Assembly: GCF_947500985.1 (NCBI RefSeq) | Contig: NZ_CANMTX010000003.1 | Coordinates: 248,001 to 312,000, forward strand | DNA from: an uncultured Maribacter sp. | Lineage (GTDB): Bacteria > Bacteroidota > Bacteroidia > Flavobacteriales > Flavobacteriaceae | Direction: 5' to 3' | DNA length: 64,000 bases | Shown: one piece after another, positions 1 to 64,000 of the stretch | Numbering within the stretch: the first letter of the stretch is position 1 | Layout of the letters: the number at the start of each line of letters is the position of its first letter | Position numbers and translations under genes: made by a program | The notes under the pieces: model-generated | Told to the model about the DNA's origin: nothing | The model's database searches: none | What the model saw: only the letters and a program-made list of their open reading frames with translations

Positions 1-86
1 GAGCTTAGTTCTTCTTTTCGAAGTTTAAACCAAGAGTAAAAAGCTACAAAAGCTGTAAATGCAATAAATGTTAGGGCAGTGTACAT
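1..86 (-). CDS. Sodium:solute symporter (SSS family), N-terminal fragment cut by the window edge
   Basis: Only the first 28 codons are inside the window; the gene runs off the left edge. The ATG is the complement of 84-86. The peptide is a hydrophobic first helix (MYTALTFIAFTAFVAFYSWF) followed by a basic/acidic turn (KLRKEELS). This matches the start of Bacteroidota sodium/sugar symporters of the SSS family, where a 'DGYFLAGRS' segment normally follows; that part is not visible here. It lies directly downstream of myo-inositol oxygenase on the same strand, separated by a terminator hairpin. A TATCTTTA sequence (complement of 105-112) could be its own -7 element. Uptake of myo-inositol or a uronic acid is an inference from the neighbour. 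Confidence 0.7.
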   Translation of the reverse strand, partial: MYTALTFIAFTAFVAFYSWFKLRKEELS

Positions 87-124
87 AGTCTAGTTGGTTG
101 AATTTAAAGATAACGTGCAAAAAA

Positions 125-153
125 AATGCTCTAGTAAAAAATGCTAGAGCATT
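125..153 (-). terminator. Rho-independent terminator of the myo-inositol oxygenase gene
   Basis: A perfect 10-bp inverted repeat (arms 125-134 and 144-153, loop of 9) is followed on the minus strand by a run of about eight T. It lies 24 nt past the MIOX stop and separates MIOX from the symporter gene. Confidence 0.8.
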
Positions 154-176
154 GCTAAACTCAAATAATAGTTAAA

Positions 177-1055
177 TTAAAAACTCAACTTTTCGGGTAG
201 ATACTTCGCTACCAATTCCTTGTAATAAGGAAGTAATTCTTTAGCATCTGGTGGTACAGGTGCCTTTGAATATAGGTCGTAAGGGTTGAACTTTTTCACC
301 CATTCAAACATCTCAATATCTTTTGCGGTCATTAAATGCAAATAGTCATTTTCTCTATGTTGAGAGTAAAAAGAATGATATCTAATCATATATAATGCAG
401 GCTCTGGCAAATAATCTTTCATTATCTGGTACAGATATTCATCATGCCCCCAGCTCATTTTTACATTATCCAATCCACAATTGGGTGAGTATACACCGTA
501 CTTTGTATTATATCTACTATCTGTAGCATCTGGATTTGCACTAAAAAAATCTGGATATACAATTTTGTCTGAATAAGCACATCCTACTGGGAAAGTATCA
601 CCAACAACAGCCCATTGTGGCTCACCAAAGAGACATAATATTTTACCTAAATCGTGAATAAAACCTGTTAAGACGAACCAGTCTGGGTGCCCATCTGCCC
701 TAATAGCCTCTGAAGTTTGTAATAGATGCTGTAACTGATCTAAATCTATATCTGGATCGCTATCATCTACCAAGGTATTTAGAAAATCTACAGCTTCCCA
801 AATTGACATTTCACGTTTATTAAATTGCAGAAATTCTTTCTCTTTTTCAACAACAAAATCATAGGTCTGAAATTCATGGTTTACTCTATAAAATTCTTTA
901 ACTGTATCTAACCTTTCAGAATCTACATAATTTCTAAACTCTTCTTTTTCTTTTGTTGCCTCTTCTGGATCTGGATATCTCTCTAATAAATTATCTTCCC
1001 AATCATCAATATTATCCATGGGATTGTTCTGATTATTATTCAATGATTTTTCCAT
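177..1055 (-). CDS. Myo-inositol oxygenase (MIOX): myo-inositol + O2 to D-glucuronate
   Basis: The 292-residue protein matches the whole MIOX fold (human enzyme about 285 residues). All di-iron ligands of the family can be placed: H110 in [11 protein letters not shown]134 and D135 in GFIHDLGK, H204 in [10 protein letters not shown]227 in IRYHSFY, and D260 in NPYDLYSK. The signatures [10 protein letters not shown] and [21 protein letters not shown] are also present. There is no signal peptide, so it is cytoplasmic. Its product feeds the UxaC/SDR/UxuA steps encoded elsewhere in the window. The ATG at 1055 is used; an internal Met13 is an alternative start. The upstream region carries the TCCAT direct repeat shared with susC, which suggests HTCS control. 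A terminator follows the gene. Confidence 0.95.
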
Positions 1056-1121
1056 AAAAATTGTAATTAATGTTTTGAGTAAGTTGATAAGTTTTTTAGA
1101 TATCTAAAGCATATCTATCTG

Positions 1122-1175
1122 CAATTTATAGCAATTAAGCCATAAGCAAATGGATTATACCATCATAAACATGGA
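1122..1175 (-). promoter_or_regulatory. Putative HTCS box and promoter of the MIOX gene
   Basis: Read in the gene direction (minus strand), two TCCAT elements lie 21 bp apart start to start (complements of 1171-1175 and 1150-1154), the first in the context TCCATGTTT. Exactly 21 nt after the second element comes TAAATTG (complement of 1122-1128), resembling the Bacteroidota -7 box. The same arrangement precedes susC and the DUF1080 gene. Two-turn spacing of direct repeats suits a dimeric AraC-type regulator. Confidence 0.65.
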
Positions 1176-1207
1176 TTAATTAAAAGAAATTAAAAATATA
1201 AAAAACT

Positions 1208-4200
1208 CTATTTCAACAACTTACTAGGAGGAAAACCAAATTGCTTCTTAAAACACCTACTAAAATAGAGCGGGTCATTAAATCCTATTAAATCGGTTAC
1301 TTCAGACACATTGTATTTTTTTGTCTTGAGTAATTGTGCAGATTTTTTTAATCTAATGGTACGTATGAACTCGTTAGGTGCCAAGTCTGTCAGTTCTTTT
1401 ATTTTTCGATATAATTTAGAAGAGCTCATTCCTAATTCTCGACACAAATAGTTGGTAGTTAAATCTACATCATCAATACGCGATTCAATTATGTTCGTAA
1501 TCTGTTCCATTAAAGCTTTGTCTACAGGCGAATGTGTAAGTAAACCAACTTCACTTTCTACCTCATTCGAAAATTTTGATTTTAGTTCTAATCGGGTTTT
1601 AATAATATTTACAATTACAGATTTCAATAGAGAAGGATCAAAAGGTTTTACCAGATAAGCATCTGCCCCAACATTATATCCTTTCACCTGATCTTCATTT
1701 TCAGACAATGCCGTTAACAGCACTACAGGAATATGACTTATAAATTCATCATTTTTAAGCTCGTTGCAAAATTCTAATCCGTCCATTACCGGCATCATTA
1801 CATCAGCCACGCAAAGCATCGGTTTTATTTTTCTGCACAACTGTAAGCCTTCCTCACCATTTTCTGCCTCATAAACTTTATAGTATCCAGATAAATAATC
1901 AATTAAATATTTTCTAAGTTCAATATTATCTTCAATAACTAGAACTTTATCTTTTATCTCTGTATTAGTAGTCTTTCTTTTTACTGGAACGTAAGCTTCG
2001 GGTTCTGCAACTTCTTTCGTAGATATAAATTCAAATACTTCTTTTTTAGAATAACTACTTCTACCTATTGGAATTTCAACGGTAAATGTACTTCCTTCAT
2101 TAGGCTTACTTTCTACCACAATTGTCCCCTTATGCAATTCTACCAGCGACTTTACTAAAGATAGTCCAATACCAGAACCTGTATTGTTTTCTTTACTATT
2201 GGTAGCTTGATAAAAACGTGTGAAAATTTTACCTTGGCTTTTTAACGGTATACCAATACCATCATCACTAACTTCAATAACCAATATTTCGTTATTGCTT
2301 TCTTTGAGTTTAATATACAAATCTACATGCCCGTATTTATTGGTGAATTTAATGGCATTAGATAAAAGGTTGTATAAAATTTTATCGAACTTATCTCTAT
2401 CGACCCAACCAAAAAGGGTTTCTTCTTCACTGTTTATATTTAATTCAATTTGCTTATTGTAAGCAAACTCTTTAAAAGATTCGAATGTATTGGTAGTAAA
2501 TAAAAAAACATCTGTTTTAGAAACCTTAAGCTTTAACTCACCTGTTTGTGCCTTTCTGAAATCAAGCACTTGATTCACCAAATTTAAAAGTCTGCTCGCA
2601 TTTTGGTGAATTAGATTGAACCTACTTTTTTGATATTCAGTACTACTTTCATTAGTTTCTTCTAGTAATTGTTTTGCCGGACCCAAAATCAAGGTTAAAG
2701 GTGTTCTTAACTCATGAGATATATTCGTAAAAAAACGAAGTTTTTCGTTGTTCAATTTAATATCACGCTCTCTGTTTACCTTCTCAGTTACAAGCTCTTG
2801 CTTTAATCGTAACCTATTCTTCATTTCTTTTCTTATGAAATAAATTATAAGGATAAAAATCAGAAGGAATAAAAGCAATGCTTGGTATGTTAACCAAAAG
2901 GGGGGTGTAATTGTAATGTTATATGAATTTACATCGCTCCAAAACCCATCACTATTACTAGATTTAATTTTAAAGGTATATTCTCCTGGAAACAAGTTTG
3001 TGTATTGAACCGTACGAGAATTACTTGAGGTAGAAATCCAGTTTTCATCAAAGCCCTCTAACATGTATTCAAACTTATTCAGTTTTTCATTGACATATGA
3101 CGGTGCCGAAAATTGAAGTGAAAAGTTTCTGTTTTTATAATCTAATATTACGCTTCTAGTTTCGTTTAAATCTTTTTCTAAAGGAATTTGGTTATTAATT
3201 TCCGTACCTGGATATATTACTTCGTTCTGAATTTTAAATTCAGTAATCATTGGTTTTTTAGCTATTTTATTTTCACTGATGGCATAAGGAGAAAAATATA
3301 TAATTCCGTTTTTACCTCCCAAATAAATATTTGAATTCTCATAGCTATGGAAACCACTAGAACTAAAAACATCTAATCTGTTTCCGCTTTTAACGTCATA
3401 AATATTATAGCTCTCTAAATTAGATTTTAATCTGGCGACACTATTGCTGTTCATGTTAAACCAGATATCACCATTGGTATAGGTTAGCATATCTGTTATC
3501 CATCTATCTTTTAGTTCTTTTGGCTCTTTTAAGGGCTCGAAATTTCTCTTATCTGCGTTAAATACGCTTAAGCCTTGCCTGGTAGAGGCCCACAATCGAC
3601 CTTCATTATCAAACATAATATCACTGACATTATCATGTGGCAGACCTTCATCTATTATAGAAGTTGATTTAAAATATTCAAAAGTATTTTCAACTCTCGC
3701 ATATTTTACGACCCCGGTCTCTGTTGCAAACCATATATTAAGATCATCTTCATTAACAATCTCATTTATTTGATAGTCTTTTAATAACGTTTCTGTACGC
3801 TCTTCTTTTTTAAGTGTGTTCGTATTCAATATTATCGCCCCTTCACCAAAAGAACCAATTACTAACTTATCATCGTTTAAAGTCTCAAATGCGAAAATTG
3901 GTGATTGTTCAAAGCCAATAGCTATTTCTTTAGATGTATTCTGCTCGTAATTATAAACCAGTAATTTACCATTCCATAATCCGCAGTAAAATAAATTACC
4001 ATCAATAGAATATATACTTGCAATATCTTTTTGATTATTATAAAGCGGTAAAAATGCCTCTTCTTCAGAAATAAAAAGTCCGCTATGTCGTGTAGCTACT
4101 ATTACCTTATCATCATAAGTTTTGGCAAAACCACGAATTCTAGGTACTTGATTATTTATATGTAGAGAGATATCTTTATTGATGTTAAATTGGTTTTCAT

Positions 4201-5242
4201 AAGGATCATATTTATCTAACCCATCTTCTGTACCGATCCATAGTACGCCAGAGGCATCAAAAAATAAAGACGAAACCATATTATCTACCAGCGAAGTATC
4301 ATCTGGTAATTCAGAATAATACCATTTAAAATCACCAGCACTAATATTTTCTAACTGATCACAAACAATTAAACCGCCTAAGGTGCCAACCCAATATTTA
4401 CCATCTGGTGCTTGAATTACAGATAGAAAATACGGCCCTAATCCATCTTTAACCTCTGGATCTTTAATTTCAAGATTTTCAAATTCGTTTTTTGTTCTAT
4501 TCAGTTTATATAAACCTTCTCTAGTACCTATAAAAATATCTGATTTTGCGTCTTCGTATATAAAGTTTAAATACGGATTTTTTTCTACCGAATTTGGTAT
4601 TGATAGGTTATATATTATTTTCTGCTTTACTTCTCCCTCAACACCCAAAGTTAATTTAGCAACTCCGCCCGAATCATAACTACCAATCCAAATATCACCG
4701 TTTTTATCTTCGAAAATTTCTTTGATATAATTAAAACCTACTATATCAACTTTTTTAAATCTATCAGATTTGTTGTTTAATATATATAGCCCGCTATTTT
4801 TGGTGCCTACCCAAACCCGTTTGTATTTATCTACATAAACAGATCTAATTTCTGCTTCAGGCAAACCATCTTCATTATCCTTTTCGGGTAAATATGTACT
4901 AAATATTTGGGTATCGGTTTTAAAAAGAGAAAGACCATTTCTAGTACCAATCCATAAACTATTAGAATCTTCATCTAATTCTAAAGCGGTAATATCATCA
5001 TTGTATAACTTGGTATTAGCTGTAGAAGAACTTAAATAAGATTTAAACTCATAACCATCAAACCGGTTTAGACCAGAGAATGTACCCAACCACAAAAAGC
5101 CATGTTTATCTTGAACAATATGCCTAACGGCATTATGAGATAAGCCACTATCATCATTATAATGCTCAAATTTTATATTCTGTGCAGTTAAGCTAGCTAC
5201 AAAAAATATGGTACTAAAAAATATGCCAAAAAGATTTCGCAT
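1208..5242 (-). CDS. Hybrid two-component system (HTCS) sensor-regulator of the utilisation locus
   Basis: This 1344-residue one-protein sensor/regulator probably senses a periplasmic breakdown product of the target glycan. Domains in order: signal peptide 1-20; two seven-bladed-type Reg_prop beta-propeller regions with repeated WxGT-like motifs (about 25-690); Y_Y_Y domain (about 700-770); one transmembrane helix (about 777-800); HisKA with phospho-acceptor H843 in NISHELRTPL; HATPase_c with an N box (LLSNAIKF) and G boxes (DDGIGIP, GSGIGLSL); a receiver domain with phospho-acceptor D1147 in ADVMMP; and a C-terminal AraC-type HTH (about 1250-1344). The family normally activates the adjacent susCD locus. 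It is the last gene of the minus-strand hydrolase cluster and faces MIOX across the conserved TCCAT repeat. Confidence 0.95.
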   Translation of the reverse strand: MRNLFGIFFSTIFFVASLTAQNIKFEHYNDDSGLSHNAVRHIVQDKHGFLWLGTFSGLNRFDGYEFKSYLSSSTANTKLYNDDITALELDEDSNSLWIGTRNGLSLFKTDTQIFSTYLPEKDNEDGLPEAEIRSVYVDKYKRVWVGTKNSGLYILNNKSDRFKKVDIVGFNYIKEIFEDKNGDIWIGSYDSGGVAKLTLGVEGEVKQKIIYNLSIPNSVEKNPYLNFIYEDAKSDIFIGTREGLYKLNRTKNEFENLEIKDPEVKDGLGPYFLSVIQAPDGKYWVGTLGGLIVCDQLENISAGDFKWYYSELPDDTSLVDNMVSSLFFDASGVLWIGTEDGLDKYDPYENQFNINKDISLHINNQVPRIRGFAKTYDDKVIVATRHSGLFISEEEAFLPLYNNQKDIASIYSIDGNLFYCGLWNGKLLVYNYEQNTSKEIAIGFEQSPIFAFETLNDDKLVIGSFGEGAIILNTNTLKKEERTETLLKDYQINEIVNEDDLNIWFATETGVVKYARVENTFEYFKSTSIIDEGLPHDNVSDIMFDNEGRLWASTRQGLSVFNADKRNFEPLKEPKELKDRWITDMLTYTNGDIWFNMNSNSVARLKSNLESYNIYDVKSGNRLDVFSSSGFHSYENSNIYLGGKNGIIYFSPYAISENKIAKKPMITEFKIQNEVIYPGTEINNQIPLEKDLNETRSVILDYKNRNFSLQFSAPSYVNEKLNKFEYMLEGFDENWISTSSNSRTVQYTNLFPGEYTFKIKSSNSDGFWSDVNSYNITITPPFWLTYQALLLFLLIFILIIYFIRKEMKNRLRLKQELVTEKVNRERDIKLNNEKLRFFTNISHELRTPLTLILGPAKQLLEETNESSTEYQKSRFNLIHQNASRLLNLVNQVLDFRKAQTGELKLKVSKTDVFLFTTNTFESFKEFAYNKQIELNINSEEETLFGWVDRDKFDKILYNLLSNAIKFTNKYGHVDLYIKLKESNNEILVIEVSDDGIGIPLKSQGKIFTRFYQATNSKENNTGSGIGLSLVKSLVELHKGTIVVESKPNEGSTFTVEIPIGRSSYSKKEVFEFISTKEVAEPEAYVPVKRKTTNTEIKDKVLVIEDNIELRKYLIDYLSGYYKVYEAENGEEGLQLCRKIKPMLCVADVMMPVMDGLEFCNELKNDEFISHIPVVLLTALSENEDQVKGYNVGADAYLVKPFDPSLLKSVIVNIIKTRLELKSKFSNEVESEVGLLTHSPVDKALMEQITNIIESRIDDVDLTTNYLCRELGMSSSKLYRKIKELTDLAPNEFIRTIRLKKSAQLLKTKKYNVSEVTDLIGFNDPLYFSRCFKKQFGFPPSKLLK

Positions 5243-5303
5243 GTGTTGTTTGAGTCGTTGAGTTAAGTTGTCTATAAATGTACAAAAGCTTAAAGTAAAA
5301 GAA

Positions 5304-7199
5304 TTAAGGTGATTTTCTGTTTATTTCACCTAGCTCTAAATCAATTACAAAATGATTCGAAGGTTCTCCCTTTCTACTTTTTTCAAATATTTCTGCCCAT
5401 TCTTTTAAATATGGATCATCTATTATTTTTAATTGATTACAGACCATTTCATATTGCTTTAAACGAATTTCACCAATGTCGTCAAATGCCAATTCATCTG
5501 CGCTTCTTAATCTATAAAAATCATAAATCATATGAAACCCTGTCCATGTTTTAAAATCTTCAAGATCTAGATTAGCAGATACTAATTCTGTCACAAGACT
5601 ATCTTTATTTTCTGTGGTTGAGAATAATAATTCTGCCCCTGTTTTATTTAAAAAAATTTCAGAGAAATTAACAGGAAAATCATTTGGTAAAAATCGTAAT
5701 CGCACCAATTCTTTTAAATGCCAAGCAGTAAATTCTTTATAATTCTTGGTAGACAAAATCTCTTTGTCCCAAATAGTAGAAGCCTCTATTGCTTTTAAAT
5801 ATTCATATTCTTTTTCATATAAAGGGAACAAGTTATTAAAACCTTTTACAGATTTCAACACTACAGTTTCTACTTGAAACTTCGTATTAGATTTTATGGT
5901 CAACAACTTATAAGCTGGTGCATAGGCAGCTAACGACGGTGTTTGTATATTGAATAGTGTATTGCCATTATTATTTTTTCGTACACCTGTGTCATTAATA
6001 TGCATATGACCACCAAAGTGTATTTGTATACCTGCATTTGCAAATGTTTCTGCAACTTCTTCATTTGGTACTCGATGCAATTGCATTTTACCTTCTCCAA
6101 AAAAATGCTTCATTTCTTTTGAAGCATCATCATTAAAATCTATCATTGGGTAATGACTAAAGGCTATCAATACCTTGTCTTTGTCTTTTGCTTGCGCTGC
6201 AACCTTTTTTACCCAAGTAATTAAATGTGTTTTTTGTAATAAAACATTGTTGTAGCCAATACTTGCACCTGAAAAATCTTTTGCATTTTCAGAAATGGCA
6301 GATAGTTTTTTATTTGGCAAATAAACATTCGCATCTATTGCCAAAAGCCAAACACCTCCTTTTAGCTCTACTAAATAACTGGCATCTGGATGTCTATTAA
6401 ATTCATCTATTGCATAAGTTCTATTTTCTAAAGCTGAGGCATTTGTTGCTTTATCAAATGAATAGTTTTCGTAATTGTATTTAGAAAAGGGAGTTTCCCA
6501 ATACACGTATTTTTTCTGAGGATAAAACCCAAAGGCAGACATTTCGTTTAAAATATCTTTATAACCCCATTTTTTTATTTCAGTCGTTATTATTGGAGTG
6601 AGTTGCCCAGCAACGGTATCCTTAATATTTTCAACAGCACTGGTTATAATTTGTTCTTTACCCCCCGCTCCCAGAAAATCTGTTTTACCAGATTCTTGTG
6701 TAAATGGTTTAACAGGATCATGATTACCTGTGGTGGCAAAAAATAAGATTCCGTGGTTTTTGGAGTATTTGTCCAAAATCTTCCGTAAACCTTTAACGTG
6801 AACGGGTTGACCATCATCACTAAAATCACCGGGTAATGCTACGTATTTTATTCCTCTGACGACAATATCATCTAGGGCTTCAATGAATGCAAAGTAGTTT
6901 TCATTAAATATTCTGGTCGATTGCAATTGCGCATTCATGGTACGAATATTCACAAAGTCGCCCGTTTCTGGGTTTTTGATTCCTTTGTAATCGGCATCTT
7001 CAAAATGTGCATAGATATCTTGAAAATGTGCATCTGCAATGAACGCAATTTTCACTTCTTCAAATTCCTTTTCCTTTTTATTGCCACAAGAAAGCATCAA
7101 ATATAGCAGAACAACACATAGAAATCTATACTGCTGTTTTATACTAAATTGATTTATTTTTTGACCGTTTCTTTCGGAAACGCATAGCTCTTTTTCCAT
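5304..7199 (-). CDS. Calcineurin-like metallophosphoesterase, probable lipoprotein
   Basis: The metallophosphoesterase motifs appear in order: IADAH, PGDFSDDG, TTGNHD, FSHYP and GGHMH, which supply the two-metal site. The N-terminus carries a hydrophobic stretch ending in a lipobox (LMLSCGN), so it is probably membrane-anchored and exported. An in-frame ATG at 7253 lies deep inside the GH115 gene. The ATG at 7199, which overlaps GH115 by 46 nt, is preferred but still gives a long n-region (lipobox Cys at residue 38), so a non-ATG start nearer the lipobox is possible. The C-terminal 250 residues have no motif I recognise. Its place in the locus beside a PI-PLC-like protein suggests removal of phosphate from a phosphorylated sugar, inositol or lipid headgroup. 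The substrate is not shown. Confidence 0.85.
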   Translation of the reverse strand: MEKELCVSERNGQKINQFSIKQQYRFLCVVLLYLMLSCGNKKEKEFEEVKIAFIADAHFQDIYAHFEDADYKGIKNPETGDFVNIRTMNAQLQSTRIFNENYFAFIEALDDIVVRGIKYVALPGDFSDDGQPVHVKGLRKILDKYSKNHGILFFATTGNHDPVKPFTQESGKTDFLGAGGKEQIITSAVENIKDTVAGQLTPIITTEIKKWGYKDILNEMSAFGFYPQKKYVYWETPFSKYNYENYSFDKATNASALENRTYAIDEFNRHPDASYLVELKGGVWLLAIDANVYLPNKKLSAISENAKDFSGASIGYNNVLLQKTHLITWVKKVAAQAKDKDKVLIAFSHYPMIDFNDDASKEMKHFFGEGKMQLHRVPNEEVAETFANAGIQIHFGGHMHINDTGVRKNNNGNTLFNIQTPSLAAYAPAYKLLTIKSNTKFQVETVVLKSVKGFNNLFPLYEKEYEYLKAIEASTIWDKEILSTKNYKEFTAWHLKELVRLRFLPNDFPVNFSEIFLNKTGAELLFSTTENKDSLVTELVSANLDLEDFKTWTGFHMIYDFYRLRSADELAFDDIGEIRLKQYEMVCNQLKIIDDPYLKEWAEIFEKSRKGEPSNHFVIDLELGEINRKSP

Positions 7200-10144
7200 C
7201 CTCCTAAATCTATCAACACTTGATCTATCATTACTCCAGGGTCTACCATCCATATTCTTAATGTGTGTTTCCCTGCTTTATTTACAATTTGTTTTGCAGA
7301 TTTTACTGATGCGTTTTTAAGCACATTCTCTTTCCATTCATCACTGCGACCTATAGTTTCAAAATCTACAAAAACTGGTGTAGCATCATCAATAGAAACT
7401 GCACAACGTACACCAATACCATTATATGGAGCATGAGTGGGCACTGCCTGTAAATTCACCTCAACTTCACCAAAATTAAAAGTATAAAAATCATATTCTA
7501 AAACCGGACTATTCGCTTTAATTTCTTCCATGTCCACTAAAGGCGTTGCAGTTCTAGGTAGCGCCGTAATTACTTTATTGGTATACCCCATACCTTCAAA
7601 CAACGTCCAATTTGCTTCTTTACCATCCTTTTTTCGGGTATAATTCTCTGCATTTATAGAAACATAACCTTTATCTTCTACAAAACCTTTATAGTTATTT
7701 AATGTTTCAAATTTAGGATTGTAGGCTGATACACCAATGGTGGTAGTTTTCCCCTCCGATATAAAATCTATAGCGCTATTTACCTTGAAACTTGGAGGAA
7801 TCAATTGAAAATCATGCCCTAAAGGAGCTTCCTTTTTATTCTCCCCTTGCGGAATTTTACTCCAATCGATACTCACCCAAATTCGTTTTTCTAAACTATT
7901 AGCATTTAAGGTTCCTTTACTTTCTGATAACAGAATCCAATCTGCCTTTGGTTTTGCTTGCCAATTAACTGTACCCTTTCCATTTGCAAAAAGATCAATA
8001 AAATAAGTACTGTTCGTGTAGCTATTAAAAACAGGAAGCACATCTGCATAGCTATTAATGACCTTATTGTTAACCTCCATTTGATAGCCTTCTAAAGCTA
8101 AACCAAGACTAGCTTTTTCAATATTAGTAACATTTGATGTTGCCGGTTGCGCAAAAACCGGTAGAAAACGCGGAGCCATCGTCATTATATGGTTCCATTT
8201 CCCATTTTTAAGTGCTGTATTATAGTAATCTGTTTCTGTGGCAATACGATCATAGGCTTCTTCTGATAATGTTCCAAATGCATTAGCACTCTGCCTACCT
8301 TGCTTAGCTGTGAACTTATTCTTAAAACTATACAACCATTTCTGATTTAATTTTGATGCACCAATTACTGGGTAATACACTAATTGATAAAAAGCATCTT
8401 TTCTAAATACTGGTATTTCATTATATATATTTTCAGTAGCATCAATTATTTTTTGATAGCTTTCTATACGTCCCGAAACTTCATCACCATAATGGTACTG
8501 GGTTAATTCCGTTTCCCCTTCTTTTGTCACAGGTTCAACTTGGCTCCATGCCATAAACTCAGGTCTTCTTATATATGCCAGTCGGTTATTCTCAAATAAA
8601 ACATCTGTAATTTTAGATGCAGATGCCTCTCCAAATTCGCGCGATGCCCAATACTTGGTATGATTTTTTATCGACGAACTTTCTTTAAAGTCATCTATAT
8701 TCCAAGCCATATCTAAAAAGAGCTCAATATTATATTCGTGTGGTTTAATATCCCCACAGTTCAAGATCCATATATCACGAGATTGGAACTCATATGCTTT
8801 TGACATTTCTTCCCACATTAAAACTGGGTTGCTAGAATTTAACCAGAGATAATCATGTGGTCTTCCCCAATAAGAAGTGTGATAATATACCCCAGCACCA
8901 CCAGACCTTTTTTGTTCTTTCGGATTACTTAACTGACGTATATACCCATAATTATCATCGGTCCAGACAAGGCTTATATCTTCAGGTAATTTCAGTCCGC
9001 TTTGGTAGTAATTCAACACTTCTTTATAAGGCACAAAAGCTTGCGGAACATTCTTTGGTTCTTTTTTGGTTTCCTTTTTTAAGATGGCACGCTGATCGGT
9101 TATAACACGTTCTAATAAACTAACCTGTGCATTGGTATCATCTTCGCCAACGATCATTGGCGAATCATGCTCACCACGCATACCTGTGGTATATATACCT
9201 TCCAATTTTGCGGTCTCTTTTACTCTCTTGGTAAATAGGCTCTTAATGGTTTCTGAATTGGTATCATATCGATATTCTCCCATATCGTCATGTTTCCATT
9301 CAGTATTTATATTGCTAAGCATAGGCTCGGCATGCGATGTACCGATTACTATAGCATAATCATCTGCAACGAATTTGTTCTCTGGGTAAGAATAAAAAGG
9401 TTTGGTACTTGAATGCATTGCAGGCCAAATAGTATTTGCTCTTAATCGTAATAACAATTCAAATACTTTGGCATAAGTTTTTGGACCTATATCACCAGTT
9501 TCTTGCTCATAATTTAAGGCTGCCCACCGTTGTAATCCCCAATCTTCATCATTTAAAAAGACGCCTCTATATTTTACTGAAGGGGATTTCGAAACTTCTT
9601 TTTTAATGGAAAGAGAGAGTGACTCTTTTTTAGTCGGAGTAACATCTGCCCACCATTCCCATGGAGATACGCCTATTTTTCTGGAGAGTTCTAAAATACC
9701 ATAAGCTGTTCCTCTTCTATCACTACCTACAACAACTAAAGCTTTCTTAATAGTGGATGTTGGGTTTTCAACAATCTGAATCCTATACCGTTCCCATTGA
9801 CCTTCAATTAAAGAAACGTCAATTTTACCAGCAGCGATCATTTTATCAATCCATTTACTCTTACCTATTGTACCTGCTATTATTGTAGTTTCAGACTTAT
9901 TATCTTTAGTGGAAACAACAGGTTTTTTACCAGTTATCTTTTCAATATCAGTTGCAAATATGTTTGATGCTATGGTGACTACTTTTGCATCTTTCTTATC
10001 AATTAAAATAGAGGCAATCGTATTTCCCGCTACAAGTGTAAAATCAGAAGTAGCTTGCTCTTGTGCCGCTAATACTGACAGCTGAAAGCAAACGAGCAGT
10101 ATAACTACATTTTTAATTAGGTTACTTTTTCTTAATTTTCTCAT
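7154..10144 (-). CDS. GH115 alpha-glucuronidase, secreted
   Basis: The protein matches GH115 along its whole length (about 996 residues): an N-terminal alpha/beta domain (TIIAGTIGKS, VVVGSDRRGTAYGILELS, GVSPWEWWADV), a TIM barrel (KYRGVFLNDEDWG, LLRLRANTIWPAMH, SHAEPM, MRGEHDSP, LVWTDDNYGYIRQL, YYHTSYWGRPHDYLW, WILNCGDIKPHE), a helical domain and a C-terminal beta domain. The family removes alpha-linked (4-O-methyl-)glucuronic acid from polysaccharides. I chose the ATG at 10144 because it begins a clean signal peptide (MRKLRKSNLIKNVVILLVCF, ending near VLAAQ); ATGs at 10159 and 10153 are alternatives. The start overlaps the PI-PLC-like gene by 23 nt, implying translational coupling. Released glucuronate would enter the UxaC route. 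Confidence 0.93.
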   Translation of the reverse strand: MRKLRKSNLIKNVVILLVCFQLSVLAAQEQATSDFTLVAGNTIASILIDKKDAKVVTIASNIFATDIEKITGKKPVVSTKDNKSETTIIAGTIGKSKWIDKMIAAGKIDVSLIEGQWERYRIQIVENPTSTIKKALVVVGSDRRGTAYGILELSRKIGVSPWEWWADVTPTKKESLSLSIKKEVSKSPSVKYRGVFLNDEDWGLQRWAALNYEQETGDIGPKTYAKVFELLLRLRANTIWPAMHSSTKPFYSYPENKFVADDYAIVIGTSHAEPMLSNINTEWKHDDMGEYRYDTNSETIKSLFTKRVKETAKLEGIYTTGMRGEHDSPMIVGEDDTNAQVSLLERVITDQRAILKKETKKEPKNVPQAFVPYKEVLNYYQSGLKLPEDISLVWTDDNYGYIRQLSNPKEQKRSGGAGVYYHTSYWGRPHDYLWLNSSNPVLMWEEMSKAYEFQSRDIWILNCGDIKPHEYNIELFLDMAWNIDDFKESSSIKNHTKYWASREFGEASASKITDVLFENNRLAYIRRPEFMAWSQVEPVTKEGETELTQYHYGDEVSGRIESYQKIIDATENIYNEIPVFRKDAFYQLVYYPVIGASKLNQKWLYSFKNKFTAKQGRQSANAFGTLSEEAYDRIATETDYYNTALKNGKWNHIMTMAPRFLPVFAQPATSNVTNIEKASLGLALEGYQMEVNNKVINSYADVLPVFNSYTNSTYFIDLFANGKGTVNWQAKPKADWILLSESKGTLNANSLEKRIWVSIDWSKIPQGENKKEAPLGHDFQLIPPSFKVNSAIDFISEGKTTTIGVSAYNPKFETLNNYKGFVEDKGYVSINAENYTRKKDGKEANWTLFEGMGYTNKVITALPRTATPLVDMEEIKANSPVLEYDFYTFNFGEVEVNLQAVPTHAPYNGIGVRCAVSIDDATPVFVDFETIGRSDEWKENVLKNASVKSAKQIVNKAGKHTLRIWMVDPGVMIDQVLIDLGGWKKSYAFPKETVKK

Positions 10145-11186
10145 ACGTTCCATCTTCAAAAATCACTTTATAATCAGAATCAAATAATATTGAAGGCAAA
10201 TAATAATCTGTAGAAATTACTTGCGCTCCAGATGCCTTTGCCTTTTCAAACTTTTCATAATCATTTGTTCTTGCTTCTTTAGTACTGGCATCTGCCCTTG
10301 TACGAACCATATATCCTATAGAAACCAGTTCTTTTATATACGCTAACTCTTTAATAGGGTTATTTACAATTCTAAATGCAGCTTCTGAATTACCTTCTTT
10401 ACTATTCACAAAAAGCATTCTCCCTTTTAACGCTTCATGACCTAATAAGTAGTTATTAATTCTCTCCTCCTTTTCGTCCAGAACAAATAAAAACTTTCCT
10501 TTTACGCTATTTAAACTTGGCCATCCTTTTGTCAAAACAGCTTTTTCAAGAGAATCAAAATCCCCCCTAACATCATCGGGAGTTATTAATTGACTGGCAG
10601 GCAATACACTTTTTATTTCATCATCAAGCGCATCTAAGGCATTTTTATCAAACAGTAACGGCTCTCTTGTTTGCGGTACTTTTTGATCTTTAGTATTAAT
10701 AAGGATGATTACAGGTGTGTGATTTGGATTATTATCTGACCAGTTTCTCAACGCCAATAATCCGTCTTTGAACAAAAGGTAGTGACTTCTAAAATCAATA
10801 TCTTGAACATGAAACATTTTTAGTCCGGGTTGTTTTAGCTTTTCTTCCACGTCATAAGCTAAAGGCTCTTGACCAAGAGATTTTACTATCTCTAATCCCT
10901 TAGGGTTAGAAAAATGTCCTCCTTTTGGGTCATAAAAAACATCTAACTCTAAATTCCGTAAACCTAAATTCAATTGTTCCTCCAAAGAAATATGGGTGTA
11001 TTGCAAGCTTTCCATTTTCTTTGGCTCAAGGGTATGTAAATAGTCAAATAAAGGTGCTTCAATGGCTATTTTGTATGAATTGTGACTACCAATTATTTGA
11101 ATATCGCTTAGTGTTACCTCATTACTTTTACAGCTAACAAATACAAAAACTAAAAGCATTATAAAAAAAGTAGCGAGCTGTTTCAT
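10122..11186 (-). CDS. Ca2+-dependent PI-PLC-like phosphodiesterase, lipoprotein
   Basis: The 354-residue protein has a lipobox Cys19 (FVFVSCKSN). Its TIM-barrel phosphodiesterase pattern resembles the Ca2+-dependent phosphoinositide phospholipase C family known from Streptomyces: IIGSHNSYK with probable catalytic H35, GLRNLELDVFYD with acidic metal ligands E81/D83, and MFHVQDID with a second probable catalytic H127. Family members cleave the phosphodiester of phosphatidylinositol. In this locus the target could be an inositol-phosphate-linked glycan or lipid; this is inferred, not shown. It lies 2 nt downstream of GH3 and overlaps GH115, inside one transcript. Confidence 0.8.
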   Translation of the reverse strand: MKQLATFFIMLLVFVFVSCKSNEVTLSDIQIIGSHNSYKIAIEAPLFDYLHTLEPKKMESLQYTHISLEEQLNLGLRNLELDVFYDPKGGHFSNPKGLEIVKSLGQEPLAYDVEEKLKQPGLKMFHVQDIDFRSHYLLFKDGLLALRNWSDNNPNHTPVIILINTKDQKVPQTREPLLFDKNALDALDDEIKSVLPASQLITPDDVRGDFDSLEKAVLTKGWPSLNSVKGKFLFVLDEKEERINNYLLGHEALKGRMLFVNSKEGNSEAAFRIVNNPIKELAYIKELVSIGYMVRTRADASTKEARTNDYEKFEKAKASGAQVISTDYYLPSILFDSDYKVIFEDGTYEKIKKK

Positions 11187-11188
11187 TA

Positions 11189-13765
11189 TTATAAGGTTTT
11201 TGATGTTTGAAGTCGAATATCTTTAGAAGACGCTCCTATCATAAACTGATACTCTCCATTTTCAAATGTCCATTGTTTAGAATTTTCATCCCAATACTGC
11301 AGGTCATTTTCAGACACTTTAAATTGCACAGTCGTAGATTCGTCTAGAGCTACTTGAATTCTTTCAAACCCTATCAATTTTTTTATCGGTCTTTTTACAG
11401 TAGAATTATTTACGGTATAATATAATTGTACCACCTCATCGCCATTATAATTTCCAATATTTTTAATTGTTGCGGAAATTAAAATACTATCATTTGTAGT
11501 CTTCACTTTTAGTTTATCATATGTAAACTTGGTATAACTTAACCCATAACCAAAGGGATACAATACATCTCCCTTAAAATACATATACGTTCTACCGTTA
11601 GACACTTCATAGTCATCCATATCAGGCAAATCTAAAACCGACTTATAAAACGTAAAAGGCAATCTACCCGCAGGGATATAATCTCCGAATAATACATCTG
11701 CAATGGCAGTACCACCAGCTTCACCAGGATACCATGCATCGACAATTGCAGGTACATTTTCATCTATCCAATTAATAGCCAAAGAGCTCCCTGCAACCAA
11801 AACAATAATTAGATTTTTGTTCTCGGCATATATCTCTTTCAAATAATTGACCTGGTCTTCTGGCAATTCTAAAGAAGTTCTATCGCGTCCTTCCTTTTCA
11901 ATAGATTTATTAATACCCATTACAGCAATCACATAATCACTCTCCTTTGCAACTTGCTTGTCCTCCTTATAAAAATCGTCTGTTGTTGTAGGTACTTCCC
12001 AAAGCAATTGACAAATGGCATCGCCTCCATTATCAAAATACTCTAATTTGATAGCGTATTTTTCACCCGCCTTCATATCTATTGCTACCTGGTCTGTAGT
12101 CATACCACGATTATGCCATTCATCTACCACCAATTCGCCATTCAACCACATTTTAACACCATCATCAGAATTTACTCCAATTTTGTATACTCCTGAAAAA
12201 TTAGGAGTTATGTATCCAGACCAGCGCATAGATTTATGACGAAAATTGGTATAAGTATCTGGCGGATTATTTACCGGATCAAAATTCACCACTTTATCAA
12301 TGCGCGTTTGTGGGGTACCCTCTAAGAATTTGTCATCATAATATTCCCCGTACAAACCAGATTCACCAGTTTGATCATTCACCAAATTTTCAGCTTCAAT
12401 TAAATTTAAGTTTCTAGCCGCCGTTTTCCATTTTACATAAGTGACCTTTGCTTTATCACCGATTTTGTTTCTAATACCTTCTAAAGGAGATATGGGTTTA
12501 ATTACCGGAAGACCACTATAGTCACCAAAAACAACTTGATTAGCATTAAAACCGACAACCGCAATTTTTTTAATTTCGTTTACATTTAAAGGCAAAATAT
12601 CATTTTGATTCTTCAACAAAACCATAGATTGTCTTGATGTTTCCAATGCCAGTTCTTGGTGCTTTTTAGATCCAATTACATCTGGAGAGATTTTGGTATA
12701 TGGGTTATCGTCAACCTTATCAAAAATCCCTAATTTGAAACGAGCGGTTAAAACCCTTTTTACCGCTTTATCTATATTTTCTTGAGACACCAGCCCATTT
12801 TCATATGCCTTTAACAGGTGTTCAGCATAAATATCGTCTCCACACTCCAAATCAAGCCCACCTTCTAAAACTACTTTAGCAGCCTGTTCTTTGGTCGTAA
12901 CATACTTGTGCGATTTCTGAATATAGGTTGGCGCACCACAATCACTAACTACATAACCCTCAAACCCCCATTCATCTCTTAAAACAGTATTCAATAGCCA
13001 ATCATTTGCTGTACTAGGCACCCCATTTAAAGCATTGTATGCACTCATAATAGATTGTGCATTTCCCTCTTGAACAGCCACTTTATATGCAGGAAAATAA
13101 TATTCACGTAAAGATTTTTCTGAAATATTGACGTTGTAAGCAAACCTATTTTCTTCTTGGTTATTGGCTACAAAATGCTTCGGTGTTGATACTACTTTTA
13201 AATATTTATCATCATCGCCTTGTAAACCCTTTACAAAAGAAATTCCTATTCTACTCGTTAAATAGGGGTCTTCACCATAGGTTTCTGGAGTTCTACCCCA
13301 GCGTGGATCTCTAGCCATATTGATCGTTGGCGACCAAAATGTAAGCAAATCACTATAGACATTTTTTTGATCTTTACCTTGGTTATAGAAGTTCCATTTA
13401 CCTCTAGCTTCATCAGAAATAGCCGTAGATACCTCATAAATTAAATCAGGATTCCAAGTCGCTGCTAATGCGATAGCCTGTGGAAAAACCGTAAAACGCC
13501 CTCCTTTAACCACACCATGCAATGCTTCATTACCATGGTAATATTTTTCTATATCTAACCTAGAAATTGCTTCGGCGGTAGAAACCATCATAGAAATTTT
13601 TTCTTCGATAGTTAAGCGCGCTACTAAATCATCTACTCTGGTCTCAAGAGGCAATTCTTGATTTTGAAACGTGTATTTTTCCTGTGAAAAACCTAGGACA
13701 GGAAGGAGTATTAAAGCGACTATGAAACTCTTTTTTATGATCATTCTAAAACTAAAATTATGCAT
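11189..13765 (-). CDS. GH3 beta-glycosidase with inserted PA14 domain
   Basis: This is an 858-residue GH3 enzyme with a signal peptide; Met8 gives a tighter one than Met1 (ATG at 13744). The GH3 N-domain shows NMARDPRWGRTPETYGEDPYL, KHFVANNQEENR and the nucleophile D275 in YVVSDCGAP. A PA14 domain (about 468-590, GLYGEYYDD to CQLLWEVP) is inserted in the second alpha/beta domain. A fibronectin-like C-terminal domain follows (YPFGYGLSYTKF). GH3 members cleave terminal beta-glucose, xylose or similar residues, and the sugar cannot be read from sequence. PA14 insertion often shapes the active site for oligosaccharides. It starts 7 nt after the repaired end of the GH29 gene. Confidence 0.93.
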   Translation of the reverse strand: MHNFSFRMIIKKSFIVALILLPVLGFSQEKYTFQNQELPLETRVDDLVARLTIEEKISMMVSTAEAISRLDIEKYYHGNEALHGVVKGGRFTVFPQAIALAATWNPDLIYEVSTAISDEARGKWNFYNQGKDQKNVYSDLLTFWSPTINMARDPRWGRTPETYGEDPYLTSRIGISFVKGLQGDDDKYLKVVSTPKHFVANNQEENRFAYNVNISEKSLREYYFPAYKVAVQEGNAQSIMSAYNALNGVPSTANDWLLNTVLRDEWGFEGYVVSDCGAPTYIQKSHKYVTTKEQAAKVVLEGGLDLECGDDIYAEHLLKAYENGLVSQENIDKAVKRVLTARFKLGIFDKVDDNPYTKISPDVIGSKKHQELALETSRQSMVLLKNQNDILPLNVNEIKKIAVVGFNANQVVFGDYSGLPVIKPISPLEGIRNKIGDKAKVTYVKWKTAARNLNLIEAENLVNDQTGESGLYGEYYDDKFLEGTPQTRIDKVVNFDPVNNPPDTYTNFRHKSMRWSGYITPNFSGVYKIGVNSDDGVKMWLNGELVVDEWHNRGMTTDQVAIDMKAGEKYAIKLEYFDNGGDAICQLLWEVPTTTDDFYKEDKQVAKESDYVIAVMGINKSIEKEGRDRTSLELPEDQVNYLKEIYAENKNLIIVLVAGSSLAINWIDENVPAIVDAWYPGEAGGTAIADVLFGDYIPAGRLPFTFYKSVLDLPDMDDYEVSNGRTYMYFKGDVLYPFGYGLSYTKFTYDKLKVKTTNDSILISATIKNIGNYNGDEVVQLYYTVNNSTVKRPIKKLIGFERIQVALDESTTVQFKVSENDLQYWDENSKQWTFENGEYQFMIGASSKDIRLQTSKTL

Positions 13766-13772
13766 ACGTTTT

Positions 13773-15192
13773 TTATTTTAACTCAATTCTAAAACCAGAA
13801 ATAGGAATAACTTGATCACTATTCACAGGCATTTTTAATGTAAGACCCTTTGTGGTTTGCTTCCATTTTACATTGTTTGAACTGTCTAGTGGTGTCACCG
13901 ATTTTATTTTAGCTCCGTTTTTTTGTCGCCAATGCTGCAATGGTTACTTCCGCGGTAGTGGTACTGCATACGTAGGCATAAATAAAATTATTCTTTGTTG
14001 TGAATATTACTTCTGGGAAAATGTCTTTAGAAGTACCATCATGCAAATTATCTTTCATGTTATCTTCTTCCTCAGAAGCATTAGTTTCCTCGACGCTCTC
14101 AACAACTTCTGTAAGTCGTTCACTTTGCACGCTCCATGGTTTAGAGCCATAAATGCCTTCAGCATTCTGTTTGATCCAAGAACCTATTTCATTCAATCGT
14201 TCTTGCGCTAAATCTGTAATTTCTCCTTTGGCAGTTGGACCGTTATTTAATAATAAATTTCCTCCTTTACTTACAATTTCTAGAAGTTGTCTGGTCATTA
14301 ATTCTGAAGATTTATAAACGGTATCATACTCAATATATCCCCAGTTTTTTCCCATGGTAATACACGCTTCCCAAGGTTCTACTTCCAAGCCATCAACAAT
14401 TTCTTGCTCGGTAACTTTATAATCCCCAAAACCATGTTTAATACGACTGTTTATAATACAATGAGGTTGTAAATCAAGTATTAACTCTCGCAATTCTTTG
14501 CTTTCTTCAGAACTAATCAATTCTGGAGTATCAAACCACATAACATCAATTTTTCCGTATTGCGTAAGTAATTCTTTTACCTGTGGTTTCACTTTTCGCT
14601 CAAAATACCGACTAAACACTTTTATATCTTCATCTGGAAAATCTACCAAATTACTACGGCCGCCTTTATGCGGCCAATTTGTTGCCACATCAGGGTCTTC
14701 CCAATCACGACCTAAAGAGTAATAAAACCCAAATTTCATGTTGTGCTTATGGCAAGCGGCCACCAATTCTTTCATAGGATCTTTAGAGTAGGGTGTTCTA
14801 CTTTTTATATTGTAATCGTTTGATGGAGAATCAATCATTGCAAAGCCATCATGGTGTTTAGAGGTGATGATGATATATTTCATGCCTGCCTCCTTTGCGG
14901 TAAGCACCCATTTTTCTGCATTGAAATTAGTGGGGTTAAAATCATCTGCAATGATAGCATATTCTTTTAGCGCTATTTTCTCATGAATCATGAAATGCTC
15001 ATTACCTTTTGCTACATGTCCATCCCAATACCCAGCAGTTTGCGAGTATAAACCCCAATGCATAAACATACCAAATTTGGCATCTTTCCACCAGTCCATT
15101 TTATCAGATGATTGGGCTAAGGCACTACTCATAAAAATAATTGCAAAACCTAAACTCAAATAAAAATTTCTACCACAAACATCGTTCTTCAT
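13773..15192 (-). CDS. GH29 alpha-L-fucosidase-type enzyme, frameshifted near the C-terminus
   Basis: A secreted GH29 enzyme (signal peptide to about residue 27). Catalytic-domain motifs are FGMFMHWGLYS, SKHHDGFAM, FYYSLGRDW, MWFDTPE (nucleophile D221), WEACITMG and KGGNLLLNNGP. As written, the frame ends early at 13909 (427 residues). Skipping one base in the seven-A run (complement of 13918-13924) opens a frame of 48 residues (NGAKIKSVTPL ... ISGFRIELK) that stops at 13773. This is a typical GH29 C-terminal beta-sandwich end, and it finishes just before GH3. The extended span is therefore given. Causes could be a sequencing error, a recent indel, or slippage on the A-run. A short acidic insertion (about residues 363-390) is unusual. 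Confidence 0.85.
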
Positions 15193-15227
15193 TGGTCTTT
15201 AGTTTTAAGTTGATGTAACAAAAACTC

Positions 15228-16526
15228 CTATTTCTTTATAAACTCTACATTCGTTATTTTTACCACAATTGGGTTTGGCCATACTTTATCATTATAAAGT
15301 CTTTGCGCTCTACTTATTGAGATCTCCAGTAAATCTTTATGTTGAATATACCTTGATGTAGGTGTGTTTTCTGGCCAATACTCTACTACTAAATCATTCT
15401 GTCCAAGAACCGAAACATTCGTGTATATAGTGGCTTTCATGTTTTTGAGCAAAAAATTCCTCCTAAAACCTTTAAACCAATCTTTTTGCCCGGTAATAAA
15501 CACATATGCGGTGTTTTCATCGGTACCTTTAGTAAACCACATAGCACCATCTTTAACAATAGTAGGTACGGGTCTTACATTTTTTATCCCTTCTTCATTC
15601 ACATACATCCAAAGTGCTATTTCACGCAAGCGCTCTTCTTGTTCTATAGGAATTTCACCGTTAGGTTTAGGACCTATATTCATCAAGAAATTTCCTCCTT
15701 TAGCTCTTATTTCTATCAATTTCTCAATTAACTCGGTTCCGCTTTTATATTCTTCGTGAGTTGGTTTATACTGCCATTGTGTACCCATGGTCATACATGT
15801 TTCCCATGGTCCAGGCATAGCTGTATTTGGTATATTCTGTTCAGGCGTTTTCATTTCTCCACGTGTAACTACAATATTGGAATCCAAAGAATGTACATAT
15901 TTTACAATTGGCGATGTTTTAAAGGCGTCAAAGAAAATTACATCAATAGGTCCGTAATTATTCACTAATTCCTTAACCTGCTTTTTATCATATTCCAATA
16001 AGTCTTCATTTTCGGTAATCTGACTCATTGTACTATTTCTAGAAATAAGTTCACCTTGTTTGTTTAAAAAACTAAAATCTTCAGGAGAAAAATACACTCC
16101 TACTTTAAGTCCTTGTTTGCGTAACGCAGTAAAAAGTTCTCCGGTAATATCCTTACCATATGGGGTATTCATAATATTAAAATCTGTCGTATCAGTATCC
16201 CACATGCAAAACCCATTATGATGTTTGGTGGTGAACACAACATATTCTGCACCAGTTATCTTAAATAATCTTGCCCATTCATCGGCATCAAACTTATCTG
16301 GATAAAACGTTTTAGGAAGTTCATTAAAATACCTGTTCACATAATCATCTGATGCCCCTACTAACGAATGGCTTATTACACTACCCAATTGAGAATCTAA
16401 GCTCCAATGCACAAAAATCCCAAAGCCCATATCCATAAAATCCTGTTCTAGATGTGGCTGATTTTTTAACTGGGTAAAGGCAGTTGTACAAACAAGAAAT
16501 AACAAAACTGATAATTTAAATCTCAT
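15228..16526 (-). CDS. GH29 alpha-L-fucosidase-type enzyme (second copy)
   Basis: This 432-residue secreted enzyme has a signal peptide of about 19 residues. GH29 motifs: FGIFVHWSLDS, TTKHHNGFCMWD, KVGVYFSPED, IDVIFFDAF (probable nucleophile D200), WETCMTMG and KGGNFLMNIGP. It is clearly divergent from the neighbouring GH29; for example FFDAF replaces WFDTP. The pair may therefore act on different linkages or different alpha-fucose/alpha-galactose-type residues. It sits 4 nt after GH92 and 35 nt before the other GH29, in the same transcript. Substrate preference cannot be read from sequence. Confidence 0.9.
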   Translation of the reverse strand: MRFKLSVLLFLVCTTAFTQLKNQPHLEQDFMDMGFGIFVHWSLDSQLGSVISHSLVGASDDYVNRYFNELPKTFYPDKFDADEWARLFKITGAEYVVFTTKHHNGFCMWDTDTTDFNIMNTPYGKDITGELFTALRKQGLKVGVYFSPEDFSFLNKQGELISRNSTMSQITENEDLLEYDKKQVKELVNNYGPIDVIFFDAFKTSPIVKYVHSLDSNIVVTRGEMKTPEQNIPNTAMPGPWETCMTMGTQWQYKPTHEEYKSGTELIEKLIEIRAKGGNFLMNIGPKPNGEIPIEQEERLREIALWMYVNEEGIKNVRPVPTIVKDGAMWFTKGTDENTAYVFITGQKDWFKGFRRNFLLKNMKATIYTNVSVLGQNDLVVEYWPENTPTSRYIQHKDLLEISISRAQRLYNDKVWPNPIVVKITNVEFIKK

Positions 16527-16530
16527 GCTA

Positions 16531-18864
16531 TTATTTTATATTATTGGTCATTTCTAAAATTAGCTTACCCCCTTTTGTAATGTCTTCATGTCTAAGGCTA
16601 TTAGCTTTTAATGACGACCCATTAAACTCAGCTTCTGATATATAAAAATTAGCATCATTATTATTGTTCGCTTTAATGGTGAACATGCCACCATTATAAA
16701 AATCCTTATTCAATTTAATATTGACCTCATCGAAAATTGGACTTCCAATTTGATATTCAGGATTAGCTTCTGTACCTCCGTTCATTTGAAATATTCCAAT
16801 TTTAATAAGTACAGCCAAACTACCCATGAGACCTTGATCTTCATCACCGTTATATCCTGTAGATGGTGACAAGCCACCAAAGACAGTTTTTGCTACTTTT
16901 CTTGACCACAATTGGGTTAAATCTGGTCTATTTAATTGATTAAAAATAAAAGCAGTCTGTATAGAAGGTTGATTACCAAAATTGATTGGAATTCTACTAT
17001 ACTCAGGATGTAATTCTGCTGAATGTGATGTACCTGCCGTAAAACCTAAATCTTCTGCAGTTTCAAACTGTTCATTTAGCTTTTTAATCGCAGCATCTTC
17101 ACCTCCCATTAAGGTTGCTAATCCTTTTATATCATGTGGAACAAACCATGTAGATTGTGCACCGTTAGATTCTATAAATCCATTTTCTGCTTGGTATGGA
17201 TCATAATCCTTCTTCCATTGACCATCAACATCTTTTGGTCGCATCCAACCTATTTGAGTATCGAAAACACTTTTATAGCTCGTAGACCTTTTTATGAAAT
17301 AATCATAATCATCTGTATGCCCCAATCTTTTTGCCAACTGAGCTAAAGTCCAATCTTGATAGGCATATTCCATTGTTAAACTTGCCCCATCTTGATGGCT
17401 ACCAAATTTACCTTCCGGAATAGGGTAAGGTACATAACCTTGATCTATATAATATTTTAAACCACCGCCAACATTTGTTTCGTGCTCATAACCAGATTTA
17501 CCCATAATTCCATAAGGCATATGATTCTTCTTTAAAGCTTTATAAACACCTTCTAAATCATCAGTCAAAATGCCTTTTTGAATAGCGGTCACTATGAAAG
17601 GTGTAGTGCTAGCCCCGGTCATTACATATGTATAATTACCACCTGACGGACCCCTTGGCACCAAACCACCATCTTTATAATACTGAAGTAAGGAATTTGA
17701 AAATTCATCCATAATTTCAGGATACACTAGTCCCCATAATGTATTTAAAGTCCATTGTGCTCCCCAAAAAGAATCTGAGTTATAATGATTGAATTTAGGG
17801 ACACTCTTAGCATCTAATGGCAATTGCCCAACCCTTAACTTATCTCCTGTATTATCAGGATAAGCACCATTAATATCACTTATAACTCTACGTCCTTGCA
17901 AAGCGTGCCATAAGTCTGTATAAAATCTTCTTTGATCTTGCTCAGAGCCACCTTTTACATCTATTCTGCTTAACAGATTATTCCACTCTTTCTTTGCATC
18001 GCTTCTCGTTTCATTAAAATCCCAATCGGGTAATTCAGATGCTATATTAATTGAAGCATTGGTAACAGAGGTATAAGAAATACCAACTTTCATCAGTACA
18101 TCGTTTTTATTGCCATCTAAACTAATTAAATAATTACCCGTTCGTTCATCTTTATCTAACGAAGATATTTCAGTGTTTAGTTCCACTTTAAAATAAGCAG
18201 TCATTGGTTTGGGTCTTCTATGTGTAGACTCCATAATTATATAACCAGACAGTTCATTTTCAGAAATTTGCTCTAAAAAGCCATCTATGTTTTTACTTGG
18301 TCCTAAAAGTGTATTCAAATTAAAAAGAAGTCCTTTCTCCTCTTCATTATCCGGATAAGAATAGTGATGAAAACCGACCCTTTTAGTACTGGTAAGCTGC
18401 GCTTTTATTTGATACCTCTCTAATTCAACCTTATGATAACCTGGTGTCACTACTTCTGTTTCATGACTAAACTTTGAATAAAAATCATTAAAAATATCTT
18501 TTTTAGTTGTGTCATTAATAGTCACTGGCATAACCGAAATACCCGACATTTGCCAAGCATGAATATGACTAAAACCTTTAATCGTATCTGTCTTATATCG
18601 GTAACCACTACCCCAGGCACCTCCTATTTGCGTGTCTGGACTTAAATTGGCCATACCGAACGGACGACTGGCTGAAGTGAAGTAAAACCATCTTGAATTC
18701 TCTGTATCTAATAATGGATAGACCTTAGCAGCATAATCAGTTTCTTCAACAACAACCTTTTTAGTTGTGCTAGGCTGCTCTTTACAAGAAACTAGAAACA
18801 AAAGCGAAATAGCCAGAAACGCAATGCTGTTTTTATATGTTTGAATAAATGTCATTAATTTCAA
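16531..18864 (-). CDS. GH92 exo-alpha-mannosidase, lipoprotein
   Basis: The 777-residue protein has a lipobox (LLFLVSCKEQ). GH92 motifs include PDTQIGGAWGSGYRY, KGFSHIHAWQMSG, DSFWGAQWTLNTLW, GGNYTYVMTGAS, HETNVGGGLKYY, HQDGASLTMEYAYQDW and GDEDQGLMGS. GH92 enzymes are calcium-dependent inverting exo-alpha-mannosidases, often alpha-1,2-specific. It adds alpha-mannose to the sugars this locus can release. The gene begins 1 nt after the GH115-like gene ends and ends 4 nt before the second GH29. Confidence 0.93.
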   Translation of the reverse strand: MKLMTFIQTYKNSIAFLAISLLFLVSCKEQPSTTKKVVVEETDYAAKVYPLLDTENSRWFYFTSASRPFGMANLSPDTQIGGAWGSGYRYKTDTIKGFSHIHAWQMSGISVMPVTINDTTKKDIFNDFYSKFSHETEVVTPGYHKVELERYQIKAQLTSTKRVGFHHYSYPDNEEEKGLLFNLNTLLGPSKNIDGFLEQISENELSGYIIMESTHRRPKPMTAYFKVELNTEISSLDKDERTGNYLISLDGNKNDVLMKVGISYTSVTNASINIASELPDWDFNETRSDAKKEWNNLLSRIDVKGGSEQDQRRFYTDLWHALQGRRVISDINGAYPDNTGDKLRVGQLPLDAKSVPKFNHYNSDSFWGAQWTLNTLWGLVYPEIMDEFSNSLLQYYKDGGLVPRGPSGGNYTYVMTGASTTPFIVTAIQKGILTDDLEGVYKALKKNHMPYGIMGKSGYEHETNVGGGLKYYIDQGYVPYPIPEGKFGSHQDGASLTMEYAYQDWTLAQLAKRLGHTDDYDYFIKRSTSYKSVFDTQIGWMRPKDVDGQWKKDYDPYQAENGFIESNGAQSTWFVPHDIKGLATLMGGEDAAIKKLNEQFETAEDLGFTAGTSHSAELHPEYSRIPINFGNQPSIQTAFIFNQLNRPDLTQLWSRKVAKTVFGGLSPSTGYNGDEDQGLMGSLAVLIKIGIFQMNGGTEANPEYQIGSPIFDEVNIKLNKDFYNGGMFTIKANNNNDANFYISEAEFNGSSLKANSLRHEDITKGGKLILEMTNNIK

Positions 18865-18865
18865 T

Positions 18866-20923
18866 TTACAGGGTCATTTTAGTAAGATTAGCCTCTATTG
18901 CCGCTAACATATCATAAGTAGGAAAACCGTTATTCTGTCTTCTATTAGCTATAGCGTACCAGTTTTTCCATTTGGTATCGATATCGCCAGAGCTTCTACG
19001 GTCAAAAACTATTTTAAGTTTGCTTTTTGCTGTTGGCAACAATGCAATTGCCTCATTCAAATACTTTTTATCTTTAGTAGTCTCATATTGTTTCTTCAAT
19101 AGAGACATCTTATGAAGTTCAGTTTCAAAAGCTATTAAATCTGAGTATAACTGTGCAGGTAGTAGAATATATGATTGATAGAAATTAGCGTCTCCATTCA
19201 TTTTACCATACCCTAATTCCGCTTCTGAAAGTGATGTTTGCAATAACAATCTTACTTTTTTCGTATTCTCTATATCGCCAATTACACGATTATAATCATA
19301 TGGAATTGGAGATTTACCTGGCCTCACTATCGGTGCATTAGAAAGATAAGATACAGCCTCCCTAATTTCCCATAAGTGTTCTACATAGCCTTTTCTACCT
19401 TCTTGCGCCTCATGCAATAATTTCATTGATGACACAGCATTTTTAGCAGCTTCGTTAGAAAAATATCGATCTGTCCATGTGGTATAAAAATTGTCAGCGT
19501 TAAAGTCTTTTGGGCTATAACACACTTGGCTATATGCCTCTAGATTCAATAGAAATGGTCTAAAATTTTGTCCATTTACCAGACAATATTTATCAGCATC
19601 GTATTGCTGAAACATATCTTTCATAACCGACTCTACCTTTTCAGGATATGGATTATGTACGGTATGATTCAACCAATAACCTGCATGCATGTAAGTACCA
19701 AATTCATAGCCTTTGGTATCTTTTAATTCATGATCAAAAGTGCCAAAACCATGATCAGACCATACTACGGTCCAATCTTTTGGCGGGTTAAAGCCCTCAT
19801 TAAACATCTCCATACCGTCACTATAACAAATGGCTACTTTTATAGCATCTTCGTTATATTTATCGACCAAGAGACCAAACTCTTTATACACTTCGTTGAA
19901 AACTTCAATTTTACTTTCTCCACAAGAGCTTTTATATTCCCAATCCCAAACTTGGTTTCTAGGTCTGAGAACAAAAATATCGGTCTTACGTAATGGTGTT
20001 TCTTCTAAATAATATTTCCAAGCCGTGAGCCAGTCTTCTCTATATTTAGACCAACAATCTGCCTTGTTCTCATCCATAGGATGTATTTGATAACCTAACT
20101 CAAAATCTACTTGAATTTTCATTCCTTTTGATTTGGCGTAGTCAATCATTTTATCCAAATATTCAATATCTATCTGGTAATTAGGGTTCAATTTTTTATA
20201 CTCAGGTCTTACATAAAATTCTGGTCTACCTAACATATCAAAAAATTGAATAGCGTTGTAACGTAGGCGTACCAATGAATTGATCATTTCAGTATAACTT
20301 TCCCAATCGTACTCTAAAAGCTTACCCCTATAATTGGCAAGCTCATCAACATCATTTTCAAAATAAGCCAAAATTGGCACCTTTGGCGGCGCAATGGTTT
20401 TTGGAGTAAAATTGAAAACATCAACCAAAGTCTTTTTGCTAGGTAGTTTCCCTGTCCAATACTCCAATGGATCAACTCCTAAAACTTCTTTACTATAATC
20501 GTAAACTGCATATTGTAACCCTTCAACATCTGAACCGGCCAATACAATAACCTCTGTAATATTGGCATATGTATTCTTAGACCAAATACCACCACGTGGA
20601 CCAGGGTTTATCTTAGATAATTCTAAGTTATTCTTGGATATCAATTCGGCAAGTATTGTATTTGAATCTGGTGTACCTAAAACAAAAACAGCCGTATTTT
20701 CAGGTATTATAGTTCCCTCTTTTACAATCTCGATTTCTTCTTCCAATACCTTTTCAAGGTCTGTTTTTAGATCTTTAATTGTAGAAATTTCTACATCATT
20801 AGCATTTTTACCTGTTATTAAATAAACAGAATGGCTTTTTTTAATACCATTGCATGCCAAATAAAAAGACATGAAAATGGTAATTAAAAAGAAGTGTTTT
20901 ATATATCTAAATTTTTTAATCAT
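18866..20923 (-). CDS. GH115-like lipoprotein, putative glycoside hydrolase
   Basis: The 685-residue protein has a lipobox (Cys24, FYLACNG). The N-terminal domain (AVFVLGTPDSN, VIVLAGSDVEGLQYAVYDYS, LGVDPLEYWTG) resembles the GH115/GH67-type N-domain. The following barrel is collinear with the locus's GH115. VVWSDHGFGTFDHEL (about residue 385) corresponds to LVWTDDNYGYIRQL (about 395), YMHAGYWLNHTVHNP to YYHTSYWGRPHDYLW, and YCLVNGQNFRPFLLNLE to WILNCGDIKPHEYNIELF. It lacks the long GH115 C-terminal beta domain. I recognise no named family; a uronic-acid-active hydrolase is the best guess. It is the first hydrolase gene after susCD. Confidence 0.7.
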   Translation of the reverse strand: MIKKFRYIKHFFLITIFMSFYLACNGIKKSHSVYLITGKNANDVEISTIKDLKTDLEKVLEEEIEIVKEGTIIPENTAVFVLGTPDSNTILAELISKNNLELSKINPGPRGGIWSKNTYANITEVIVLAGSDVEGLQYAVYDYSKEVLGVDPLEYWTGKLPSKKTLVDVFNFTPKTIAPPKVPILAYFENDVDELANYRGKLLEYDWESYTEMINSLVRLRYNAIQFFDMLGRPEFYVRPEYKKLNPNYQIDIEYLDKMIDYAKSKGMKIQVDFELGYQIHPMDENKADCWSKYREDWLTAWKYYLEETPLRKTDIFVLRPRNQVWDWEYKSSCGESKIEVFNEVYKEFGLLVDKYNEDAIKVAICYSDGMEMFNEGFNPPKDWTVVWSDHGFGTFDHELKDTKGYEFGTYMHAGYWLNHTVHNPYPEKVESVMKDMFQQYDADKYCLVNGQNFRPFLLNLEAYSQVCYSPKDFNADNFYTTWTDRYFSNEAAKNAVSSMKLLHEAQEGRKGYVEHLWEIREAVSYLSNAPIVRPGKSPIPYDYNRVIGDIENTKKVRLLLQTSLSEAELGYGKMNGDANFYQSYILLPAQLYSDLIAFETELHKMSLLKKQYETTKDKKYLNEAIALLPTAKSKLKIVFDRRSSGDIDTKWKNWYAIANRRQNNGFPTYDMLAAIEANLTKMTL

Positions 20924-21248
20924 TCGCTTTTATCTATCTATTTACTAGAAGTTTTGGGCTAATTTTTATTACTCCACAACAAATATTTCATAAGTTGATT
21001 TATTAAAATAAAAAAATAAATACTAGCATTATTTAAAGCAGACTACACGCTAAAAATTGAGATAGCACAACTTTAAAATCATCTATAATGAAATCTGAAA
21101 GAGTAAATTATATGAGGTTAAAAAGAACAGGGTAGCTAATTGGTAATTTTGAATAACAAAAATTAAAATACAGGCAGGTTTTAAACCTGCCCATATCAAC
21201 TCAATTTAAACTAACTACTTAACTGAATTTATTTAATTACTTATAGAT
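20924..21248. other. Intergenic region between SusD and the hydrolase genes
   Basis: This 325-nt AT-rich gap has no plausible gene. It holds a GC-rich hairpin just after susD and no TCCAT-type HTCS box. I see no clear TAnnTTTG promoter, so the hydrolase genes may depend on read-through from susC. Confidence 0.6.
21173..21191 (-). terminator. Probable partial terminator or processing hairpin after susD
   Basis: GGCAGG and CCTGCC arms with an AT linker form a stable stem. On the minus strand it is followed by a T-rich but interrupted tract. It would let susC and susD be expressed more strongly than the hydrolases downstream. Confidence 0.45.
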
Positions 21249-22925
21249 TTAGTACCCAGGGTTTTGTACCATAGAACCATCTGACAATTGCAATTCATTT
21301 GCAGGAATAGGTCTCAATAAATGAATACTAGAATCAAAAGCCCCGTGATCAATTACCTGAGGATTATAAAGCCCAATACGCTCCTGTAATTTACCTGTTC
21401 TTTTCAGTACTGCCCATCGGTTGGCTTCTCCTGCCAACTCAACAGCTCTTTCATCTAAGATATCATCAATAGTAACTGATGTATATTCATTTGCTATACC
21501 GGTAGCTCGTTCTCTAACAATATTCAAATGAGAAAGCGATCCCGCTGTGTTTCCTGCACCAAGATGTGCTTCTGCAGCGATTAAATGCGTTCCAGATACT
21601 CTAAAAACAAATGTATCACGTGCCCCATCTGTATTTTCATTGAAATCATTGTCATCGAATTTCTTAAAAATAGGAAAGTTAGTTCTCAAAATATTCGTAG
21701 AATATTGAAAGTTAGTACCATCAATATTCTCAGGAAGTCCAAACAAATATTGATCAGGTTGATATACATAATATCTATTTAATTTATCTGTTAATTCGTC
21801 CATATCTAAAGCATTTTTAGGATAGTATATTACTGTATCACCTGGTTGAATTAATACTTCTGAAAGCGGTCCGTCCACACCATCTGCATCAAAAACTTCT
21901 TCTACATCTGCAAATAATGCTCTATGAATAGTAGCTTCTTCCCTAGTATCGTTATCAGCAAATAAAGAATAAAAGAAAGGTGTAGGCATAGCTGCAAAAC
22001 CTACAGTACCGTAAGGTGTACCAATTCTAGTAATTCCAGGGTATTCGAATACTTGATTCATAAAAGCTGCATGCTTGTTATTTTGCTTATCAGTATCCAA
22101 ACCACCAGAACCCCATTGTACTGCAAAAAGTATTTCGTCATTGACTTGATTATCAATATCAAATACCTCAGCGAAAGTTTGGCTTCTTATATCGTAACCT
22201 CCTATAGCAGTTTCTGCTAAATTAGCCGCAGTACTATAATCTGCAGTAGTACCAAATGAAGTATAAGCTCTTGTTAAATATACCTCAGCTAACAAATGTT
22301 GCGCAGCCCTTTTTGAAAAACGACCAGTTTCTGGTGCGTCTAATAGTGTAGGAATCGCTTCTTCAAGGTCTAAAATTATTTGTGCATAGGTAGCTTCTTC
22401 AGATGATCTTTCATAATCGGTTCTAATAGTTGTAGCTTCTTCAGTTTCAATAACAACCCCACCGTATTGTTGTACCAAATTGAAGTATGCAAGAGCTCTC
22501 AAAGCTTTTGCTTGGGCGATACCATAATCTCTAAACCCAAAATTTGATTCACTAAAATTAATTTGAGTTTGATATCTATTAATTGCTGTATTAGCTTTAC
22601 CGATTACACTATAATTATTAGCCCAAACCGAAAGTCCCATGCCAGAATTAATATCAGTATAATCATTTTCAGAACTAATCGAGGTAGCTTCTGATTGGCT
22701 TGCAAATAAATCTGTTCCAAAAAATTTAAAAGTGTAATCGCTATAAATAGGGCGTAGACTACTATACACCCCAACAATCAATTGATCTGCTGTTTGTTCA
22801 TCTATAAAGTTTTCGCTTGTGATATCTGAGAATATATCTTCTTCGATAAAATCATCGCATGCGGTAAAGGCCGTTATACTTAGTAGTACAACACCAATAT
22901 ATTTTATTTTTCTAACTAATTTCAT
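21249..22925 (-). CDS. SusD/RagB-family glycan-binding lipoprotein
   Basis: The 558-residue protein has a lipobox Cys23 (AFTACDDF). SusD features include the early FIDEQTADQLIVGVYSSL helix, ALRALAYFNLVQQYGGVV (TPR-like), LLAEVYLTRAY and the C-terminal LRPIPANELQLS...NPGY end. It is the surface lid partner of the adjacent SusC, and it captures the glycan before import. It starts 16 nt downstream of susC in the same operon. The ligand cannot be deduced. Confidence 0.95.
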   Translation of the reverse strand: MKLVRKIKYIGVVLLSITAFTACDDFIEEDIFSDITSENFIDEQTADQLIVGVYSSLRPIYSDYTFKFFGTDLFASQSEATSISSENDYTDINSGMGLSVWANNYSVIGKANTAINRYQTQINFSESNFGFRDYGIAQAKALRALAYFNLVQQYGGVVIETEEATTIRTDYERSSEEATYAQIILDLEEAIPTLLDAPETGRFSKRAAQHLLAEVYLTRAYTSFGTTADYSTAANLAETAIGGYDIRSQTFAEVFDIDNQVNDEILFAVQWGSGGLDTDKQNNKHAAFMNQVFEYPGITRIGTPYGTVGFAAMPTPFFYSLFADNDTREEATIHRALFADVEEVFDADGVDGPLSEVLIQPGDTVIYYPKNALDMDELTDKLNRYYVYQPDQYLFGLPENIDGTNFQYSTNILRTNFPIFKKFDDNDFNENTDGARDTFVFRVSGTHLIAAEAHLGAGNTAGSLSHLNIVRERATGIANEYTSVTIDDILDERAVELAGEANRWAVLKRTGKLQERIGLYNPQVIDHGAFDSSIHLLRPIPANELQLSDGSMVQNPGY

Positions 22926-22941
22926 TTGTATACTTTTTAAG

Positions 22942-25900
22942 TTAATAGGCTAATTTTAAACCAAGTAATACTGTTTTTACAGCATACGCCTGATTGAATG
23001 AGTTTTGGAGACCAGTTTCTGGATCCGGCCCTGCATAATCAGTAAACGTAAACGGGTTTTGGAGGTCTAACGAAAATCTTAAATTAGAAAGATTAAGCTT
23101 GTCTAATAGGTCTTGATTAAAAGTATAAGCTACTCCTATATTACCTATACGTACAAAAGAAAAATCTTCATAAAACCAAGGTCTAGAGCTATCTTCACCA
23201 AATTCAACAGAAGGGTATTTAGCATTAGGGTTGTTCGGTGTCCAATAATCTTGTACTAGACTGTTAAAAACTGCTCTATCTCCTTGAAAAGTTGAAAAGT
23301 TTTGAAGAAACTCAGAATGTCCAAAAGAACCTTGTCTTGTATTTGCTTGAACATTTAATTCAAAATTCTTAAAATTAAAAGTATTGGTTATACCTGCAAT
23401 CCAATCAGGAGACTGTGATCCTAAAACTACCTTGTCATCTTGATTAATATCTCCATCACCATTTTGATCAACGAATTTATATTGCCCTGGTAAAGCTCCA
23501 AAAGAAATAGCTTCTGCCTCTTCATCAATTTGCCAAATTCCATCAACTTCATAATCAAAAGTTGCATCTATTGGTGCTCCTACTTGTAAAACACCATTTA
23601 AACGTGAATCAGATCCAACGAGAATTTGATCAAGATCATCAAACAATTCCAAAATTTCATTATCGTTTTTGGTAAAGTTGAAATTGGTTCTCCAAGAAAA
23701 ATTATCTGTTTTTACATTAACAGTATTTAAAGTTATTTCAACACCGCTGTTACGAACCGACCCAAAGTTACCTATTGAAGTTGGTACACTACCACCTTCA
23801 CCTAAACCTGTTATAAACGATAGTTGGCGATCTAGTATACTACCCTCTGTCGTTTTGTTGTAATATTCAATACCAAAATTTATTCTATTATTTAATATCG
23901 CAAAATCTAAACCAACGTTATATTCTTTTGAAATTTCCCAATCAAGATCAGCATTTGGTAAAGTTTCAACTATTTGACCAAGGCCATTGCTGTCTCCAAA
24001 AAGGTAATTCGATTGATTTAAAAATGCTAATGAGCTATATGCGTCAACAGTGTTGTCGTTACCAGATTCTCCATAACTTACTCTTAATTTTAAATTATTT
24101 AACCAATCCACGTCCTGAAGAAACTTTTCTTCGCTAGCGCGCCAAGCAAATGCTGCAGACGGGAAGAATTCCCATTTGTTACCCACAGATAATTTTGATG
24201 AACCATCATATCTACCAGTAAACGTAAATAAGTACCTATCTTTTATGTTATAATTCAAACGACCAGCGAAAGATGCTAAAGTTTCTTTTTCATAAAAAGT
24301 GCCAAAATCTATAATATCTGCACCTGCTTCGGTATTAAAAAATAAAAATGCATCAGTATCAAAGTCTCTTGTTTGTATACCACTGCCTTCATTTTGATCA
24401 TGAAATACAGAAGATATAAAAGTTGCTTTCAAATTTTGATCATCCTTTATATCGAAATCAAAATCTAAAATATTATCCCAGGTATAAGAAGTTCTAAAAT
24501 TAGTATCAAAAACCGAACGTACACGAGAAGGATCGTTTCGAGAACTTTTAGTTAGCAAACCTCTAAACTCTCCAAAACGGGCAGAAGAAATATTTGGCGA
24601 AAATTGTGTTTTAAAATTCAACCATTCTGTAGGCTTATAATTAAAGAATACGTTAGCGATAACATCTAAAGACTTTGTGTTAACCGTCCAATTACCTTCA
24701 TCTTCAAAAATTGGATTTGGAAAACGAAGATCTTGTTGATCTGGGAAAATGATAGCTTCACCATTTGCATCAAAAGGATTTACCGTTGGTGCCAAACGAA
24801 ATGTACTTCTAAAAAGTTCTCTACTACCTTCTTCACGTTCTGAAAAAGATAAATACGTTTTAATACCAATAGTAACTTGATCTGAAACTTTCTTAGAAAG
24901 CGATGCACTAATATTATAACGTTCAAAATCTTCTATACCAATAACACCTTCATCTTTTAAATATCCTAGAGACCCGTTAAAAATTAATCCATCAGATCCA
25001 CCAGAAATACCTAATGTATGACTTGTTTGCACACCTGTTCTTTGAAATGAATCAATCCAATTTGTAAACCGTCCGTTTGCTACATTATCAGCTTCTTCAT
25101 TCGTATTTTGAAATTCGGTTGAGCGATCTATTACTACACTGTTATAATCTGCTGCGGTTGTTCCTCCAGTAGCTCTCCATTCTCTTGCTCTTAGTACATC
25201 ATCAACAAAAGCTATATAACCTGGTCCATCATAAAAATCAGGCACATTGGTTGCAGAACGTAATCCAAAAGATGTGTCGTAGGTAATTCTTGTTTTACCT
25301 TCGAAACCATTTTTTGTAGTAATTATAACTACCCCATTAGCACCTCTTGAACCATAAATAGCTGTTGCCGAGGCATCTTTCAAAATATCCATTTGCTGGA
25401 TATCCGCAGGATTTAGAACCGTTATATCATCAAAGAAAACACCATCAACAACATAGAGCGGTTGAGAAGGATCATCAGCAACATTATCACTAACCCCATC
25501 TCTTTCACTGCCTTGATTAGCAGTTATTACAGTGTTACCTCTAATTTTAATAGATAATGGAGCCCCTGGTTTTGAACTTAATGTTCTTACATCAACCCCG
25601 GCAACTCTACCTTTTATAGCTTGACCCAAATCAGTCTTTCGTTGCTCTGTAAGTGTCTCTGTACTTAAAGAAGAAACAGCCCCAGTTAAATCACTTTTCT
25701 TTACAGACCCGTATCCTATTACTACAACCTCATCTAACTGAGCCGTATCTTCTGACAAGGTAACCGATAAATTAATTTGACCGGTATAAGGTACATCTAT
25801 AGATTTATAACCCAAATAGGATACACTTAAGATATTTCCGTTTTCTACTGAAATACTAAAATTTCCATCAAAATCTGTAACCGTACCATTTGATGTTCCT

Positions 25901-26034
25901 TTTACTACAATAGATGCTCCTGGAATTGGCATACCCTGGTCATCTGCCACAGTACCAGTAACGCTACTCTGCGCCCATAGTACTGATGACATGCCCAATA
26001 AAAGGAATACCATTAATAGTTTTAGTTTTTTCAT
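22942..26034 (-). CDS. SusC/RagA-family TonB-dependent outer-membrane transporter
   Basis: The 1030-residue protein has a signal peptide of about 21 residues. It continues with a carboxypeptidase-regulatory-like domain (VTGTVADDQGMPIPGASI), a TonB-box region near DEVVVIGYGSVKKSDLTG, a plug domain (SIKIRGNTVI, YVVDGVFFDD, ILKDASATAIYGSRGANGVV) and a large beta-barrel ending in an aromatic C-terminus. It imports oligosaccharides through the outer membrane with SusD. Its promoter carries the TCCAT direct repeat, so it is the likely primary target of the locus HTCS. Confidence 0.96.
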   Translation of the reverse strand: MKKLKLLMVFLLLGMSSVLWAQSSVTGTVADDQGMPIPGASIVVKGTSNGTVTDFDGNFSISVENGNILSVSYLGYKSIDVPYTGQINLSVTLSEDTAQLDEVVVIGYGSVKKSDLTGAVSSLSTETLTEQRKTDLGQAIKGRVAGVDVRTLSSKPGAPLSIKIRGNTVITANQGSERDGVSDNVADDPSQPLYVVDGVFFDDITVLNPADIQQMDILKDASATAIYGSRGANGVVIITTKNGFEGKTRITYDTSFGLRSATNVPDFYDGPGYIAFVDDVLRAREWRATGGTTAADYNSVVIDRSTEFQNTNEEADNVANGRFTNWIDSFQRTGVQTSHTLGISGGSDGLIFNGSLGYLKDEGVIGIEDFERYNISASLSKKVSDQVTIGIKTYLSFSEREEGSRELFRSTFRLAPTVNPFDANGEAIIFPDQQDLRFPNPIFEDEGNWTVNTKSLDVIANVFFNYKPTEWLNFKTQFSPNISSARFGEFRGLLTKSSRNDPSRVRSVFDTNFRTSYTWDNILDFDFDIKDDQNLKATFISSVFHDQNEGSGIQTRDFDTDAFLFFNTEAGADIIDFGTFYEKETLASFAGRLNYNIKDRYLFTFTGRYDGSSKLSVGNKWEFFPSAAFAWRASEEKFLQDVDWLNNLKLRVSYGESGNDNTVDAYSSLAFLNQSNYLFGDSNGLGQIVETLPNADLDWEISKEYNVGLDFAILNNRINFGIEYYNKTTEGSILDRQLSFITGLGEGGSVPTSIGNFGSVRNSGVEITLNTVNVKTDNFSWRTNFNFTKNDNEILELFDDLDQILVGSDSRLNGVLQVGAPIDATFDYEVDGIWQIDEEAEAISFGALPGQYKFVDQNGDGDINQDDKVVLGSQSPDWIAGITNTFNFKNFELNVQANTRQGSFGHSEFLQNFSTFQGDRAVFNSLVQDYWTPNNPNAKYPSVEFGEDSSRPWFYEDFSFVRIGNIGVAYTFNQDLLDKLNLSNLRFSLDLQNPFTFTDYAGPDPETGLQNSFNQAYAVKTVLLGLKLAY

Positions 26035-26062
26035 TTTTATTATTGTTAAGTTAATTGACTAC

Positions 26063-26116
26063 TAAAGTATTGTTAACACCAAGTTAATGAATGGACATAT
26101 TCATCGGAAACATGGA
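26063..26116 (-). promoter_or_regulatory. Putative HTCS box and promoter of susC
   Basis: In the gene direction, TCCAT elements (complements of 26112-26116 and 26091-26095) are spaced 21 bp start to start, with TCCATGTTT in the first, as at MIOX. Exactly 21 nt after the second comes TACTTTA (complement of 26063-26069). The second element ends 56 nt before the susC ATG. Confidence 0.7.
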
Positions 26117-26262
26117 CAGCCTTAAAAAAATGGATTATTTTTAAAATATTAATTTCCTAAAATAACCTTTAATATTTTACATAATTCACATATTTATTAG
26201 GTAAAAATTTACATAATTTTTATTTTTAAGTCATAAAGGCTTTTAACGTTTAGAATGTATTA

Positions 26263-26316
26263 TCCATGCTTTGTATTAAAATGTCCATCTAATAAAAACC
26301 TAATCTCTGTACTTTG
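26263..26316 (+). promoter_or_regulatory. Putative HTCS box and promoter of the DUF1080 operon
   Basis: TCCAT at 26263-26267 (context TCCATGCTT) and at 26284-26288 are spaced 21 bp. After exactly 21 nt comes TACTTTG (26310-26316), a -7-like box. The box ends 57 nt before the ATG, almost the same distance as at susC. Confidence 0.7.
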
Positions 26317-26345
26317 TAAAGCCTTACTAAACCAATATATCAATA

Positions 26346-27734
26346 ATGAAAAATTACCTATTAACTAGTAAATTACTAATAGTATCAGCGTTAGCATTAG
26401 CGGTTAGCTGCACCGAAAATACAAAAGACGACACCCCTTGGGTAGACTTATTTGACGGAAAAACTTTAAATGGTTGGCATAAACTTGGCGGTGATGCGAA
26501 CTATAGCATAAAAGACGGTACTATAGTGGGCACAACTATACACGACACCCCTAACACTTTCTTGACTACAGATAATATGTACGGAGATTTCATTTTAGAA
26601 TTAGACTACAAGGTTGATTCTACCATGAATTCAGGTATTCAAATTCGTAGCAACAGTATATCTTCTTACAGAGATGGAAGAGTACATGGCTATCAAATAG
26701 AAATTGACCCATCTGAAAGAGCATGGAGCGGTGGTATATATGATGAATCTAGACGTGGTTGGTTGAACCCGATGACCGATAACCCTAATGCACAAAAAGC
26801 ATTTAAACAAAACGAATGGAACCACTACCGTATAGAAGCAATTGGCGATACCATAAAAACTTGGGTAAACGATGTGCCGGCTGCCTACCTTATAGATGAT
26901 AAGACCGCAAGTGGTTTTATTTGTTTGCAAGTTCACAGCATTCATGATGATCAAAAAGCTGGTACTGATATCGTTTGGAAAAATGTCAAAATAGTTACAG
27001 ATAGTGTTTCGAAATATTCAAGAACTTCTCCCCTTACTCCTATTATTACCAAAAATCAATTATCTATTGACGAGAAAAAAGATGGATGGGAATTACTGTG
27101 GGACGGTAAAACCACCAATGGATGGAAAGGTGCCAAGTTAGAAGAGTTTCCAGAAAAAGGTTGGGTAATTGAAGATGGTATTTTAAGTGTTCTTTCTTCA
27201 GGCGGTGCAGAATCTTCAGCTGGTGGAGATATCGTCACCAAAGAACTTTATGGTGATTTTGAATTAAAAGTTGATTTCAAATTAACACCTGGCGCCAATA
27301 GCGGTATAAAATATTATGTAGATACGAATATTAACAAAGGAGAAGGTTCTTCTATAGGATTAGAATATCAAATCTTAGATGACAACCTTCATCCAGATGC
27401 TAAACTAGGGAATCATGAAGGTAGTAGAACGGTATGTTCATTATATGATTTAATTCAAGCGGATGTAAATAAACCTATCAACGCAATTGGTAAATGGAAT
27501 ACCGCTTACATTATATCAAAGGATAACCACGTTGAACATTGGTTAAATGGAACCAAGGTTTTAGAATACGAACGAAAGAGCGATGCATATAAAAAGTTAG
27601 TCTCTGAAAGCAAATATGCTAAGTGGCCAAGCTTTGGAGAACTAGAGAAAGGTCAAATTTTACTTCAAGACCACGGCGATTTTGTTTCTTTCAAAAATGT
27701 AAAGATTCGTTCAATTAGTAATACTAAAGAATAA
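26346..27734 (+). CDS. Tandem DUF1080 lipoprotein (3-keto-disaccharide hydrolase family)
   Basis: The 462-residue lipoprotein (Cys22, LAVSCTEN) carries two copies of the DUF1080 concanavalin-like fold. Copy one is at about 32-215 ([18 protein letters not shown] ... IVWKNVKI). Copy two is at about 240-458 ([15 protein letters not shown] ... SFKNVKIRS). Members of this family act on 3-keto-glycosides or bind sugars. The Gfo/Idh/MocA oxidoreductase 5 nt downstream could make or use a 3-keto sugar, which supports that route. The gene leads a plus-strand operon under a TCCAT-type promoter. Confidence 0.88.
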
Positions 27735-27739
27735 ATAAC

Positions 27740-29095
27740 ATGAGTTCAAATAGAAGAGATTTTATAAAGAAAACGGCAATTGGTGCGGTTGGTGCTACTT
27801 TAGTTGGATCAAGCGCAAATGCAATGACCGCAAAGAGTTATTCTAAAATAATTGGTGCTAATGATCGTATTAATGTTGCAATACAAGGTTTAGGAAGAAG
27901 ATACGGTGCTTATATACCAGCAATAGCCCACAAAAAAAATAATGTAGAGCTTACCTATTTGTGCGATGTCATGAAAAGTCAGCGAGATAAAGCTGCTGTA
28001 GAATTAGCATCTAAAATTAACTACAAGCCAAAACTAGAGAATGATATTCGTAAAATATTAGATGATAAGGAAGTAGACGCCATTTTCATGTCTACTCCCG
28101 ATCATTGGCATGCACCAGGTGCTTGTATGGCAATGCAAGCAGGTAAGCATGTATTTTTAGAAAAGCCCTGTAGCCATAATCCACGTGAAGGGGAATTGGT
28201 GGTTGCTTATCAAAAGAAATTCAACAAAGTGGTACAAATGGGTAACCAACAGCGCTCATCACCAGAATCACAAGAAATTATAAAAGAAATTCACAACGGT
28301 ATTATTGGTGATGTCTATAAAGCAACTGCTTTTTATGTGAGTGCTAGAGGTAGTGTACCTCATCAAACAAAAGCCAATCCACCAGAAGGTTTAGATTGGG
28401 ACCTTTTTCAAGGTCCCGCGCCTAGAAAAGCATATACAGATAACACTTGGGACTATAATTGGCATTGGTACGGTTGGGATTTTGGTACGGCCGAGATGGG
28501 TAATAATGCTACTCATGAACTAGATATCGCACGTTGGGCATTAGGTGTTACTTATCCAGAATATGTATCTGTTGATGCTGGTAAATATCATTATAAAGAT
28601 GATGGTTGGGAAATGTATGATACCATGGAAGCTACTTTTAAATTTGCAGGCAACAAAACCATAAAATGGGATGGAAACAGTAGAGCAGGTTATCATAAAT
28701 ATGGAAATAAATATGGTAGAGGTACTATAATTGACGGTTCTAAAGGTACAGTATACATTGACCGTGGTGGTTATAAACTTTTTGACCTTAAAGGTGGTCT
28801 TATCAAAGAAAATCTTTCTTCTGGCGAAGAAGCCGGTACAGCTCTTGGTGGCGGTGGTGACATGTCAACCTTACATACCGTAAACTTTTTTGATACCATT
28901 CGAGGTAAAGCAGAACTAACATCCCCTATTGATGAAGGAGCTATAAGTCAAATGTTAACCCATTATGCCAATATAGCCTCTAGAATTGATGACTCTTTTG
29001 AAATAGACGAAACCACTGGTCGCATATTTAATAGAGAAGCAATGAAATTATGGTCTAGATCCTATGAGCCAGGTTGGGAAATTAAACCTGTATAA
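27740..29095 (+). CDS. Tat-exported Gfo/Idh/MocA-family oxidoreductase
   Basis: The 451-residue protein opens with a twin-arginine signal (SNRRDFIKK then a hydrophobic stretch to about residue 28). An NAD(P)-binding Rossmann domain follows (INVAIQGLGRRYGAYIPAI), with the conserved EKP lysine (VFLEKPCSHN), and then a C-terminal oxidoreductase domain with GNNATHELDIARWAL. Tat export fits a pre-folded protein with bound cofactor acting in the periplasm. It follows DUF1080 by 5 nt. I infer oxidation of a sugar at C3 for elimination or hydrolysis by the DUF1080 partner; the substrate is unknown. Confidence 0.9.
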   Translation: MSSNRRDFIKKTAIGAVGATLVGSSANAMTAKSYSKIIGANDRINVAIQGLGRRYGAYIPAIAHKKNNVELTYLCDVMKSQRDKAAVELASKINYKPKLENDIRKILDDKEVDAIFMSTPDHWHAPGACMAMQAGKHVFLEKPCSHNPREGELVVAYQKKFNKVVQMGNQQRSSPESQEIIKEIHNGIIGDVYKATAFYVSARGSVPHQTKANPPEGLDWDLFQGPAPRKAYTDNTWDYNWHWYGWDFGTAEMGNNATHELDIARWALGVTYPEYVSVDAGKYHYKDDGWEMYDTMEATFKFAGNKTIKWDGNSRAGYHKYGNKYGRGTIIDGSKGTVYIDRGGYKLFDLKGGLIKENLSSGEEAGTALGGGGDMSTLHTVNFFDTIRGKAELTSPIDEGAISQMLTHYANIASRIDDSFEIDETTGRIFNREAMKLWSRSYEPGWEIKPV

Positions 29096-29207
29096 CTTCT
29101 TCATTTCAATAAGATTAAAGAAAACAAAGTAACAACTACTTTTCTATAGTATTTTAAGAGTAGCTAGAATTATAAAAGTGTAGAAAAATCTAATAGTAAA
29201 TAAACTG

Positions 29208-29234
29208 GATACTATGTTGTGATAACATAGTATC
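29208..29234. promoter_or_regulatory. Perfect hairpin between the oxidoreductase and rhamnosidase genes
   Basis: An 11-bp inverted repeat (GATACTATGTT and its complement) surrounds a 5-nt loop. No T-run follows, so it is a poor intrinsic terminator. It may be an operator or an mRNA stability/processing element dividing the operon into two expression levels. Confidence 0.4.
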
Positions 29235-29272
29235 TAGTACTATTTATCATAAATCAACTTACCGTAAAAACT

Positions 29273-31108
29273 ATGAAAAAGCATATTTGCATATGTCTTA
29301 TGTTGCTATCTATTACAGTAACTCAAGCTCAAAATAGCGATACCGATATAGATTTAAGAACCTCAATTATTAAACCTACTGAGATAAATAGATTAGGAGA
29401 AGATACTTATTTGATAGATTTTGGGAAAGCCTATTTTGGAACAGTTCAATTAAGTAGTTCTATGAATCAAAATGATTCATTGGTTATTCATTTAGGTGAA
29501 AAATTAAATACTGATAATAGGATTGACAGAAAACCAGGTGGGTCTATCAGATATCAAAGAATTGTATTAAGTAATCTTAGTGCAAATACTATAACCAATA
29601 TTGACCTTGTTCCAAACAAAAGAAATACATCCGGAGCCGCAATACTACTACCAGATAGCCTTGGTGTAGTCATGCCCTTTAGATATTGTGAAATAGAAAA
29701 TTTAAAAATACCAATTGAAAATATCGAAATATTTCAAAAAGCGGTACACAATAATTTTAATGAGAAGGCAAGTAGCTTTTCCTCTTCAAATGAAATACTA
29801 GATTCAATATGGAAATTATGTAAACACACAATTAAAGCTACAAGTTTTACGGGCTATTATGTTGATGGCGACCGTGAAAGGATTCCGTATGAGGCAGATG
29901 CCTATATAAATCAACTAAGTCACTATAGCGTAGATAGCCTTTATGCTATGGGAAGAAGAACCAATGCTTACTTCATAAAAAACCCAACTTGGCCAACAGA
30001 ATGGTTGTTACATACAGTACCCATGTTTTATGCTGATTATATGTATACGGGTGATTTGGAACCACTAAAGGAACATTATGAGAATCTGAAATTAAAAACA
30101 TTAATGGATTTAGAACGTGAAGACGGACTCATAACCTCTTCTTCACCAAATCTGAATCAAGATTTGATTCTTAAACTAGGATTTAAAAAACCAGACACCA
30201 AAATAAAGGACATTATTGACTGGCCGCCTTCACAGAAAGATACAGGATGGGAACTGGCCACTGCAGAAGGTGAAAGAGATGGCTATGAAATAGTCCCGGT
30301 AAATACAGTGATTAATTCCTTCTACTATTATAATCTAAAATTGATGAGTGAAATTGCAGGTTTTTTAGACAAAAAAGAAGATGTTAAATTTTTCAAGAAG
30401 AAAGCAGGTATTGTAAAATCTGTTATCAACACTAAATTCTTTGATAAAGAAAAAGGGTACTTTATAGATGGAGAAGGTTCTACTCATTCCTCTTTACATG
30501 CCAATATGATGCCCCTAGCATTTGGTATTGTGCCACAAAATCATAAAAAATCAGTTACAGATTTTATCAAAACCAGAGGTATGGCATGCAGTGTATATGG
30601 CTCTCAATATTTACTGGAAGGATTATATAATAGTAATGAAGCCCAATATGCATTAGACCTCATTACAGAAACAGAAAACGATAGAAGTTGGTGGAATATG
30701 ATTCAAGTTGGCGCAACCATGACTTTAGAAGCTTGGGATATAAAATATAAACCGAATTCTGATTGGAACCATGCCTGGGGCACCGCACCCTTAAACATTA
30801 CTACAAGATATATTTGGGGTATAAAGCCAAAAATAGCAGGTTTTAAGGTTGCCGAAATAAAGCCACAATTGGCTGACTTAACTTTTTCTAAAATACAAGT
30901 ACCTACCAAAAATGGAGTTATCATAGCAACTTTCAAAAAAGATAATAATGCCCATAATTATACTATTACAATACCGAACAACATGACAGCAGAATTTACA
31001 GTTCCCCCAAATTTTATGCTAATTGAATTTAATGGTAAAAAGCTAAAGTCAACAAATAACCTCATCCATCTAAAAAGTGGTAATCACACAATTAAATTAA
31101 AACATTAA
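29273..31108 (+). CDS. GH78-type alpha-L-rhamnosidase, secreted
   Basis: The 611-residue protein has a signal peptide of about 19 residues. Motifs of the GH78 (alpha/alpha)6 barrel include TGYYVDGDRERIPYEADAYI (acidic catalytic region), WPTEWLLHTVPMFYADY, ERDGYEIVPVNTVINSFYYYNL, MACSVYGSQYLLEGLY and SDWNHAWGTAPLNI. It is shorter than many GH78 proteins and seems to have a reduced N-terminal beta-domain set. It would remove terminal alpha-rhamnose, a sugar often found on glucuronic acid in side chains. It is separated from the upstream gene by 177 nt with a hairpin, and it runs into the SDR gene after 4 nt. Confidence 0.85.
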   Translation: MKKHICICLMLLSITVTQAQNSDTDIDLRTSIIKPTEINRLGEDTYLIDFGKAYFGTVQLSSSMNQNDSLVIHLGEKLNTDNRIDRKPGGSIRYQRIVLSNLSANTITNIDLVPNKRNTSGAAILLPDSLGVVMPFRYCEIENLKIPIENIEIFQKAVHNNFNEKASSFSSSNEILDSIWKLCKHTIKATSFTGYYVDGDRERIPYEADAYINQLSHYSVDSLYAMGRRTNAYFIKNPTWPTEWLLHTVPMFYADYMYTGDLEPLKEHYENLKLKTLMDLEREDGLITSSSPNLNQDLILKLGFKKPDTKIKDIIDWPPSQKDTGWELATAEGERDGYEIVPVNTVINSFYYYNLKLMSEIAGFLDKKEDVKFFKKKAGIVKSVINTKFFDKEKGYFIDGEGSTHSSLHANMMPLAFGIVPQNHKKSVTDFIKTRGMACSVYGSQYLLEGLYNSNEAQYALDLITETENDRSWWNMIQVGATMTLEAWDIKYKPNSDWNHAWGTAPLNITTRYIWGIKPKIAGFKVAEIKPQLADLTFSKIQVPTKNGVIIATFKKDNNAHNYTITIPNNMTAEFTVPPNFMLIEFNGKKLKSTNNLIHLKSGNHTIKLKH

Positions 31109-31112
31109 TAAA

Positions 31113-31928
31113 ATGAATTTATTCAATATTGAAAGCAAAGTTATTTTAATAACAGGCGGAGGTGGAATTCTTGGTGGTGAAATGGCAAATTATCTAATAC
31201 AAAATGGTGCTACGGTAGTTATTTTAGATTACCAAGAAGATATCGTCAATAATGCAATAACAAAACTCAAAAAGAAAAGTGATAACGTATCCGGTTTTGT
31301 ATGTAATGCTTTAGATGAGCAAAGCTTAAAAAAGGTATCAGACAAAATAATCGCTCAATATGGAAAAATTGATATCTTAATAAATGCTGCAGGCGGTAAT
31401 ATGCCCGGTGCCACTATTGGTGAAGATCAAACAATTTTTGATGTAAACATTGACCACTTTAAAAAAGTGGTAGACTTAAATTTATTTGGCAGCATTCTAC
31501 CAGCATTGGTTTTCGGTAAAGAAATGGCTAACAATAAACAAGGTGTTATTATAAATATCTCTTCAATGACGGCACAAAGTGCAATAACTAGAGTGGTAGG
31601 CTATTCTGCATCTAAAGCTGCTATTGATAATTTCACCAAATGGCTATCTGTAGAACTAGCAACTAAATTTGGAGAAGGTTTACGTGTAAATGCAATTGCA
31701 CCCGGTTTTTTTATTGGAAATCAAAATAGAAATCTGTTAATTGATCAAGAAACAGGTAATTTTACTGAACGTGGTGATACCATTATAAGAAATACACCAA
31801 TGAAAAGATTTGGTGAAACAGATGAATTAAATGGTACTATTCATTATTTATGTGCCGAAGCATCAAAATTTGTAACAGGTGTAGTTGTCCCTATTGATGG
31901 AGGTTTTAGTGCTTTTAGTGGAGTTTAA
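31113..31928 (+). CDS. SDR oxidoreductase, probable fructuronate reductase (mannonate-forming)
   Basis: A 271-residue short-chain dehydrogenase: GGGGILGGEMA cofactor loop, NAAGG, ISSM with catalytic Ser, and YSASKAA with catalytic Tyr/Lys. It has the insertion PGATIGEDQTIFDV shared by SDR reductases found next to uxuA in Bacteroidota. Its position 19 nt before mannonate dehydratase supports reduction of D-fructuronate to D-mannonate with NAD(P)H. It is a close paralogue of the SDR at 35436-36254. Confidence 0.88.
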   Translation: MNLFNIESKVILITGGGGILGGEMANYLIQNGATVVILDYQEDIVNNAITKLKKKSDNVSGFVCNALDEQSLKKVSDKIIAQYGKIDILINAAGGNMPGATIGEDQTIFDVNIDHFKKVVDLNLFGSILPALVFGKEMANNKQGVIINISSMTAQSAITRVVGYSASKAAIDNFTKWLSVELATKFGEGLRVNAIAPGFFIGNQNRNLLIDQETGNFTERGDTIIRNTPMKRFGETDELNGTIHYLCAEASKFVTGVVVPIDGGFSAFSGV

Positions 31929-31947
31929 TAAATTATAACAAAGAAAA

Positions 31948-33123
31948 ATGGAACAAACATGGCGTTGGTACGGACCAAACGATCCCGTATCATTATTAGA
32001 TATTAAACAAGCAGGTGCAACAGGTGTAGTAAGTGCATTACACCATATACCTAATGGTGTAGTGTGGTCTGTAAATGATATTATGGAGCGTAAGAATATA
32101 ATAGAAGTAGCAGGTTTAACTTGGTCTGTTGTAGAAAGTGTTCCTATTCACGAAAAGATCAAGACCCAAAATGGTGATTATAAGACTTACTATGAAAATT
32201 ACAAACAAACACTCACTAACTTAGGAGAATGCGGTATAGATACTGTATGCTATAACTTTATGCCGGTACTGGATTGGACCAGGACCAATTTAGATTATGA
32301 AATTGAAGATGGTTCAACTGCACTTCGATTTGAAGCTGCTGCTTTTGCAGCATTTGAGTTATACCTCTTAAGAAGACCAGGCGCAGAAGACACTTATTCA
32401 GATTCTCAAAAAGCTGCCGCCAATGAGTATTATAGCAACCTTACCGAAGAAGCTAAAAAGAAATTAATCAGTAATATTATTGCTGGGCTACCTGGCGCAG
32501 AAGAAGGATATTCGTTAGAAGAATTCAACGCTATTTTGGCTACTTATGATGCTATAGGACCAAAAGAATTAAAAGAAAATTTATTCGAGTTTCTATCTGA
32601 AATTATACCTGTAGCAGAAAAATCGGGCATACGTATGTGTATACACCCAGATGACCCACCATTTCCTATTTTAGGTCTTCCTCGTGTAGTCAGCACTGAA
32701 CAAGATATTGTTGATCTTTACAATGCAGTTAATAGCCCAAATAACGGATTAACATTTTGTACCGGATCATTCGGAGTTAGACCCGATAACGATTTACCTG
32801 GTATGATAGAGCGTTTGGGTGATCGAATTCACTTTATTCACCTACGAAGTACTCAACGTGATGCCGAAGGTAATTTTCATGAAGCAAACCACTTAGAAGG
32901 AAATGTAGATATGTTTTCTGTTATGAAGGCACTAATCAAAGAACAGCAAAAAAGAAAAGCTGCAGGAAGAAAAGACATAAGAATGCCTTTAAGACCCGAT
33001 CACGGACATAAAATGTTAGATGACCTGAGAAAGAAAACAAACCCCGGGTACTCTGGCATTGGTAGACTAAGAGGTTTGGCAGAACTAAGAGGTTTAGAAT
33101 TAGGTATTAGAAAAAGTATGTAA
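31948..33123 (+). CDS. uxuA: Mannonate dehydratase UxuA: D-mannonate to 2-keto-3-deoxygluconate
   Basis: The 391-residue protein is typical of UxuA (E. coli 394). Motifs: [72 protein letters not shown] and RPDHGHKM, which together supply the Mn/Fe site and the substrate pocket. It is cytoplasmic and the third step of glucuronate catabolism. It closes the plus-strand operon and converges on the cytochrome gene with a 10-nt gap. No KDG kinase or aldolase lies in this window. Confidence 0.97.
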
Positions 33124-33133
33124 TCAGTCTAGA

Positions 33134-35368
33134 TTAATTATCAAGTGCTTGAAGTTCTTTTTCTGTAAATTCCATACCAGAAGAAGACTTCACACTTCTT
33201 AATTCTTGTATACGATTAGTGCTTAACCTTTTCGGTTTATCAGAAAAAGCATTTGTTACGTATGATATTATATTGGCTATATCCGTATCTGTTATAGTTT
33301 CATTTCTAATAAGACCAGGCATTGCCAAATTTATATTATAAAGTTCACCATTTACATGGACAGGACCTTCAAGTCCATGTAAAATTATAAGTGCTAGTCT
33401 CTCTGTATTTTTAACGTGTTCAGAATTCATTAAAGGAGGTGCTAAACCTTCAATTCCCTTACCACCGGAACCATGGCAAGATGCGCAAATCTGAAAAAAC
33501 ATTCGAGCACCACTTGTACGTGTATCTTCAGTAGTTTTATCAATTGTAAAAATAGCATTCATCTTATCCGCTTTTTTATCTGAAATAGTTCTTCCCAGTT
33601 TGTTTACAAAAGGAGTATGTTTTAGGCTATCCATTACAATAGCATTAGCATAAATATCAGAATCAACAGCACCTAAACCTGAAATTACAGCCTCTACGAT
33701 GGTTATATTATTTTCTCTTCTATTTAAAATTTCCATCATAAATGGTAAAAAATGCTCTCCATCAATCTTAATCCAACTACCTAATAAACTACCTAAATAA
33801 AGATCTAAACCAATAGTATCACGCTCCAAAACAGTTTTGAATATTGATACAGCTTCTTCTACATTTTCTTTGGTTGCAAACCCTTTTAAAAGTACAAGAG
33901 CATGAGAGGCTACATTTTCATCACTTCTTATAATAACCTCTGTCAAAAATTCAAATGACAATTCATTCCATCCCTCTAACACATACAAAGCATGAATTTG
34001 GCTCCATTGATTATCTCTATTAAGTGCTATCTCTTTAACCTCCTCAATCGAATTTTTAAATTCTTTGTAAACTAAAAAATGTTGAGCTCGGTCACGAATC
34101 CATCCATTATCACTCTTTAATAACGATACCAATTCACTTCCATTTAAAGTATTAAAATCAGGTAGTTTATTACTAGTGGTATTTTTATGAGAAACTTTAA
34201 GTATCCTTCCGAAATTAACGATTGTGTCAAGCTCTTTTTCTTTTGCCTTATCTCTAAGATATGGACTCATATAAGCATGATGACCGATCATACCTCTATG
34301 CATATCAACAATATACATGTTCCCCTCTGGACCATTCTTTAAACTTACGGGTCTAAAACCTTCGTCTGTAGAAGTAATAAACTCCTTTTCTTGCCAGGCT
34401 TGCTTGGCAAGCACTGAATCTCCAGTAAATGATAAAAGTGTTCTTTTAATTAAATTACCCTCAGGAATACAAACAAAAACATTTTCGTCGTACAAACTTG
34501 TAAATTGACCTCCCCTATACACCAATGGACTACAGGCCGCAGTAGCTTTTACCAAAATACTATCTGCATTTAAAACACCCTTAGCATAACCTCTATTTAC
34601 AGATCCTGCAAAAACTGGATATACCCTTTGATCAGTGGTTAGTAATTTATCTACACTAGATTTCGGAGTAAAATATTTATTATTAATTAACGTATTTGGC
34701 AGTACATAATCTCCCAATAATATTCTAGAGTTATCATTGTAATACAACCTGCCAAAATTATCATGGGTTATACCCCATTGACCTCTAAAAGTAGTCGGTT
34801 CTTTTTCCCAAATTCCGGCTTTTCTTCTATACCTAAAATTAGATTTAGCATTATAAATCCAATTATCAATATTCAGTTCTAATCCGTTTGGTTGATGTTC
34901 AGGATTACCTTCTACGGCATAAATAGAATCTACCAATACTTTATTAGTAGGCTTATCGTCTTCAATATCGACATACCATAAATATGGTGGCTCTGCATAT
35001 AACAACCCCCCGTATACGTGTGCCAAGGCACGTGGCATCACCAAGCTATCTAAAAACACTTTTGAATGGTCTGCAATACCATCTTCATCTAAATCTTCTA
35101 AAATAACGATACTACCAGTTGCATCTTCTTCACCTGAGCCCTGTAAATCGTCCATATAGCCAGGCATTTGCACAACCCAAACTCTACCAGTAGCATCAAA
35201 ATCTATAGCAACCGGGGCCTTTAGTAAAGGTTCTGCCGCCAAAATTTCTAAATTAAAGCCATCTTCAATAGTATATTCTTTAAGTGACACCGTAGTCTCA
35301 TTAAATGTGGGCTCACAAGCAAACAGAATACAACTAATAAAGAAAACTAAGAAAAGCCTAATGTGCAT
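33134..35368 (-). CDS. PVC-type multidomain lipoprotein with HEAT repeats and cytochrome c
   Basis: About 744 residues. The ATG at 35368 (not 35419) starts a lipoprotein signal (MHIRLFLVFF ... ILFACEP). Domains: an N-terminal beta-propeller of the membrane-bound dehydrogenase type (FDATGRVWVVQMPGY, NGLELNIDNWIY, NGPEGNMYIVDMHRG), HEAT-like repeats (about 410-570), and a C-terminal cytochrome c with haem motif CASCH and a distal Met candidate (LAMPGLIR). It may accept electrons from a periplasmic sugar oxidation. It sits between the two SDR genes of the uronate pathway, 16 nt downstream of its SDR neighbour. The substrate is unknown. Confidence 0.85.
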   Translation of the reverse strand: MHIRLFLVFFISCILFACEPTFNETTVSLKEYTIEDGFNLEILAAEPLLKAPVAIDFDATGRVWVVQMPGYMDDLQGSGEEDATGSIVILEDLDEDGIADHSKVFLDSLVMPRALAHVYGGLLYAEPPYLWYVDIEDDKPTNKVLVDSIYAVEGNPEHQPNGLELNIDNWIYNAKSNFRYRRKAGIWEKEPTTFRGQWGITHDNFGRLYYNDNSRILLGDYVLPNTLINNKYFTPKSSVDKLLTTDQRVYPVFAGSVNRGYAKGVLNADSILVKATAACSPLVYRGGQFTSLYDENVFVCIPEGNLIKRTLLSFTGDSVLAKQAWQEKEFITSTDEGFRPVSLKNGPEGNMYIVDMHRGMIGHHAYMSPYLRDKAKEKELDTIVNFGRILKVSHKNTTSNKLPDFNTLNGSELVSLLKSDNGWIRDRAQHFLVYKEFKNSIEEVKEIALNRDNQWSQIHALYVLEGWNELSFEFLTEVIIRSDENVASHALVLLKGFATKENVEEAVSIFKTVLERDTIGLDLYLGSLLGSWIKIDGEHFLPFMMEILNRRENNITIVEAVISGLGAVDSDIYANAIVMDSLKHTPFVNKLGRTISDKKADKMNAIFTIDKTTEDTRTSGARMFFQICASCHGSGGKGIEGLAPPLMNSEHVKNTERLALIILHGLEGPVHVNGELYNINLAMPGLIRNETITDTDIANIISYVTNAFSDKPKRLSTNRIQELRSVKSSSGMEFTEKELQALDN

Positions 35369-35435
35369 GAACTTTAGAATAAAGTTGAAAAAAAAATAGA
35401 TTTTAAAGGTGCCAATCATCTAAAGACTGAAGAGA

Positions 35436-36254
35436 TTATACGCCTGAAAATGAAGTGAATCCGCCATCTACATCAAAAATGCTTCCGGTCACAAAACTAG
35501 ATGCATCACTTAAAAGATAATGTACCATACCATTAAGCTCAGATGCATCACCAAAACGCCCCATTGGGGTGTTTTTAATTATACTATTTCCTCTTTCTGT
35601 AAATGAGCCATCTTCATTGGTTAATAATCGTCTATTTTGATTTCCAATAAAAAACCCCGGAGCCACTGCATTTACTCTAATTTTATCGCCATGTTTAGAG
35701 GCAAGTTCGTTAGCCAACCATTTGGTGAAAATATCTACCCCGCTTTTAGCCATTGAATACCCTAAAACTCTTGATATAGTCTGCTTTGCCGCCATAGATG
35801 AAATATTAACAATAGAACCATAACCTTGCTCTACCATTAATTCGCTCAAAATAACCGAAGGAATAACCGTACCGAATAAATTAATATCCACAACTTTTCT
35901 GGTGTCAGCCATAGTTATATCTCTAATTGTCTGGTCAGGTTTCAATGTTGCTCCAGGTATGTTACCGCCTGCAAGATTAACTAGACCATCTAAATGCTCA
36001 AATTCTTCTTTAATTTGATTTTTCAATTTAGTTAACTCCTCTTCATCCATTACATCTACTTTAAAAATAAATGTACTACCAGAAACAAGTTCGTTTAATT
36101 CGTTTTGCTTTTTCTTTAATTTATCTATCGACCTACCTAACAAAAGAACTTTTGCTCCATTTTCGGCTAAATATTTTGCAATTGAGCCTCCTAAAGTTCC
36201 TGTACCTCCAGAAAGCGCATAGTTTTTATCTTTTAAAGACAATAATTCGTTCAT
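35436..36254 (-). CDS. SDR oxidoreductase, second fructuronate-reductase-like paralogue
   Basis: 272 residues from the ATG at 36254; Met9 of the longer frame aligns with the family start (MNELLSLKDKNYALSGG). SDR signatures: GGTGTLGGSIA, NLAGG, ISSM and YSMAKSG. The end VDGGFTSFSGV matches the paralogue's IDGGFSAFSGV. The two copies may differ in cofactor or in preferred keto-uronate, or this one may be the inducible or constitutive spare. It precedes the cytochrome lipoprotein in a two-gene minus-strand unit. Confidence 0.87.
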   Translation of the reverse strand: MNELLSLKDKNYALSGGTGTLGGSIAKYLAENGAKVLLLGRSIDKLKKKQNELNELVSGSTFIFKVDVMDEEELTKLKNQIKEEFEHLDGLVNLAGGNIPGATLKPDQTIRDITMADTRKVVDINLFGTVIPSVILSELMVEQGYGSIVNISSMAAKQTISRVLGYSMAKSGVDIFTKWLANELASKHGDKIRVNAVAPGFFIGNQNRRLLTNEDGSFTERGNSIIKNTPMGRFGDASELNGMVHYLLSDASSFVTGSIFDVDGGFTSFSGV

Positions 36255-36645
36255 TCTTATATTTTTTATCAATTTCAATAAGATTTAGACCTCTAAAAAA
36301 GAGGTAAATCCACCAGTAATTTTTGTTAAGGCAAGTTAAGAGATTTCTTAAAAATGACCCCTACTGTTTGTTTATTATAACAAATACTTAAGTGTTTATT
36401 TCTAAAGCACATTATTCATGTAAAAACTAAATTTTTACTGCCTTTTTAATCAAAATGAAAATGGTAATAAAGAAATACTCAAATTTTCGATTTTATCGAT
36501 AAACCAGTATTATCTCATTGAACCACAACAAATAAATCATTTTAATTAAGAGAATCATAAAAATTTAGATCCAAATACAAATATCACAAATTGACAAAGA
36601 GATTTCTATTTCTCCCCTGTAACTTTGCAAAGACAATTTTGGACA
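36255..36645. other. Intergenic region with possible SDR gene remnant
   Basis: This 391-nt AT-rich gap holds the EamA promoter and a palindrome TTTATCGATAAA (36492-36503). On the minus strand at about 36286-36321 there is a short open stretch ending GGFTSFLEV-stop. It closely resembles the C-terminus of the adjacent SDR (GGFTSFSGV-stop) and may be the relic of a deleted tandem copy. Confidence 0.45.
36620..36627 (+). promoter_or_regulatory. -7 box of the EamA gene
   Basis: TAACTTTG fits the Bacteroidota consensus TAnnTTTG exactly and lies 18 nt before the ATG at 36646. It also shows that the upstream in-frame TTG at 36625 is not a translation start. Confidence 0.6.
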
Positions 36646-37476
36646 ATGAAGAAGGCAATTTTATTTATGATTATTAGTACGTTTTCATTTAGTTTAATGA
36701 ACTCGTTTGTAAAATACCTAGACCATTTTCCTACTTTCGAAATTGTATTTTTCAGAACCATAGGCTCACTAATATTAGGAACATCATATATCTTAATAAA
36801 AGGTATTCCGATATTAGGCAACAGTCGTAAGTTTATGATTTTTAGGGCACTTGCAGGCTTAACCGCTATGAGCTTGTTCTTTATGTCTCTAAAGTATCTA
36901 CCTGTCGGCACTGCTGTTTCTTTACGTTACCTCGCCCCTGTTTATGCTGCAATTTTTGCTGTTTTCTTACTTAAAGAAAGGTTAAAACCTATTCAATGGT
37001 TTTTATTCTTATTTGCTTTCGCTGGCGTTTTAGTATTAAAAGGGTTCGATAATAATATTAATACCACCGGTTTATTTCTCGTTTTAGCAGCATCTGTATT
37101 TAGTGGACTGGTTTATGTTTTAATTAGAAAAATTGGAAATAGTGATCACCCTTTGGTAATCGTTAATTACTTTATGTTCACCGGAACAGTAATTGGAGGA
37201 ATTTTAAGTATTAAAAATTGGGTTAATCCAGTTGGTATTGATTGGTTATTACTATCGAGCTTAGGTATATTTGGTTTCTTTGGTCAAGTATTTATGACCA
37301 AAGCCTTTCAAATTGCTAAAACCAATTTAGTGGCACCATTAAAATACATTGAGGTCATTTTTACCATAACCGTGGGTATTTTCTGGTTTGGAGATTTTTA
37401 TTCTCCTTGGAGTTTGTTGGGTATAGTTATGATAATATCAGCATTAATAGCCAATGTTATAGTTGGAAAGAAATAA
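36646..37476 (+). CDS. EamA/DMT-family transporter
   Basis: 276 residues with about ten hydrophobic helices in two EamA repeats. Landmarks are MIISTFSFSLMNSFVKYL at the start, YLPVGTAVSLRYLAPVYAAIFA at the end of repeat one, and LKYIEVIFTITVGIFWFGD in repeat two. The family exports or exchanges small metabolites at the inner membrane. Nothing nearby fixes the substrate. The start is the ATG after the -7 box TAACTTTG; the longer frame opening with TTG would begin inside that promoter. Confidence 0.88.
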   Translation: MKKAILFMIISTFSFSLMNSFVKYLDHFPTFEIVFFRTIGSLILGTSYILIKGIPILGNSRKFMIFRALAGLTAMSLFFMSLKYLPVGTAVSLRYLAPVYAAIFAVFLLKERLKPIQWFLFLFAFAGVLVLKGFDNNINTTGLFLVLAASVFSGLVYVLIRKIGNSDHPLVIVNYFMFTGTVIGGILSIKNWVNPVGIDWLLLSSLGIFGFFGQVFMTKAFQIAKTNLVAPLKYIEVIFTITVGIFWFGDFYSPWSLLGIVMIISALIANVIVGKK

Positions 37477-37500
37477 TAGCACCCACCTAATAAATAAAAA

Positions 37501-37526
37501 GCTGCCAATTACAATGAATTGACAGC
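37501..37526 (-). terminator. Terminator of the 63-residue membrane protein gene
   Basis: A 10-bp stem with one mismatch (arms 37501-37510 and 37517-37526) is followed on the minus strand by TTTTTATTTATT. It lies about 25 nt past the small gene's stop. Confidence 0.65.
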
Positions 37527-37551
37527 CTATAGTTATGGTCAGAAATTTCAG

Positions 37552-37743
37552 TTATTTACGAGCAGTCTCTTGCTCTGCCAAGCTATTGTTCACATCTTTC
37601 AAAGAATTTACAATAACCGAATTAACCTCTTCTTCAATTTCCTCAGAATAATTAAAGTAATAGATAGCAGTAAACATTAATGCAAATGCAATTAAAAAGT
37701 TTGCAATCATCTTCGAATCTAAAAAGTTCTCGTTATTCTCCAT
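37552..37743 (-). CDS. Small single-pass membrane protein, unknown function
   Basis: 63 residues: a short acidic N-terminus, one hydrophobic helix at about 12-31 (MIANFLIAFALMFTAIYYF), and an acidic C-terminal tail (EEIEEEVN). I recognise no family. It is supported by its own ATG, a coherent composition and a terminator just downstream on the same strand. The upstream 275 nt to the divergent SYLF gene hold no other gene. Confidence 0.6.
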   Translation of the reverse strand: MENNENFLDSKMIANFLIAFALMFTAIYYFNYSEEIEEEVNSVIVNSLKDVNNSLAEQETARK

Positions 37744-37968
37744 TTCATCTAGATTTTTAATATTTCATGAATATAAAACTTAAAAAATAAATTAACAAAT
37801 ATTTAAGAAGTCGATTTTATTATAAAATGCTTTCTGTAAATGAGTTAGACGTTCCATATTCTTTACTTTCTCTTATATTAACTTATAATTAACTGATTCA
37901 CATATATTTAACATCTTTTTGAATCAAATATTATAGGTATAAGGGTAAACAAAACAAGGAGAACATTT

Positions 37969-37976
37969 TACCTTTG
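37969..37976 (+). promoter_or_regulatory. -7 box of the SYLF-domain gene
   Basis: TACCTTTG matches TAnnTTTG exactly and lies 42 nt before the ATG. No good TTG is seen at the usual -33 distance. Confidence 0.5.
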
Positions 37977-38018
37977 ACTTGTAGAAATAAATACATTAAC
38001 AAATAAATATTAGAACAA

Positions 38019-38555
38019 ATGAAAATTTTAAAATCAATAACATTCGCAACCTTATTATTCTTAGCTGTTGGCGTAAACGCCCAAACCACCAAAGACAAGA
38101 AAATAATTAAAGATTCAGAAAAAGCGAAAGAAAAATTAATGATTATGGAAGTTGGTTTAGACCAATTCTTTACCAATTCTGCAGGGTATGTTATATTCCC
38201 AAATGTTGGTAAAGGAGGTTTTATTATCGGCGGAGCATCAGGTAATGGTGTTGTATATGAAAATGGAACTATGGTAGGTATGGCTGGTTTGAAAAAATTA
38301 AGTGTAGGGCTACAAGCAGGCGGTCAAGCAATAACAGAAGTAATATTTTTTGAAACAGCTGATGATTTAGCTGAGTTTAAAGACGGAGACTTTGAATTTT
38401 CTGCAGAAGCCTCAGCAGTTGCGTTAAAATCTGGAATTGCAGTGAACGCTAAATATAAAGATGGTGTAGCCGTTTTTGCATTACCAAAAGCAGGCTTAAT
38501 GGCAGATGCATCAGTTGGCGGACAAAAATTTGATTACAAACCAATGATGAAATAA
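38019..38555 (+). CDS. Secreted SYLF (YSC84/Ysc84-like) lipid-binding protein
   Basis: 178 residues with a signal peptide (about 1-21, ending VNAQ). The SYLF domain shows AGYVIFPNVGKGGFIIGGASGNGVVYENG, FSAEASAVALKSG and a glycine-rich end (AGLMADASVGGQKFDY). Eukaryotic members bind phosphoinositides; in bacteria these are periplasmic proteins of unclear role. It is monocistronic, with a -7 box upstream and a strong terminator downstream. A connection with the inositol-lipid theme is tempting but unsupported. Confidence 0.88.
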   Translation: MKILKSITFATLLFLAVGVNAQTTKDKKIIKDSEKAKEKLMIMEVGLDQFFTNSAGYVIFPNVGKGGFIIGGASGNGVVYENGTMVGMAGLKKLSVGLQAGGQAITEVIFFETADDLAEFKDGDFEFSAEASAVALKSGIAVNAKYKDGVAVFALPKAGLMADASVGGQKFDYKPMMK

Positions 38556-38582
38556 TTCATTTCATTTTAATATATATAAAAA

Positions 38583-38608
38583 GCCACCCAATTGGGTGGC
38601 TTTTTTTT
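38583..38608. terminator. Bidirectional terminator between SYLF gene and SDR pseudogene
   Basis: A perfect 18-nt palindrome GCCACCCAATTGGGTGGC is flanked by A5 on the left and T8 on the right. It can end both converging transcripts. Confidence 0.9.
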
Positions 38609-38613
38609 CTCAT

Positions 38614-39492
38614 TTACCCATTTGCAGTAAACCCAGGATAACACGTCATACCTCCATCTACAAAAATAGTTGTACCATTTATATATTCAGATTCATCTGA
38701 TGCTAACCAACTAGCTACACTAATAATATCATCTGGCACCCCTTATTCAGATTCATCTGATGCTAACCAACTAGCTACACTAATAATATCATCTGGCACC
38801 CCTATTTGTTTGTATGGAATTAATTTCAGCATGCCATCTCTACCTTCTTGAGTGCTCCACACATCTTTATTGATATCGGTTTTAATAGTGCCCGGTGCAA
38901 TGGAGTTACATCTAATTCTATCTGGACCATATTCTTAGCAAATGGTTTGCATTAACATAACCAACCCACCTTTTGAAGCAGCATAATTGGCATGACCTGC
39001 CCACGGTATTACCTCATGTAAAGAACTCATATGAATTATTTTCCCTGAAGATTTAGAAATCTCTGGACGCATTCCTCTTCTTTTAAATTTTATAATCGCC
39101 TCTTTTGCACAAAGAAACTGACCGGTAAGATTTACACCTATCACTTTTTGCCAATCTTTCAAGGGTATTTCATGTAAAGGGTGATCCAACTGCAAACCTG
39201 CATTAGCCACACAAACATCAACGGTGCCAAATTCAGCTATAGTTTTCTTGAACATGCTTTTAACTTCGTTTTCTTTACTAACATCACATTTTACTACAAT
39301 GGCGTCACCGCAATCAGCATTTTCACTGATCCAATGTGCGACTTCTTCAGCCTCTTCTTTACTACTGTGGTAATTAATAACAATATTGGCACCTTCCATA
39401 CCCATTACTTTTGCAACAGCTTCACCGATACCATCGCTAGAACCGGCTACAATGCATGTTTGCCCTTCTAATCTTTTATTTGGTTTTTGCAT
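38614..39492 (-). pseudogene. SDR (glucose 1-dehydrogenase-like) pseudogene with nonsense codon and 60-bp duplication
   Basis: The frame begins as a normal SDR (GSSDGIGEAVA, CVANAG, HMSSLHE, YAASKGG) but stops at codon 186, TAA at 38935-38937. The same frame continues after the stop with conserved sequence (EYGPDRIRCNSIAPGTIKTD ... FVDGGMTCYPG) to 38614. The TAA most likely replaced CAA, since QEYGPDRIR is expected. Further on, a 60-bp perfect tandem duplication repeats GVPDDIISVASWLASDESE and creates a second TAA at its junction (38743-38745). Removing both lesions gives about 272 residues, a normal SDR length. The decay looks recent because the rest is intact. Confidence 0.88.
38684..38803. 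repeat. Perfect tandem duplication of 60 bp
   Basis: Units 38684-38743 and 38744-38803 are identical over all 60 bases. The repeat lies inside the SDR pseudogene; being a multiple of three it keeps frame but makes a stop codon at the junction. Confidence 0.95.
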
Positions 39493-39712
39493 GATGTTTC
39501 TTTTTAAATGAATAAATATATCCTGTAATCATGGTTTTAATTATCTCAATAACCAAAATTTCTAGCACAACGAATCCATGTAAAAATTACAATTTACAAA
39601 AGGAAATTATGGTAGAAATTGAAAAATTTCTCCTTTTAGATATACCATAATACTTAATGAAATAAATGTATTACTATAAAATACAGCACTCATCTAATTT
39701 CAACTGAGTTAA

Positions 39713-40777
39713 CTATTTTGTGGAGAATTTAAAAGTTGTTTTAGTGATATACTTTTCACCTGGTTTTAGAGTAGTTTTTGGAAATTGCGGTTGATTTGGA
39801 GAATCGGGATAATGCTGTGTTTCAAAACATAATCCGCTTCTTTTTGCATAAGTACCGCCACCTGGCATAGGTAAAGTTCCGTCTAAAAAGTTACCAGTAT
39901 ACATTTGCATACCAGGTTGATCGGTTAAGACTTCCACTAAGCGACCAGACTCAGCGTGATATGCTTTTGCGACAGAACGATATCCTTTTTCATGACTATT
40001 AAGTACCCAACAATGATCGTAACCAACCCCTAAATTAATCTGTTCATTATCTGCATTAATTGCATCACCAATAAATCTCATCTTTCTAAAGTCAAAAGGA
40101 GAATGTTCTACAGAAGCTAAATTACCTATTGGTATCAGTGTTGGGTCAACAGGCACAAATTTATCTGCATCAATTTCTACTTCATGATCTAAAATTAATT
40201 GAGAAAAATTTCCTGATAAATTAAAATAAGAATGTTGCGTTAAATTGACAATTGTAGTTTTATCTGTAGTCGCTTCATACAAAACATCCAAGCTATTGTC
40301 TTTATTTAAAGTATAGGTAACGGTTGTTTTTAAATTCCCTGGAAAACCCTCTTCCATATCTTTACTTAGGTAGCTTAATTTTAAAGAGACAAACGATTCT
40401 GTTTCTTTTACCTCCACAACTTGCCAAACAACCTTATCAAAACCCTTTAGTCCTCCATGCAAAGAATTATCTCCATTGTTCTTTTCCAAAGTATAATCTA
40501 CACCTTCTAAAGTAAATTTTCCATTTGCTATTCTATTTCCGTAACGACCAACCAAGGCTCCGAAAAAAGGGTTTTCTTTTTCGTATTGTTCGAGATTGTC
40601 AAAACCTAATACAACATTATCCATTCTACCCTCTGAGTCAGGAGTCATTATTTCTGTAATTATGCCTCCATATGTTATAATAGTTGCAGCAATACCATCC
40701 TTATTTCGCAATCTAAATTCTAATACATTTTCGTTATTTGTAGTACTACCATAACTGTTTTTCTCAATTTGCATCAT
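39713..40777 (-). CDS. galM: Aldose 1-epimerase (galactose mutarotase family)
   Basis: About 354 residues from the ATG at 40777. Motifs: LRNKDGIAATIITYGG, NVVLGFDNLEQYE, GRYGNRIANGKF, LHGGLKGFDKVVW, NLTQHSYFNLSG with catalytic His, VGYDHCW, PGMQMYTGNF and ETQHYPDSPN with catalytic Glu. It interconverts anomers of aldohexoses. An in-frame extension to a TTG at 40837 (reading KGCLVCEEN) has no proper signal peptide, so the ATG is preferred. It is divergent from the NUDIX-like regulator across about 480 nt. Mutarotation of the sugars released by the hydrolases is a plausible role. Confidence 0.92.
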   Translation of the reverse strand: MMQIEKNSYGSTTNNENVLEFRLRNKDGIAATIITYGGIITEIMTPDSEGRMDNVVLGFDNLEQYEKENPFFGALVGRYGNRIANGKFTLEGVDYTLEKNNGDNSLHGGLKGFDKVVWQVVEVKETESFVSLKLSYLSKDMEEGFPGNLKTTVTYTLNKDNSLDVLYEATTDKTTIVNLTQHSYFNLSGNFSQLILDHEVEIDADKFVPVDPTLIPIGNLASVEHSPFDFRKMRFIGDAINADNEQINLGVGYDHCWVLNSHEKGYRSVAKAYHAESGRLVEVLTDQPGMQMYTGNFLDGTLPMPGGGTYAKRSGLCFETQHYPDSPNQPQFPKTTLKPGEKYITKTTFKFSTK

Positions 40778-41255
40778 ACCATCATTTTCTGTGTTGACCT
40801 TTTTTTTATTTTCTTCACAAACTAAACATCCTTTCAAAATAAAATACTACAGAAAGAGAAGGCCGTTTGCTAATCTTATTTTGTGCTTAGTGGCATTTTA
40901 AATATATCGATAAACTTTATTTTCACCATACTACATTTAATTCTATACGATAGATGACATAATACCTGTTTAAAAAAACATTAAATAATCTTGCAGCAAT
41001 TATGGTATACTAGAAATAAAATAAATTAGCCCTATTAAAGTTACACTTAAAATTTGCTCGGCTCTTTGTTTTTCACTTAATAACGTTATATCACAAAAGA
41101 AATCTGTTTAGTTTTTATTACACAAAACACACCTTCAAACTCACTAACATATTTAATAACAGATAACTATAGAAAAAAAGTACGCAAACCTTTTCGTATT
41201 TAAAACAGTTTTATTTCATTCAATCTTATTAATTTAGGCTAGCAAAAATTAAGAA
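40778..41255. other. Intergenic region between galM and the NUDIX regulator
   Basis: About 478 nt, very AT-rich, no plausible gene. It contains short palindromes (ATAACGTTAT near 41081-41090 and ATCGAT at 40906-40911) that could be operators for the divergently placed regulators. Neither matches a named consensus. Confidence 0.5.
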
Positions 41256-41948
41256 ATGGTTTTGAATAATTATCGCAAAGAAGATAAAGTCTTACTTGCT
41301 GTAGACTGCATTATATTCGGATTTTATGAAGAAGAATTAAAAATATTACTTGTTCAAAGAGATTTTGAACCAGCTAAAGGTGAATGGTCTCTAATAGGCG
41401 GATTTCTTCGAAAAGATGAAAATTTAGATAAAGCAGCTAAAAGAATTCTTAATCATTTAACGGGACTGAACAACATTTACATGGAACAGGTTCACTCGTA
41501 TTCTAAATTAGACCGTGATCCTGAGGAACGAACCATATCAATATCATACTTTGCACTTATTGACATTGCACATCATTGTAAAGATCTTTTAAAACAAAAC
41601 CCCATAAAGTGGTTTGATCTTAAAGATTTTCCTGAATTAATTTTTGACCATAATGACATGGTAAAGGATGCTCTTCAGTTACTTCAAAATAAAATTAGTA
41701 ATAAACCCATCGGGTTCGAACTTTTACCTAAAAAGTTTACCATGCGCCAGCTTCAAAAAATGTACGAGGCCATTTTGGATACTGAGCTAGATAAAAGAAA
41801 TTTCATCAACAAGTTCAATTCATTCGGTCTTTTAAAGAAAACCAACGAGAAAGATATGAGCTCATCTAAAAAAGGGGCATTTCTATTCAAAGTCGATGAA
41901 GATAAGTACCAAAAGAAAATTGAAGAAGGTTATTGCTTTAAAATTTAA
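41256..41948 (+). CDS. NUDIX-like transcriptional regulator of sugar metabolism (NrtR/AraR type)
   Basis: 230 residues: an N-terminal NUDIX fold (about 10-145) and a C-terminal winged helix (about 150-225, FTMRQLQKMYEAI, KRNFINKFNSFGLLKK). The NUDIX box is degenerate: GGFLRKDENLDKAAKRILNHLTGL lacks the usual RExxEE catalytic core. It is therefore probably a ligand-sensing repressor rather than a hydrolase, as for Bacteroidota AraR-type regulators. It lies between galM and the LacI gene, which suggests control of sugar genes nearby. The ligand is unknown. Confidence 0.85.
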   Translation: MVLNNYRKEDKVLLAVDCIIFGFYEEELKILLVQRDFEPAKGEWSLIGGFLRKDENLDKAAKRILNHLTGLNNIYMEQVHSYSKLDRDPEERTISISYFALIDIAHHCKDLLKQNPIKWFDLKDFPELIFDHNDMVKDALQLLQNKISNKPIGFELLPKKFTMRQLQKMYEAILDTELDKRNFINKFNSFGLLKKTNEKDMSSSKKGAFLFKVDEDKYQKKIEEGYCFKI

Positions 41949-41999
41949 TACAGCTCTAATTTTTAAGCCGTTTACAGATATCTTATAATTCTATAATCG

Positions 42000-42007
42000 T
42001 AAATTTG
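42000..42007 (+). promoter_or_regulatory. -7 box of the LacI-family gene
   Basis: TAAATTTG fits TAnnTTTG exactly and lies 14 nt before the ATG at 42022, so the leader would be very short. Confidence 0.5.
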
Positions 42008-42021
42008 TCTTACACTTTTCT

Positions 42022-43050
42022 ATGAGCAAGAAAGCCACTATTTATGATATTGCAAAAGAGCTGAATATTACCGCAGCTACTGTTTCTAGGGCTTTAAATA
42101 ATAATCCAAAGATTAGCGAGAAAACCCGTGATCTTGTTCTTGCCGCAGCAACAAAATTAAATTACAAACAAAACAGGCTTGCAGTGGCACTTAAAAGTGG
42201 CAAGAGTAACAACATAGGTGTAGTGGTCCCTTTTATCAATAAAAACTTTTTCGCCTCTGTTATTCGTGGTATTGAAGAAGAGCTCTACCCTAAAGGATTT
42301 CATGTTATCATATCTCAAACCCATGAGGAAAGTGATCGTGAAAAAAAGATTATTCAAAATTTAATAAATGCTCAAGTCGATGGCATTCTGGTATCCACCT
42401 CATTTACAAATGAGAATAAAAATCAATTAAATCAGGTTTTAAAAAAATCGTCTCCTTTCATATTTTTTGATCGTGTTTTGCATTTCAATGATATAAGTAC
42501 GGTAACCATTGATGATTATCAAGGCGGCTTTGATGCAACCGTTCATTTAATAAACCAGGGCTGCAAAAGAATAGCCCATTTTAATGTGGACCAAAATATA
42601 GAACTGTATAATAACAGGTTTAATGGTTATAAAGATGCACTTTCAAAACATGGTGTTGCTTATAATAGCGATTATGTAGTAACACTAAAAAATAATATGG
42701 AAGCAGGTAAAGAAGCTGCTAAAAAACTCATGAACTTACCTGTACCACCCGATGCTATTTTTTCTTCAACGGATAATGGTTTATTGGGAGCAGTTCAATA
42801 CCTACAAAGTATCGCTGTAAGAATTCCTGAAGATTTTTGTGTAGTAGGATTTAGTAATGAACCTTTTACTCAATTTTTAGAACCCTCTATCAGCTCTGTA
42901 GATCAGTCGCCCGTAGAAATGGGAAAAATGGCAGCAAAAGTATTCTTGGAACAGATTGAAAATGAACAACCTGTAAAAGTGAATAAGAATGTTGTTCTGC
43001 CAGCTAAACTAATTATTAGAAAATCGTCGAGTAAGGTTAAGAAGTCTTAA
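42022..43050 (+). CDS. LacI-family transcriptional regulator, probable regulator of the uxaC-TRAP operon
   Basis: 342 residues. The N-terminal LacI HTH and hinge are clear (TIYDIAKELNITAATVSRALNN, then LNYKQNRLAVALKSG). The periplasmic-binding-like sensor domain follows (IGVVVPFINKNFFASVIRGI, FFDRV, DAIFSSTDNGLLGAVQYL, GFSNEPFTQFLEPSISSVDQ). It is convergent with the TRAP genes, and a canonical LacI-type palindrome lies upstream of uxaC at the far end of that operon. An inducer such as glucuronate, fructuronate or mannonate is an inference. Confidence 0.92.
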   Translation: MSKKATIYDIAKELNITAATVSRALNNNPKISEKTRDLVLAAATKLNYKQNRLAVALKSGKSNNIGVVVPFINKNFFASVIRGIEEELYPKGFHVIISQTHEESDREKKIIQNLINAQVDGILVSTSFTNENKNQLNQVLKKSSPFIFFDRVLHFNDISTVTIDDYQGGFDATVHLINQGCKRIAHFNVDQNIELYNNRFNGYKDALSKHGVAYNSDYVVTLKNNMEAGKEAAKKLMNLPVPPDAIFSSTDNGLLGAVQYLQSIAVRIPEDFCVVGFSNEPFTQFLEPSISSVDQSPVEMGKMAAKVFLEQIENEQPVKVNKNVVLPAKLIIRKSSSKVKKS

Positions 43051-43121
43051 AATATGAACTAAAATTTATATTTATCCTCCAATAATTATAACTATACCTG
43101 TCTCCGCCAAATAGTACTATT

Positions 43122-44420
43122 CTACAAATCGAACAAGCTAGGTAACCACAAGCTTAATTGCGGAATATAAGTTACCAAGAAAAGTGCAACAATCATTGCT
43201 ATAAATAACGGCAGCAAGGGTTTAAATACTTTTTCAATAGTGGTTTTAGCCACACCTACCCCAACAAACAGTACCGACCCCACTGGTGGTGTACATAAGC
43301 CTATACAAAGGTTCAGTACCATGATGATTCCGAAATGAACAGGATCGAGTCCTAATTTGGTCACTACCGGTAAGAATATAGGAGTAAAAATTAGAACTGC
43401 AGGAGTCATATCCATAAAAATACCAACGAACAATAACAGTAAGTTAATGATCAAAAGAATAACAATCTTATTATCACTTAAACTTAAAAGTCCGGTGCTG
43501 ATATCTTGCGGAATATTTTCATAAGACAAAGCCCAAGACATGCACATAGACGACCCGATCAGTAACATAACTATAGCCGTAGTCGAAGAAGAATCTAATA
43601 ATATTTGAGGCAATTTTGGCAAGGTAATCTCCTTGTAAATAAAGCCAAGAATTAAACTATACAATACCGCAATGGCAGATGCTTCTGTAGCCGTAAAGAT
43701 TCCTGTAACAATACCTCCAATAACTACAACCAACATAAAAAGACTTGGTAATGCATCGATAAATGTTTTCCCTACCTCTTTTAAACTACTACGTTTTCCT
43801 ACTTTATATTTTTTCTTTTTTGCCCAAAAAGCTGCTACGATCATCAAAAACAATCCCGTCATTATGCCAGGAATATATCCTGCTAAGAATAATGCCGCTA
43901 TAGACGCTCCGCCACTCGCTAAAGAGTAAACGATTAATACATTACTTGGAGGAATTATTAAACCTGTAGTTGCCGAAGTTATATTTACTGCAGCACCAAA
44001 TTCTTTGGAATACCCTTCTTTTTCCATCTCAGGACCTAAGATACTTCCCATGGCAGAGGCAGATGCCATTGCTGATCCCGCAATCGCTCCCATTAACATA
44101 GCGGCTATGACGTTTATTAAAGCTAATCCGCCAGGAAAAGAGCCTACCAATGTCTTTGCAAAGGCGATAAGTCTATGCGCAATACCTCCTTTATTCATAA
44201 GCTCTCCCGATAGTACAAAAAACGGAATTGCCAACAGGGCAAAACTATCTAACCCAGTAGCCATTCGTTGCGATACTGTTGTAAATGCTGGCATTGCAGG
44301 TATACTCACCAACATGGTCAATAAAGATGAGATTGCAATACTCCAGGCAACAGGTGTGCCTATAGATAATAAGCATATGAAGCTTAGTACTAAAACAAGA
44401 ATAGGTAAATGCTCCATCAT
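43122..44420 (-). CDS. dctM: TRAP transporter large permease DctM
   Basis: 432 residues with about 12 hydrophobic helices of the DctM family: ATGLDSFALLAIPFFVLSGELMNKGGIA, MGAIAGSAMASASAMGSILGPEM, GLIIPPSNVLIVYSLASGG, and a C-terminal FGIIMVLNLCIGLCTPPVG. It is the sodium-coupled channel subunit that works with DctQ and DctP. It overlaps DctQ by 4 nt. The operon begins with glucuronate isomerase, so the cargo is probably a hexuronate. Confidence 0.95.
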   Translation of the reverse strand: MMEHLPILVLVLSFICLLSIGTPVAWSIAISSLLTMLVSIPAMPAFTTVSQRMATGLDSFALLAIPFFVLSGELMNKGGIAHRLIAFAKTLVGSFPGGLALINVIAAMLMGAIAGSAMASASAMGSILGPEMEKEGYSKEFGAAVNITSATTGLIIPPSNVLIVYSLASGGASIAALFLAGYIPGIMTGLFLMIVAAFWAKKKKYKVGKRSSLKEVGKTFIDALPSLFMLVVVIGGIVTGIFTATEASAIAVLYSLILGFIYKEITLPKLPQILLDSSSTTAIVMLLIGSSMCMSWALSYENIPQDISTGLLSLSDNKIVILLIINLLLLFVGIFMDMTPAVLIFTPIFLPVVTKLGLDPVHFGIIMVLNLCIGLCTPPVGSVLFVGVGVAKTTIEKVFKPLLPLFIAMIVALFLVTYIPQLSLWLPSLFDL

Positions 44421-44875
44421 GAGTTGATATTTTTTAGGTCAGATATTTTGTAATACATAATCAACAAACCGCTAATTGGAATTATAAGATAAACTACTGC
44501 TAGTGGTAATTGCAATGCTGGCGATTGTTGTCCTAAAACATAAGAGATATATACCAACCTTGATCCACCTATTACAAAAGCGAAAAAGACAAATAGAATA
44601 ATTAAAATAGTTACAATTATCTTCAATTTTTTCTGTGTTTTCTTACTCTGCCGTAATGGTAAAATATCAATAGCAACATGTAAATTTCGCCCTGAAACGT
44701 ATGCAGCTCCAAGAACTCCAATCCAAATCATAAGATAACGAGCCAGCTCATCTGTAAATGAGCTAGGGTTACCAGTTACATATCTTGTAAATACTTGCCA
44801 TAGTACATTTATGACCATAACAGACATAATCAATACCAATGTTTTACCTAAAACGGAATCTATTTTGTTACGCAT
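44417..44875 (-). CDS. dctQ: TRAP transporter small permease DctQ
   Basis: 152 residues with four membrane helices. It shows the DctQ pattern VLWQVFTRYVTGNPSSFTDELARYLMIWIGVLGAAYVSG. It lies between dctP (5-nt gap) and dctM (4-nt overlap), the normal TRAP order. Confidence 0.93.
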   Translation of the reverse strand: MRNKIDSVLGKTLVLIMSVMVINVLWQVFTRYVTGNPSSFTDELARYLMIWIGVLGAAYVSGRNLHVAIDILPLRQSKKTQKKLKIIVTILIILFVFFAFVIGGSRLVYISYVLGQQSPALQLPLAVVYLIIPISGLLIMYYKISDLKNINS

Positions 44876-44880
44876 AGCAG

Positions 44881-45858
44881 CTAGTTGGTTTCTTGAATTT
44901 CTTTGATTAGCGAATACATTTCCTCATCTTCTTTATATCCTTCAAAAATACTTTTCACTTTTTCTGCAAAAAGCGATTTATCTGGTCTAATGATTTGTAC
45001 ACCTGCTTTTTGAACTTCCCGTAAAGCTTCCTCTTCTGCTTCTGCCCAAAGAATACGCTGGTATTTTACCGATTCTTTCACTGATTCATTCAGCCATTTC
45101 TTTTCTTGTTCGTTCAATTTATCATACACATAAGTACCGATCAATAAAACATCTGGCAGTACCGTATGTTCATCTAAAGAATAATATTTACAAACTTCGT
45201 AATGTCTAGACAGGTAAAAACTTGGCGGATTATTCTCTGCCCCATCAACTACACCTTGCTGTAGCGATGTGTACAATTCTCCCCATGAAATAGGAGTTGG
45301 TGAACCTCCAAGTGCTTTTACCATATTTACCGCAGTAGCACTTTCCATCACTCTTATTTTTTCGCCGATAAGATCATCTGGCTTTTCAATAGGCTTGTTC
45401 ATCGTATAAAAACTACGACTACCAGCATCATAATATCCTAGTCCCTTTAGCCAATATTTATCGCCTTCGTTTAAAAGCATTTCACCAATTGGTCCGTCAA
45501 GCACGTCAAAAGAGTGTTGACGATCTCTAAATAAAAAAGGCAGACCAAGCACTTTCATTTTAGGTGCAAAATTCTCTAATACCCCAACAGACACTTTAGT
45601 CATATCTAAACTACCTATTTGCAATAGTTCTAAACATTCTCGCTCGGTACCTAATTGTTGACTAGGGTAAATTTCAAGTTTTAATTTCCCACCAGATCGT
45701 TCCAACAGATCTTCACCCATTTTAACCATTGCCTTGTGTACAGAATGGCTAACATCTAAACCATGTCCCAAACGCAATGTCTTTACATTGGTCTGTATTT
45801 CACAACCTAAAAAGGTTACGACCAAAATAAAGAGCGTTAGTATTTTTATACTTTTCAT
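44881..45858 (-). CDS. dctP: TRAP transporter solute-binding protein DctP, probable lipoprotein
   Basis: 325 residues. DctP motifs: LRLGHGLDVSHSVHKAM, LEIYPSQQLGTERECLELLQ, the conserved Arg region GEKIRVMES, and GGSPTPISWGELYTSLQQGVVDGAENNP. It carries a lipobox (VTFLGCEIQ, Cys19), so it is probably membrane-tethered rather than free in the periplasm. The Arg in the IRVM motif normally binds a substrate carboxylate, in keeping with a uronate. It is 135 nt downstream of uxaC. Confidence 0.93.
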   Translation of the reverse strand: MKSIKILTLFILVVTFLGCEIQTNVKTLRLGHGLDVSHSVHKAMVKMGEDLLERSGGKLKLEIYPSQQLGTERECLELLQIGSLDMTKVSVGVLENFAPKMKVLGLPFLFRDRQHSFDVLDGPIGEMLLNEGDKYWLKGLGYYDAGSRSFYTMNKPIEKPDDLIGEKIRVMESATAVNMVKALGGSPTPISWGELYTSLQQGVVDGAENNPPSFYLSRHYEVCKYYSLDEHTVLPDVLLIGTYVYDKLNEQEKKWLNESVKESVKYQRILWAEAEEEALREVQKAGVQIIRPDKSLFAEKVKSIFEGYKEDEEMYSLIKEIQETN

Positions 45859-45904
45859 AGTATTGGATTAAACGGCTTTTGAATACCGAAATTTTTAAAT
45901 CAAC

Positions 45905-45929
45905 AACCTCGCTCCTAGGATACGAGGTT
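45905..45929 (-). terminator. Weak hairpin between uxaC and dctP
   Basis: A 7-bp inverted repeat AACCTCG/CGAGGTT with an 11-nt loop. On the minus strand only an interrupted T/A tract follows, so partial termination or mRNA processing is more likely than full termination. Confidence 0.35.
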
Positions 45930-45993
45930 TAGTTCTGAACATTTAGTTTACCTTTCAAGACAAGCCTTTGAAAATTAAACCCTCAATTAGAAA

Positions 45994-47400
45994 TTAAAAT
46001 TTGAAATACTCCTTTGCATTATTATAACTAATATCTTGTATAATTTGCCCCACTAATTCAAAATCTTGTGGTAGTTCTCCGCGTTGCATTTCTTGTCCGA
46101 AAAGGTTACAAACAATTCGTCTAAAATATTCATGCCTAGGGAATGAAAGGAAAGATCTTGAATCTGTCAACATTCCTATAAAACAGCTAATTAAACCCAT
46201 ATTAGACAGTGCATTTAGTTGTCTGGTCATACCATCTTTTTGATCCATAAACCACCAGCCAGAACCAAATTGCATTTTACCTTTTACCTTACCATCGTTA
46301 TAATTACCAATCATGGTGGCCAACACTTCATTGTCTGCCGGATTAAGATTATATAATATAGTTTTGGTAAGCTTGTCTTTTGAATCTAAGGCATTTAAAA
46401 AGCTTGAAAGTGTTCTTGCTTGAGAATAATCTCCTATAGAATCCCAACCAGTATCCGGACCTAAAATTCGGGTCATTCTCGCGTTATTATTTCGTAATGC
46501 ACCTAAATGAAATTGTTGTATCCATCCACGTGAATGGTATTGCTCACATAGAAATAATAATATCGCTGTTTGAAATTTCTCATCTTCTTCTAAAGATAAT
46601 TGCTTTCGCTCTGTTCTTTTTTGGAAAATATTCTCAATCTCAGCATCTGTAAATGATTTAAACGGAACATAGCTTAAACCATGATCGGATAGTGTGCATC
46701 CATTTTTAGCAAAATAATCTAAACGTACAGAAAGTGCATCACACAAATATTTATAAGAATCGATGTTTACATTACTAACAACTGAAAGTTTTTCTAAATA
46801 CTCAAGGTACGTATCGCTAGAAATCATAATAGCCTTATCTGGTCTAAAGGCTGTACTTACTTTGACATTAAAATTACTATTTCTTATTTTGACATGGTGA
46901 TCTAAGCTATCAATAGGATCTTCAGTAGTACAAATAACCTCAACTTTCATCTTCTTAATTAAACTTTGACAGCTATATTCTGAAGTTTGAAGTTTTGCTG
47001 TTGCCTCATCGTATATGTCGTTAGCCGTATCGGCGTTCAATAGCAAATCAATATCAAAATAGCGTTGAAGCTCTAAATGTGTCCAATGATATAAGGGATT
47101 TCTTAATGTATAGGGGACCGCTTTACCCCATTCAAGAAATTTCTCTTTATCTGGTTCGTTACCGGTTATATATTTTTCATCGATACCAAAGGTTCGCATC
47201 GCACGCCATTTATAATGGTCGCCATCATTCCAGATTTTGGTTAGATTTTCGAACTGCCGATTATTTGCAATTTCATCTGGTGGTAAATGACAATGGTAAT
47301 CTATAATTGGCATTTGCGAAGCGTAATCATGATAAAGCCTTTCCGCAAATTTATTTTCTAATAGAAAATCATCAGTTATAAAGGTTTTGTTTTTTGTCAT
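45994..47400 (-). CDS. uxaC: Glucuronate isomerase UxaC: D-glucuronate to D-fructuronate
   Basis: 468 residues from the ATG at 47400, close to E. coli UxaC (470). The frame has an upstream ATG at 47454, but MTKNKTFITDDFLLEN is the family start. Motifs: IIDYHCHLPP (metal-binding HxH), NRQFENLTKIWNDGDHYKWRAMR, CTTEDPIDSL, FHLGALRNNN, GSGWWFMDQKDGM and FLSFPRHEYFRRIVC. It takes glucuronate from MIOX or GH115 action to fructuronate. It leads the operon with the TRAP genes under a LacI-type operator. Confidence 0.97.
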   Translation of the reverse strand: MTKNKTFITDDFLLENKFAERLYHDYASQMPIIDYHCHLPPDEIANNRQFENLTKIWNDGDHYKWRAMRTFGIDEKYITGNEPDKEKFLEWGKAVPYTLRNPLYHWTHLELQRYFDIDLLLNADTANDIYDEATAKLQTSEYSCQSLIKKMKVEVICTTEDPIDSLDHHVKIRNSNFNVKVSTAFRPDKAIMISSDTYLEYLEKLSVVSNVNIDSYKYLCDALSVRLDYFAKNGCTLSDHGLSYVPFKSFTDAEIENIFQKRTERKQLSLEEDEKFQTAILLFLCEQYHSRGWIQQFHLGALRNNNARMTRILGPDTGWDSIGDYSQARTLSSFLNALDSKDKLTKTILYNLNPADNEVLATMIGNYNDGKVKGKMQFGSGWWFMDQKDGMTRQLNALSNMGLISCFIGMLTDSRSFLSFPRHEYFRRIVCNLFGQEMQRGELPQDFELVGQIIQDISYNNAKEYFKF

Positions 47401-47907
47401 ATCATTATTCTTCAATTGCAGTTTTACGCTTTTCAAATAGACACTACTTATCACATATTTAAAAACATCAATAACATCTTACATAAGAAGGCTATTTGTT
47501 TTAATCTTGAAAATGAAATTCAAATTAACACAAAAAGTAAACCTGACCTCTATTAATCTAAAAAGTGCTCAAAGAGGTACCTTTATTTAATGCAATCGAT
47601 TACACAAATATATTCAAATTTAAATATTCAGCAAATAATTACACTCAAAATTACATTTATCAATAATTTGAATGTTGGATAATAAATATTTCATAATCAA
47701 GCACTGAAATACACTGAACTAAACGCAATTTTTGTCATACTTATTCAAAAAAGCTTGAAAAAATACAAATCTGACAGTAAAAGTTAACTTTCAAATCGAA
47801 ACAAAACAGTCAAAACACCCTTGTTTCGTTAAATTGTTCATAAATACTATTATCTAATAGCCTCATAACTATATACAATTGACAAAGAATTGCGTAATTT
47901 GAATATT
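47401..47907. other. Divergent intergenic region upstream of uxaC
   Basis: About 507 nt of AT-rich sequence with no plausible gene. It holds the LacI-type operator at 47591-47604 and leaders for both flanking genes. Confidence 0.6.
47591..47604. promoter_or_regulatory. LacI-family operator upstream of uxaC
   Basis: TGCAATCGATTACA fits the LacI-family palindrome TGnAAnCGnTTnCA at every fixed position. It lies 190 nt upstream of the uxaC ATG, and a LacI gene lies at the other end of the uxaC-TRAP operon. Confidence 0.7.
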
Positions 47908-48156
47908 ATGTTAACTTTGAAAAAAAAGAAGCAAATGGAGTTACTTGAAAAAGCTCAAGAATTTATAGGTCGAAAAATGAGTAATATGTCTACCAGTGAC
48001 CGAGTAGAGGCATCGAGAGAGGCAAAAGCACTTATTTTAAGTATTAATGAAATATATAAGGAAACTAAAGACTCTAACTTAATGGATGTAATGAAAGAAG
48101 TTACAGTCAAAAAGAAGAAAATCGAGAAACGATTGAACGGAGTACCTTTGGTATAA
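47908..48156 (+). CDS. Small basic coiled-coil protein, unknown function
   Basis: 82 residues from the ATG at 47908; the frame extends to a TTG at 47890, but that start is less likely. It is lysine-rich and helical (LTLKKKKQMELLEKAQEFIG, EASREAKALILSINEIYKETK), with no signal peptide or membrane segment. I recognise no family. A strong terminator follows, which supports a real monocistronic gene. Confidence 0.6.
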   Translation: MLTLKKKKQMELLEKAQEFIGRKMSNMSTSDRVEASREAKALILSINEIYKETKDSNLMDVMKEVTVKKKKIEKRLNGVPLV

Positions 48157-48210
48157 GATTAATACATTTAAAGACTTATTAAAATTTCTTTTAAGAGTTT
48201 AATTGAAATA

Positions 48211-48246
48211 AAAAAATCCCTTGAACCAAGTTCAAGGGATTTTTTT
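48211..48246. terminator. Bidirectional terminator between the small protein gene and clpS
   Basis: An 11-bp perfect stem ATCCCTTGAAC/GTTCAAGGGAT with a 3-nt loop, A-run before and T-run after. It can serve both converging genes. Confidence 0.9.
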
Positions 48247-48289
48247 ATTTCAATATTATTTTAAACTTCTATAAAATATGAAGACTGAT

Positions 48290-48568
48290 TTAAACAATTT
48301 CTGCACTAAGTCCTGCTTGTAGTAATTTAGAACATTTTGGTTTCAACTCTTCATACTCACCAGTCTTAACTGTACACTTACCTTTGTAATGAACAATTAA
48401 AGAACATTGCTCAGCCTGCTCTGGTGAATGCTCACAAACAGACATTAATGTATTTATAACGTGATCAAAAGTATTGACCTCATCATTAAAAAGTACGATT
48501 TCATTCTGCTGAACCGTTTCTTCTTCTAAAAGTAATTCTTCGGAAATTTCTTCTCTTGTGCTCATCAT
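48290..48568 (-). CDS. clpS: ATP-dependent Clp protease adaptor ClpS
   Basis: About 92 residues from the ATG at 48568 (a second ATG is adjacent). The frame opens further upstream inside prmA, but the family begins near MSTREE. The ClpS core is clear: IVLFNDEVNTFDHVINTLMS with the conserved N-end-rule Asp-Glu region, SPEQAEQCSLIVHYKGKC, and VKTG. It delivers N-degron substrates to ClpAP/ClpCP. It lies 17 nt after prmA in the prmA-clpS order usual in Flavobacteriia. Confidence 0.93.
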   Translation of the reverse strand: MMSTREEISEELLLEEETVQQNEIVLFNDEVNTFDHVINTLMSVCEHSPEQAEQCSLIVHYKGKCTVKTGEYEELKPKCSKLLQAGLSAEIV

Positions 48569-48585
48569 ATTCCAATTAATACCTT

Positions 48586-49422
48586 CTAATTTACATATTT
48601 TGCGGCAACCCAATTATTGCGTTCAAGGTTTTTTTCGAACTTTAACGATAAATCAGTACATTTTTGCGTAATCATTTCTAAATCCTCAGTATAAAAACCA
48701 CTTAACAATAAAATACCTCCAGAATTTAAAGATTTCACATAGCTCGGTAAATCTGCCAACAAAATGTTTCTATTGATATTTGCGATGATCAAATCATACA
48801 TCTTACCCTGAAGCAAAGAGACATCACCTTCATATACAGAAATGAAGTCCATGTTATTACGCTCAACATTCTCCTTAGCATTCAAGTAACACCAATTATC
48901 AATGTCGATGGCATCTATAGTAGTAGCACCACGCATACCCGCAAGAATAGCTAAAACCCCTGTACCACTACCCATATCTAAAACAGTTTTCCCTTTTACA
49001 TCTAACTGTAAAATATGCTGCAACATCATATGGGTTGTTTCATGATGACCTGTACCAAAACTCATTTTGGGTTCAATAACAATGTCATAATCCACATTAA
49101 TAGCCTCATGAAAAGGGGCTCTTATCATACAAATATCATCAACGATAATTGGCTGAAAATTTTGTTCCCAAGTAGCGTTCCAGTTCTCTTGCTCTATTTC
49201 TTTATAGTCGTAGGTAAATGCATATCTCGAATTATGTAGTATCGGAAGATCCTCTAACATACCTTCAGACCAATCAGTTTTTTGAATGTATGCCAACACA
49301 TCATTTTCTTCTTCAACAAAACTTTCAAAACCGACTTCACCCAATTCTGCAATAAGAAGGTCTGAAGCCGGATCTTTAGGTTTTACCGTAAAACGGTATT
49401 CAATATATACTGTATTGCTCAT
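48586..49422 (-). CDS. prmA: Ribosomal protein L11 methyltransferase PrmA
   Basis: 278 residues. Motifs: WNATWEQNFQPI, PKMSFGTGHHETTHMML, and the SAM-binding VLDMGSGTGVLAI, followed by DIDNWCYLNAKENVERN and IIANINRNILL. It methylates L11 (known of the family). It sits between tpiA (15 nt) and clpS. Confidence 0.95.
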   Translation of the reverse strand: MSNTVYIEYRFTVKPKDPASDLLIAELGEVGFESFVEEENDVLAYIQKTDWSEGMLEDLPILHNSRYAFTYDYKEIEQENWNATWEQNFQPIIVDDICMIRAPFHEAINVDYDIVIEPKMSFGTGHHETTHMMLQHILQLDVKGKTVLDMGSGTGVLAILAGMRGATTIDAIDIDNWCYLNAKENVERNNMDFISVYEGDVSLLQGKMYDLIIANINRNILLADLPSYVKSLNSGGILLLSGFYTEDLEMITQKCTDLSLKFEKNLERNNWVAAKYVN

Positions 49423-49437
49423 TTTTGAATACTTCGC

Positions 49438-50187
49438 TTAAATAGCTTTAATGATAGCAATAAAATCGTCAGCAACTAATGAAGCACCACCGATTAAACC
49501 ACCGTCAACATCTGGTTTAGAAAAAATTTCTTCTGCATTACCTGGCTTAACACTACCACCGTAAAGAATAGTTACATTATTAGCTATAGTAGCATCAAAT
49601 GCTTCTGAAATAGTTTTACGGATAAATGCATGCATTTCTTGCGCTTGTTCAGGAGAAGCTGTCTCACCCGTACCAATTGCCCAAACTGGCTCGTATGCCA
49701 ACACAATATTAGTCCACGCAGAAGGTTCTAAACTAAATAGTACATTCTTCAACTGACTTTCAACTAAATTGAAATGGTTACCAGATTTACGATCTTCTAA
49801 TTCCTCACCAAAACAGAACATTACACGAATACCCTTATTTAAAGCTGTAATTACTTTCTTTGAAAGTATCTCATCGCCTTCACCAAAATACGCTCTTCTT
49901 TCTGAGTGACCGATAATTGCAGTATCAATGCCAATGTTCAATAACATATCTGCAGAAATTTCACCAGTAAAAGCACCACTTTCAGCATAATGCATGTTTT
50001 GTGCAATAACTTCAATTTTAGAACTTTCTAAAGAATGTACTGCGCTAGCCAAGTTTACATATGTTGGCGCTACCATCACTTCTGCATTCGTATCTGGCAA
50101 TTTTGCCGACAGCTCTGCTAAAAGTGTTTCAGTCTCTGCCAAATTCTTATTCATCTTCCAGTTACCCGCTACTATCTTTGCTCTCAT
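49438..50187 (-). CDS. tpiA: Triosephosphate isomerase
   Basis: 249 residues, full length. Catalytic residues are visible: K11 in GNWKMN, H94 in IIGHSERR, E166 in LAYEPVWAIGTG, and the phosphate loop LYGGSVKPGNA. It is a cytoplasmic glycolytic enzyme, in a row with the MauE/DoxX gene upstream and prmA downstream. Confidence 0.98.
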   Translation of the reverse strand: MRAKIVAGNWKMNKNLAETETLLAELSAKLPDTNAEVMVAPTYVNLASAVHSLESSKIEVIAQNMHYAESGAFTGEISADMLLNIGIDTAIIGHSERRAYFGEGDEILSKKVITALNKGIRVMFCFGEELEDRKSGNHFNLVESQLKNVLFSLEPSAWTNIVLAYEPVWAIGTGETASPEQAQEMHAFIRKTISEAFDATIANNVTILYGGSVKPGNAEEIFSKPDVDGGLIGGASLVADDFIAIIKAI

Positions 50188-50226
50188 GTTGTTTTATTTC
50201 TAATTATACTATTTCAGTTTATTATC

Positions 50227-51324
50227 TTAATTGAAGATTAAATCTTCTAAGTCGTTGTAATGCACTTTCTGTTTTATGGTTCCTTTTTCTAAAACTAAAA
50301 CTCCGGGGTTAGACCTAACTATGGTCTTCAATGTTGTCTCATCGGTAAAGTAAAAATTAAAACCTAGGTTATTCTCTTTTACCAAAGCATCAGTTTGATC
50401 TGGCCCAGATGCTGACATACCTATTACTTTATAGCCAGCTTTTATAGCCTTATCGGCTACTGTTTTAATATTCTTGAATTCATCTAAATTCGATTTTCTT
50501 AAATCGTAGGCTATGACCATAACCAATTTAGGTTCTTGTAATAAAGAAGCAGCAAAATCTTCTCCCTCTTGCTCTATGGTAAAATCATGAACAGGTGGTT
50601 CATAACCCGCTTGTATCTCTTCTGTTTCAACATCGATAAATTCCCCATCTACTGTTGGGTAATCTCCATTACTAATATGAATTTCTTCAGTACCATTTAC
50701 ATTAAATTTCCATCTGTATTCGAAAATAGCTTTAGGCGCATCATCTGGCGTACTCATACCCTCTTCAATGTTCTTGCCAATTTCATAAGGTCTAAAATCT
50801 ATTACCGGTAAGTGATTTAGAACATGGTATACGTACCCAATACAAGCTAATAATGATAGCATTAAAAGAGGCATTAAGGTTTTAGGTTTCACTAACGGTG
50901 TTATATATTTTCTACCTGCGTATATGATTAAAATCAATACCAAAAGCACCACATCTTTCGTAAAAGACTCCCAAGGGGTCAGCTTTATAGCATCACCGAA
51001 ACAACCACAATCAGTTACTTTATTGAAGTAAGCAGAATAAAAGGTTAGAAAAGTGAAGAAAACAATCATGGCAATCAGCGTCCATATGGTGATTTTACGT
51101 TTATAACCAAGTATAAGCATAACACCAACCATGACCTCAACAATCACCACAAGAATTGAAATTGCCAAAGCAAAAGGAGTTAGAAAAGGTAGATCTAACA
51201 CACCTTGACTAAAGTACTCTTCTAACTTAAAAGAAAAACCAACAGGATCGTTCAGCTTTATAAAACCGCTTATAATAAAAAGTATACCAACAAAAATTCT
51301 TACGACACCTACTAAATACTTCAT
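50227..51324 (-). CDS. BT_3928-type membrane protein: DoxX/MauE domain plus thioredoxin-like tail
   Basis: 365 residues. The first about 140 form a four-helix DoxX/MauE-like module (RIFVGILFIISGFIKLNDPVGFS, DCGCFGDAIKLTPWESF). Another helix follows at about 150-165, and then a soluble C-terminal domain with a thioredoxin-like peroxiredoxin pattern (LVMVIAYDLRKSN, NPGVLVLEKGTI) but no CxxC. It is a common Bacteroidota neighbour of tpiA and DUF1599. Its redox role is uncertain. Confidence 0.85.
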   Translation of the reverse strand: MKYLVGVVRIFVGILFIISGFIKLNDPVGFSFKLEEYFSQGVLDLPFLTPFALAISILVVIVEVMVGVMLILGYKRKITIWTLIAMIVFFTFLTFYSAYFNKVTDCGCFGDAIKLTPWESFTKDVVLLVLILIIYAGRKYITPLVKPKTLMPLLMLSLLACIGYVYHVLNHLPVIDFRPYEIGKNIEEGMSTPDDAPKAIFEYRWKFNVNGTEEIHISNGDYPTVDGEFIDVETEEIQAGYEPPVHDFTIEQEGEDFAASLLQEPKLVMVIAYDLRKSNLDEFKNIKTVADKAIKAGYKVIGMSASGPDQTDALVKENNLGFNFYFTDETTLKTIVRSNPGVLVLEKGTIKQKVHYNDLEDLIFN

Positions 51325-51332
51325 TCTTATTC

Positions 51333-51878
51333 TTATTTTGATTCTGAACCTAAATGTATCAATGCAAAAACCGCATAATTAATCATGTCTTGATAATTGG
51401 CATCTATACCTTCGCTTACCAAAGTTTTACCCTTATTATCTTCTATTTGCTTTACTCGAAGTAATTTTTGCAAAATTAAATCTGTAAGAGAACTAACTCT
51501 CATATCTCGCCAAGCCTCACCATAATCATGGTTCTTGTTCAACATCAATTCTTTGGTAATTTTAATATGCTTTGCATATAATTCTACCGCTTTTTCAGTA
51601 TTTAAATCGGGTTGATCAACAACACCAAGTTCTAATTGAATTAATGCCATTACCGAATAATTGATGATTCCGATAAACTCTGAACGTTCACCTTCATCAA
51701 CCTTACGAACATCGTTCTCTTGAAGACTACGTATACGTTGTGCCTTAATAAATATTTGATCTGTTAGCGATGGTAATCTTAAAATTCGCCATGCACTACC
51801 GTAATCTGTCATTTTTTTCTGGTACAGATTCAAACAAACCTCAATAACCTCATCGTATTCCTTTGCCGTATCTAGCAT
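51333..51878 (-). CDS. DUF1599 protein (nucleotide-modification-associated domain, duplicated)
   Basis: 181 residues made of two copies of the same motif: DYGSAWRILRLPSLTDQIFIKAQRI (about 23-47) and DYGEAWRDMRVSSLTDLILQKLLRV (about 122-146). The all-alpha fold is MazG-like, which suggests nucleotide binding or clean-up. It sits 8 nt before the DoxX-type gene and is divergent from folP, the conserved Flavobacteriia order. Confidence 0.9.
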   Translation of the reverse strand: MLDTAKEYDEVIEVCLNLYQKKMTDYGSAWRILRLPSLTDQIFIKAQRIRSLQENDVRKVDEGERSEFIGIINYSVMALIQLELGVVDQPDLNTEKAVELYAKHIKITKELMLNKNHDYGEAWRDMRVSSLTDLILQKLLRVKQIEDNKGKTLVSEGIDANYQDMINYAVFALIHLGSESK

Positions 51879-51981
51879 GTAATTCTATCTAATTTATGTA
51901 AATTTCGCTTAAATAATTGTAACCATCAAGATTGATGGTTTAAACTTGGAAAATGCCACAAATTCCTATTAAAAATTGATA

Positions 51982-52806
51982 ATGACCATAAATTGTAACG
52001 GTAAGCTTTTATCATTAGTTCAGCCCAAGGTAATGGGTATTCTGAACGTTACTCCCGATTCTTTTTTTGATGGCGGAAAATACAAAGACGAAAAGAGTAT
52101 TCTAAATCAAGTTGAAAAAATGCTAAACGAAGGCGCCACTTTTATTGATGTTGGGGCTTATAGTTCAAGACCCAGCGCTTTAGAAGTTGATGAAGCTACC
52201 GAGTTAAAGCGGATAGAACCCATTGTCAACTTAATTTTAAAGAATTTTCCAAACACCATACTCTCTATTGATACTTTTAGAAGTAATATCGCTAAAGCAT
52301 GTGTTGAAAATGGAGCTGCCATAATTAATGATATTTCTGCAGGATTGCAGGATAACAAGATGTTACCCACCATTGCTAAATTATACGTGCCATACATTAT
52401 GATGCATATGCGCGGTACGCCACAAACCATGCAACAACAAACAGATTACAAAGATATTTCGAAAGAGGTTCTTTCATTTTTTTCTGAAAGATTAGTTGCA
52501 GCTAAGGCATTAGGAATAAAAGATATTATTATTGACCCAGGATTTGGTTTTGCAAAGAATCTAGAACAAAACTACGAGCTTTTAAGCCAAATGGAAGTCA
52601 TGAATATCATTGAACACCCAATATTAAGCGGTATTAGCAGAAAATCGATGATTTACAAAACCTTAGACATAACTGCCGAACAAGCATTAAATGGCACGAC
52701 GGCATTACATATGGTCTGCCTACAGAAAGGGGCTAAAATTCTTAGAGTACATGACGTAAAAGAAGCAATGGAATGTGTAAAACTCTATGAACAATTAAAT
52801 GCCTAA
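51982..52806 (+). CDS. folP: Dihydropteroate synthase
   Basis: 274 residues from the ATG at 51982; a TTG at 51976 gives two extra residues. FolP motifs: VMGILNVTPDSFFDGGKY, FIDVGAYSSRP, LSIDTF, NDISAG, MMHMRGTPQTMQ, DPGFGFAKN, LSGISRKSMI and LRVHDVKEA. It joins pABA to the pterin diphosphate in folate synthesis. It is divergent from DUF1599 and upstream of cdaA. Confidence 0.97.
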   Translation: MTINCNGKLLSLVQPKVMGILNVTPDSFFDGGKYKDEKSILNQVEKMLNEGATFIDVGAYSSRPSALEVDEATELKRIEPIVNLILKNFPNTILSIDTFRSNIAKACVENGAAIINDISAGLQDNKMLPTIAKLYVPYIMMHMRGTPQTMQQQTDYKDISKEVLSFFSERLVAAKALGIKDIIIDPGFGFAKNLEQNYELLSQMEVMNIIEHPILSGISRKSMIYKTLDITAEQALNGTTALHMVCLQKGAKILRVHDVKEAMECVKLYEQLNA

Positions 52807-52860
52807 GTTTATATCTATTTGTTGTTATCAATTTTCTTAATTTTACTAAAACGGTACTGA

Positions 52861-53646
52861 TTGGATTTTTTAAATTTTATTGACTTTAAGATTACAGATG
52901 TTTTAGACATCATATTTGTTGCCGTACTTCTATACCATATCTACAAATTAGTTAGAGGATCGGTGGCCATCAATATTTTTATCGGTATTGTTATTGTCTG
53001 GGCTTTTTGGAAACTGACCGAATTGCTAGACATGCAAATGATTAGCAGTATGGTTGGTGCATTTATGCAAGTCGGACTTATTGCACTGATTATAGTTTTT
53101 CAGCAAGAGATCAGAAAATTCCTTTTAATGATCGGCTCTACCAATTTCGCTAACAAGAGAAATTTTGTAAAGCATTTTAAATTCTTAAAGCAAGAAGGCC
53201 TATCGACGGACACAGATGTAGATGCTATATTGAAAGCATGCGAGAAAATGGCTAGTACCAAAACAGGAGCTATTTTAGTTATTGAACGTAACAACTCCTT
53301 AGATTTTATTAAAAGTACAGGCGATCGTATGAATATTGAAATTAACCAACCTATTCTTGAAAGTATCTTTTACAAAAACAGCACACTTCATGATGGTGCT
53401 GCTGTTATTGTTGGAAATTACATTGTTGCTACTAGAGTGATTTTACCAGTTTCGAACGAGCGTAATATTCCGCTACGCTTCGGGTTACGACATAGAGCAG
53501 CCGTGGGTATTAGTGAAAAGACCGATGCCCTAAGCATCGTAGTAAGTGAAGAAACAGGGTTGATCTCTTATATTAAAAACGGAGAGTTTGTTCTCTATGA
53601 TTCCATCACCCAATTAGGGAATATGCTTAAACAAGATTTGATTTAG
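52861..53646 (+). CDS. cdaA: Diadenylate cyclase CdaA (c-di-AMP synthase)
   Basis: 261 residues beginning with TTG; no ATG lies upstream in frame, and the N-terminal helix region (FIDFKITDVLDIIFVAVLLY) is conserved. Two to three N-terminal helices (to about 85) precede the DAC domain with catalytic DGAAVIVGN and RHRAAVG motifs and IVVSEETG. It makes c-di-AMP from two ATP at the inner membrane. Its stop TAG shares its last base with the next gene's GTG start. Confidence 0.93.
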   Translation: MDFLNFIDFKITDVLDIIFVAVLLYHIYKLVRGSVAINIFIGIVIVWAFWKLTELLDMQMISSMVGAFMQVGLIALIIVFQQEIRKFLLMIGSTNFANKRNFVKHFKFLKQEGLSTDTDVDAILKACEKMASTKTGAILVIERNNSLDFIKSTGDRMNIEINQPILESIFYKNSTLHDGAAVIVGNYIVATRVILPVSNERNIPLRFGLRHRAAVGISEKTDALSIVVSEETGLISYIKNGEFVLYDSITQLGNMLKQDLI

Positions 53647-54425
53647 TGGAATGCAAAAACTGCCATACCAACCTTAGAACCGATTTCAGCTATTGCCCAG
53701 ATTGTGGAGCTAAGGTAATAAGGAACAGAATAACTTTAAAAAATTTAAGTTTCGATATTTTTGAAAGATATTTTAATTTAGATAACAGCTTCTTTAAAAC
53801 GTTTTTACATCTATTTTCAAAGCCAGAAGTAGTATTGCGTGGTTATATCTCAGGTACCCGAAAGAAATATTTAAATCCAATTAGTTATCTAGGTATAGCC
53901 TTAACCCTTTCTGGAATAACCGTTTTTTTGATTAAAAAATTCTATGCATCAAATATAGATTTTACAGGTGGGTCAAATAATATGAATCCTGAGTTTGCAG
54001 AGAAATATTCAGAATTTGTATTTGATTACAGTTCGTTTATGTTTTTAATATACTTTCCTATTTTAGCTTTTCCAGCTTATCTACTTTTCAATAAAATAAA
54101 ATACAACTTCTCAGAATACATTGTAGTTTTTATCTACATAATGGCTCATTATAGCATAGTAACATTTCCAATAGGCATAAGTACTTTAATTATTAATCCT
54201 GATTACTATGTGGAGATGAGTAAGCCTCTTCTAGGCGCAACCCTTCTTTATTCAATTTACGTTTTACAAAGATTAAATAGATTTTCAATTAAGAATCTAT
54301 TGTGGAAATCAGTGATTTACCTATTTTTAGTTGTTACTATCTTCTTTATTACAATAATGGGTATAATGCTTATTTTAATGCTTACTGGAGTATTTAATTT
54401 AAATGACTTCGCACCTGTAAAATAA
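53646..54425 (+). CDS. DUF3667 membrane protein with N-terminal zinc ribbon
   Basis: 259 residues starting with GTG, which overlaps the cdaA stop by one base. The zinc ribbon is CKNC...CPDC (residues 3-20). A DUF3667 region (FERYFNLDNSFFKTFLHLFSKPEVVLRGYISGTRKKYLNPISYL) and about five membrane helices follow. Its function is unknown. Translational coupling to cdaA suggests co-expression. Confidence 0.88.
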   Translation: MECKNCHTNLRTDFSYCPDCGAKVIRNRITLKNLSFDIFERYFNLDNSFFKTFLHLFSKPEVVLRGYISGTRKKYLNPISYLGIALTLSGITVFLIKKFYASNIDFTGGSNNMNPEFAEKYSEFVFDYSSFMFLIYFPILAFPAYLLFNKIKYNFSEYIVVFIYIMAHYSIVTFPIGISTLIINPDYYVEMSKPLLGATLLYSIYVLQRLNRFSIKNLLWKSVIYLFLVVTIFFITIMGIMLILMLTGVFNLNDFAPVK

Positions 54426-54528
54426 TAAGGATTTCATTTACGGTAGCTAATTTTCAAAAAACTCTTAAGTTTTTAAACAAATTTACATAGCTCTTTTTAC
54501 CGACTCATTTCAGAAAATGACGCCATAA

Positions 54529-56295
54529 TTACGCTACCTCCTCAACTAAGAACTGTGCTTCATATAAATTGCTGTAATAACCACCTTTTTTAAGTAGTTG
54601 TTTATGCGTACCGGTTTCTACAATATTACCCGCGTCCATAACAATAATTTTATCAGCTTTTTTAATAGTAGCTAAACGGTGGGCAATAACTATAGAAGTT
54701 CTCCCTTGAGTAATTTTATCTGTAGCTGACTGTATTAACTGCTCAGAATAGGTATCTACGGATGACGTAGCCTCATCTAAAATCAGAATACTTGGGTTAC
54801 TAACATAAGCACGTAAAAAAGCAATTAACTGTCGTTGACCGCTAGAAAGCATAGAACCTCTCTCTTTTACATTATACTGATAACCACCTGGCAAACTCGT
54901 TATAAACTCATCTACACCAATAGCTTTAGCAGCATTCTCGATATCAGAAACACTTATGGCTGGGTTTTTTAGAGAAATATTATTCGCAATCGTATCGGCA
55001 AACAAAAAAACATCTTGTAATACCACGGCTATGTGCGTGCGTAGTGATGATAAATTGTACTCTTTAATATCTACACCATCAACTAAAATAGAACCGGAGT
55101 TAATCTCGTAAAACCTATTCAATAAATTAATTATCGTACTCTTACCAGCACCCGTAGCACCAACAATAGCAACTGTTTCTCCTGCTTTTACATCAAATGA
55201 AATTCCGTGTAACACCTCTTCATCTTCTAAGTACCCAAAATGAACATCGTCAAATTTTATATCGCCATTTACTACCTCTTTCTCAAAAGAACCTACATTT
55301 TGTATTTGGCTATCGGTATCTAAAATTTTAAAAACTCTATTAGCGGCAACCATCCCCATTTGTAGGGTATTGAATTTATCTGCAATTTGACGAAGTGGTC
55401 TAAAAAGCAAATCGATCAACATTATAAAAGCAAAAATGGTACCTGCTATATCTGTAGATATATTCGCAACATTCTGCAATCCGCCATACCAAACAATTAA
55501 TCCTACGGTAAGTGAAGAAACAATTTCAGCAATTGGGAAGAAAATGGAGTTATACCAAACTGTTTTCAACCAAGCTTTCTTATGCTTTTCGTTAATTTCT
55601 CTAAACTTATCGCTTTCTATTTTTTCTCGGGTAAATAGCTGTACTATTTTCATACCCGTAATACGCTCTTGCACAAAAGAATTCAGATTAGAAACCTCTG
55701 CCCTAACTTCTGTAAAAGCTACTTTCATAGCTTTTTGAAACCATCTTGTAGCGTACATTATTATAGGTAATAACGCAAAAACTATTAAAGCGAGTTTCCA
55801 ATTTATGAATAGCATAACAATGGCAGCAATTACCATTTTCAGCAAATCTGCAACAATAACGAAAAAACCTTGACTAAATATCTCGCCTATTCGTTGCATA
55901 TCTGCAACAGCTCTAGTCACCAATACACCCAACGAAGAATTATCGAAATACTTCATTTTAAAAGAAAGCATTTTCTTGAAGAGACTTATACGAACATCTT
56001 TAATAACAGATTCGCCTAACCAGTTTGCATAATAATTAAAAGCCAATTGACAAATTACCTGACCAAGCAGCACCACTAACATAGCAATGGTTAAGTAAAG
56101 TAACATTTCTGCATTACTTTCTTTTATGGCTTCATCAATAATTTTCTTGACAATTAAGGGAGTAAGAATCGCAAAACAAGACAGTAATATGGCAGCCAAT
56201 GCAACGCCATAAAAAGTAATTTTGTACGGTTTTGTGTAGGCGAGTAAGCGTTTAAAAAGACGAGTGTCAAATGCTTTGCCAGAATCCTTATCCAT
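54529..56295 (-). CDS. ABC exporter, fused permease-ATPase (MsbA-like)
   Basis: 588 residues. Six membrane helices in the first about 320 residues are followed by an ATPase with Walker A (VGATGAGKST), Q-loop (VLQDVFLFADT), signature LSSGQRQL, Walker B (LILDEATSS) and H-loop (IAHRLATI). A half-transporter that works as a dimer; a lipid or peptide cargo is typical, but which is not shown. It overlaps truA by 8 nt. Confidence 0.95.
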   Translation of the reverse strand: MDKDSGKAFDTRLFKRLLAYTKPYKITFYGVALAAILLSCFAILTPLIVKKIIDEAIKESNAEMLLYLTIAMLVVLLGQVICQLAFNYYANWLGESVIKDVRISLFKKMLSFKMKYFDNSSLGVLVTRAVADMQRIGEIFSQGFFVIVADLLKMVIAAIVMLFINWKLALIVFALLPIIMYATRWFQKAMKVAFTEVRAEVSNLNSFVQERITGMKIVQLFTREKIESDKFREINEKHKKAWLKTVWYNSIFFPIAEIVSSLTVGLIVWYGGLQNVANISTDIAGTIFAFIMLIDLLFRPLRQIADKFNTLQMGMVAANRVFKILDTDSQIQNVGSFEKEVVNGDIKFDDVHFGYLEDEEVLHGISFDVKAGETVAIVGATGAGKSTIINLLNRFYEINSGSILVDGVDIKEYNLSSLRTHIAVVLQDVFLFADTIANNISLKNPAISVSDIENAAKAIGVDEFITSLPGGYQYNVKERGSMLSSGQRQLIAFLRAYVSNPSILILDEATSSVDTYSEQLIQSATDKITQGRTSIVIAHRLATIKKADKIIVMDAGNIVETGTHKQLLKKGGYYSNLYEAQFLVEEVA

Positions 56296-57037
56296 TCTTT
56301 AAAATAGTATTGGGGTAAACAATAGAGGTCAAATATAATCCTTTTGCAGGAACAGAAACGCCTGCTTTTGTTCTATCCTTGCTTTTTAATATGGTATTAA
56401 CATAGTCTGCAGGGTATTTATCCAATCCCACATTGATTAATGTTCCAACAATAGCTCTAACCATATTGCGCAGAAATCGGTCTGCTGTGATTGTAAAAAC
56501 TAGTCGATTATTTTTTAGCTCCCATTTTGCTTCTCTTAGGTCGCAAATATTAGTATACACATCTGTATTCGACTTTGAAAAACATTCAAAATCCTTTTTA
56601 CCCAACAATAACGCTGCGGCACTATTCATTTGAGCTATATCTAAGTCTTTCTTTATAAAATGAGCTAAATCTGTAGAAAAAGGATCTTTCTTTTTATCTA
56701 TATGATATTCATAAGTTCTTGCTGTAGCGTGAAAACGTGCATGTGCATCATCTTGTACTTCAAAAATTCGATTTACTGCTATATTATTTGGCAAGAAAGA
56801 ATTTAATTTAAAAATATATTCAGGTATATTCTCAAGAACATCAACATCAAAATGGGCGTACATTTCTTTTGCATGAACACCAGTATCTGTGCGACCTGCA
56901 CCCATAAGCGAAACAGGCAAATTTAAGAGTTTAGACATGCCGTTCTCAAGCACTTCTTGAACAGTTATGGCATTGGGCTGATTTTGCCAGCCATGATAAG
57001 CTTTACCGAAGTATGAAAATTGAATGAAGAATCTCAA
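56288..57037 (-). CDS. truA: tRNA pseudouridine(38-40) synthase TruA
   Basis: 249 residues. Catalytic D51 sits in GAGRTDTGVHA. Also visible: FSYFGKAYHGWQNQ, HARFHATARTYEYHI, FECFSKSNTDV and FLRNMVRAIVGTLINVG. It is cytoplasmic. It starts a two-gene unit with the ABC exporter (8-nt overlap) and is divergent from the phosphoesterase gene. Confidence 0.97.
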   Translation of the reverse strand: MRFFIQFSYFGKAYHGWQNQPNAITVQEVLENGMSKLLNLPVSLMGAGRTDTGVHAKEMYAHFDVDVLENIPEYIFKLNSFLPNNIAVNRIFEVQDDAHARFHATARTYEYHIDKKKDPFSTDLAHFIKKDLDIAQMNSAAALLLGKKDFECFSKSNTDVYTNICDLREAKWELKNNRLVFTITADRFLRNMVRAIVGTLINVGLDKYPADYVNTILKSKDRTKAGVSVPAKGLYLTSIVYPNTILKNG

Positions 57038-57172
57038 AAGTATATGCTAGTTTTGTACTTCACAAAGGTATTAAAAAGGATACGTTTTAACATTCGTTCC
57101 AGCAAAGTCAAATAAGAGTATTAGTTGCTCGACAAAACAAATCTATTTTTCCAATAAAATTGAAATCTAAAA

Positions 57173-57667
57173 ATGACCAAAATTCTCTTACTTTCTGATA
57201 CGCATTCGCATATTGACGATGCCATTTTAAAGCATGTAAAATGGGCAGATGAAGTATGGCATGCCGGTGACATTGGATCTTTAGACGTTACCGATGCTAT
57301 TGCGAAATTAAAACCTTTGAAAGGAGTGCATGGTAATATTGACGACCATATTATTCAAAAAGAATTTCCAGAAAACAACAGATTTTTTTGTGAAGGTGTT
57401 GATGTTTTTATAACTCATATAGGAGGATACCCACCTAAATATAATATGAGAACCCGAGATATGATCAGAGAAAATCCACCAAAATTATTCATATCCGGAC
57501 ATTCGCATATTCTAAAAGTGATGATGGATAAAAAATTAGGAGTACTACATATGAACCCAGGTGCTTGTGGCAAGCATGGTTTTCATCAAGTACGTACCAT
57601 GTTACGTTTTGTTATAGACGCAGATAATATCAAAGACCTTGAAGTAATCGAGCTAGGAAAAAGATAA
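57173..57667 (+). CDS. YfcE/MJ0936-type metallophosphoesterase
   Basis: 164 residues, the usual size for this compact family. Motifs: LLSDTHSH, VWHAGDIGS, VHGNIDD, ITHIGGYPPKY, ISGHSHI and MNPGACGKHG. It is a cytoplasmic phosphodiesterase of unknown physiological substrate. It is unrelated in architecture to the exported phosphoesterase of the utilisation locus. Confidence 0.95.
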   Translation: MTKILLLSDTHSHIDDAILKHVKWADEVWHAGDIGSLDVTDAIAKLKPLKGVHGNIDDHIIQKEFPENNRFFCEGVDVFITHIGGYPPKYNMRTRDMIRENPPKLFISGHSHILKVMMDKKLGVLHMNPGACGKHGFHQVRTMLRFVIDADNIKDLEVIELGKR

Positions 57668-57705
57668 AATACAGGGCGTTGAGCGAACAAGCAACACCCT
57701 GTATT
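57668..57705. terminator. Bidirectional terminator hairpin
   Basis: AATACAGGG and CCCTGTATT arms with further pairing inside (GTTG/CAAC), lying between two convergent genes. The flanking A and T tracts are short. Confidence 0.7.
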
Positions 57706-57714
57706 AAAAGGTAA

Positions 57715-58575
57715 TCACAATTCAAAAGCTAGGCCTAAAGAAAAAGTACCTCCATCATAAACATTCTTGCGATCCACTAAAAATCCGGCATAATCAGAAT
57801 ATTGGGCTACCAAATTAAAATGATCGGAAAGTTTATACATTGAAGTAAAACCAAAACTGGTAAACGTAGTTCCTTCACCAAACAAAAAAGATCCGCTTTG
57901 TACATTGTTCTCAGAAGACAATCTTTCTTGAATTTTTAATTTACCGATCAAGTATAGCTTATCAAAAAACAAATGCCCTGCTTCTACCCCGGCCTGTAAT
58001 TGATTACTAAAACCTTCTGTTCTAAAGTTTAAACTAGAAAAAGCAGAAGCATATGTCTTACCATCACCAAAGCTATGCGATGCAGCCAGTGTTGTCCAAA
58101 CATTGAACTCTCCATCAGACACTGGTAAGTTGATAACATCGAACTCTCCAAAAGCATTTGGTTCTTTAGATTGTGCAAAATTAGTACCATCGTTAGTAGG
58201 TATATCCAAGGCTACTTGGAAGGATAAAGGAAAACTTTTCAATAGTTTATATTTTGCACCAAGTTGTATATTACCAACACCACCAACGGTTTCGGTAGTA
58301 CTAAAACTGTTTAAACGTACCAAAGGGAGGTCTAAAACTGCCGTAAGCCTATCGGTTACTCCATATTCACCATAAATCAATAGACCACTTGTATTAAAAT
58401 CACTTCCTTGATCTGCCAACCTACCTTCGGTAGTATAATAATCGTTAGAAGAAAAGTTCATGACCGATGCTTGCACATATAGTCCTTTTGCTTCTCTTGT
58501 CCATCCACTCTGAGCCTGCAAACAATAAGTTAACAAGCAACAACATGCGAATAGTATATTTTTATTTTTTAGCAT
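57715..58575 (-). CDS. Secreted outer-membrane beta-barrel-like protein, unknown function
   Basis: 286 residues with a signal peptide (about 1-21, CLQAQSG). Alternating amphipathic strands end in an aromatic-poor FSLGLAFEL terminus. It recalls the channel-type OMP families annotated 'transporter' in Bacteroidota (GVGNIQLGAKYKLLKSFPLSFQVALDIPT, YGVTDRLTAVLDLPL). I assign no substrate. It follows the DM13 gene with a terminator between. Confidence 0.7.
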   Translation of the reverse strand: MLKNKNILFACCCLLTYCLQAQSGWTREAKGLYVQASVMNFSSNDYYTTEGRLADQGSDFNTSGLLIYGEYGVTDRLTAVLDLPLVRLNSFSTTETVGGVGNIQLGAKYKLLKSFPLSFQVALDIPTNDGTNFAQSKEPNAFGEFDVINLPVSDGEFNVWTTLAASHSFGDGKTYASAFSSLNFRTEGFSNQLQAGVEAGHLFFDKLYLIGKLKIQERLSSENNVQSGSFLFGEGTTFTSFGFTSMYKLSDHFNLVAQYSDYAGFLVDRKNVYDGGTFSLGLAFEL

Positions 58576-58627
58576 AATTCTGTTTTATTAAAGTATGTGA
58601 AAAGAAAAATTCCTTTTCACAAAAAAA

Positions 58628-58678
58628 GCCTTTGGGAGACATAGAAAAACAGAATCATGTGTCTCTATTCCCAAAGGC
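58628..58678 (-). terminator. Long-stem terminator of the DM13 gene
   Basis: GCCTTTGGGA and TCCCAAAGGC arms with extra pairing (AGAGACA/TGTCT) form a long hairpin. Seven T follow on the minus strand. Confidence 0.8.
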
Positions 58679-58692
58679 AGTAAAAAATTATA

Positions 58693-59190
58693 TTAGTTTA
58701 ACGCAACATTACCAAACGGTATATTAGCAGTTGCACACCAAAGAATAATATGTGTGTATTTAGCATCTGGTGTAGCACTTAGTTTTATCAACATCTCACC
58801 ATTATCAACTACATTACCTATCAACATTAAATCTGGATTTCCATTAGCAGGATCTGGGGTAAAAACTTCTGAAGTAGATAAAAAGATACCTACAGTACCT
58901 GTACCTAATTCAGTAGTAAAATCATCTGCGAAACGAACAAAATTAACCTCATCGGCATCGACACCTACTTCAACTAAACCTTGTGTTGGTGTACCGCTCT
59001 CAGCAACTAGATTACCACTTAAGGTAACCATCAAATCACCTACTGGCAAAGAAGAATCTACTTCAACAGTCTCTGTTTCCACTACCGTTTCAGTTACTGT
59101 TACTACTTCTGCATCATCATCTGAGCAACTAATAAAAAAAGTTGTCATGGCACTAGCTAATAATACAAGAGTAAATTTTCTGTTTTTCAT
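58693..59190 (-). CDS. DM13-domain lipoprotein
   Basis: 165 residues. Lipoprotein signal (FFISCSDDD, Cys22), then a low-complexity Thr/Val/Glu linker (about 28-45), then a DM13-type beta domain (about 55-165). The diagnostic end is HIILWCATANIPFGNVAL, matching the family's VIWCxxFxVxFGxAxL. DM13 domains are proposed to carry redox or cytochrome-like functions, with the Cys as the key residue. It is probably surface or periplasmic. Confidence 0.75.
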   Translation of the reverse strand: MKNRKFTLVLLASAMTTFFISCSDDDAEVVTVTETVVETETVEVDSSLPVGDLMVTLSGNLVAESGTPTQGLVEVGVDADEVNFVRFADDFTTELGTGTVGIFLSTSEVFTPDPANGNPDLMLIGNVVDNGEMLIKLSATPDAKYTHIILWCATANIPFGNVALN

Positions 59191-59403
59191 AATCGTAAAT
59201 TTTTAAAATTGTTTTTTGTTTAAAACAGGATAATCAACGACTATCGTTAACCTTTCTGTTTCTTGGGACAAACATAGAAACGTGGTATCACGAAGAATTC
59301 AAGAAAACATAAACAGTTTATCACAACAGTTAGAAAAACTGCGATGTTTCTGTGATATTTAAAGAAAGGAGTTCTTTAAATTTAGAAAAGTAAAGACATA
59401 AAA

Positions 59404-59427
59404 AAACCCGGAAACTACCCCGGGTTT
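59404..59427 (-). terminator. Terminator of the DUF4293 gene
   Basis: AAACCCGG/CCGGGTTT stem with an 8-nt loop; a T-run follows on the minus strand. Confidence 0.8.
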
Positions 59428-59457
59428 TAACGCACTAATACTACTAAGATTATAGGT

Positions 59458-59868
59458 TTAACGCAAGCGATCAACAGATTTTACAAGATCTTCATCCTTT
59501 TTTATAGCCTTGTTAGCAAGAACCAAAAAAATGATAGAAAATACTGGAATCAGCATCCCAATACCCTTCTCTGAGACCAACGTCTCTCCGGATAAGTTTA
59601 GTGATCGGTAAACGAAAAATCCTAATAAAAAAACATTCAATATCATGTTCAGCCTGTTAATAACAAACTGAGATTTTCTATTTTTAAATTGTACCATAGC
59701 CCATATTGCTAGAACGGTACTTGCATAAAAGGCAATAGAAATAAGCATTTCATTATTTGCAAATACTTCAGTACCATCAATATGTATCCATAGGTTAAAG
59801 AAGAACGGTAAAATACCCGTAAGTATTGCTACAACTATCAAATAAAGGCTTTGTATTCTTTGAATCAT
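59458..59868 (-). CDS. DUF4293 membrane protein
   Basis: 136 residues with four hydrophobic helices. The family pattern MIQRIQSLYLIVVAILTG at the start and VLANKAIKKDEDLVKSVDRLR at the end are characteristic. Function unknown. It is divergently placed next to rho, as in other Flavobacteriia. Confidence 0.9.
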   Translation of the reverse strand: MIQRIQSLYLIVVAILTGILPFFFNLWIHIDGTEVFANNEMLISIAFYASTVLAIWAMVQFKNRKSQFVINRLNMILNVFLLGFFVYRSLNLSGETLVSEKGIGMLIPVFSIIFLVLANKAIKKDEDLVKSVDRLR

Positions 59869-60063
59869 AAATCAATTACCACTTTACACTGCAAAAATAC
59901 ATGTCTTTTCAAAAAATATAACCCTTTTATTCAAAATAATTTGTAATATTGCTACGTTATCACGTCATAACGCCTACCAGTAAGGAAATTATCTCCTTTA
60001 GATTATCCAAATAAAATATTTACTTCTTACAATACAAACTCTTATAATTTATTCTACTACTTA

Positions 60064-61710
60064 ATGTTTGAGATTTCAGATTTAAAATCAAAAAAGCTAC
60101 CTGAATTACAGGAAATTGCGAAAGGACTTAAGGTTCCTAAATTCAAAACCTTAAAAAAACTAGATTTGGTTTATCAAATTTTGGACTTACAAGCCGCTAA
60201 TCCGAAGGTTGCCGCAGCGATAGCTCCTGCCGCAACTGAAGAAGTTAGCAAGCCGGCAGAAGTAAAACCAAAACCGAAGCCAAAGCCAAGACCTAGACCT
60301 CGTGTTGAAAAAAATACGAACAAAGAAACTAATGCTCCTGAAAAAGTGGCAGAAGAAAAGGTTGCACCAGCTAAGGTTAATGTAGCTAAAACAGAAAACA
60401 CTCAAGAAAGTGACTCTAAGACACCTGTTGAGCAAAAAAGACCAAGACCTAGACCAAAAGCTGCAAACCAGCCTAATAAAAAGAATTCGCCTCAGAATAA
60501 CAATCATAAAAATAAGCCTAATCCGAGACCGACTCACGACAAAAGTAATTTTGACAAGGATCTGAAGAATAGGTACAAAGAACCTGAGTATGAGTTTGAC
60601 TCTATTATTGACAGTGAAGGAGTTTTAGACATCATGCAAGATGGATACGGGTTTTTACGTTCCTCTGATTACAACTACTTATCATCACCTGATGATATTT
60701 ATGTTTCTCAATCGCAAATACGTCTTTTCGGATTAAAAACTGGAGATACCGTATTAGGTAACGTAAGACCACCTAAAGAAGGAGAAAAGTATTTTCCTCT
60801 TATAAAGGTGAATAAAATTAACGGTATAGACCCACAAATAGTTCGTGACCGTGTGTCATTCGAGCATTTGACTCCGTTATTCCCACAAGAAAAATTTAAT
60901 TTGGCAGAACGCCAAAGCACAATATCTACTCGTATTATTGATTTGTTCTCTCCTATCGGAAAGGGACAAAGAGGTATGATCGTATCTCAACCAAAGTCTG
61001 GTAAAACCATGCTTTTAAAAGATATCGCCAATGGTATTGCTGCAAATCACCCAGAAGTTTATCAAATTATATTATTAATTGATGAACGACCAGAAGAGGT
61101 AACCGACATGCAACGTAATGTTCGTGGCGAGGTTGTAGCTTCAACTTTTGACAAAGAACCAACAGAGCACGTTCGTGTAGCCAATATCGTTTTAGAAAAA
61201 GCTAAGCGTTTGGTAGAATGTGGTCATGATGTTGTAATTCTTTTAGATTCAATTACACGTTTGGCAAGAGCATACAACACAGTGCAACCAGCATCTGGTA
61301 AAGTTTTAAGTGGTGGTGTTGACGCCAACGCATTACATAAGCCTAAAAGATTCTTTGGTGCTGCAAGAAATATTGAAAATGGTGGATCTCTTACCATAAT
61401 TGCTACTGCATTAACAGAAACTGGTTCTAAAATGGACGAGGTTATCTTTGAAGAATTCAAAGGTACCGGTAACATGGAACTTCAATTGGATCGCAAGATT
61501 GCAAACAGAAGAATCTTCCCTGCTATTGACCTTACATCTTCTAGTACACGTAGAGACGACATGTTATTAGATGAAGCGACACTACAACGTATGTGGATCA
61601 TGCGTAAGTATCTTGCGGACATGAACCCAGTAGAAGCGATGGAATTTATTGAACAACGCTTTAAACAAACTAAAAACAACGAAGAGTTCTTAATGACTAT
61701 GAATCAGTAG
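60064..61710 (+). CDS. rho: Transcription termination factor Rho with extended N-terminus
   Basis: 548 residues. Rho_N (about 1-35, [20 protein letters not shown]), then a long Pro/Lys/Arg-rich disordered insertion (about 40-165, [11 protein letters not shown] repeats), RNA-binding CSD ([19 protein letters not shown]) and the ATPase core (Walker [43 protein letters not shown] loops). The basic insertion is common in Bacteroidota and may add RNA affinity. Confidence 0.98.
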
Positions 61711-61733
61711 AACTATTCTAACATATATTTTAA

Positions 61734-61768
61734 AATCCCGATTTCATATAGAAATCGGGATTTTTTTT
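61734..61768 (+). terminator. Terminator of rho
   Basis: AATCCCGATTTC and GAAATCGGGATT arms with a 5-nt loop, then eight T. Confidence 0.9.
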
Positions 61769-61896
61769 ATTCCATAAACTCCGGCATTACATAAAACTAG
61801 ACCACTATTATTCTTTTTAATATCTTTAGCCTATAACAAAAGAACTCTCCCCCAGTCTTTTACCAATTATCGTATTACTAATTTAATTCTTAGAAA

Positions 61897-62574
61897 ATGA
61901 AAAGACCGACCACTATCATCAGTAAAATTTTATGCCTAATTCTGATTTCATCTGTAATTGGCTGTAATCAACAGCAGAAAAAAAAGAAAGATGAAATTAT
62001 TGAGTCAAAAATAGTCAAAGCTCCAGACCACATCATTTCATTAAAACAGGCAGATGCTATTTATGACAACTACTCGCAAAATAGGGTACAAATTATTGAA
62101 GATTACGAAAACCAAAAAAGACCTTCAGAAGAAAAATTCGAAGCTTCTCGTTTCGTAGATTTTGATTATGAAACACTCAAACAATATATGGCTTATTTGG
62201 ATCAAGAGGCAGCTGCAGCTGGTGTTAAAAAGATCACCAAGCTAAGATTGTATTTTGCCAACTACCCCAACGAAGAAAACTTTTCAAACGGAAAGCCGGT
62301 TATACACAAACGACAGAACAGCATATTCATGGTACCTACACTAGATGATGGCGGTATTAATTATGGCTTTTTCATTGGTGAAAATGGTAAAGCTGAACTA
62401 ATAAAGGATTGGAAAGCCAATACGAAAGACGGTTTAGGAAATCACCTAAATAAAAAAGAAAACGCCTATGCAAGTTTCGCTCCTACTTTCACTTTAAACT
62501 CCAGCTTACAAGGCAGTAAAAGTCTTGCTTTTAATTTCGGTCAAGGTGGTCCGCCTCCAAAAACTGATTTTTAA
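61897..62574 (+). CDS. Hypothetical lipoprotein
   Basis: 225 residues with a lipobox (SVIGCNQQ, Cys23), a lysine cluster, a middle region (ITKLRLYFANYPNEEN) and a short Gly/Pro-rich tail. I recognise no domain. It is followed 10 nt later by a membrane protein gene, so the pair are probably co-transcribed. Confidence 0.7.
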   Translation: MKRPTTIISKILCLILISSVIGCNQQQKKKKDEIIESKIVKAPDHIISLKQADAIYDNYSQNRVQIIEDYENQKRPSEEKFEASRFVDFDYETLKQYMAYLDQEAAAAGVKKITKLRLYFANYPNEENFSNGKPVIHKRQNSIFMVPTLDDGGINYGFFIGENGKAELIKDWKANTKDGLGNHLNKKENAYASFAPTFTLNSSLQGSKSLAFNFGQGGPPPKTDF

Positions 62575-62584
62575 TCCATAATTC

Positions 62585-63268
62585 ATGAAAATTTGGACTT
62601 TTGTTCAGGAGAACTATTATATGCTAGTATATGCGTTGACCCTGTTTGTCTCGCTAGCGACTTACCGTAAATATTACGACACAGCGCTAAAGTACTTTCC
62701 TATGATAATCACCTACACCCTACTTAATGAAATACTGGGTTATCTAGTTAGAACATATGATGAAATATCGTTCTTCAACGAAATGAAATTTAGCAATTAT
62801 AATGATATTATTTACAATATATACGCCATTATCTTCTTTTGCTTTTTTTATCACGTATATAGGCAGCTCATAGCAAATGTCAAGTATAAAAAATGGATAA
62901 CCTACGGAACTTTTTTAATGCTAACCGGCTACGTTATTAGCGCACAATTTCAAAACCCTTTAGACACAAATCTTTATTACGCGTTAGGTATTGGATCTTA
63001 CATTTTGGTGTTTTGTGTTGCACTGTACTTTAAAGACAAAAAAGAAAAGAACCTTAATTTAATACAACCTTACAATTTAATGTTTTGGGTAAGCATTTCA
63101 ATAGTGACATTTTACTCCATATTCCCCATCATATACATCATAGGTTATACTGACTACCAAATTTGGGAAGCTTACGGGTTACGATCCATTTTAAGAGCTC
63201 TTATCGTTATCATGTACTCTTTGTTAATTGTAGGATTTTTAAAAGGTAGAAGACTTGCTTTTAGATAA
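62585..63268 (+). CDS. Multi-pass membrane protein, unknown function
   Basis: 227 residues with about seven hydrophobic helices, rich in Tyr and Phe (YNIYAIIFFCFFYHVYRQ, YILVFCVALYF). No recognised family motif or signal cleavage site. It is co-directional with the lipoprotein gene 10 nt upstream, which suggests a shared transcript. Confidence 0.7.
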   Translation: MKIWTFVQENYYMLVYALTLFVSLATYRKYYDTALKYFPMIITYTLLNEILGYLVRTYDEISFFNEMKFSNYNDIIYNIYAIIFFCFFYHVYRQLIANVKYKKWITYGTFLMLTGYVISAQFQNPLDTNLYYALGIGSYILVFCVALYFKDKKEKNLNLIQPYNLMFWVSISIVTFYSIFPIIYIIGYTDYQIWEAYGLRSILRALIVIMYSLLIVGFLKGRRLAFR

Positions 63269-63472
63269 AAATTCAGAAATGCTAACTAATCATGACTTGA
63301 TCCCTAATTATTCTTTACACGAAGATTTTGCTTGTTTTTGAGAATACAAAACAGCCAAATACTCAATTCAGTAAAGTAGTTTTGTAAATCTGCATAATTA
63401 CTAGTGACCCTTACCTAGCACGATTTCGAATCTCTATTCTATGTCATTATTAAAAAATCGGCAAACAAAAAA

Positions 63473-63496
63473 AGCCTTCCTAATTAAAGGAAGGCT
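63473..63496 (-). terminator. Terminator of rpsT
   Basis: AGCCTTCC/GGAAGGCT stem with an 8-nt loop, T-run following on the minus strand. Confidence 0.85.
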
Positions 63497-63520
63497 CTAA
63501 ATTTTTACTTTAAAGCTAAA

Positions 63521-63772
63521 TTATAGTGCAGCTACGTGCTTAGCTAACTTACTTTTTAAGTTGGCAGCTTTATTATCATGTATGATATTACGTTTTGCTA
63601 AACGATCGATCATACTAACAACACTTGGAAAAAGAGCCTCTGCATCTTTCTTAGTTTCTTCTGAACGTAATCTTTTTATAGCGTTACGCGTAGTTTTATG
63701 CTGATATCTGTTTCGTAAACGAACTGCTTCGTTTCTTCTGATTCTCTTTAATGCCGACTTGTGATTTGCCAT
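63521..63772 (-). CDS. rpsT: 30S ribosomal protein S20
   Basis: 83 residues, normal size, highly basic. Characteristic S20 sequence: MANHKSALKRIRRNEAVRLRN at the start, and NIIHDNKAANLKSKLAKHVA near the end. It is followed by its own terminator and preceded by tRNA-Glu genes on the same strand. Confidence 0.98.
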   Translation of the reverse strand: MANHKSALKRIRRNEAVRLRNRYQHKTTRNAIKRLRSEETKKDAEALFPSVVSMIDRLAKRNIIHDNKAANLKSKLAKHVAAL

Positions 63773-63820
63773 TTTATAATTTATTATAATTTCTTCGGAT
63801 TCTCATCCATTCAATTTTTG

Positions 63821-63892
63821 TAGTCCGTAGGGGAATCGAACCCCTGTTACCAGGATGAAAACCTGGCGTCCTAACCCCTAGACGAACGGACC
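63821..63892 (-). tRNA. tRNA-Glu (anticodon TTC)
   Basis: A 72-nt cloverleaf without encoded CCA. The anticodon stem CCAGG/CCTGG encloses the loop TTTTCAT with anticodon TTC. The T-arm contains GGTTCGATTCC. The acceptor stem GGTCCGT/ACGGACT has one G-U pair. Confidence 0.97.
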
Positions 63893-63933
63893 ATTATGTC
63901 AATACTTTGGAAATACATCCAACGGTTTATTAG

Positions 63934-64000
63934 TAGTCCGTAGGGGAATCGAACCCCTGTTACCAGGATGAAAACCTGGCGTCCTAACCCCTAGACGAAC
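63934..64000 (-). tRNA. tRNA-Glu (anticodon TTC), second copy, cut at the window edge
   Basis: Identical over all 67 visible bases to the tRNA at 63821-63892; the 5' acceptor strand (about five bases) lies beyond the window. The spacer between the copies is 41 nt. Confidence 0.95.

Follow-up and report, generated by a model that had tools for sequence, protein, structure and literature searches.

A SusC/D locus of Maribacter combining a phosphoinositide phospholipase C, a GH115 and a myo-inositol oxygenase: a candidate system for the use of GIPC-type headgroups

Described systems and the proposed substrate

PUSI of Flavobacterium johnsoniae, a phosphate-scavenging system induced on phosphate depletion, combines PusCD, a PI-PLC-C1, and a metallophosphoesterase; the accessible part of its description sets PUSI and PUSII apart from PULs by their lack of CAZy enzymes (PMC8115612). 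In the window (the whole stretch of 64,000 nucleotides that was analysed), a single minus-strand locus holds SusC/D, GH92, two GH29, GH3, PI-PLC, GH115, a phosphoesterase, an HTCS, and MIOX, and extends across the edge of the window to take in a sodium/solute symporter (Table 1). As in a PUL, susC is next to susD together with glycosidases, and the locus has its own sensor-regulator, the HTCS. As in phosphorus scavenging (PUS), a SusC/D-like pair stands with phosphoesterases, but GH115, GH92, GH29, and GH3 are present as well.

Among the glycosphingolipids of plant membranes, GIPCs are described as predominant, and they have been called "the major sphingolipids on earth" (PMC12201980, PMC7570276). 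Their core, in the part of PMC8099651 available to us, is GlcNAc(a1-4)GlcA(a1-2)inositol-1-O-phosphorylceramide, with GlcN, Ara, Gal, and Man as further sugars; a Man-GlcA form is known (PMC9113257, PMC7980081), fucose is listed among GIPC sugars (PMC12201980), and the accessible portions of this literature document GlcA-bearing GIPC for land plants and one seagrass. Among the papers listed by the literature searches made here, there was no published bacterial pathway for the use of GIPC, nor any system of this kind.

We consider it probable that the locus serves the utilisation of a GIPC-type headgroup, its substrate being part of a lipid and not a polysaccharide. The headgroup that the gene set makes quite likely would consist of exo-sugars, GlcA linked alpha1-2 to inositol-1-phosphate, and ceramide or another lipid. 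GH115, PI-PLC, and MIOX, with the GH89 and HGSNAT homologue of related loci, would match the plant GIPC bond by bond (GlcN(Ac) or Man, alpha1-4 GlcA, alpha1-2 inositol-1-phosphate, ceramide). For a Man-type A-series headgroup, each bond has a candidate enzyme by family assignment (GH92, GH115, PI-PLC, phosphoesterase, and MIOX). The best reading also makes such a locus a relative of PUSI, the Flavobacterium system for scavenging phosphate.

Table 1. Features of the locus and its surroundings, in window coordinates
Feature	Position	Strand	Match or remark
Sodium/solute symporter, first codons	1..86	-	PF00474, E = 1e-52; 525 aa; remainder left of the window, whole gene G000:C3:246509-248086
Myo-inositol oxygenase (MIOX)	177..1055	-	PF05153, E = 7e-111
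26-bp motif TCCATGTTTnnGATGnnnnnnTCCAT before MIOX	1150..1175	-	Proposed HTCS site
HTCS: propeller sensor, HisKA, HATPase, receiver, AraC-type HTH	1208..5242	-	
Calcineurin-type metallophosphoesterase, putatively exported	5304..7253	-	PF00149, E = 7e-9
GH115 alpha-glucuronidase	7154..10159	-	PF15979, E = 6e-131
PI-PLC-C1, Ca-dependent-type phosphoinositide phospholipase C	10122..11186	-	PF16670, E = 3e-123
GH3 glycosidase, PA14 insert	11189..13765	-	
GH29 alpha-L-fucosidase family, first	13909..15192	-	Pfam
GH29 alpha-L-fucosidase family, second	15228..16526	-	Pfam
GH92 alpha-mannosidase family, lipoprotein-like signal	16531..18864	-	Pfam
Divergent GH115-like protein (second GH115)	18866..20923	-	PF15979, E = 7e-16
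Terminator-like hairpin, junction of susD and enzyme genes	21167..21197	-	Fold z -3.6
SusD-like protein	21249..22925	-	
SusC-like TonB-dependent transporter	22942..26034	-	
Second copy of the 26-bp motif, before susC	26091..26116	-	
Weaker motif copy, facing genes from 26346 on	26263..26288	+	3 mismatches
Divergent genes: 3-keto-glycoside hydrolase family, GFO/IDH/MocA dehydrogenase, GH78, SDR, UxuA	26346..33123	+	
Rhamnosidase	29273-31108	+	
SDR and UxuA	31113-33123	+	
DctM, DctQ, DctP transporter and UxaC glucuronate isomerase	43122..47454	-	
UxaC	45994-47454	-	

Predicted enzymes and their order

All the proteins named in the initial annotation are supported by Pfam. Of these, susC, susD, the rhamnosidase, SDR, UxuA, and UxaC sit outside the span it gave to the locus, positions 1-20923. 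The rhamnosidase, SDR, and UxuA are indeed in the window, but on the strand opposite to the locus, and the rhamnosidase, which had been counted among the functions aimed at the target, falls outside the conserved core. Judging from their families, SDR and UxuA would catalyse the steps after GlcA, and DctM/DctQ/DctP and UxaC would provide uronate uptake and the entry step.

The PI-PLC matches PI-PLC-C1 over the Pfam cut-off, and its structure model (pLDDT 91.9) has a predicted PI-PLC fold, with 5fyr (E = 1e-13) and 3h4w (E = 8e-13) as best folds. On the GIPC reading the enzyme would have to work with O-2 of the inositol blocked by GlcA, which suggests an attack via another hydroxyl; for the Streptomyces relative 3h4w, a trans-1,6 attack has reportedly been proposed. 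The protein has a lipoprotein-like signal, but such signals were called with a simple lipobox pattern, which failed to pick up 22 of the 49 PI-PLCs of PUL-type loci (see following), in part from wrong starts, so that the enzyme locations drawn from it are tentative. In the phosphoesterase the metal-ligand motifs are invariant (32 sequences), and the model (pLDDT 90.9) is closest in fold to Lmo2642 (2xmo) and next to acid-sphingomyelinase-like enzymes. Its real start is probably downstream of the listed ATG, and a lipoprotein-like signal was recognised by eye. The GH115 matches its family, and alpha-glucuronidase activity is known among its relatives, the nearest solved protein being BtGH115A (5by3), with xylan alpha-1,2-glucuronidases matching too; activity on GlcA-inositol is predicted. 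For GH92, the matches to solved proteins of the family reach E = 9e-77. Since the GH3 is under every NCBIfam cut-off among the matches listed, no sugar was assigned to it. No full-length paralogue of the HTCS was found in the genome.

MIOX is over the Pfam cut-off, matches the solved MIOX 2huo (E = 5e-87), and has an invariant set of residues (H110, H134, D135, H204, H227, and D260 in 17 sequences), which presumably align with the di-iron ligands. No signal peptide was seen in it. The gene lies 152 bp behind that of the HTCS and is preceded by a site of its own. The symporter, whose nearest solved structures are sodium/glucose cotransporters, is likely an inositol importer; a homologue with at least 62% identity adjoins MIOX in 15 of the 18 mapped genomes, this one counted. 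A search for IolE gave five matches in the genome, all below the cut-off; the classical iol pathway was therefore set aside, which leaves MIOX as the sole inositol route seen.

In the proposed order, PI-PLC would cut the lipid away to yield an inositol-phosphate glycan, which SusC/D would import. GH29, GH3, and GH92 would trim the outer sugars, the phosphoesterase would take off the phosphate, and GH115 would split GlcA from inositol. The symporter would bring inositol in and MIOX would oxidise it to glucuronate, so that the GlcA from the headgroup and that from inositol would both feed UxaC, SDR, and UxuA.

Conservation of the locus and of the 26-bp motif

The linkage of MIOX and PI-PLC genes is far beyond chance. 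In a family sample of 199 genomes, 29 have a full-length MIOX, 14 a strong PI-PLC-C1, and 10 both (Fisher p = 6e-7); without the genome under study, both are found in 9 (p = 3e-6). The two genes are less than 15 kb apart in 6 of the 10 genomes with both. By gene content, 49 of the best 80 PI-PLC loci were classed as PUL-type, the same kind as the locus described here, and 31 as other; the top 43 in the list are PUL-type without a gap. Among the PUL-type loci, the gene after PI-PLC codes for GH115 in 38, for the phosphoesterase in 10, and for GH29 in 1, and 48 have an HTCS homologue. The other 31 have no GH115, HTCS homologue (>40%), or MIOX in the 10-kb flank, a contrast that for GH115 and HTCS is partly by construction, as the split was made from gene content. 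MIOX is present in 46 of the 47 searched genomes of PUL-type loci (L121 lacks it), and by coordinates it is at most 25 kb from PI-PLC in 41 of the 42 genomes with usable contigs. In 11 of the 49 loci no GH115 is in view: the divergent GH115-like protein stands alone in 6 of them, and 5 lack both. In the GH115 tree, from which rows under 600 aa were excluded and four duplicate rows and one 732-aa row dropped, all 46 locus-linked rows fall into one fully supported group of 48, which is separate from the rest of the family's GH115s that entered the tree; the remaining two members are GH115s of GH89/HGSNAT/HTCS loci.

Relatives that carry this MIOX clade do not all retain the core. Among the 12 family-sample genomes that have it, PI-PLC is in the locus in 5; four (G115, G127, G153, and G164) have the HTCS with MIOX and no PI-PLC in the stretches read, G127 also lacking GH115; and three (G135, G137, and G144) have neither PI-PLC in the locus nor HTCS near MIOX. 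Conversely, G100 and G117 have GH89, the HGSNAT homologue, GH115, and HTCS, with no PI-PLC or MIOX there. G006, one of the six genomes with MIOX and PI-PLC-C1 close together, has a broken MIOX of a different clade and a symporter homologue in pieces.

Outer enzymes vary among related loci. An HGSNAT homologue (profile E = 6e-32 against human HGSNAT) accompanies GH89 in all 13 GH89 loci seen. This is the case for 8 of 8 among the 49 PUL-type loci, 7 of them with the genes side by side, and for 5 of 5 others (adjacent in G144, G115, G100, and G117; in the same locus in G164). In L108 one ORF lies between the two genes, and G061 and G006 have HGSNAT homologues with no GH89 in view. Among loci read with wider flanks, GH89 without the orthologous GH92 is found only in Flavobacterium, and L104, G115, G164, and G100 have both. 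GH43 occurs in 6 and GH125 in 10 of the 49 PUL-type loci, and GH2 in the G115 locus; with the GH89/HGSNAT combination, these count towards a fit of the enzymes to the sugars of GIPC. GH28, in 20 of the 49, and GH3, in 16, have no place in the GIPC scheme. Proteins of 597 and 187 aa common to several Flavobacterium loci have no Pfam match.

MIOX had been placed under the same apparent control as susC, and this claim is supported: a common 26-bp motif precedes both genes and, with up to 2 mismatches, has exactly these two sites in the 4.25-Mb genome. The reversed pattern has no site in the genome. Because the motif was spotted by reading upstream sequences, i.e., chosen after looking and tested afterwards, the test lies not in the two sites of the window but in the genome-wide and cross-genus counts. 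The 90 relative loci hold 39 matches, of which 26 precede MIOX and 9 precede susC, and shuffled loci hold 1; the motif is upstream of 26 of the 30 MIOX genes in relative loci. In nine other genomes with the same MIOX clade, 16 of 18 matches are within 30 kb of MIOX. Upstream regions compared with 18-base windows did no better than shuffles. The weaker copy in the window may be due to chance. Under a putative inducer, the HTCS would bind the motif and turn on susC and MIOX jointly.

The initial annotation had proposed as target a glycan with GlcA and inositol phosphate, to which the cross-genome comparison lends support; the private MIOX/susC motif and the separate GH115 clade both favour it.

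Alternative substrates and comparison with known systems

Phosphorus scavenging, in which phosphate from phosphatidylinositol or similar diesters would be the aim and the sugar enzymes would clear the way, seems unlikely. The resemblance to PUSI counts for it, as do 16 of the 31 loci outside the PUL type, where the phosphoesterase follows PI-PLC, but the locus has many CAZy enzymes, its own HTCS, and a MIOX with the motif of susC, and burning inositol would be superfluous to a phosphate system. A GPI anchor or mannosylated inositol lipid, in place of a GlcA-bearing GIPC, is a slightly poorer candidate still, even if PI-PLC, the GH92 and GH125 mannosidases, and GH89 with the HGSNAT homologue would all suit GPI. 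GPI is not known to carry GlcA, and GH115, in a clade of its own, is kept straight after PI-PLC in 38 of 49 PUL-type loci. GPI was therefore set aside, and of the two examples offered initially, the plant-type glycosylinositol phospholipid fits better and the GPI anchor worse.

Most improbable is a locus for glucuronoxylan, arabinogalactan, or fucoidan with incidental inositol genes. Solved GH115s do include xylan alpha-1,2-glucuronidases and BtGH115A, GH3 and GH29 suit these polysaccharides, and GH115 acts with fucosidases in fucoidan degradation. Against this, the proteins of the locus include no endo-xylanase, polysaccharide lyase, or sulfatase, and the tie of GH115 to PI-PLC and HTCS is kept across genera. 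Plain xylan was set aside for want of a xylanase in the locus. Fucoidan was set aside because no sulfatase was seen: among 519 ORFs over 300 aa in PUL-type loci, the first 250 residues match an S1-like signature in one, itself a GH43.

The broader proposal is that bacteria share a widespread regulon, not described before, for eating GIPC headgroups right through to the inositol ring; we hold it at somewhat better than even chances. In such a regulon MIOX would make from the aglycone the glucuronate that the headgroup sugar also supplies. If the GIPC reading is true, the sugar-inositol head of plant-like membrane lipids, inositol ring included, would be a new bacterial diet, and the marine algae on which Maribacter and Algibacter graze would produce GlcA-inositol-phosphate lipids that are so far undescribed. 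It would open a route for carbon, phosphorus, and inositol from plant or algal membranes to bacteria, supply enzymes for GIPC headgroup analysis, and carry the concept of the PUL beyond polysaccharides, to the headgroup of a membrane lipid; which headgroup a strain encounters would be predictable from its outer enzymes.

With the HTCS PULs of Bacteroidota the locus shares SusC/D, exported glycosidases, the HTCS regulator, and a terminator-like hairpin after susD, but its set also includes a phospholipase to cut the lipid, a phosphoesterase, and an enzyme for burning inositol, the aglycone. The lysosomal HGSNAT and NAGLU pair works in heparan sulfate breakdown. Related loci likewise combine an HGSNAT homologue with a GH89 homologue of NAGLU, a pair absent from the window; there, however, the partner belongs to a family of alpha-glucuronidases, and GlcN(Ac)-GlcA-inositol is the substrate proposed. 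The Ca-dependent PI-PLCs of Pseudomonas (5fyr) and Streptomyces antibioticus (3h4w) are the best fold matches of the modelled PI-PLC, yet only 13 to 17% identical to it in structural alignments. The GIPC phospholipase C of Botrytis cinerea makes the same proposed cut, freeing an inositol phosphate glycan, but is a putative sphingomyelinase and not a PI-PLC-C1, and the accessible part of its report describes no catabolic locus (PMC11496612). PUSI (PusCD1, Fjoh_4172, Fjoh_4173) has the same SusC/D-like pair, PI-PLC-C1 (pf16670), and metallophosphoesterase (pf00149); unlike this phosphate-depletion-induced system, which has no CAZy enzymes in the available description (PMC8115612), the Maribacter locus adds GH115, GH92, GH29, GH3, HTCS, and MIOX.

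Layout and predicted enzymes of the locus

In the 4.25-Mb genome that carries the window, the minus strand holds a locus that begins, in reading order, with susC, susD, a terminator-like hairpin, a divergent second GH115 (the GH115-like gene), GH92, two GH29 genes, and GH3, and continues with PI-PLC-C1, GH115, a metallophosphoesterase, a hybrid two-component sensor-regulator (HTCS), myo-inositol oxygenase (MIOX), and, at the edge of the window, a sodium symporter. Between the GH115-like gene and HTCS, neighboring genes overlap in two places and are otherwise separated by at most 61 bp, except for 143 bp before GH3. SDR and UxuA lie on the plus strand elsewhere in the window, where DctPQM is also found with UxaC; these are the usual steps after glucuronate. 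MIOX is present in one copy in this genome, and a profile search found no IolE above its cut-off.

All enzyme functions are predicted from families and folds. The PI-PLC model (pLDDT 91.9) is nearest to Ca-dependent bacterial PI-PLCs, and then to mammalian PLC-delta; in 37 sequences H35, N36, E80, D82, and H126 do not vary, and we take them to be similar to the catalytic and calcium-site residues of the PI-PLC fold. For the phosphoesterase model (pLDDT 90.9) the nearest fold is Lmo2642, followed by acid-sphingomyelinase-like enzymes and purple acid phosphatases, and as these neighbors are mixed, either monoester or diester action would be possible. The 3-keto-disaccharide hydrolase/dehydrogenase pair of the window also occurs near MIOX in G002, G137, and an M. 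luteus stretch (L174), and may therefore offer a second route to cleave a glycoside of the substrate.

Coordinates of features in the window and in relatives (G, genomes of the 199-genome family sample; L, stretches from relatives)
Source	Position	Feature
Window	1150-1175	26-bp motif before MIOX
Window	18866-20923	GH115-like gene
Window	26091-26116	26-bp motif before susC
Window	26346-29095	3-keto-disaccharide hydrolase family protein; next to it, a GFO/IDH/MocA dehydrogenase akin to glycoside 3-dehydrogenases
Window	33134-35419	DUF7133 protein with C-terminal cytochrome c domain, adjoining SDR
G006, contig C3	79025-106000	PI-PLC near MIOX with two in-frame TGA; symporter in pieces (L059, L060)
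G001, contig C12	397078-403530	Motif copy 6 kb from a GH115-like gene
L107	8769-9911	HGSNAT homologue with GH89
L166	3824-5752	Fusion of glucosamine-6-phosphate isomerase and PIG-L de-N-acetylase domains
L095	6559-8352	597-aa protein, no Pfam match
L095	5965-6528	187-aa protein, no Pfam match

Distribution of the locus

Among 493 PI-PLC relatives found by scanning named genomes, we retained the 80 best, and the five closest of these are all from Maribacter (89 to 76% identity). We sorted the 80 loci by gene content into 49 resembling the window locus (PUL-type) and 31 others. Within 10-kb flanks, the PUL-type loci include the phosphoesterase (48), HTCS (48), GH115 (38), GH92 with >50% identity (35), and MIOX (21), whereas the others, a few on short contigs, include the phosphoesterase in 16 cases and none of the remaining four. 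MIOX is present in 46 of the 47 PUL-type genomes searched (the exception is L121), a set that leaves out L106 and L120. Forty-two have contigs that allow the distance to be taken from coordinates, and in 41 of these MIOX is no more than 25 kb from PI-PLC. For nine loci the MIOX side was fetched, and its contig equals the PI-PLC contig in size in all but L108; in L131 and L144, MIOX is within the locus.

The family sample, which is unbiased, gives a less tidy picture of this linkage than the PI-PLC-selected loci. Among its 199 genomes, 29 have full-length MIOX, 14 a strong PI-PLC-C1 match, and ten both (p = 6e-7; nine genomes and p = 3e-6 when that of the window, G000, is left out). The two genes are at most 15 kb apart in six of these ten (G000, G002, G006, G044, G061, and G152). 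G006 is exceptional, as both its proteins are of other clades and its MIOX has two stop codons; the locus is either decayed or affected by sequencing errors. The MIOX clade of the window is found in 12 of the 199 genomes. PI-PLC, phosphoesterase, HTCS, and MIOX share one locus in five of these (G000, G002, G044, G061, and G152), G002 having GH115 only as the GH115-like form. Four more (G115, G127, G153, and G164) have HTCS with MIOX, and the stretches read show no PI-PLC; a PI-PLC match is absent from the whole genome in G115 and G164, and no GH115 was found in the stretch read of G127. No HTCS was seen near MIOX in G135, G137, and G144. A second MIOX clade (L076-L080), 47 to 50% identical to that of the window, occurs outside such loci, accompanied by a symporter of the same kind, and is probably part of a plain inositol-use module.

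In a tree of 82 GH115 rows, made by a quick method and with many near-copies, all 46 locus-linked proteins fall in one fully supported group of 48. The two extra members are from G100 and G117, whose loci have GH89, a homologue of HGSNAT, GH115, and HTCS, without MIOX or PI-PLC. The other GH115s of the family included in the tree lie outside, among them those of G075, which is of the same genus and lacks the locus.

A motif shared by MIOX and susC

The 26-bp motif TCCATGTTTnnGATGnnnnnnTCCAT has exactly two sites in the entire genome at up to two mismatches, one before MIOX and one before susC, and the reversed motif has none in the same search. A third site, with three mismatches, faces the genes from 26346 onward. 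In 90 relative loci (1.77 Mb), up to three mismatches give 39 matches: 26 before MIOX (of 30 MIOX genes), nine before susC, one before a short ORF adjoining MIOX, and three elsewhere; shuffling each locus once gave one match in total. In many relatives, susC is oriented divergently to the genes for MIOX and its symporter. Matches were found in 11 of 36 further stretches, one of them L077, where the match is 4 kb from MIOX and the genome has the other MIOX clade alone. A slightly different pattern was run on 22 other genomes, with tallies by hand, including nine of the 11 other known genomes of the window's MIOX clade (G135 and G137 were left out). These nine have 18 matches, 16 lying no more than 30 kb from MIOX, and G144 and G153 have none; the remaining 13 genomes have five in all, one being the G001 copy near the GH115-like gene, and the reversed pattern has five over the 22. 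G001 carries the other MIOX clade, and this region of it may be another relative of the locus.

No full-length paralogue of HTCS occurs in the genome of the window, the best other match being 28% identical over residues 538-1063. Across 43 full-length rows, the identity of its sensor region to that of the window is 39 to 84%, with a median of 60%, even in loci with differing susC/D and outer enzymes. We infer that HTCS binds the motif and that its ligand would be the inner, shared portion of the substrate.

Candidate substrate and known systems

As far as gene content can indicate a substrate, the telling evidence is which enzymes are constant and which change: PI-PLC, GH115, phosphoesterase, HTCS, and MIOX are mostly constant, and the tip enzymes vary. 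Many loci classed as marine, from species names alone, have GH92 and GH29, or GH92, GH125, and GH28. GH89 is in eight loci, from F. palustre, undicola, glycines, sufflavum, daejeonense, and pokkalii, one Flavobacterium metagenome bin, and Wenyingzhuangia marina. In all eight it adjoins a membrane protein homologous to HGSNAT (family profile versus human HGSNAT, E = 6e-32), with one ORF between in L108. The two are also neighbors in G144, G115, G100, and G117 and share a locus in G164; G061 and G006 have the HGSNAT homologue without GH89 in view. HGSNAT acetylates terminal alpha-glucosamine, which NAGLU (GH89) then removes, and the gene content of these loci resembles this two-step lysosomal process. 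The HGSNAT homologues found with GH89 (L107, L104, L108, L112, L114, L117, L118, L120, and others) match Pfam DUF5009 below its cut-off. In five Flavobacterium genomes a NagB/PIG-L fusion adjoins the MIOX symporter; homologues of the L166 fusion are in L057, L076, L167, L168, L170, L171, and L232. The 597-aa and 187-aa proteins recur in several loci, both being present in L095 and L098 with no GH115 in view, and are candidates for a new glycosidase family.

Plant glycosylinositol phosphoceramide (GIPC) is described in PMC8099651 as GlcNAc(a1-4)GlcA(a1-2)inositol-1-O-phosphorylceramide, the further sugars found being GlcN, Ara, Gal, and Man. Other sources place Man on GlcA in Arabidopsis leaf and GlcN(Ac) in rice and tobacco (PMC7980081, PMC9113257), term GlcA addition plant-specific (PMC9113257), report that 60 of 102 barley grain GIPCs are of A- or B-series with a free amine, and list fucose among the sugars of plant GIPCs (PMC12201980). 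For each listed bond the loci contain a candidate enzyme family, GH2 in one locus only. The window locus is thus probably devoted to GIPC-type headgroups. We lean slightly toward the wider claim of a widespread, previously undescribed bacterial regulon for taking such headgroups down to the inositol ring. GH28, GH3, and the GH115-like protein have no place in the GIPC scheme, and some loci lack PI-PLC or GH115; the locus may therefore also serve released headgroups, or the GIPC reading may be incomplete.

The phosphate utilisation system (PUSI) of Flavobacterium johnsoniae, as outlined in PMC8115612, combines PusCD with PI-PLC-C1 and metallophosphoesterase families and is induced when phosphate is depleted. 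Among the 31 other PI-PLC loci, many look PUSI-like: the phosphoesterase adjoins PI-PLC in 16, and 22 have a SusC-like gene. DctM (5/31) and UxaC (4/31) beside them hint that uronate matters there too. In L066, L128, L135, L149, and L152, a PI-PLC-C1 of phosphate-scavenging type is near DctPQM and UxaC, possibly a second link of an inositol phospholipase with uronate uptake. The window locus has the same two phosphoesterase families as PUSI and, from its genes, looks like the union of a PUSI-like pair, an alpha-glucuronidase PUL, and an inositol module.
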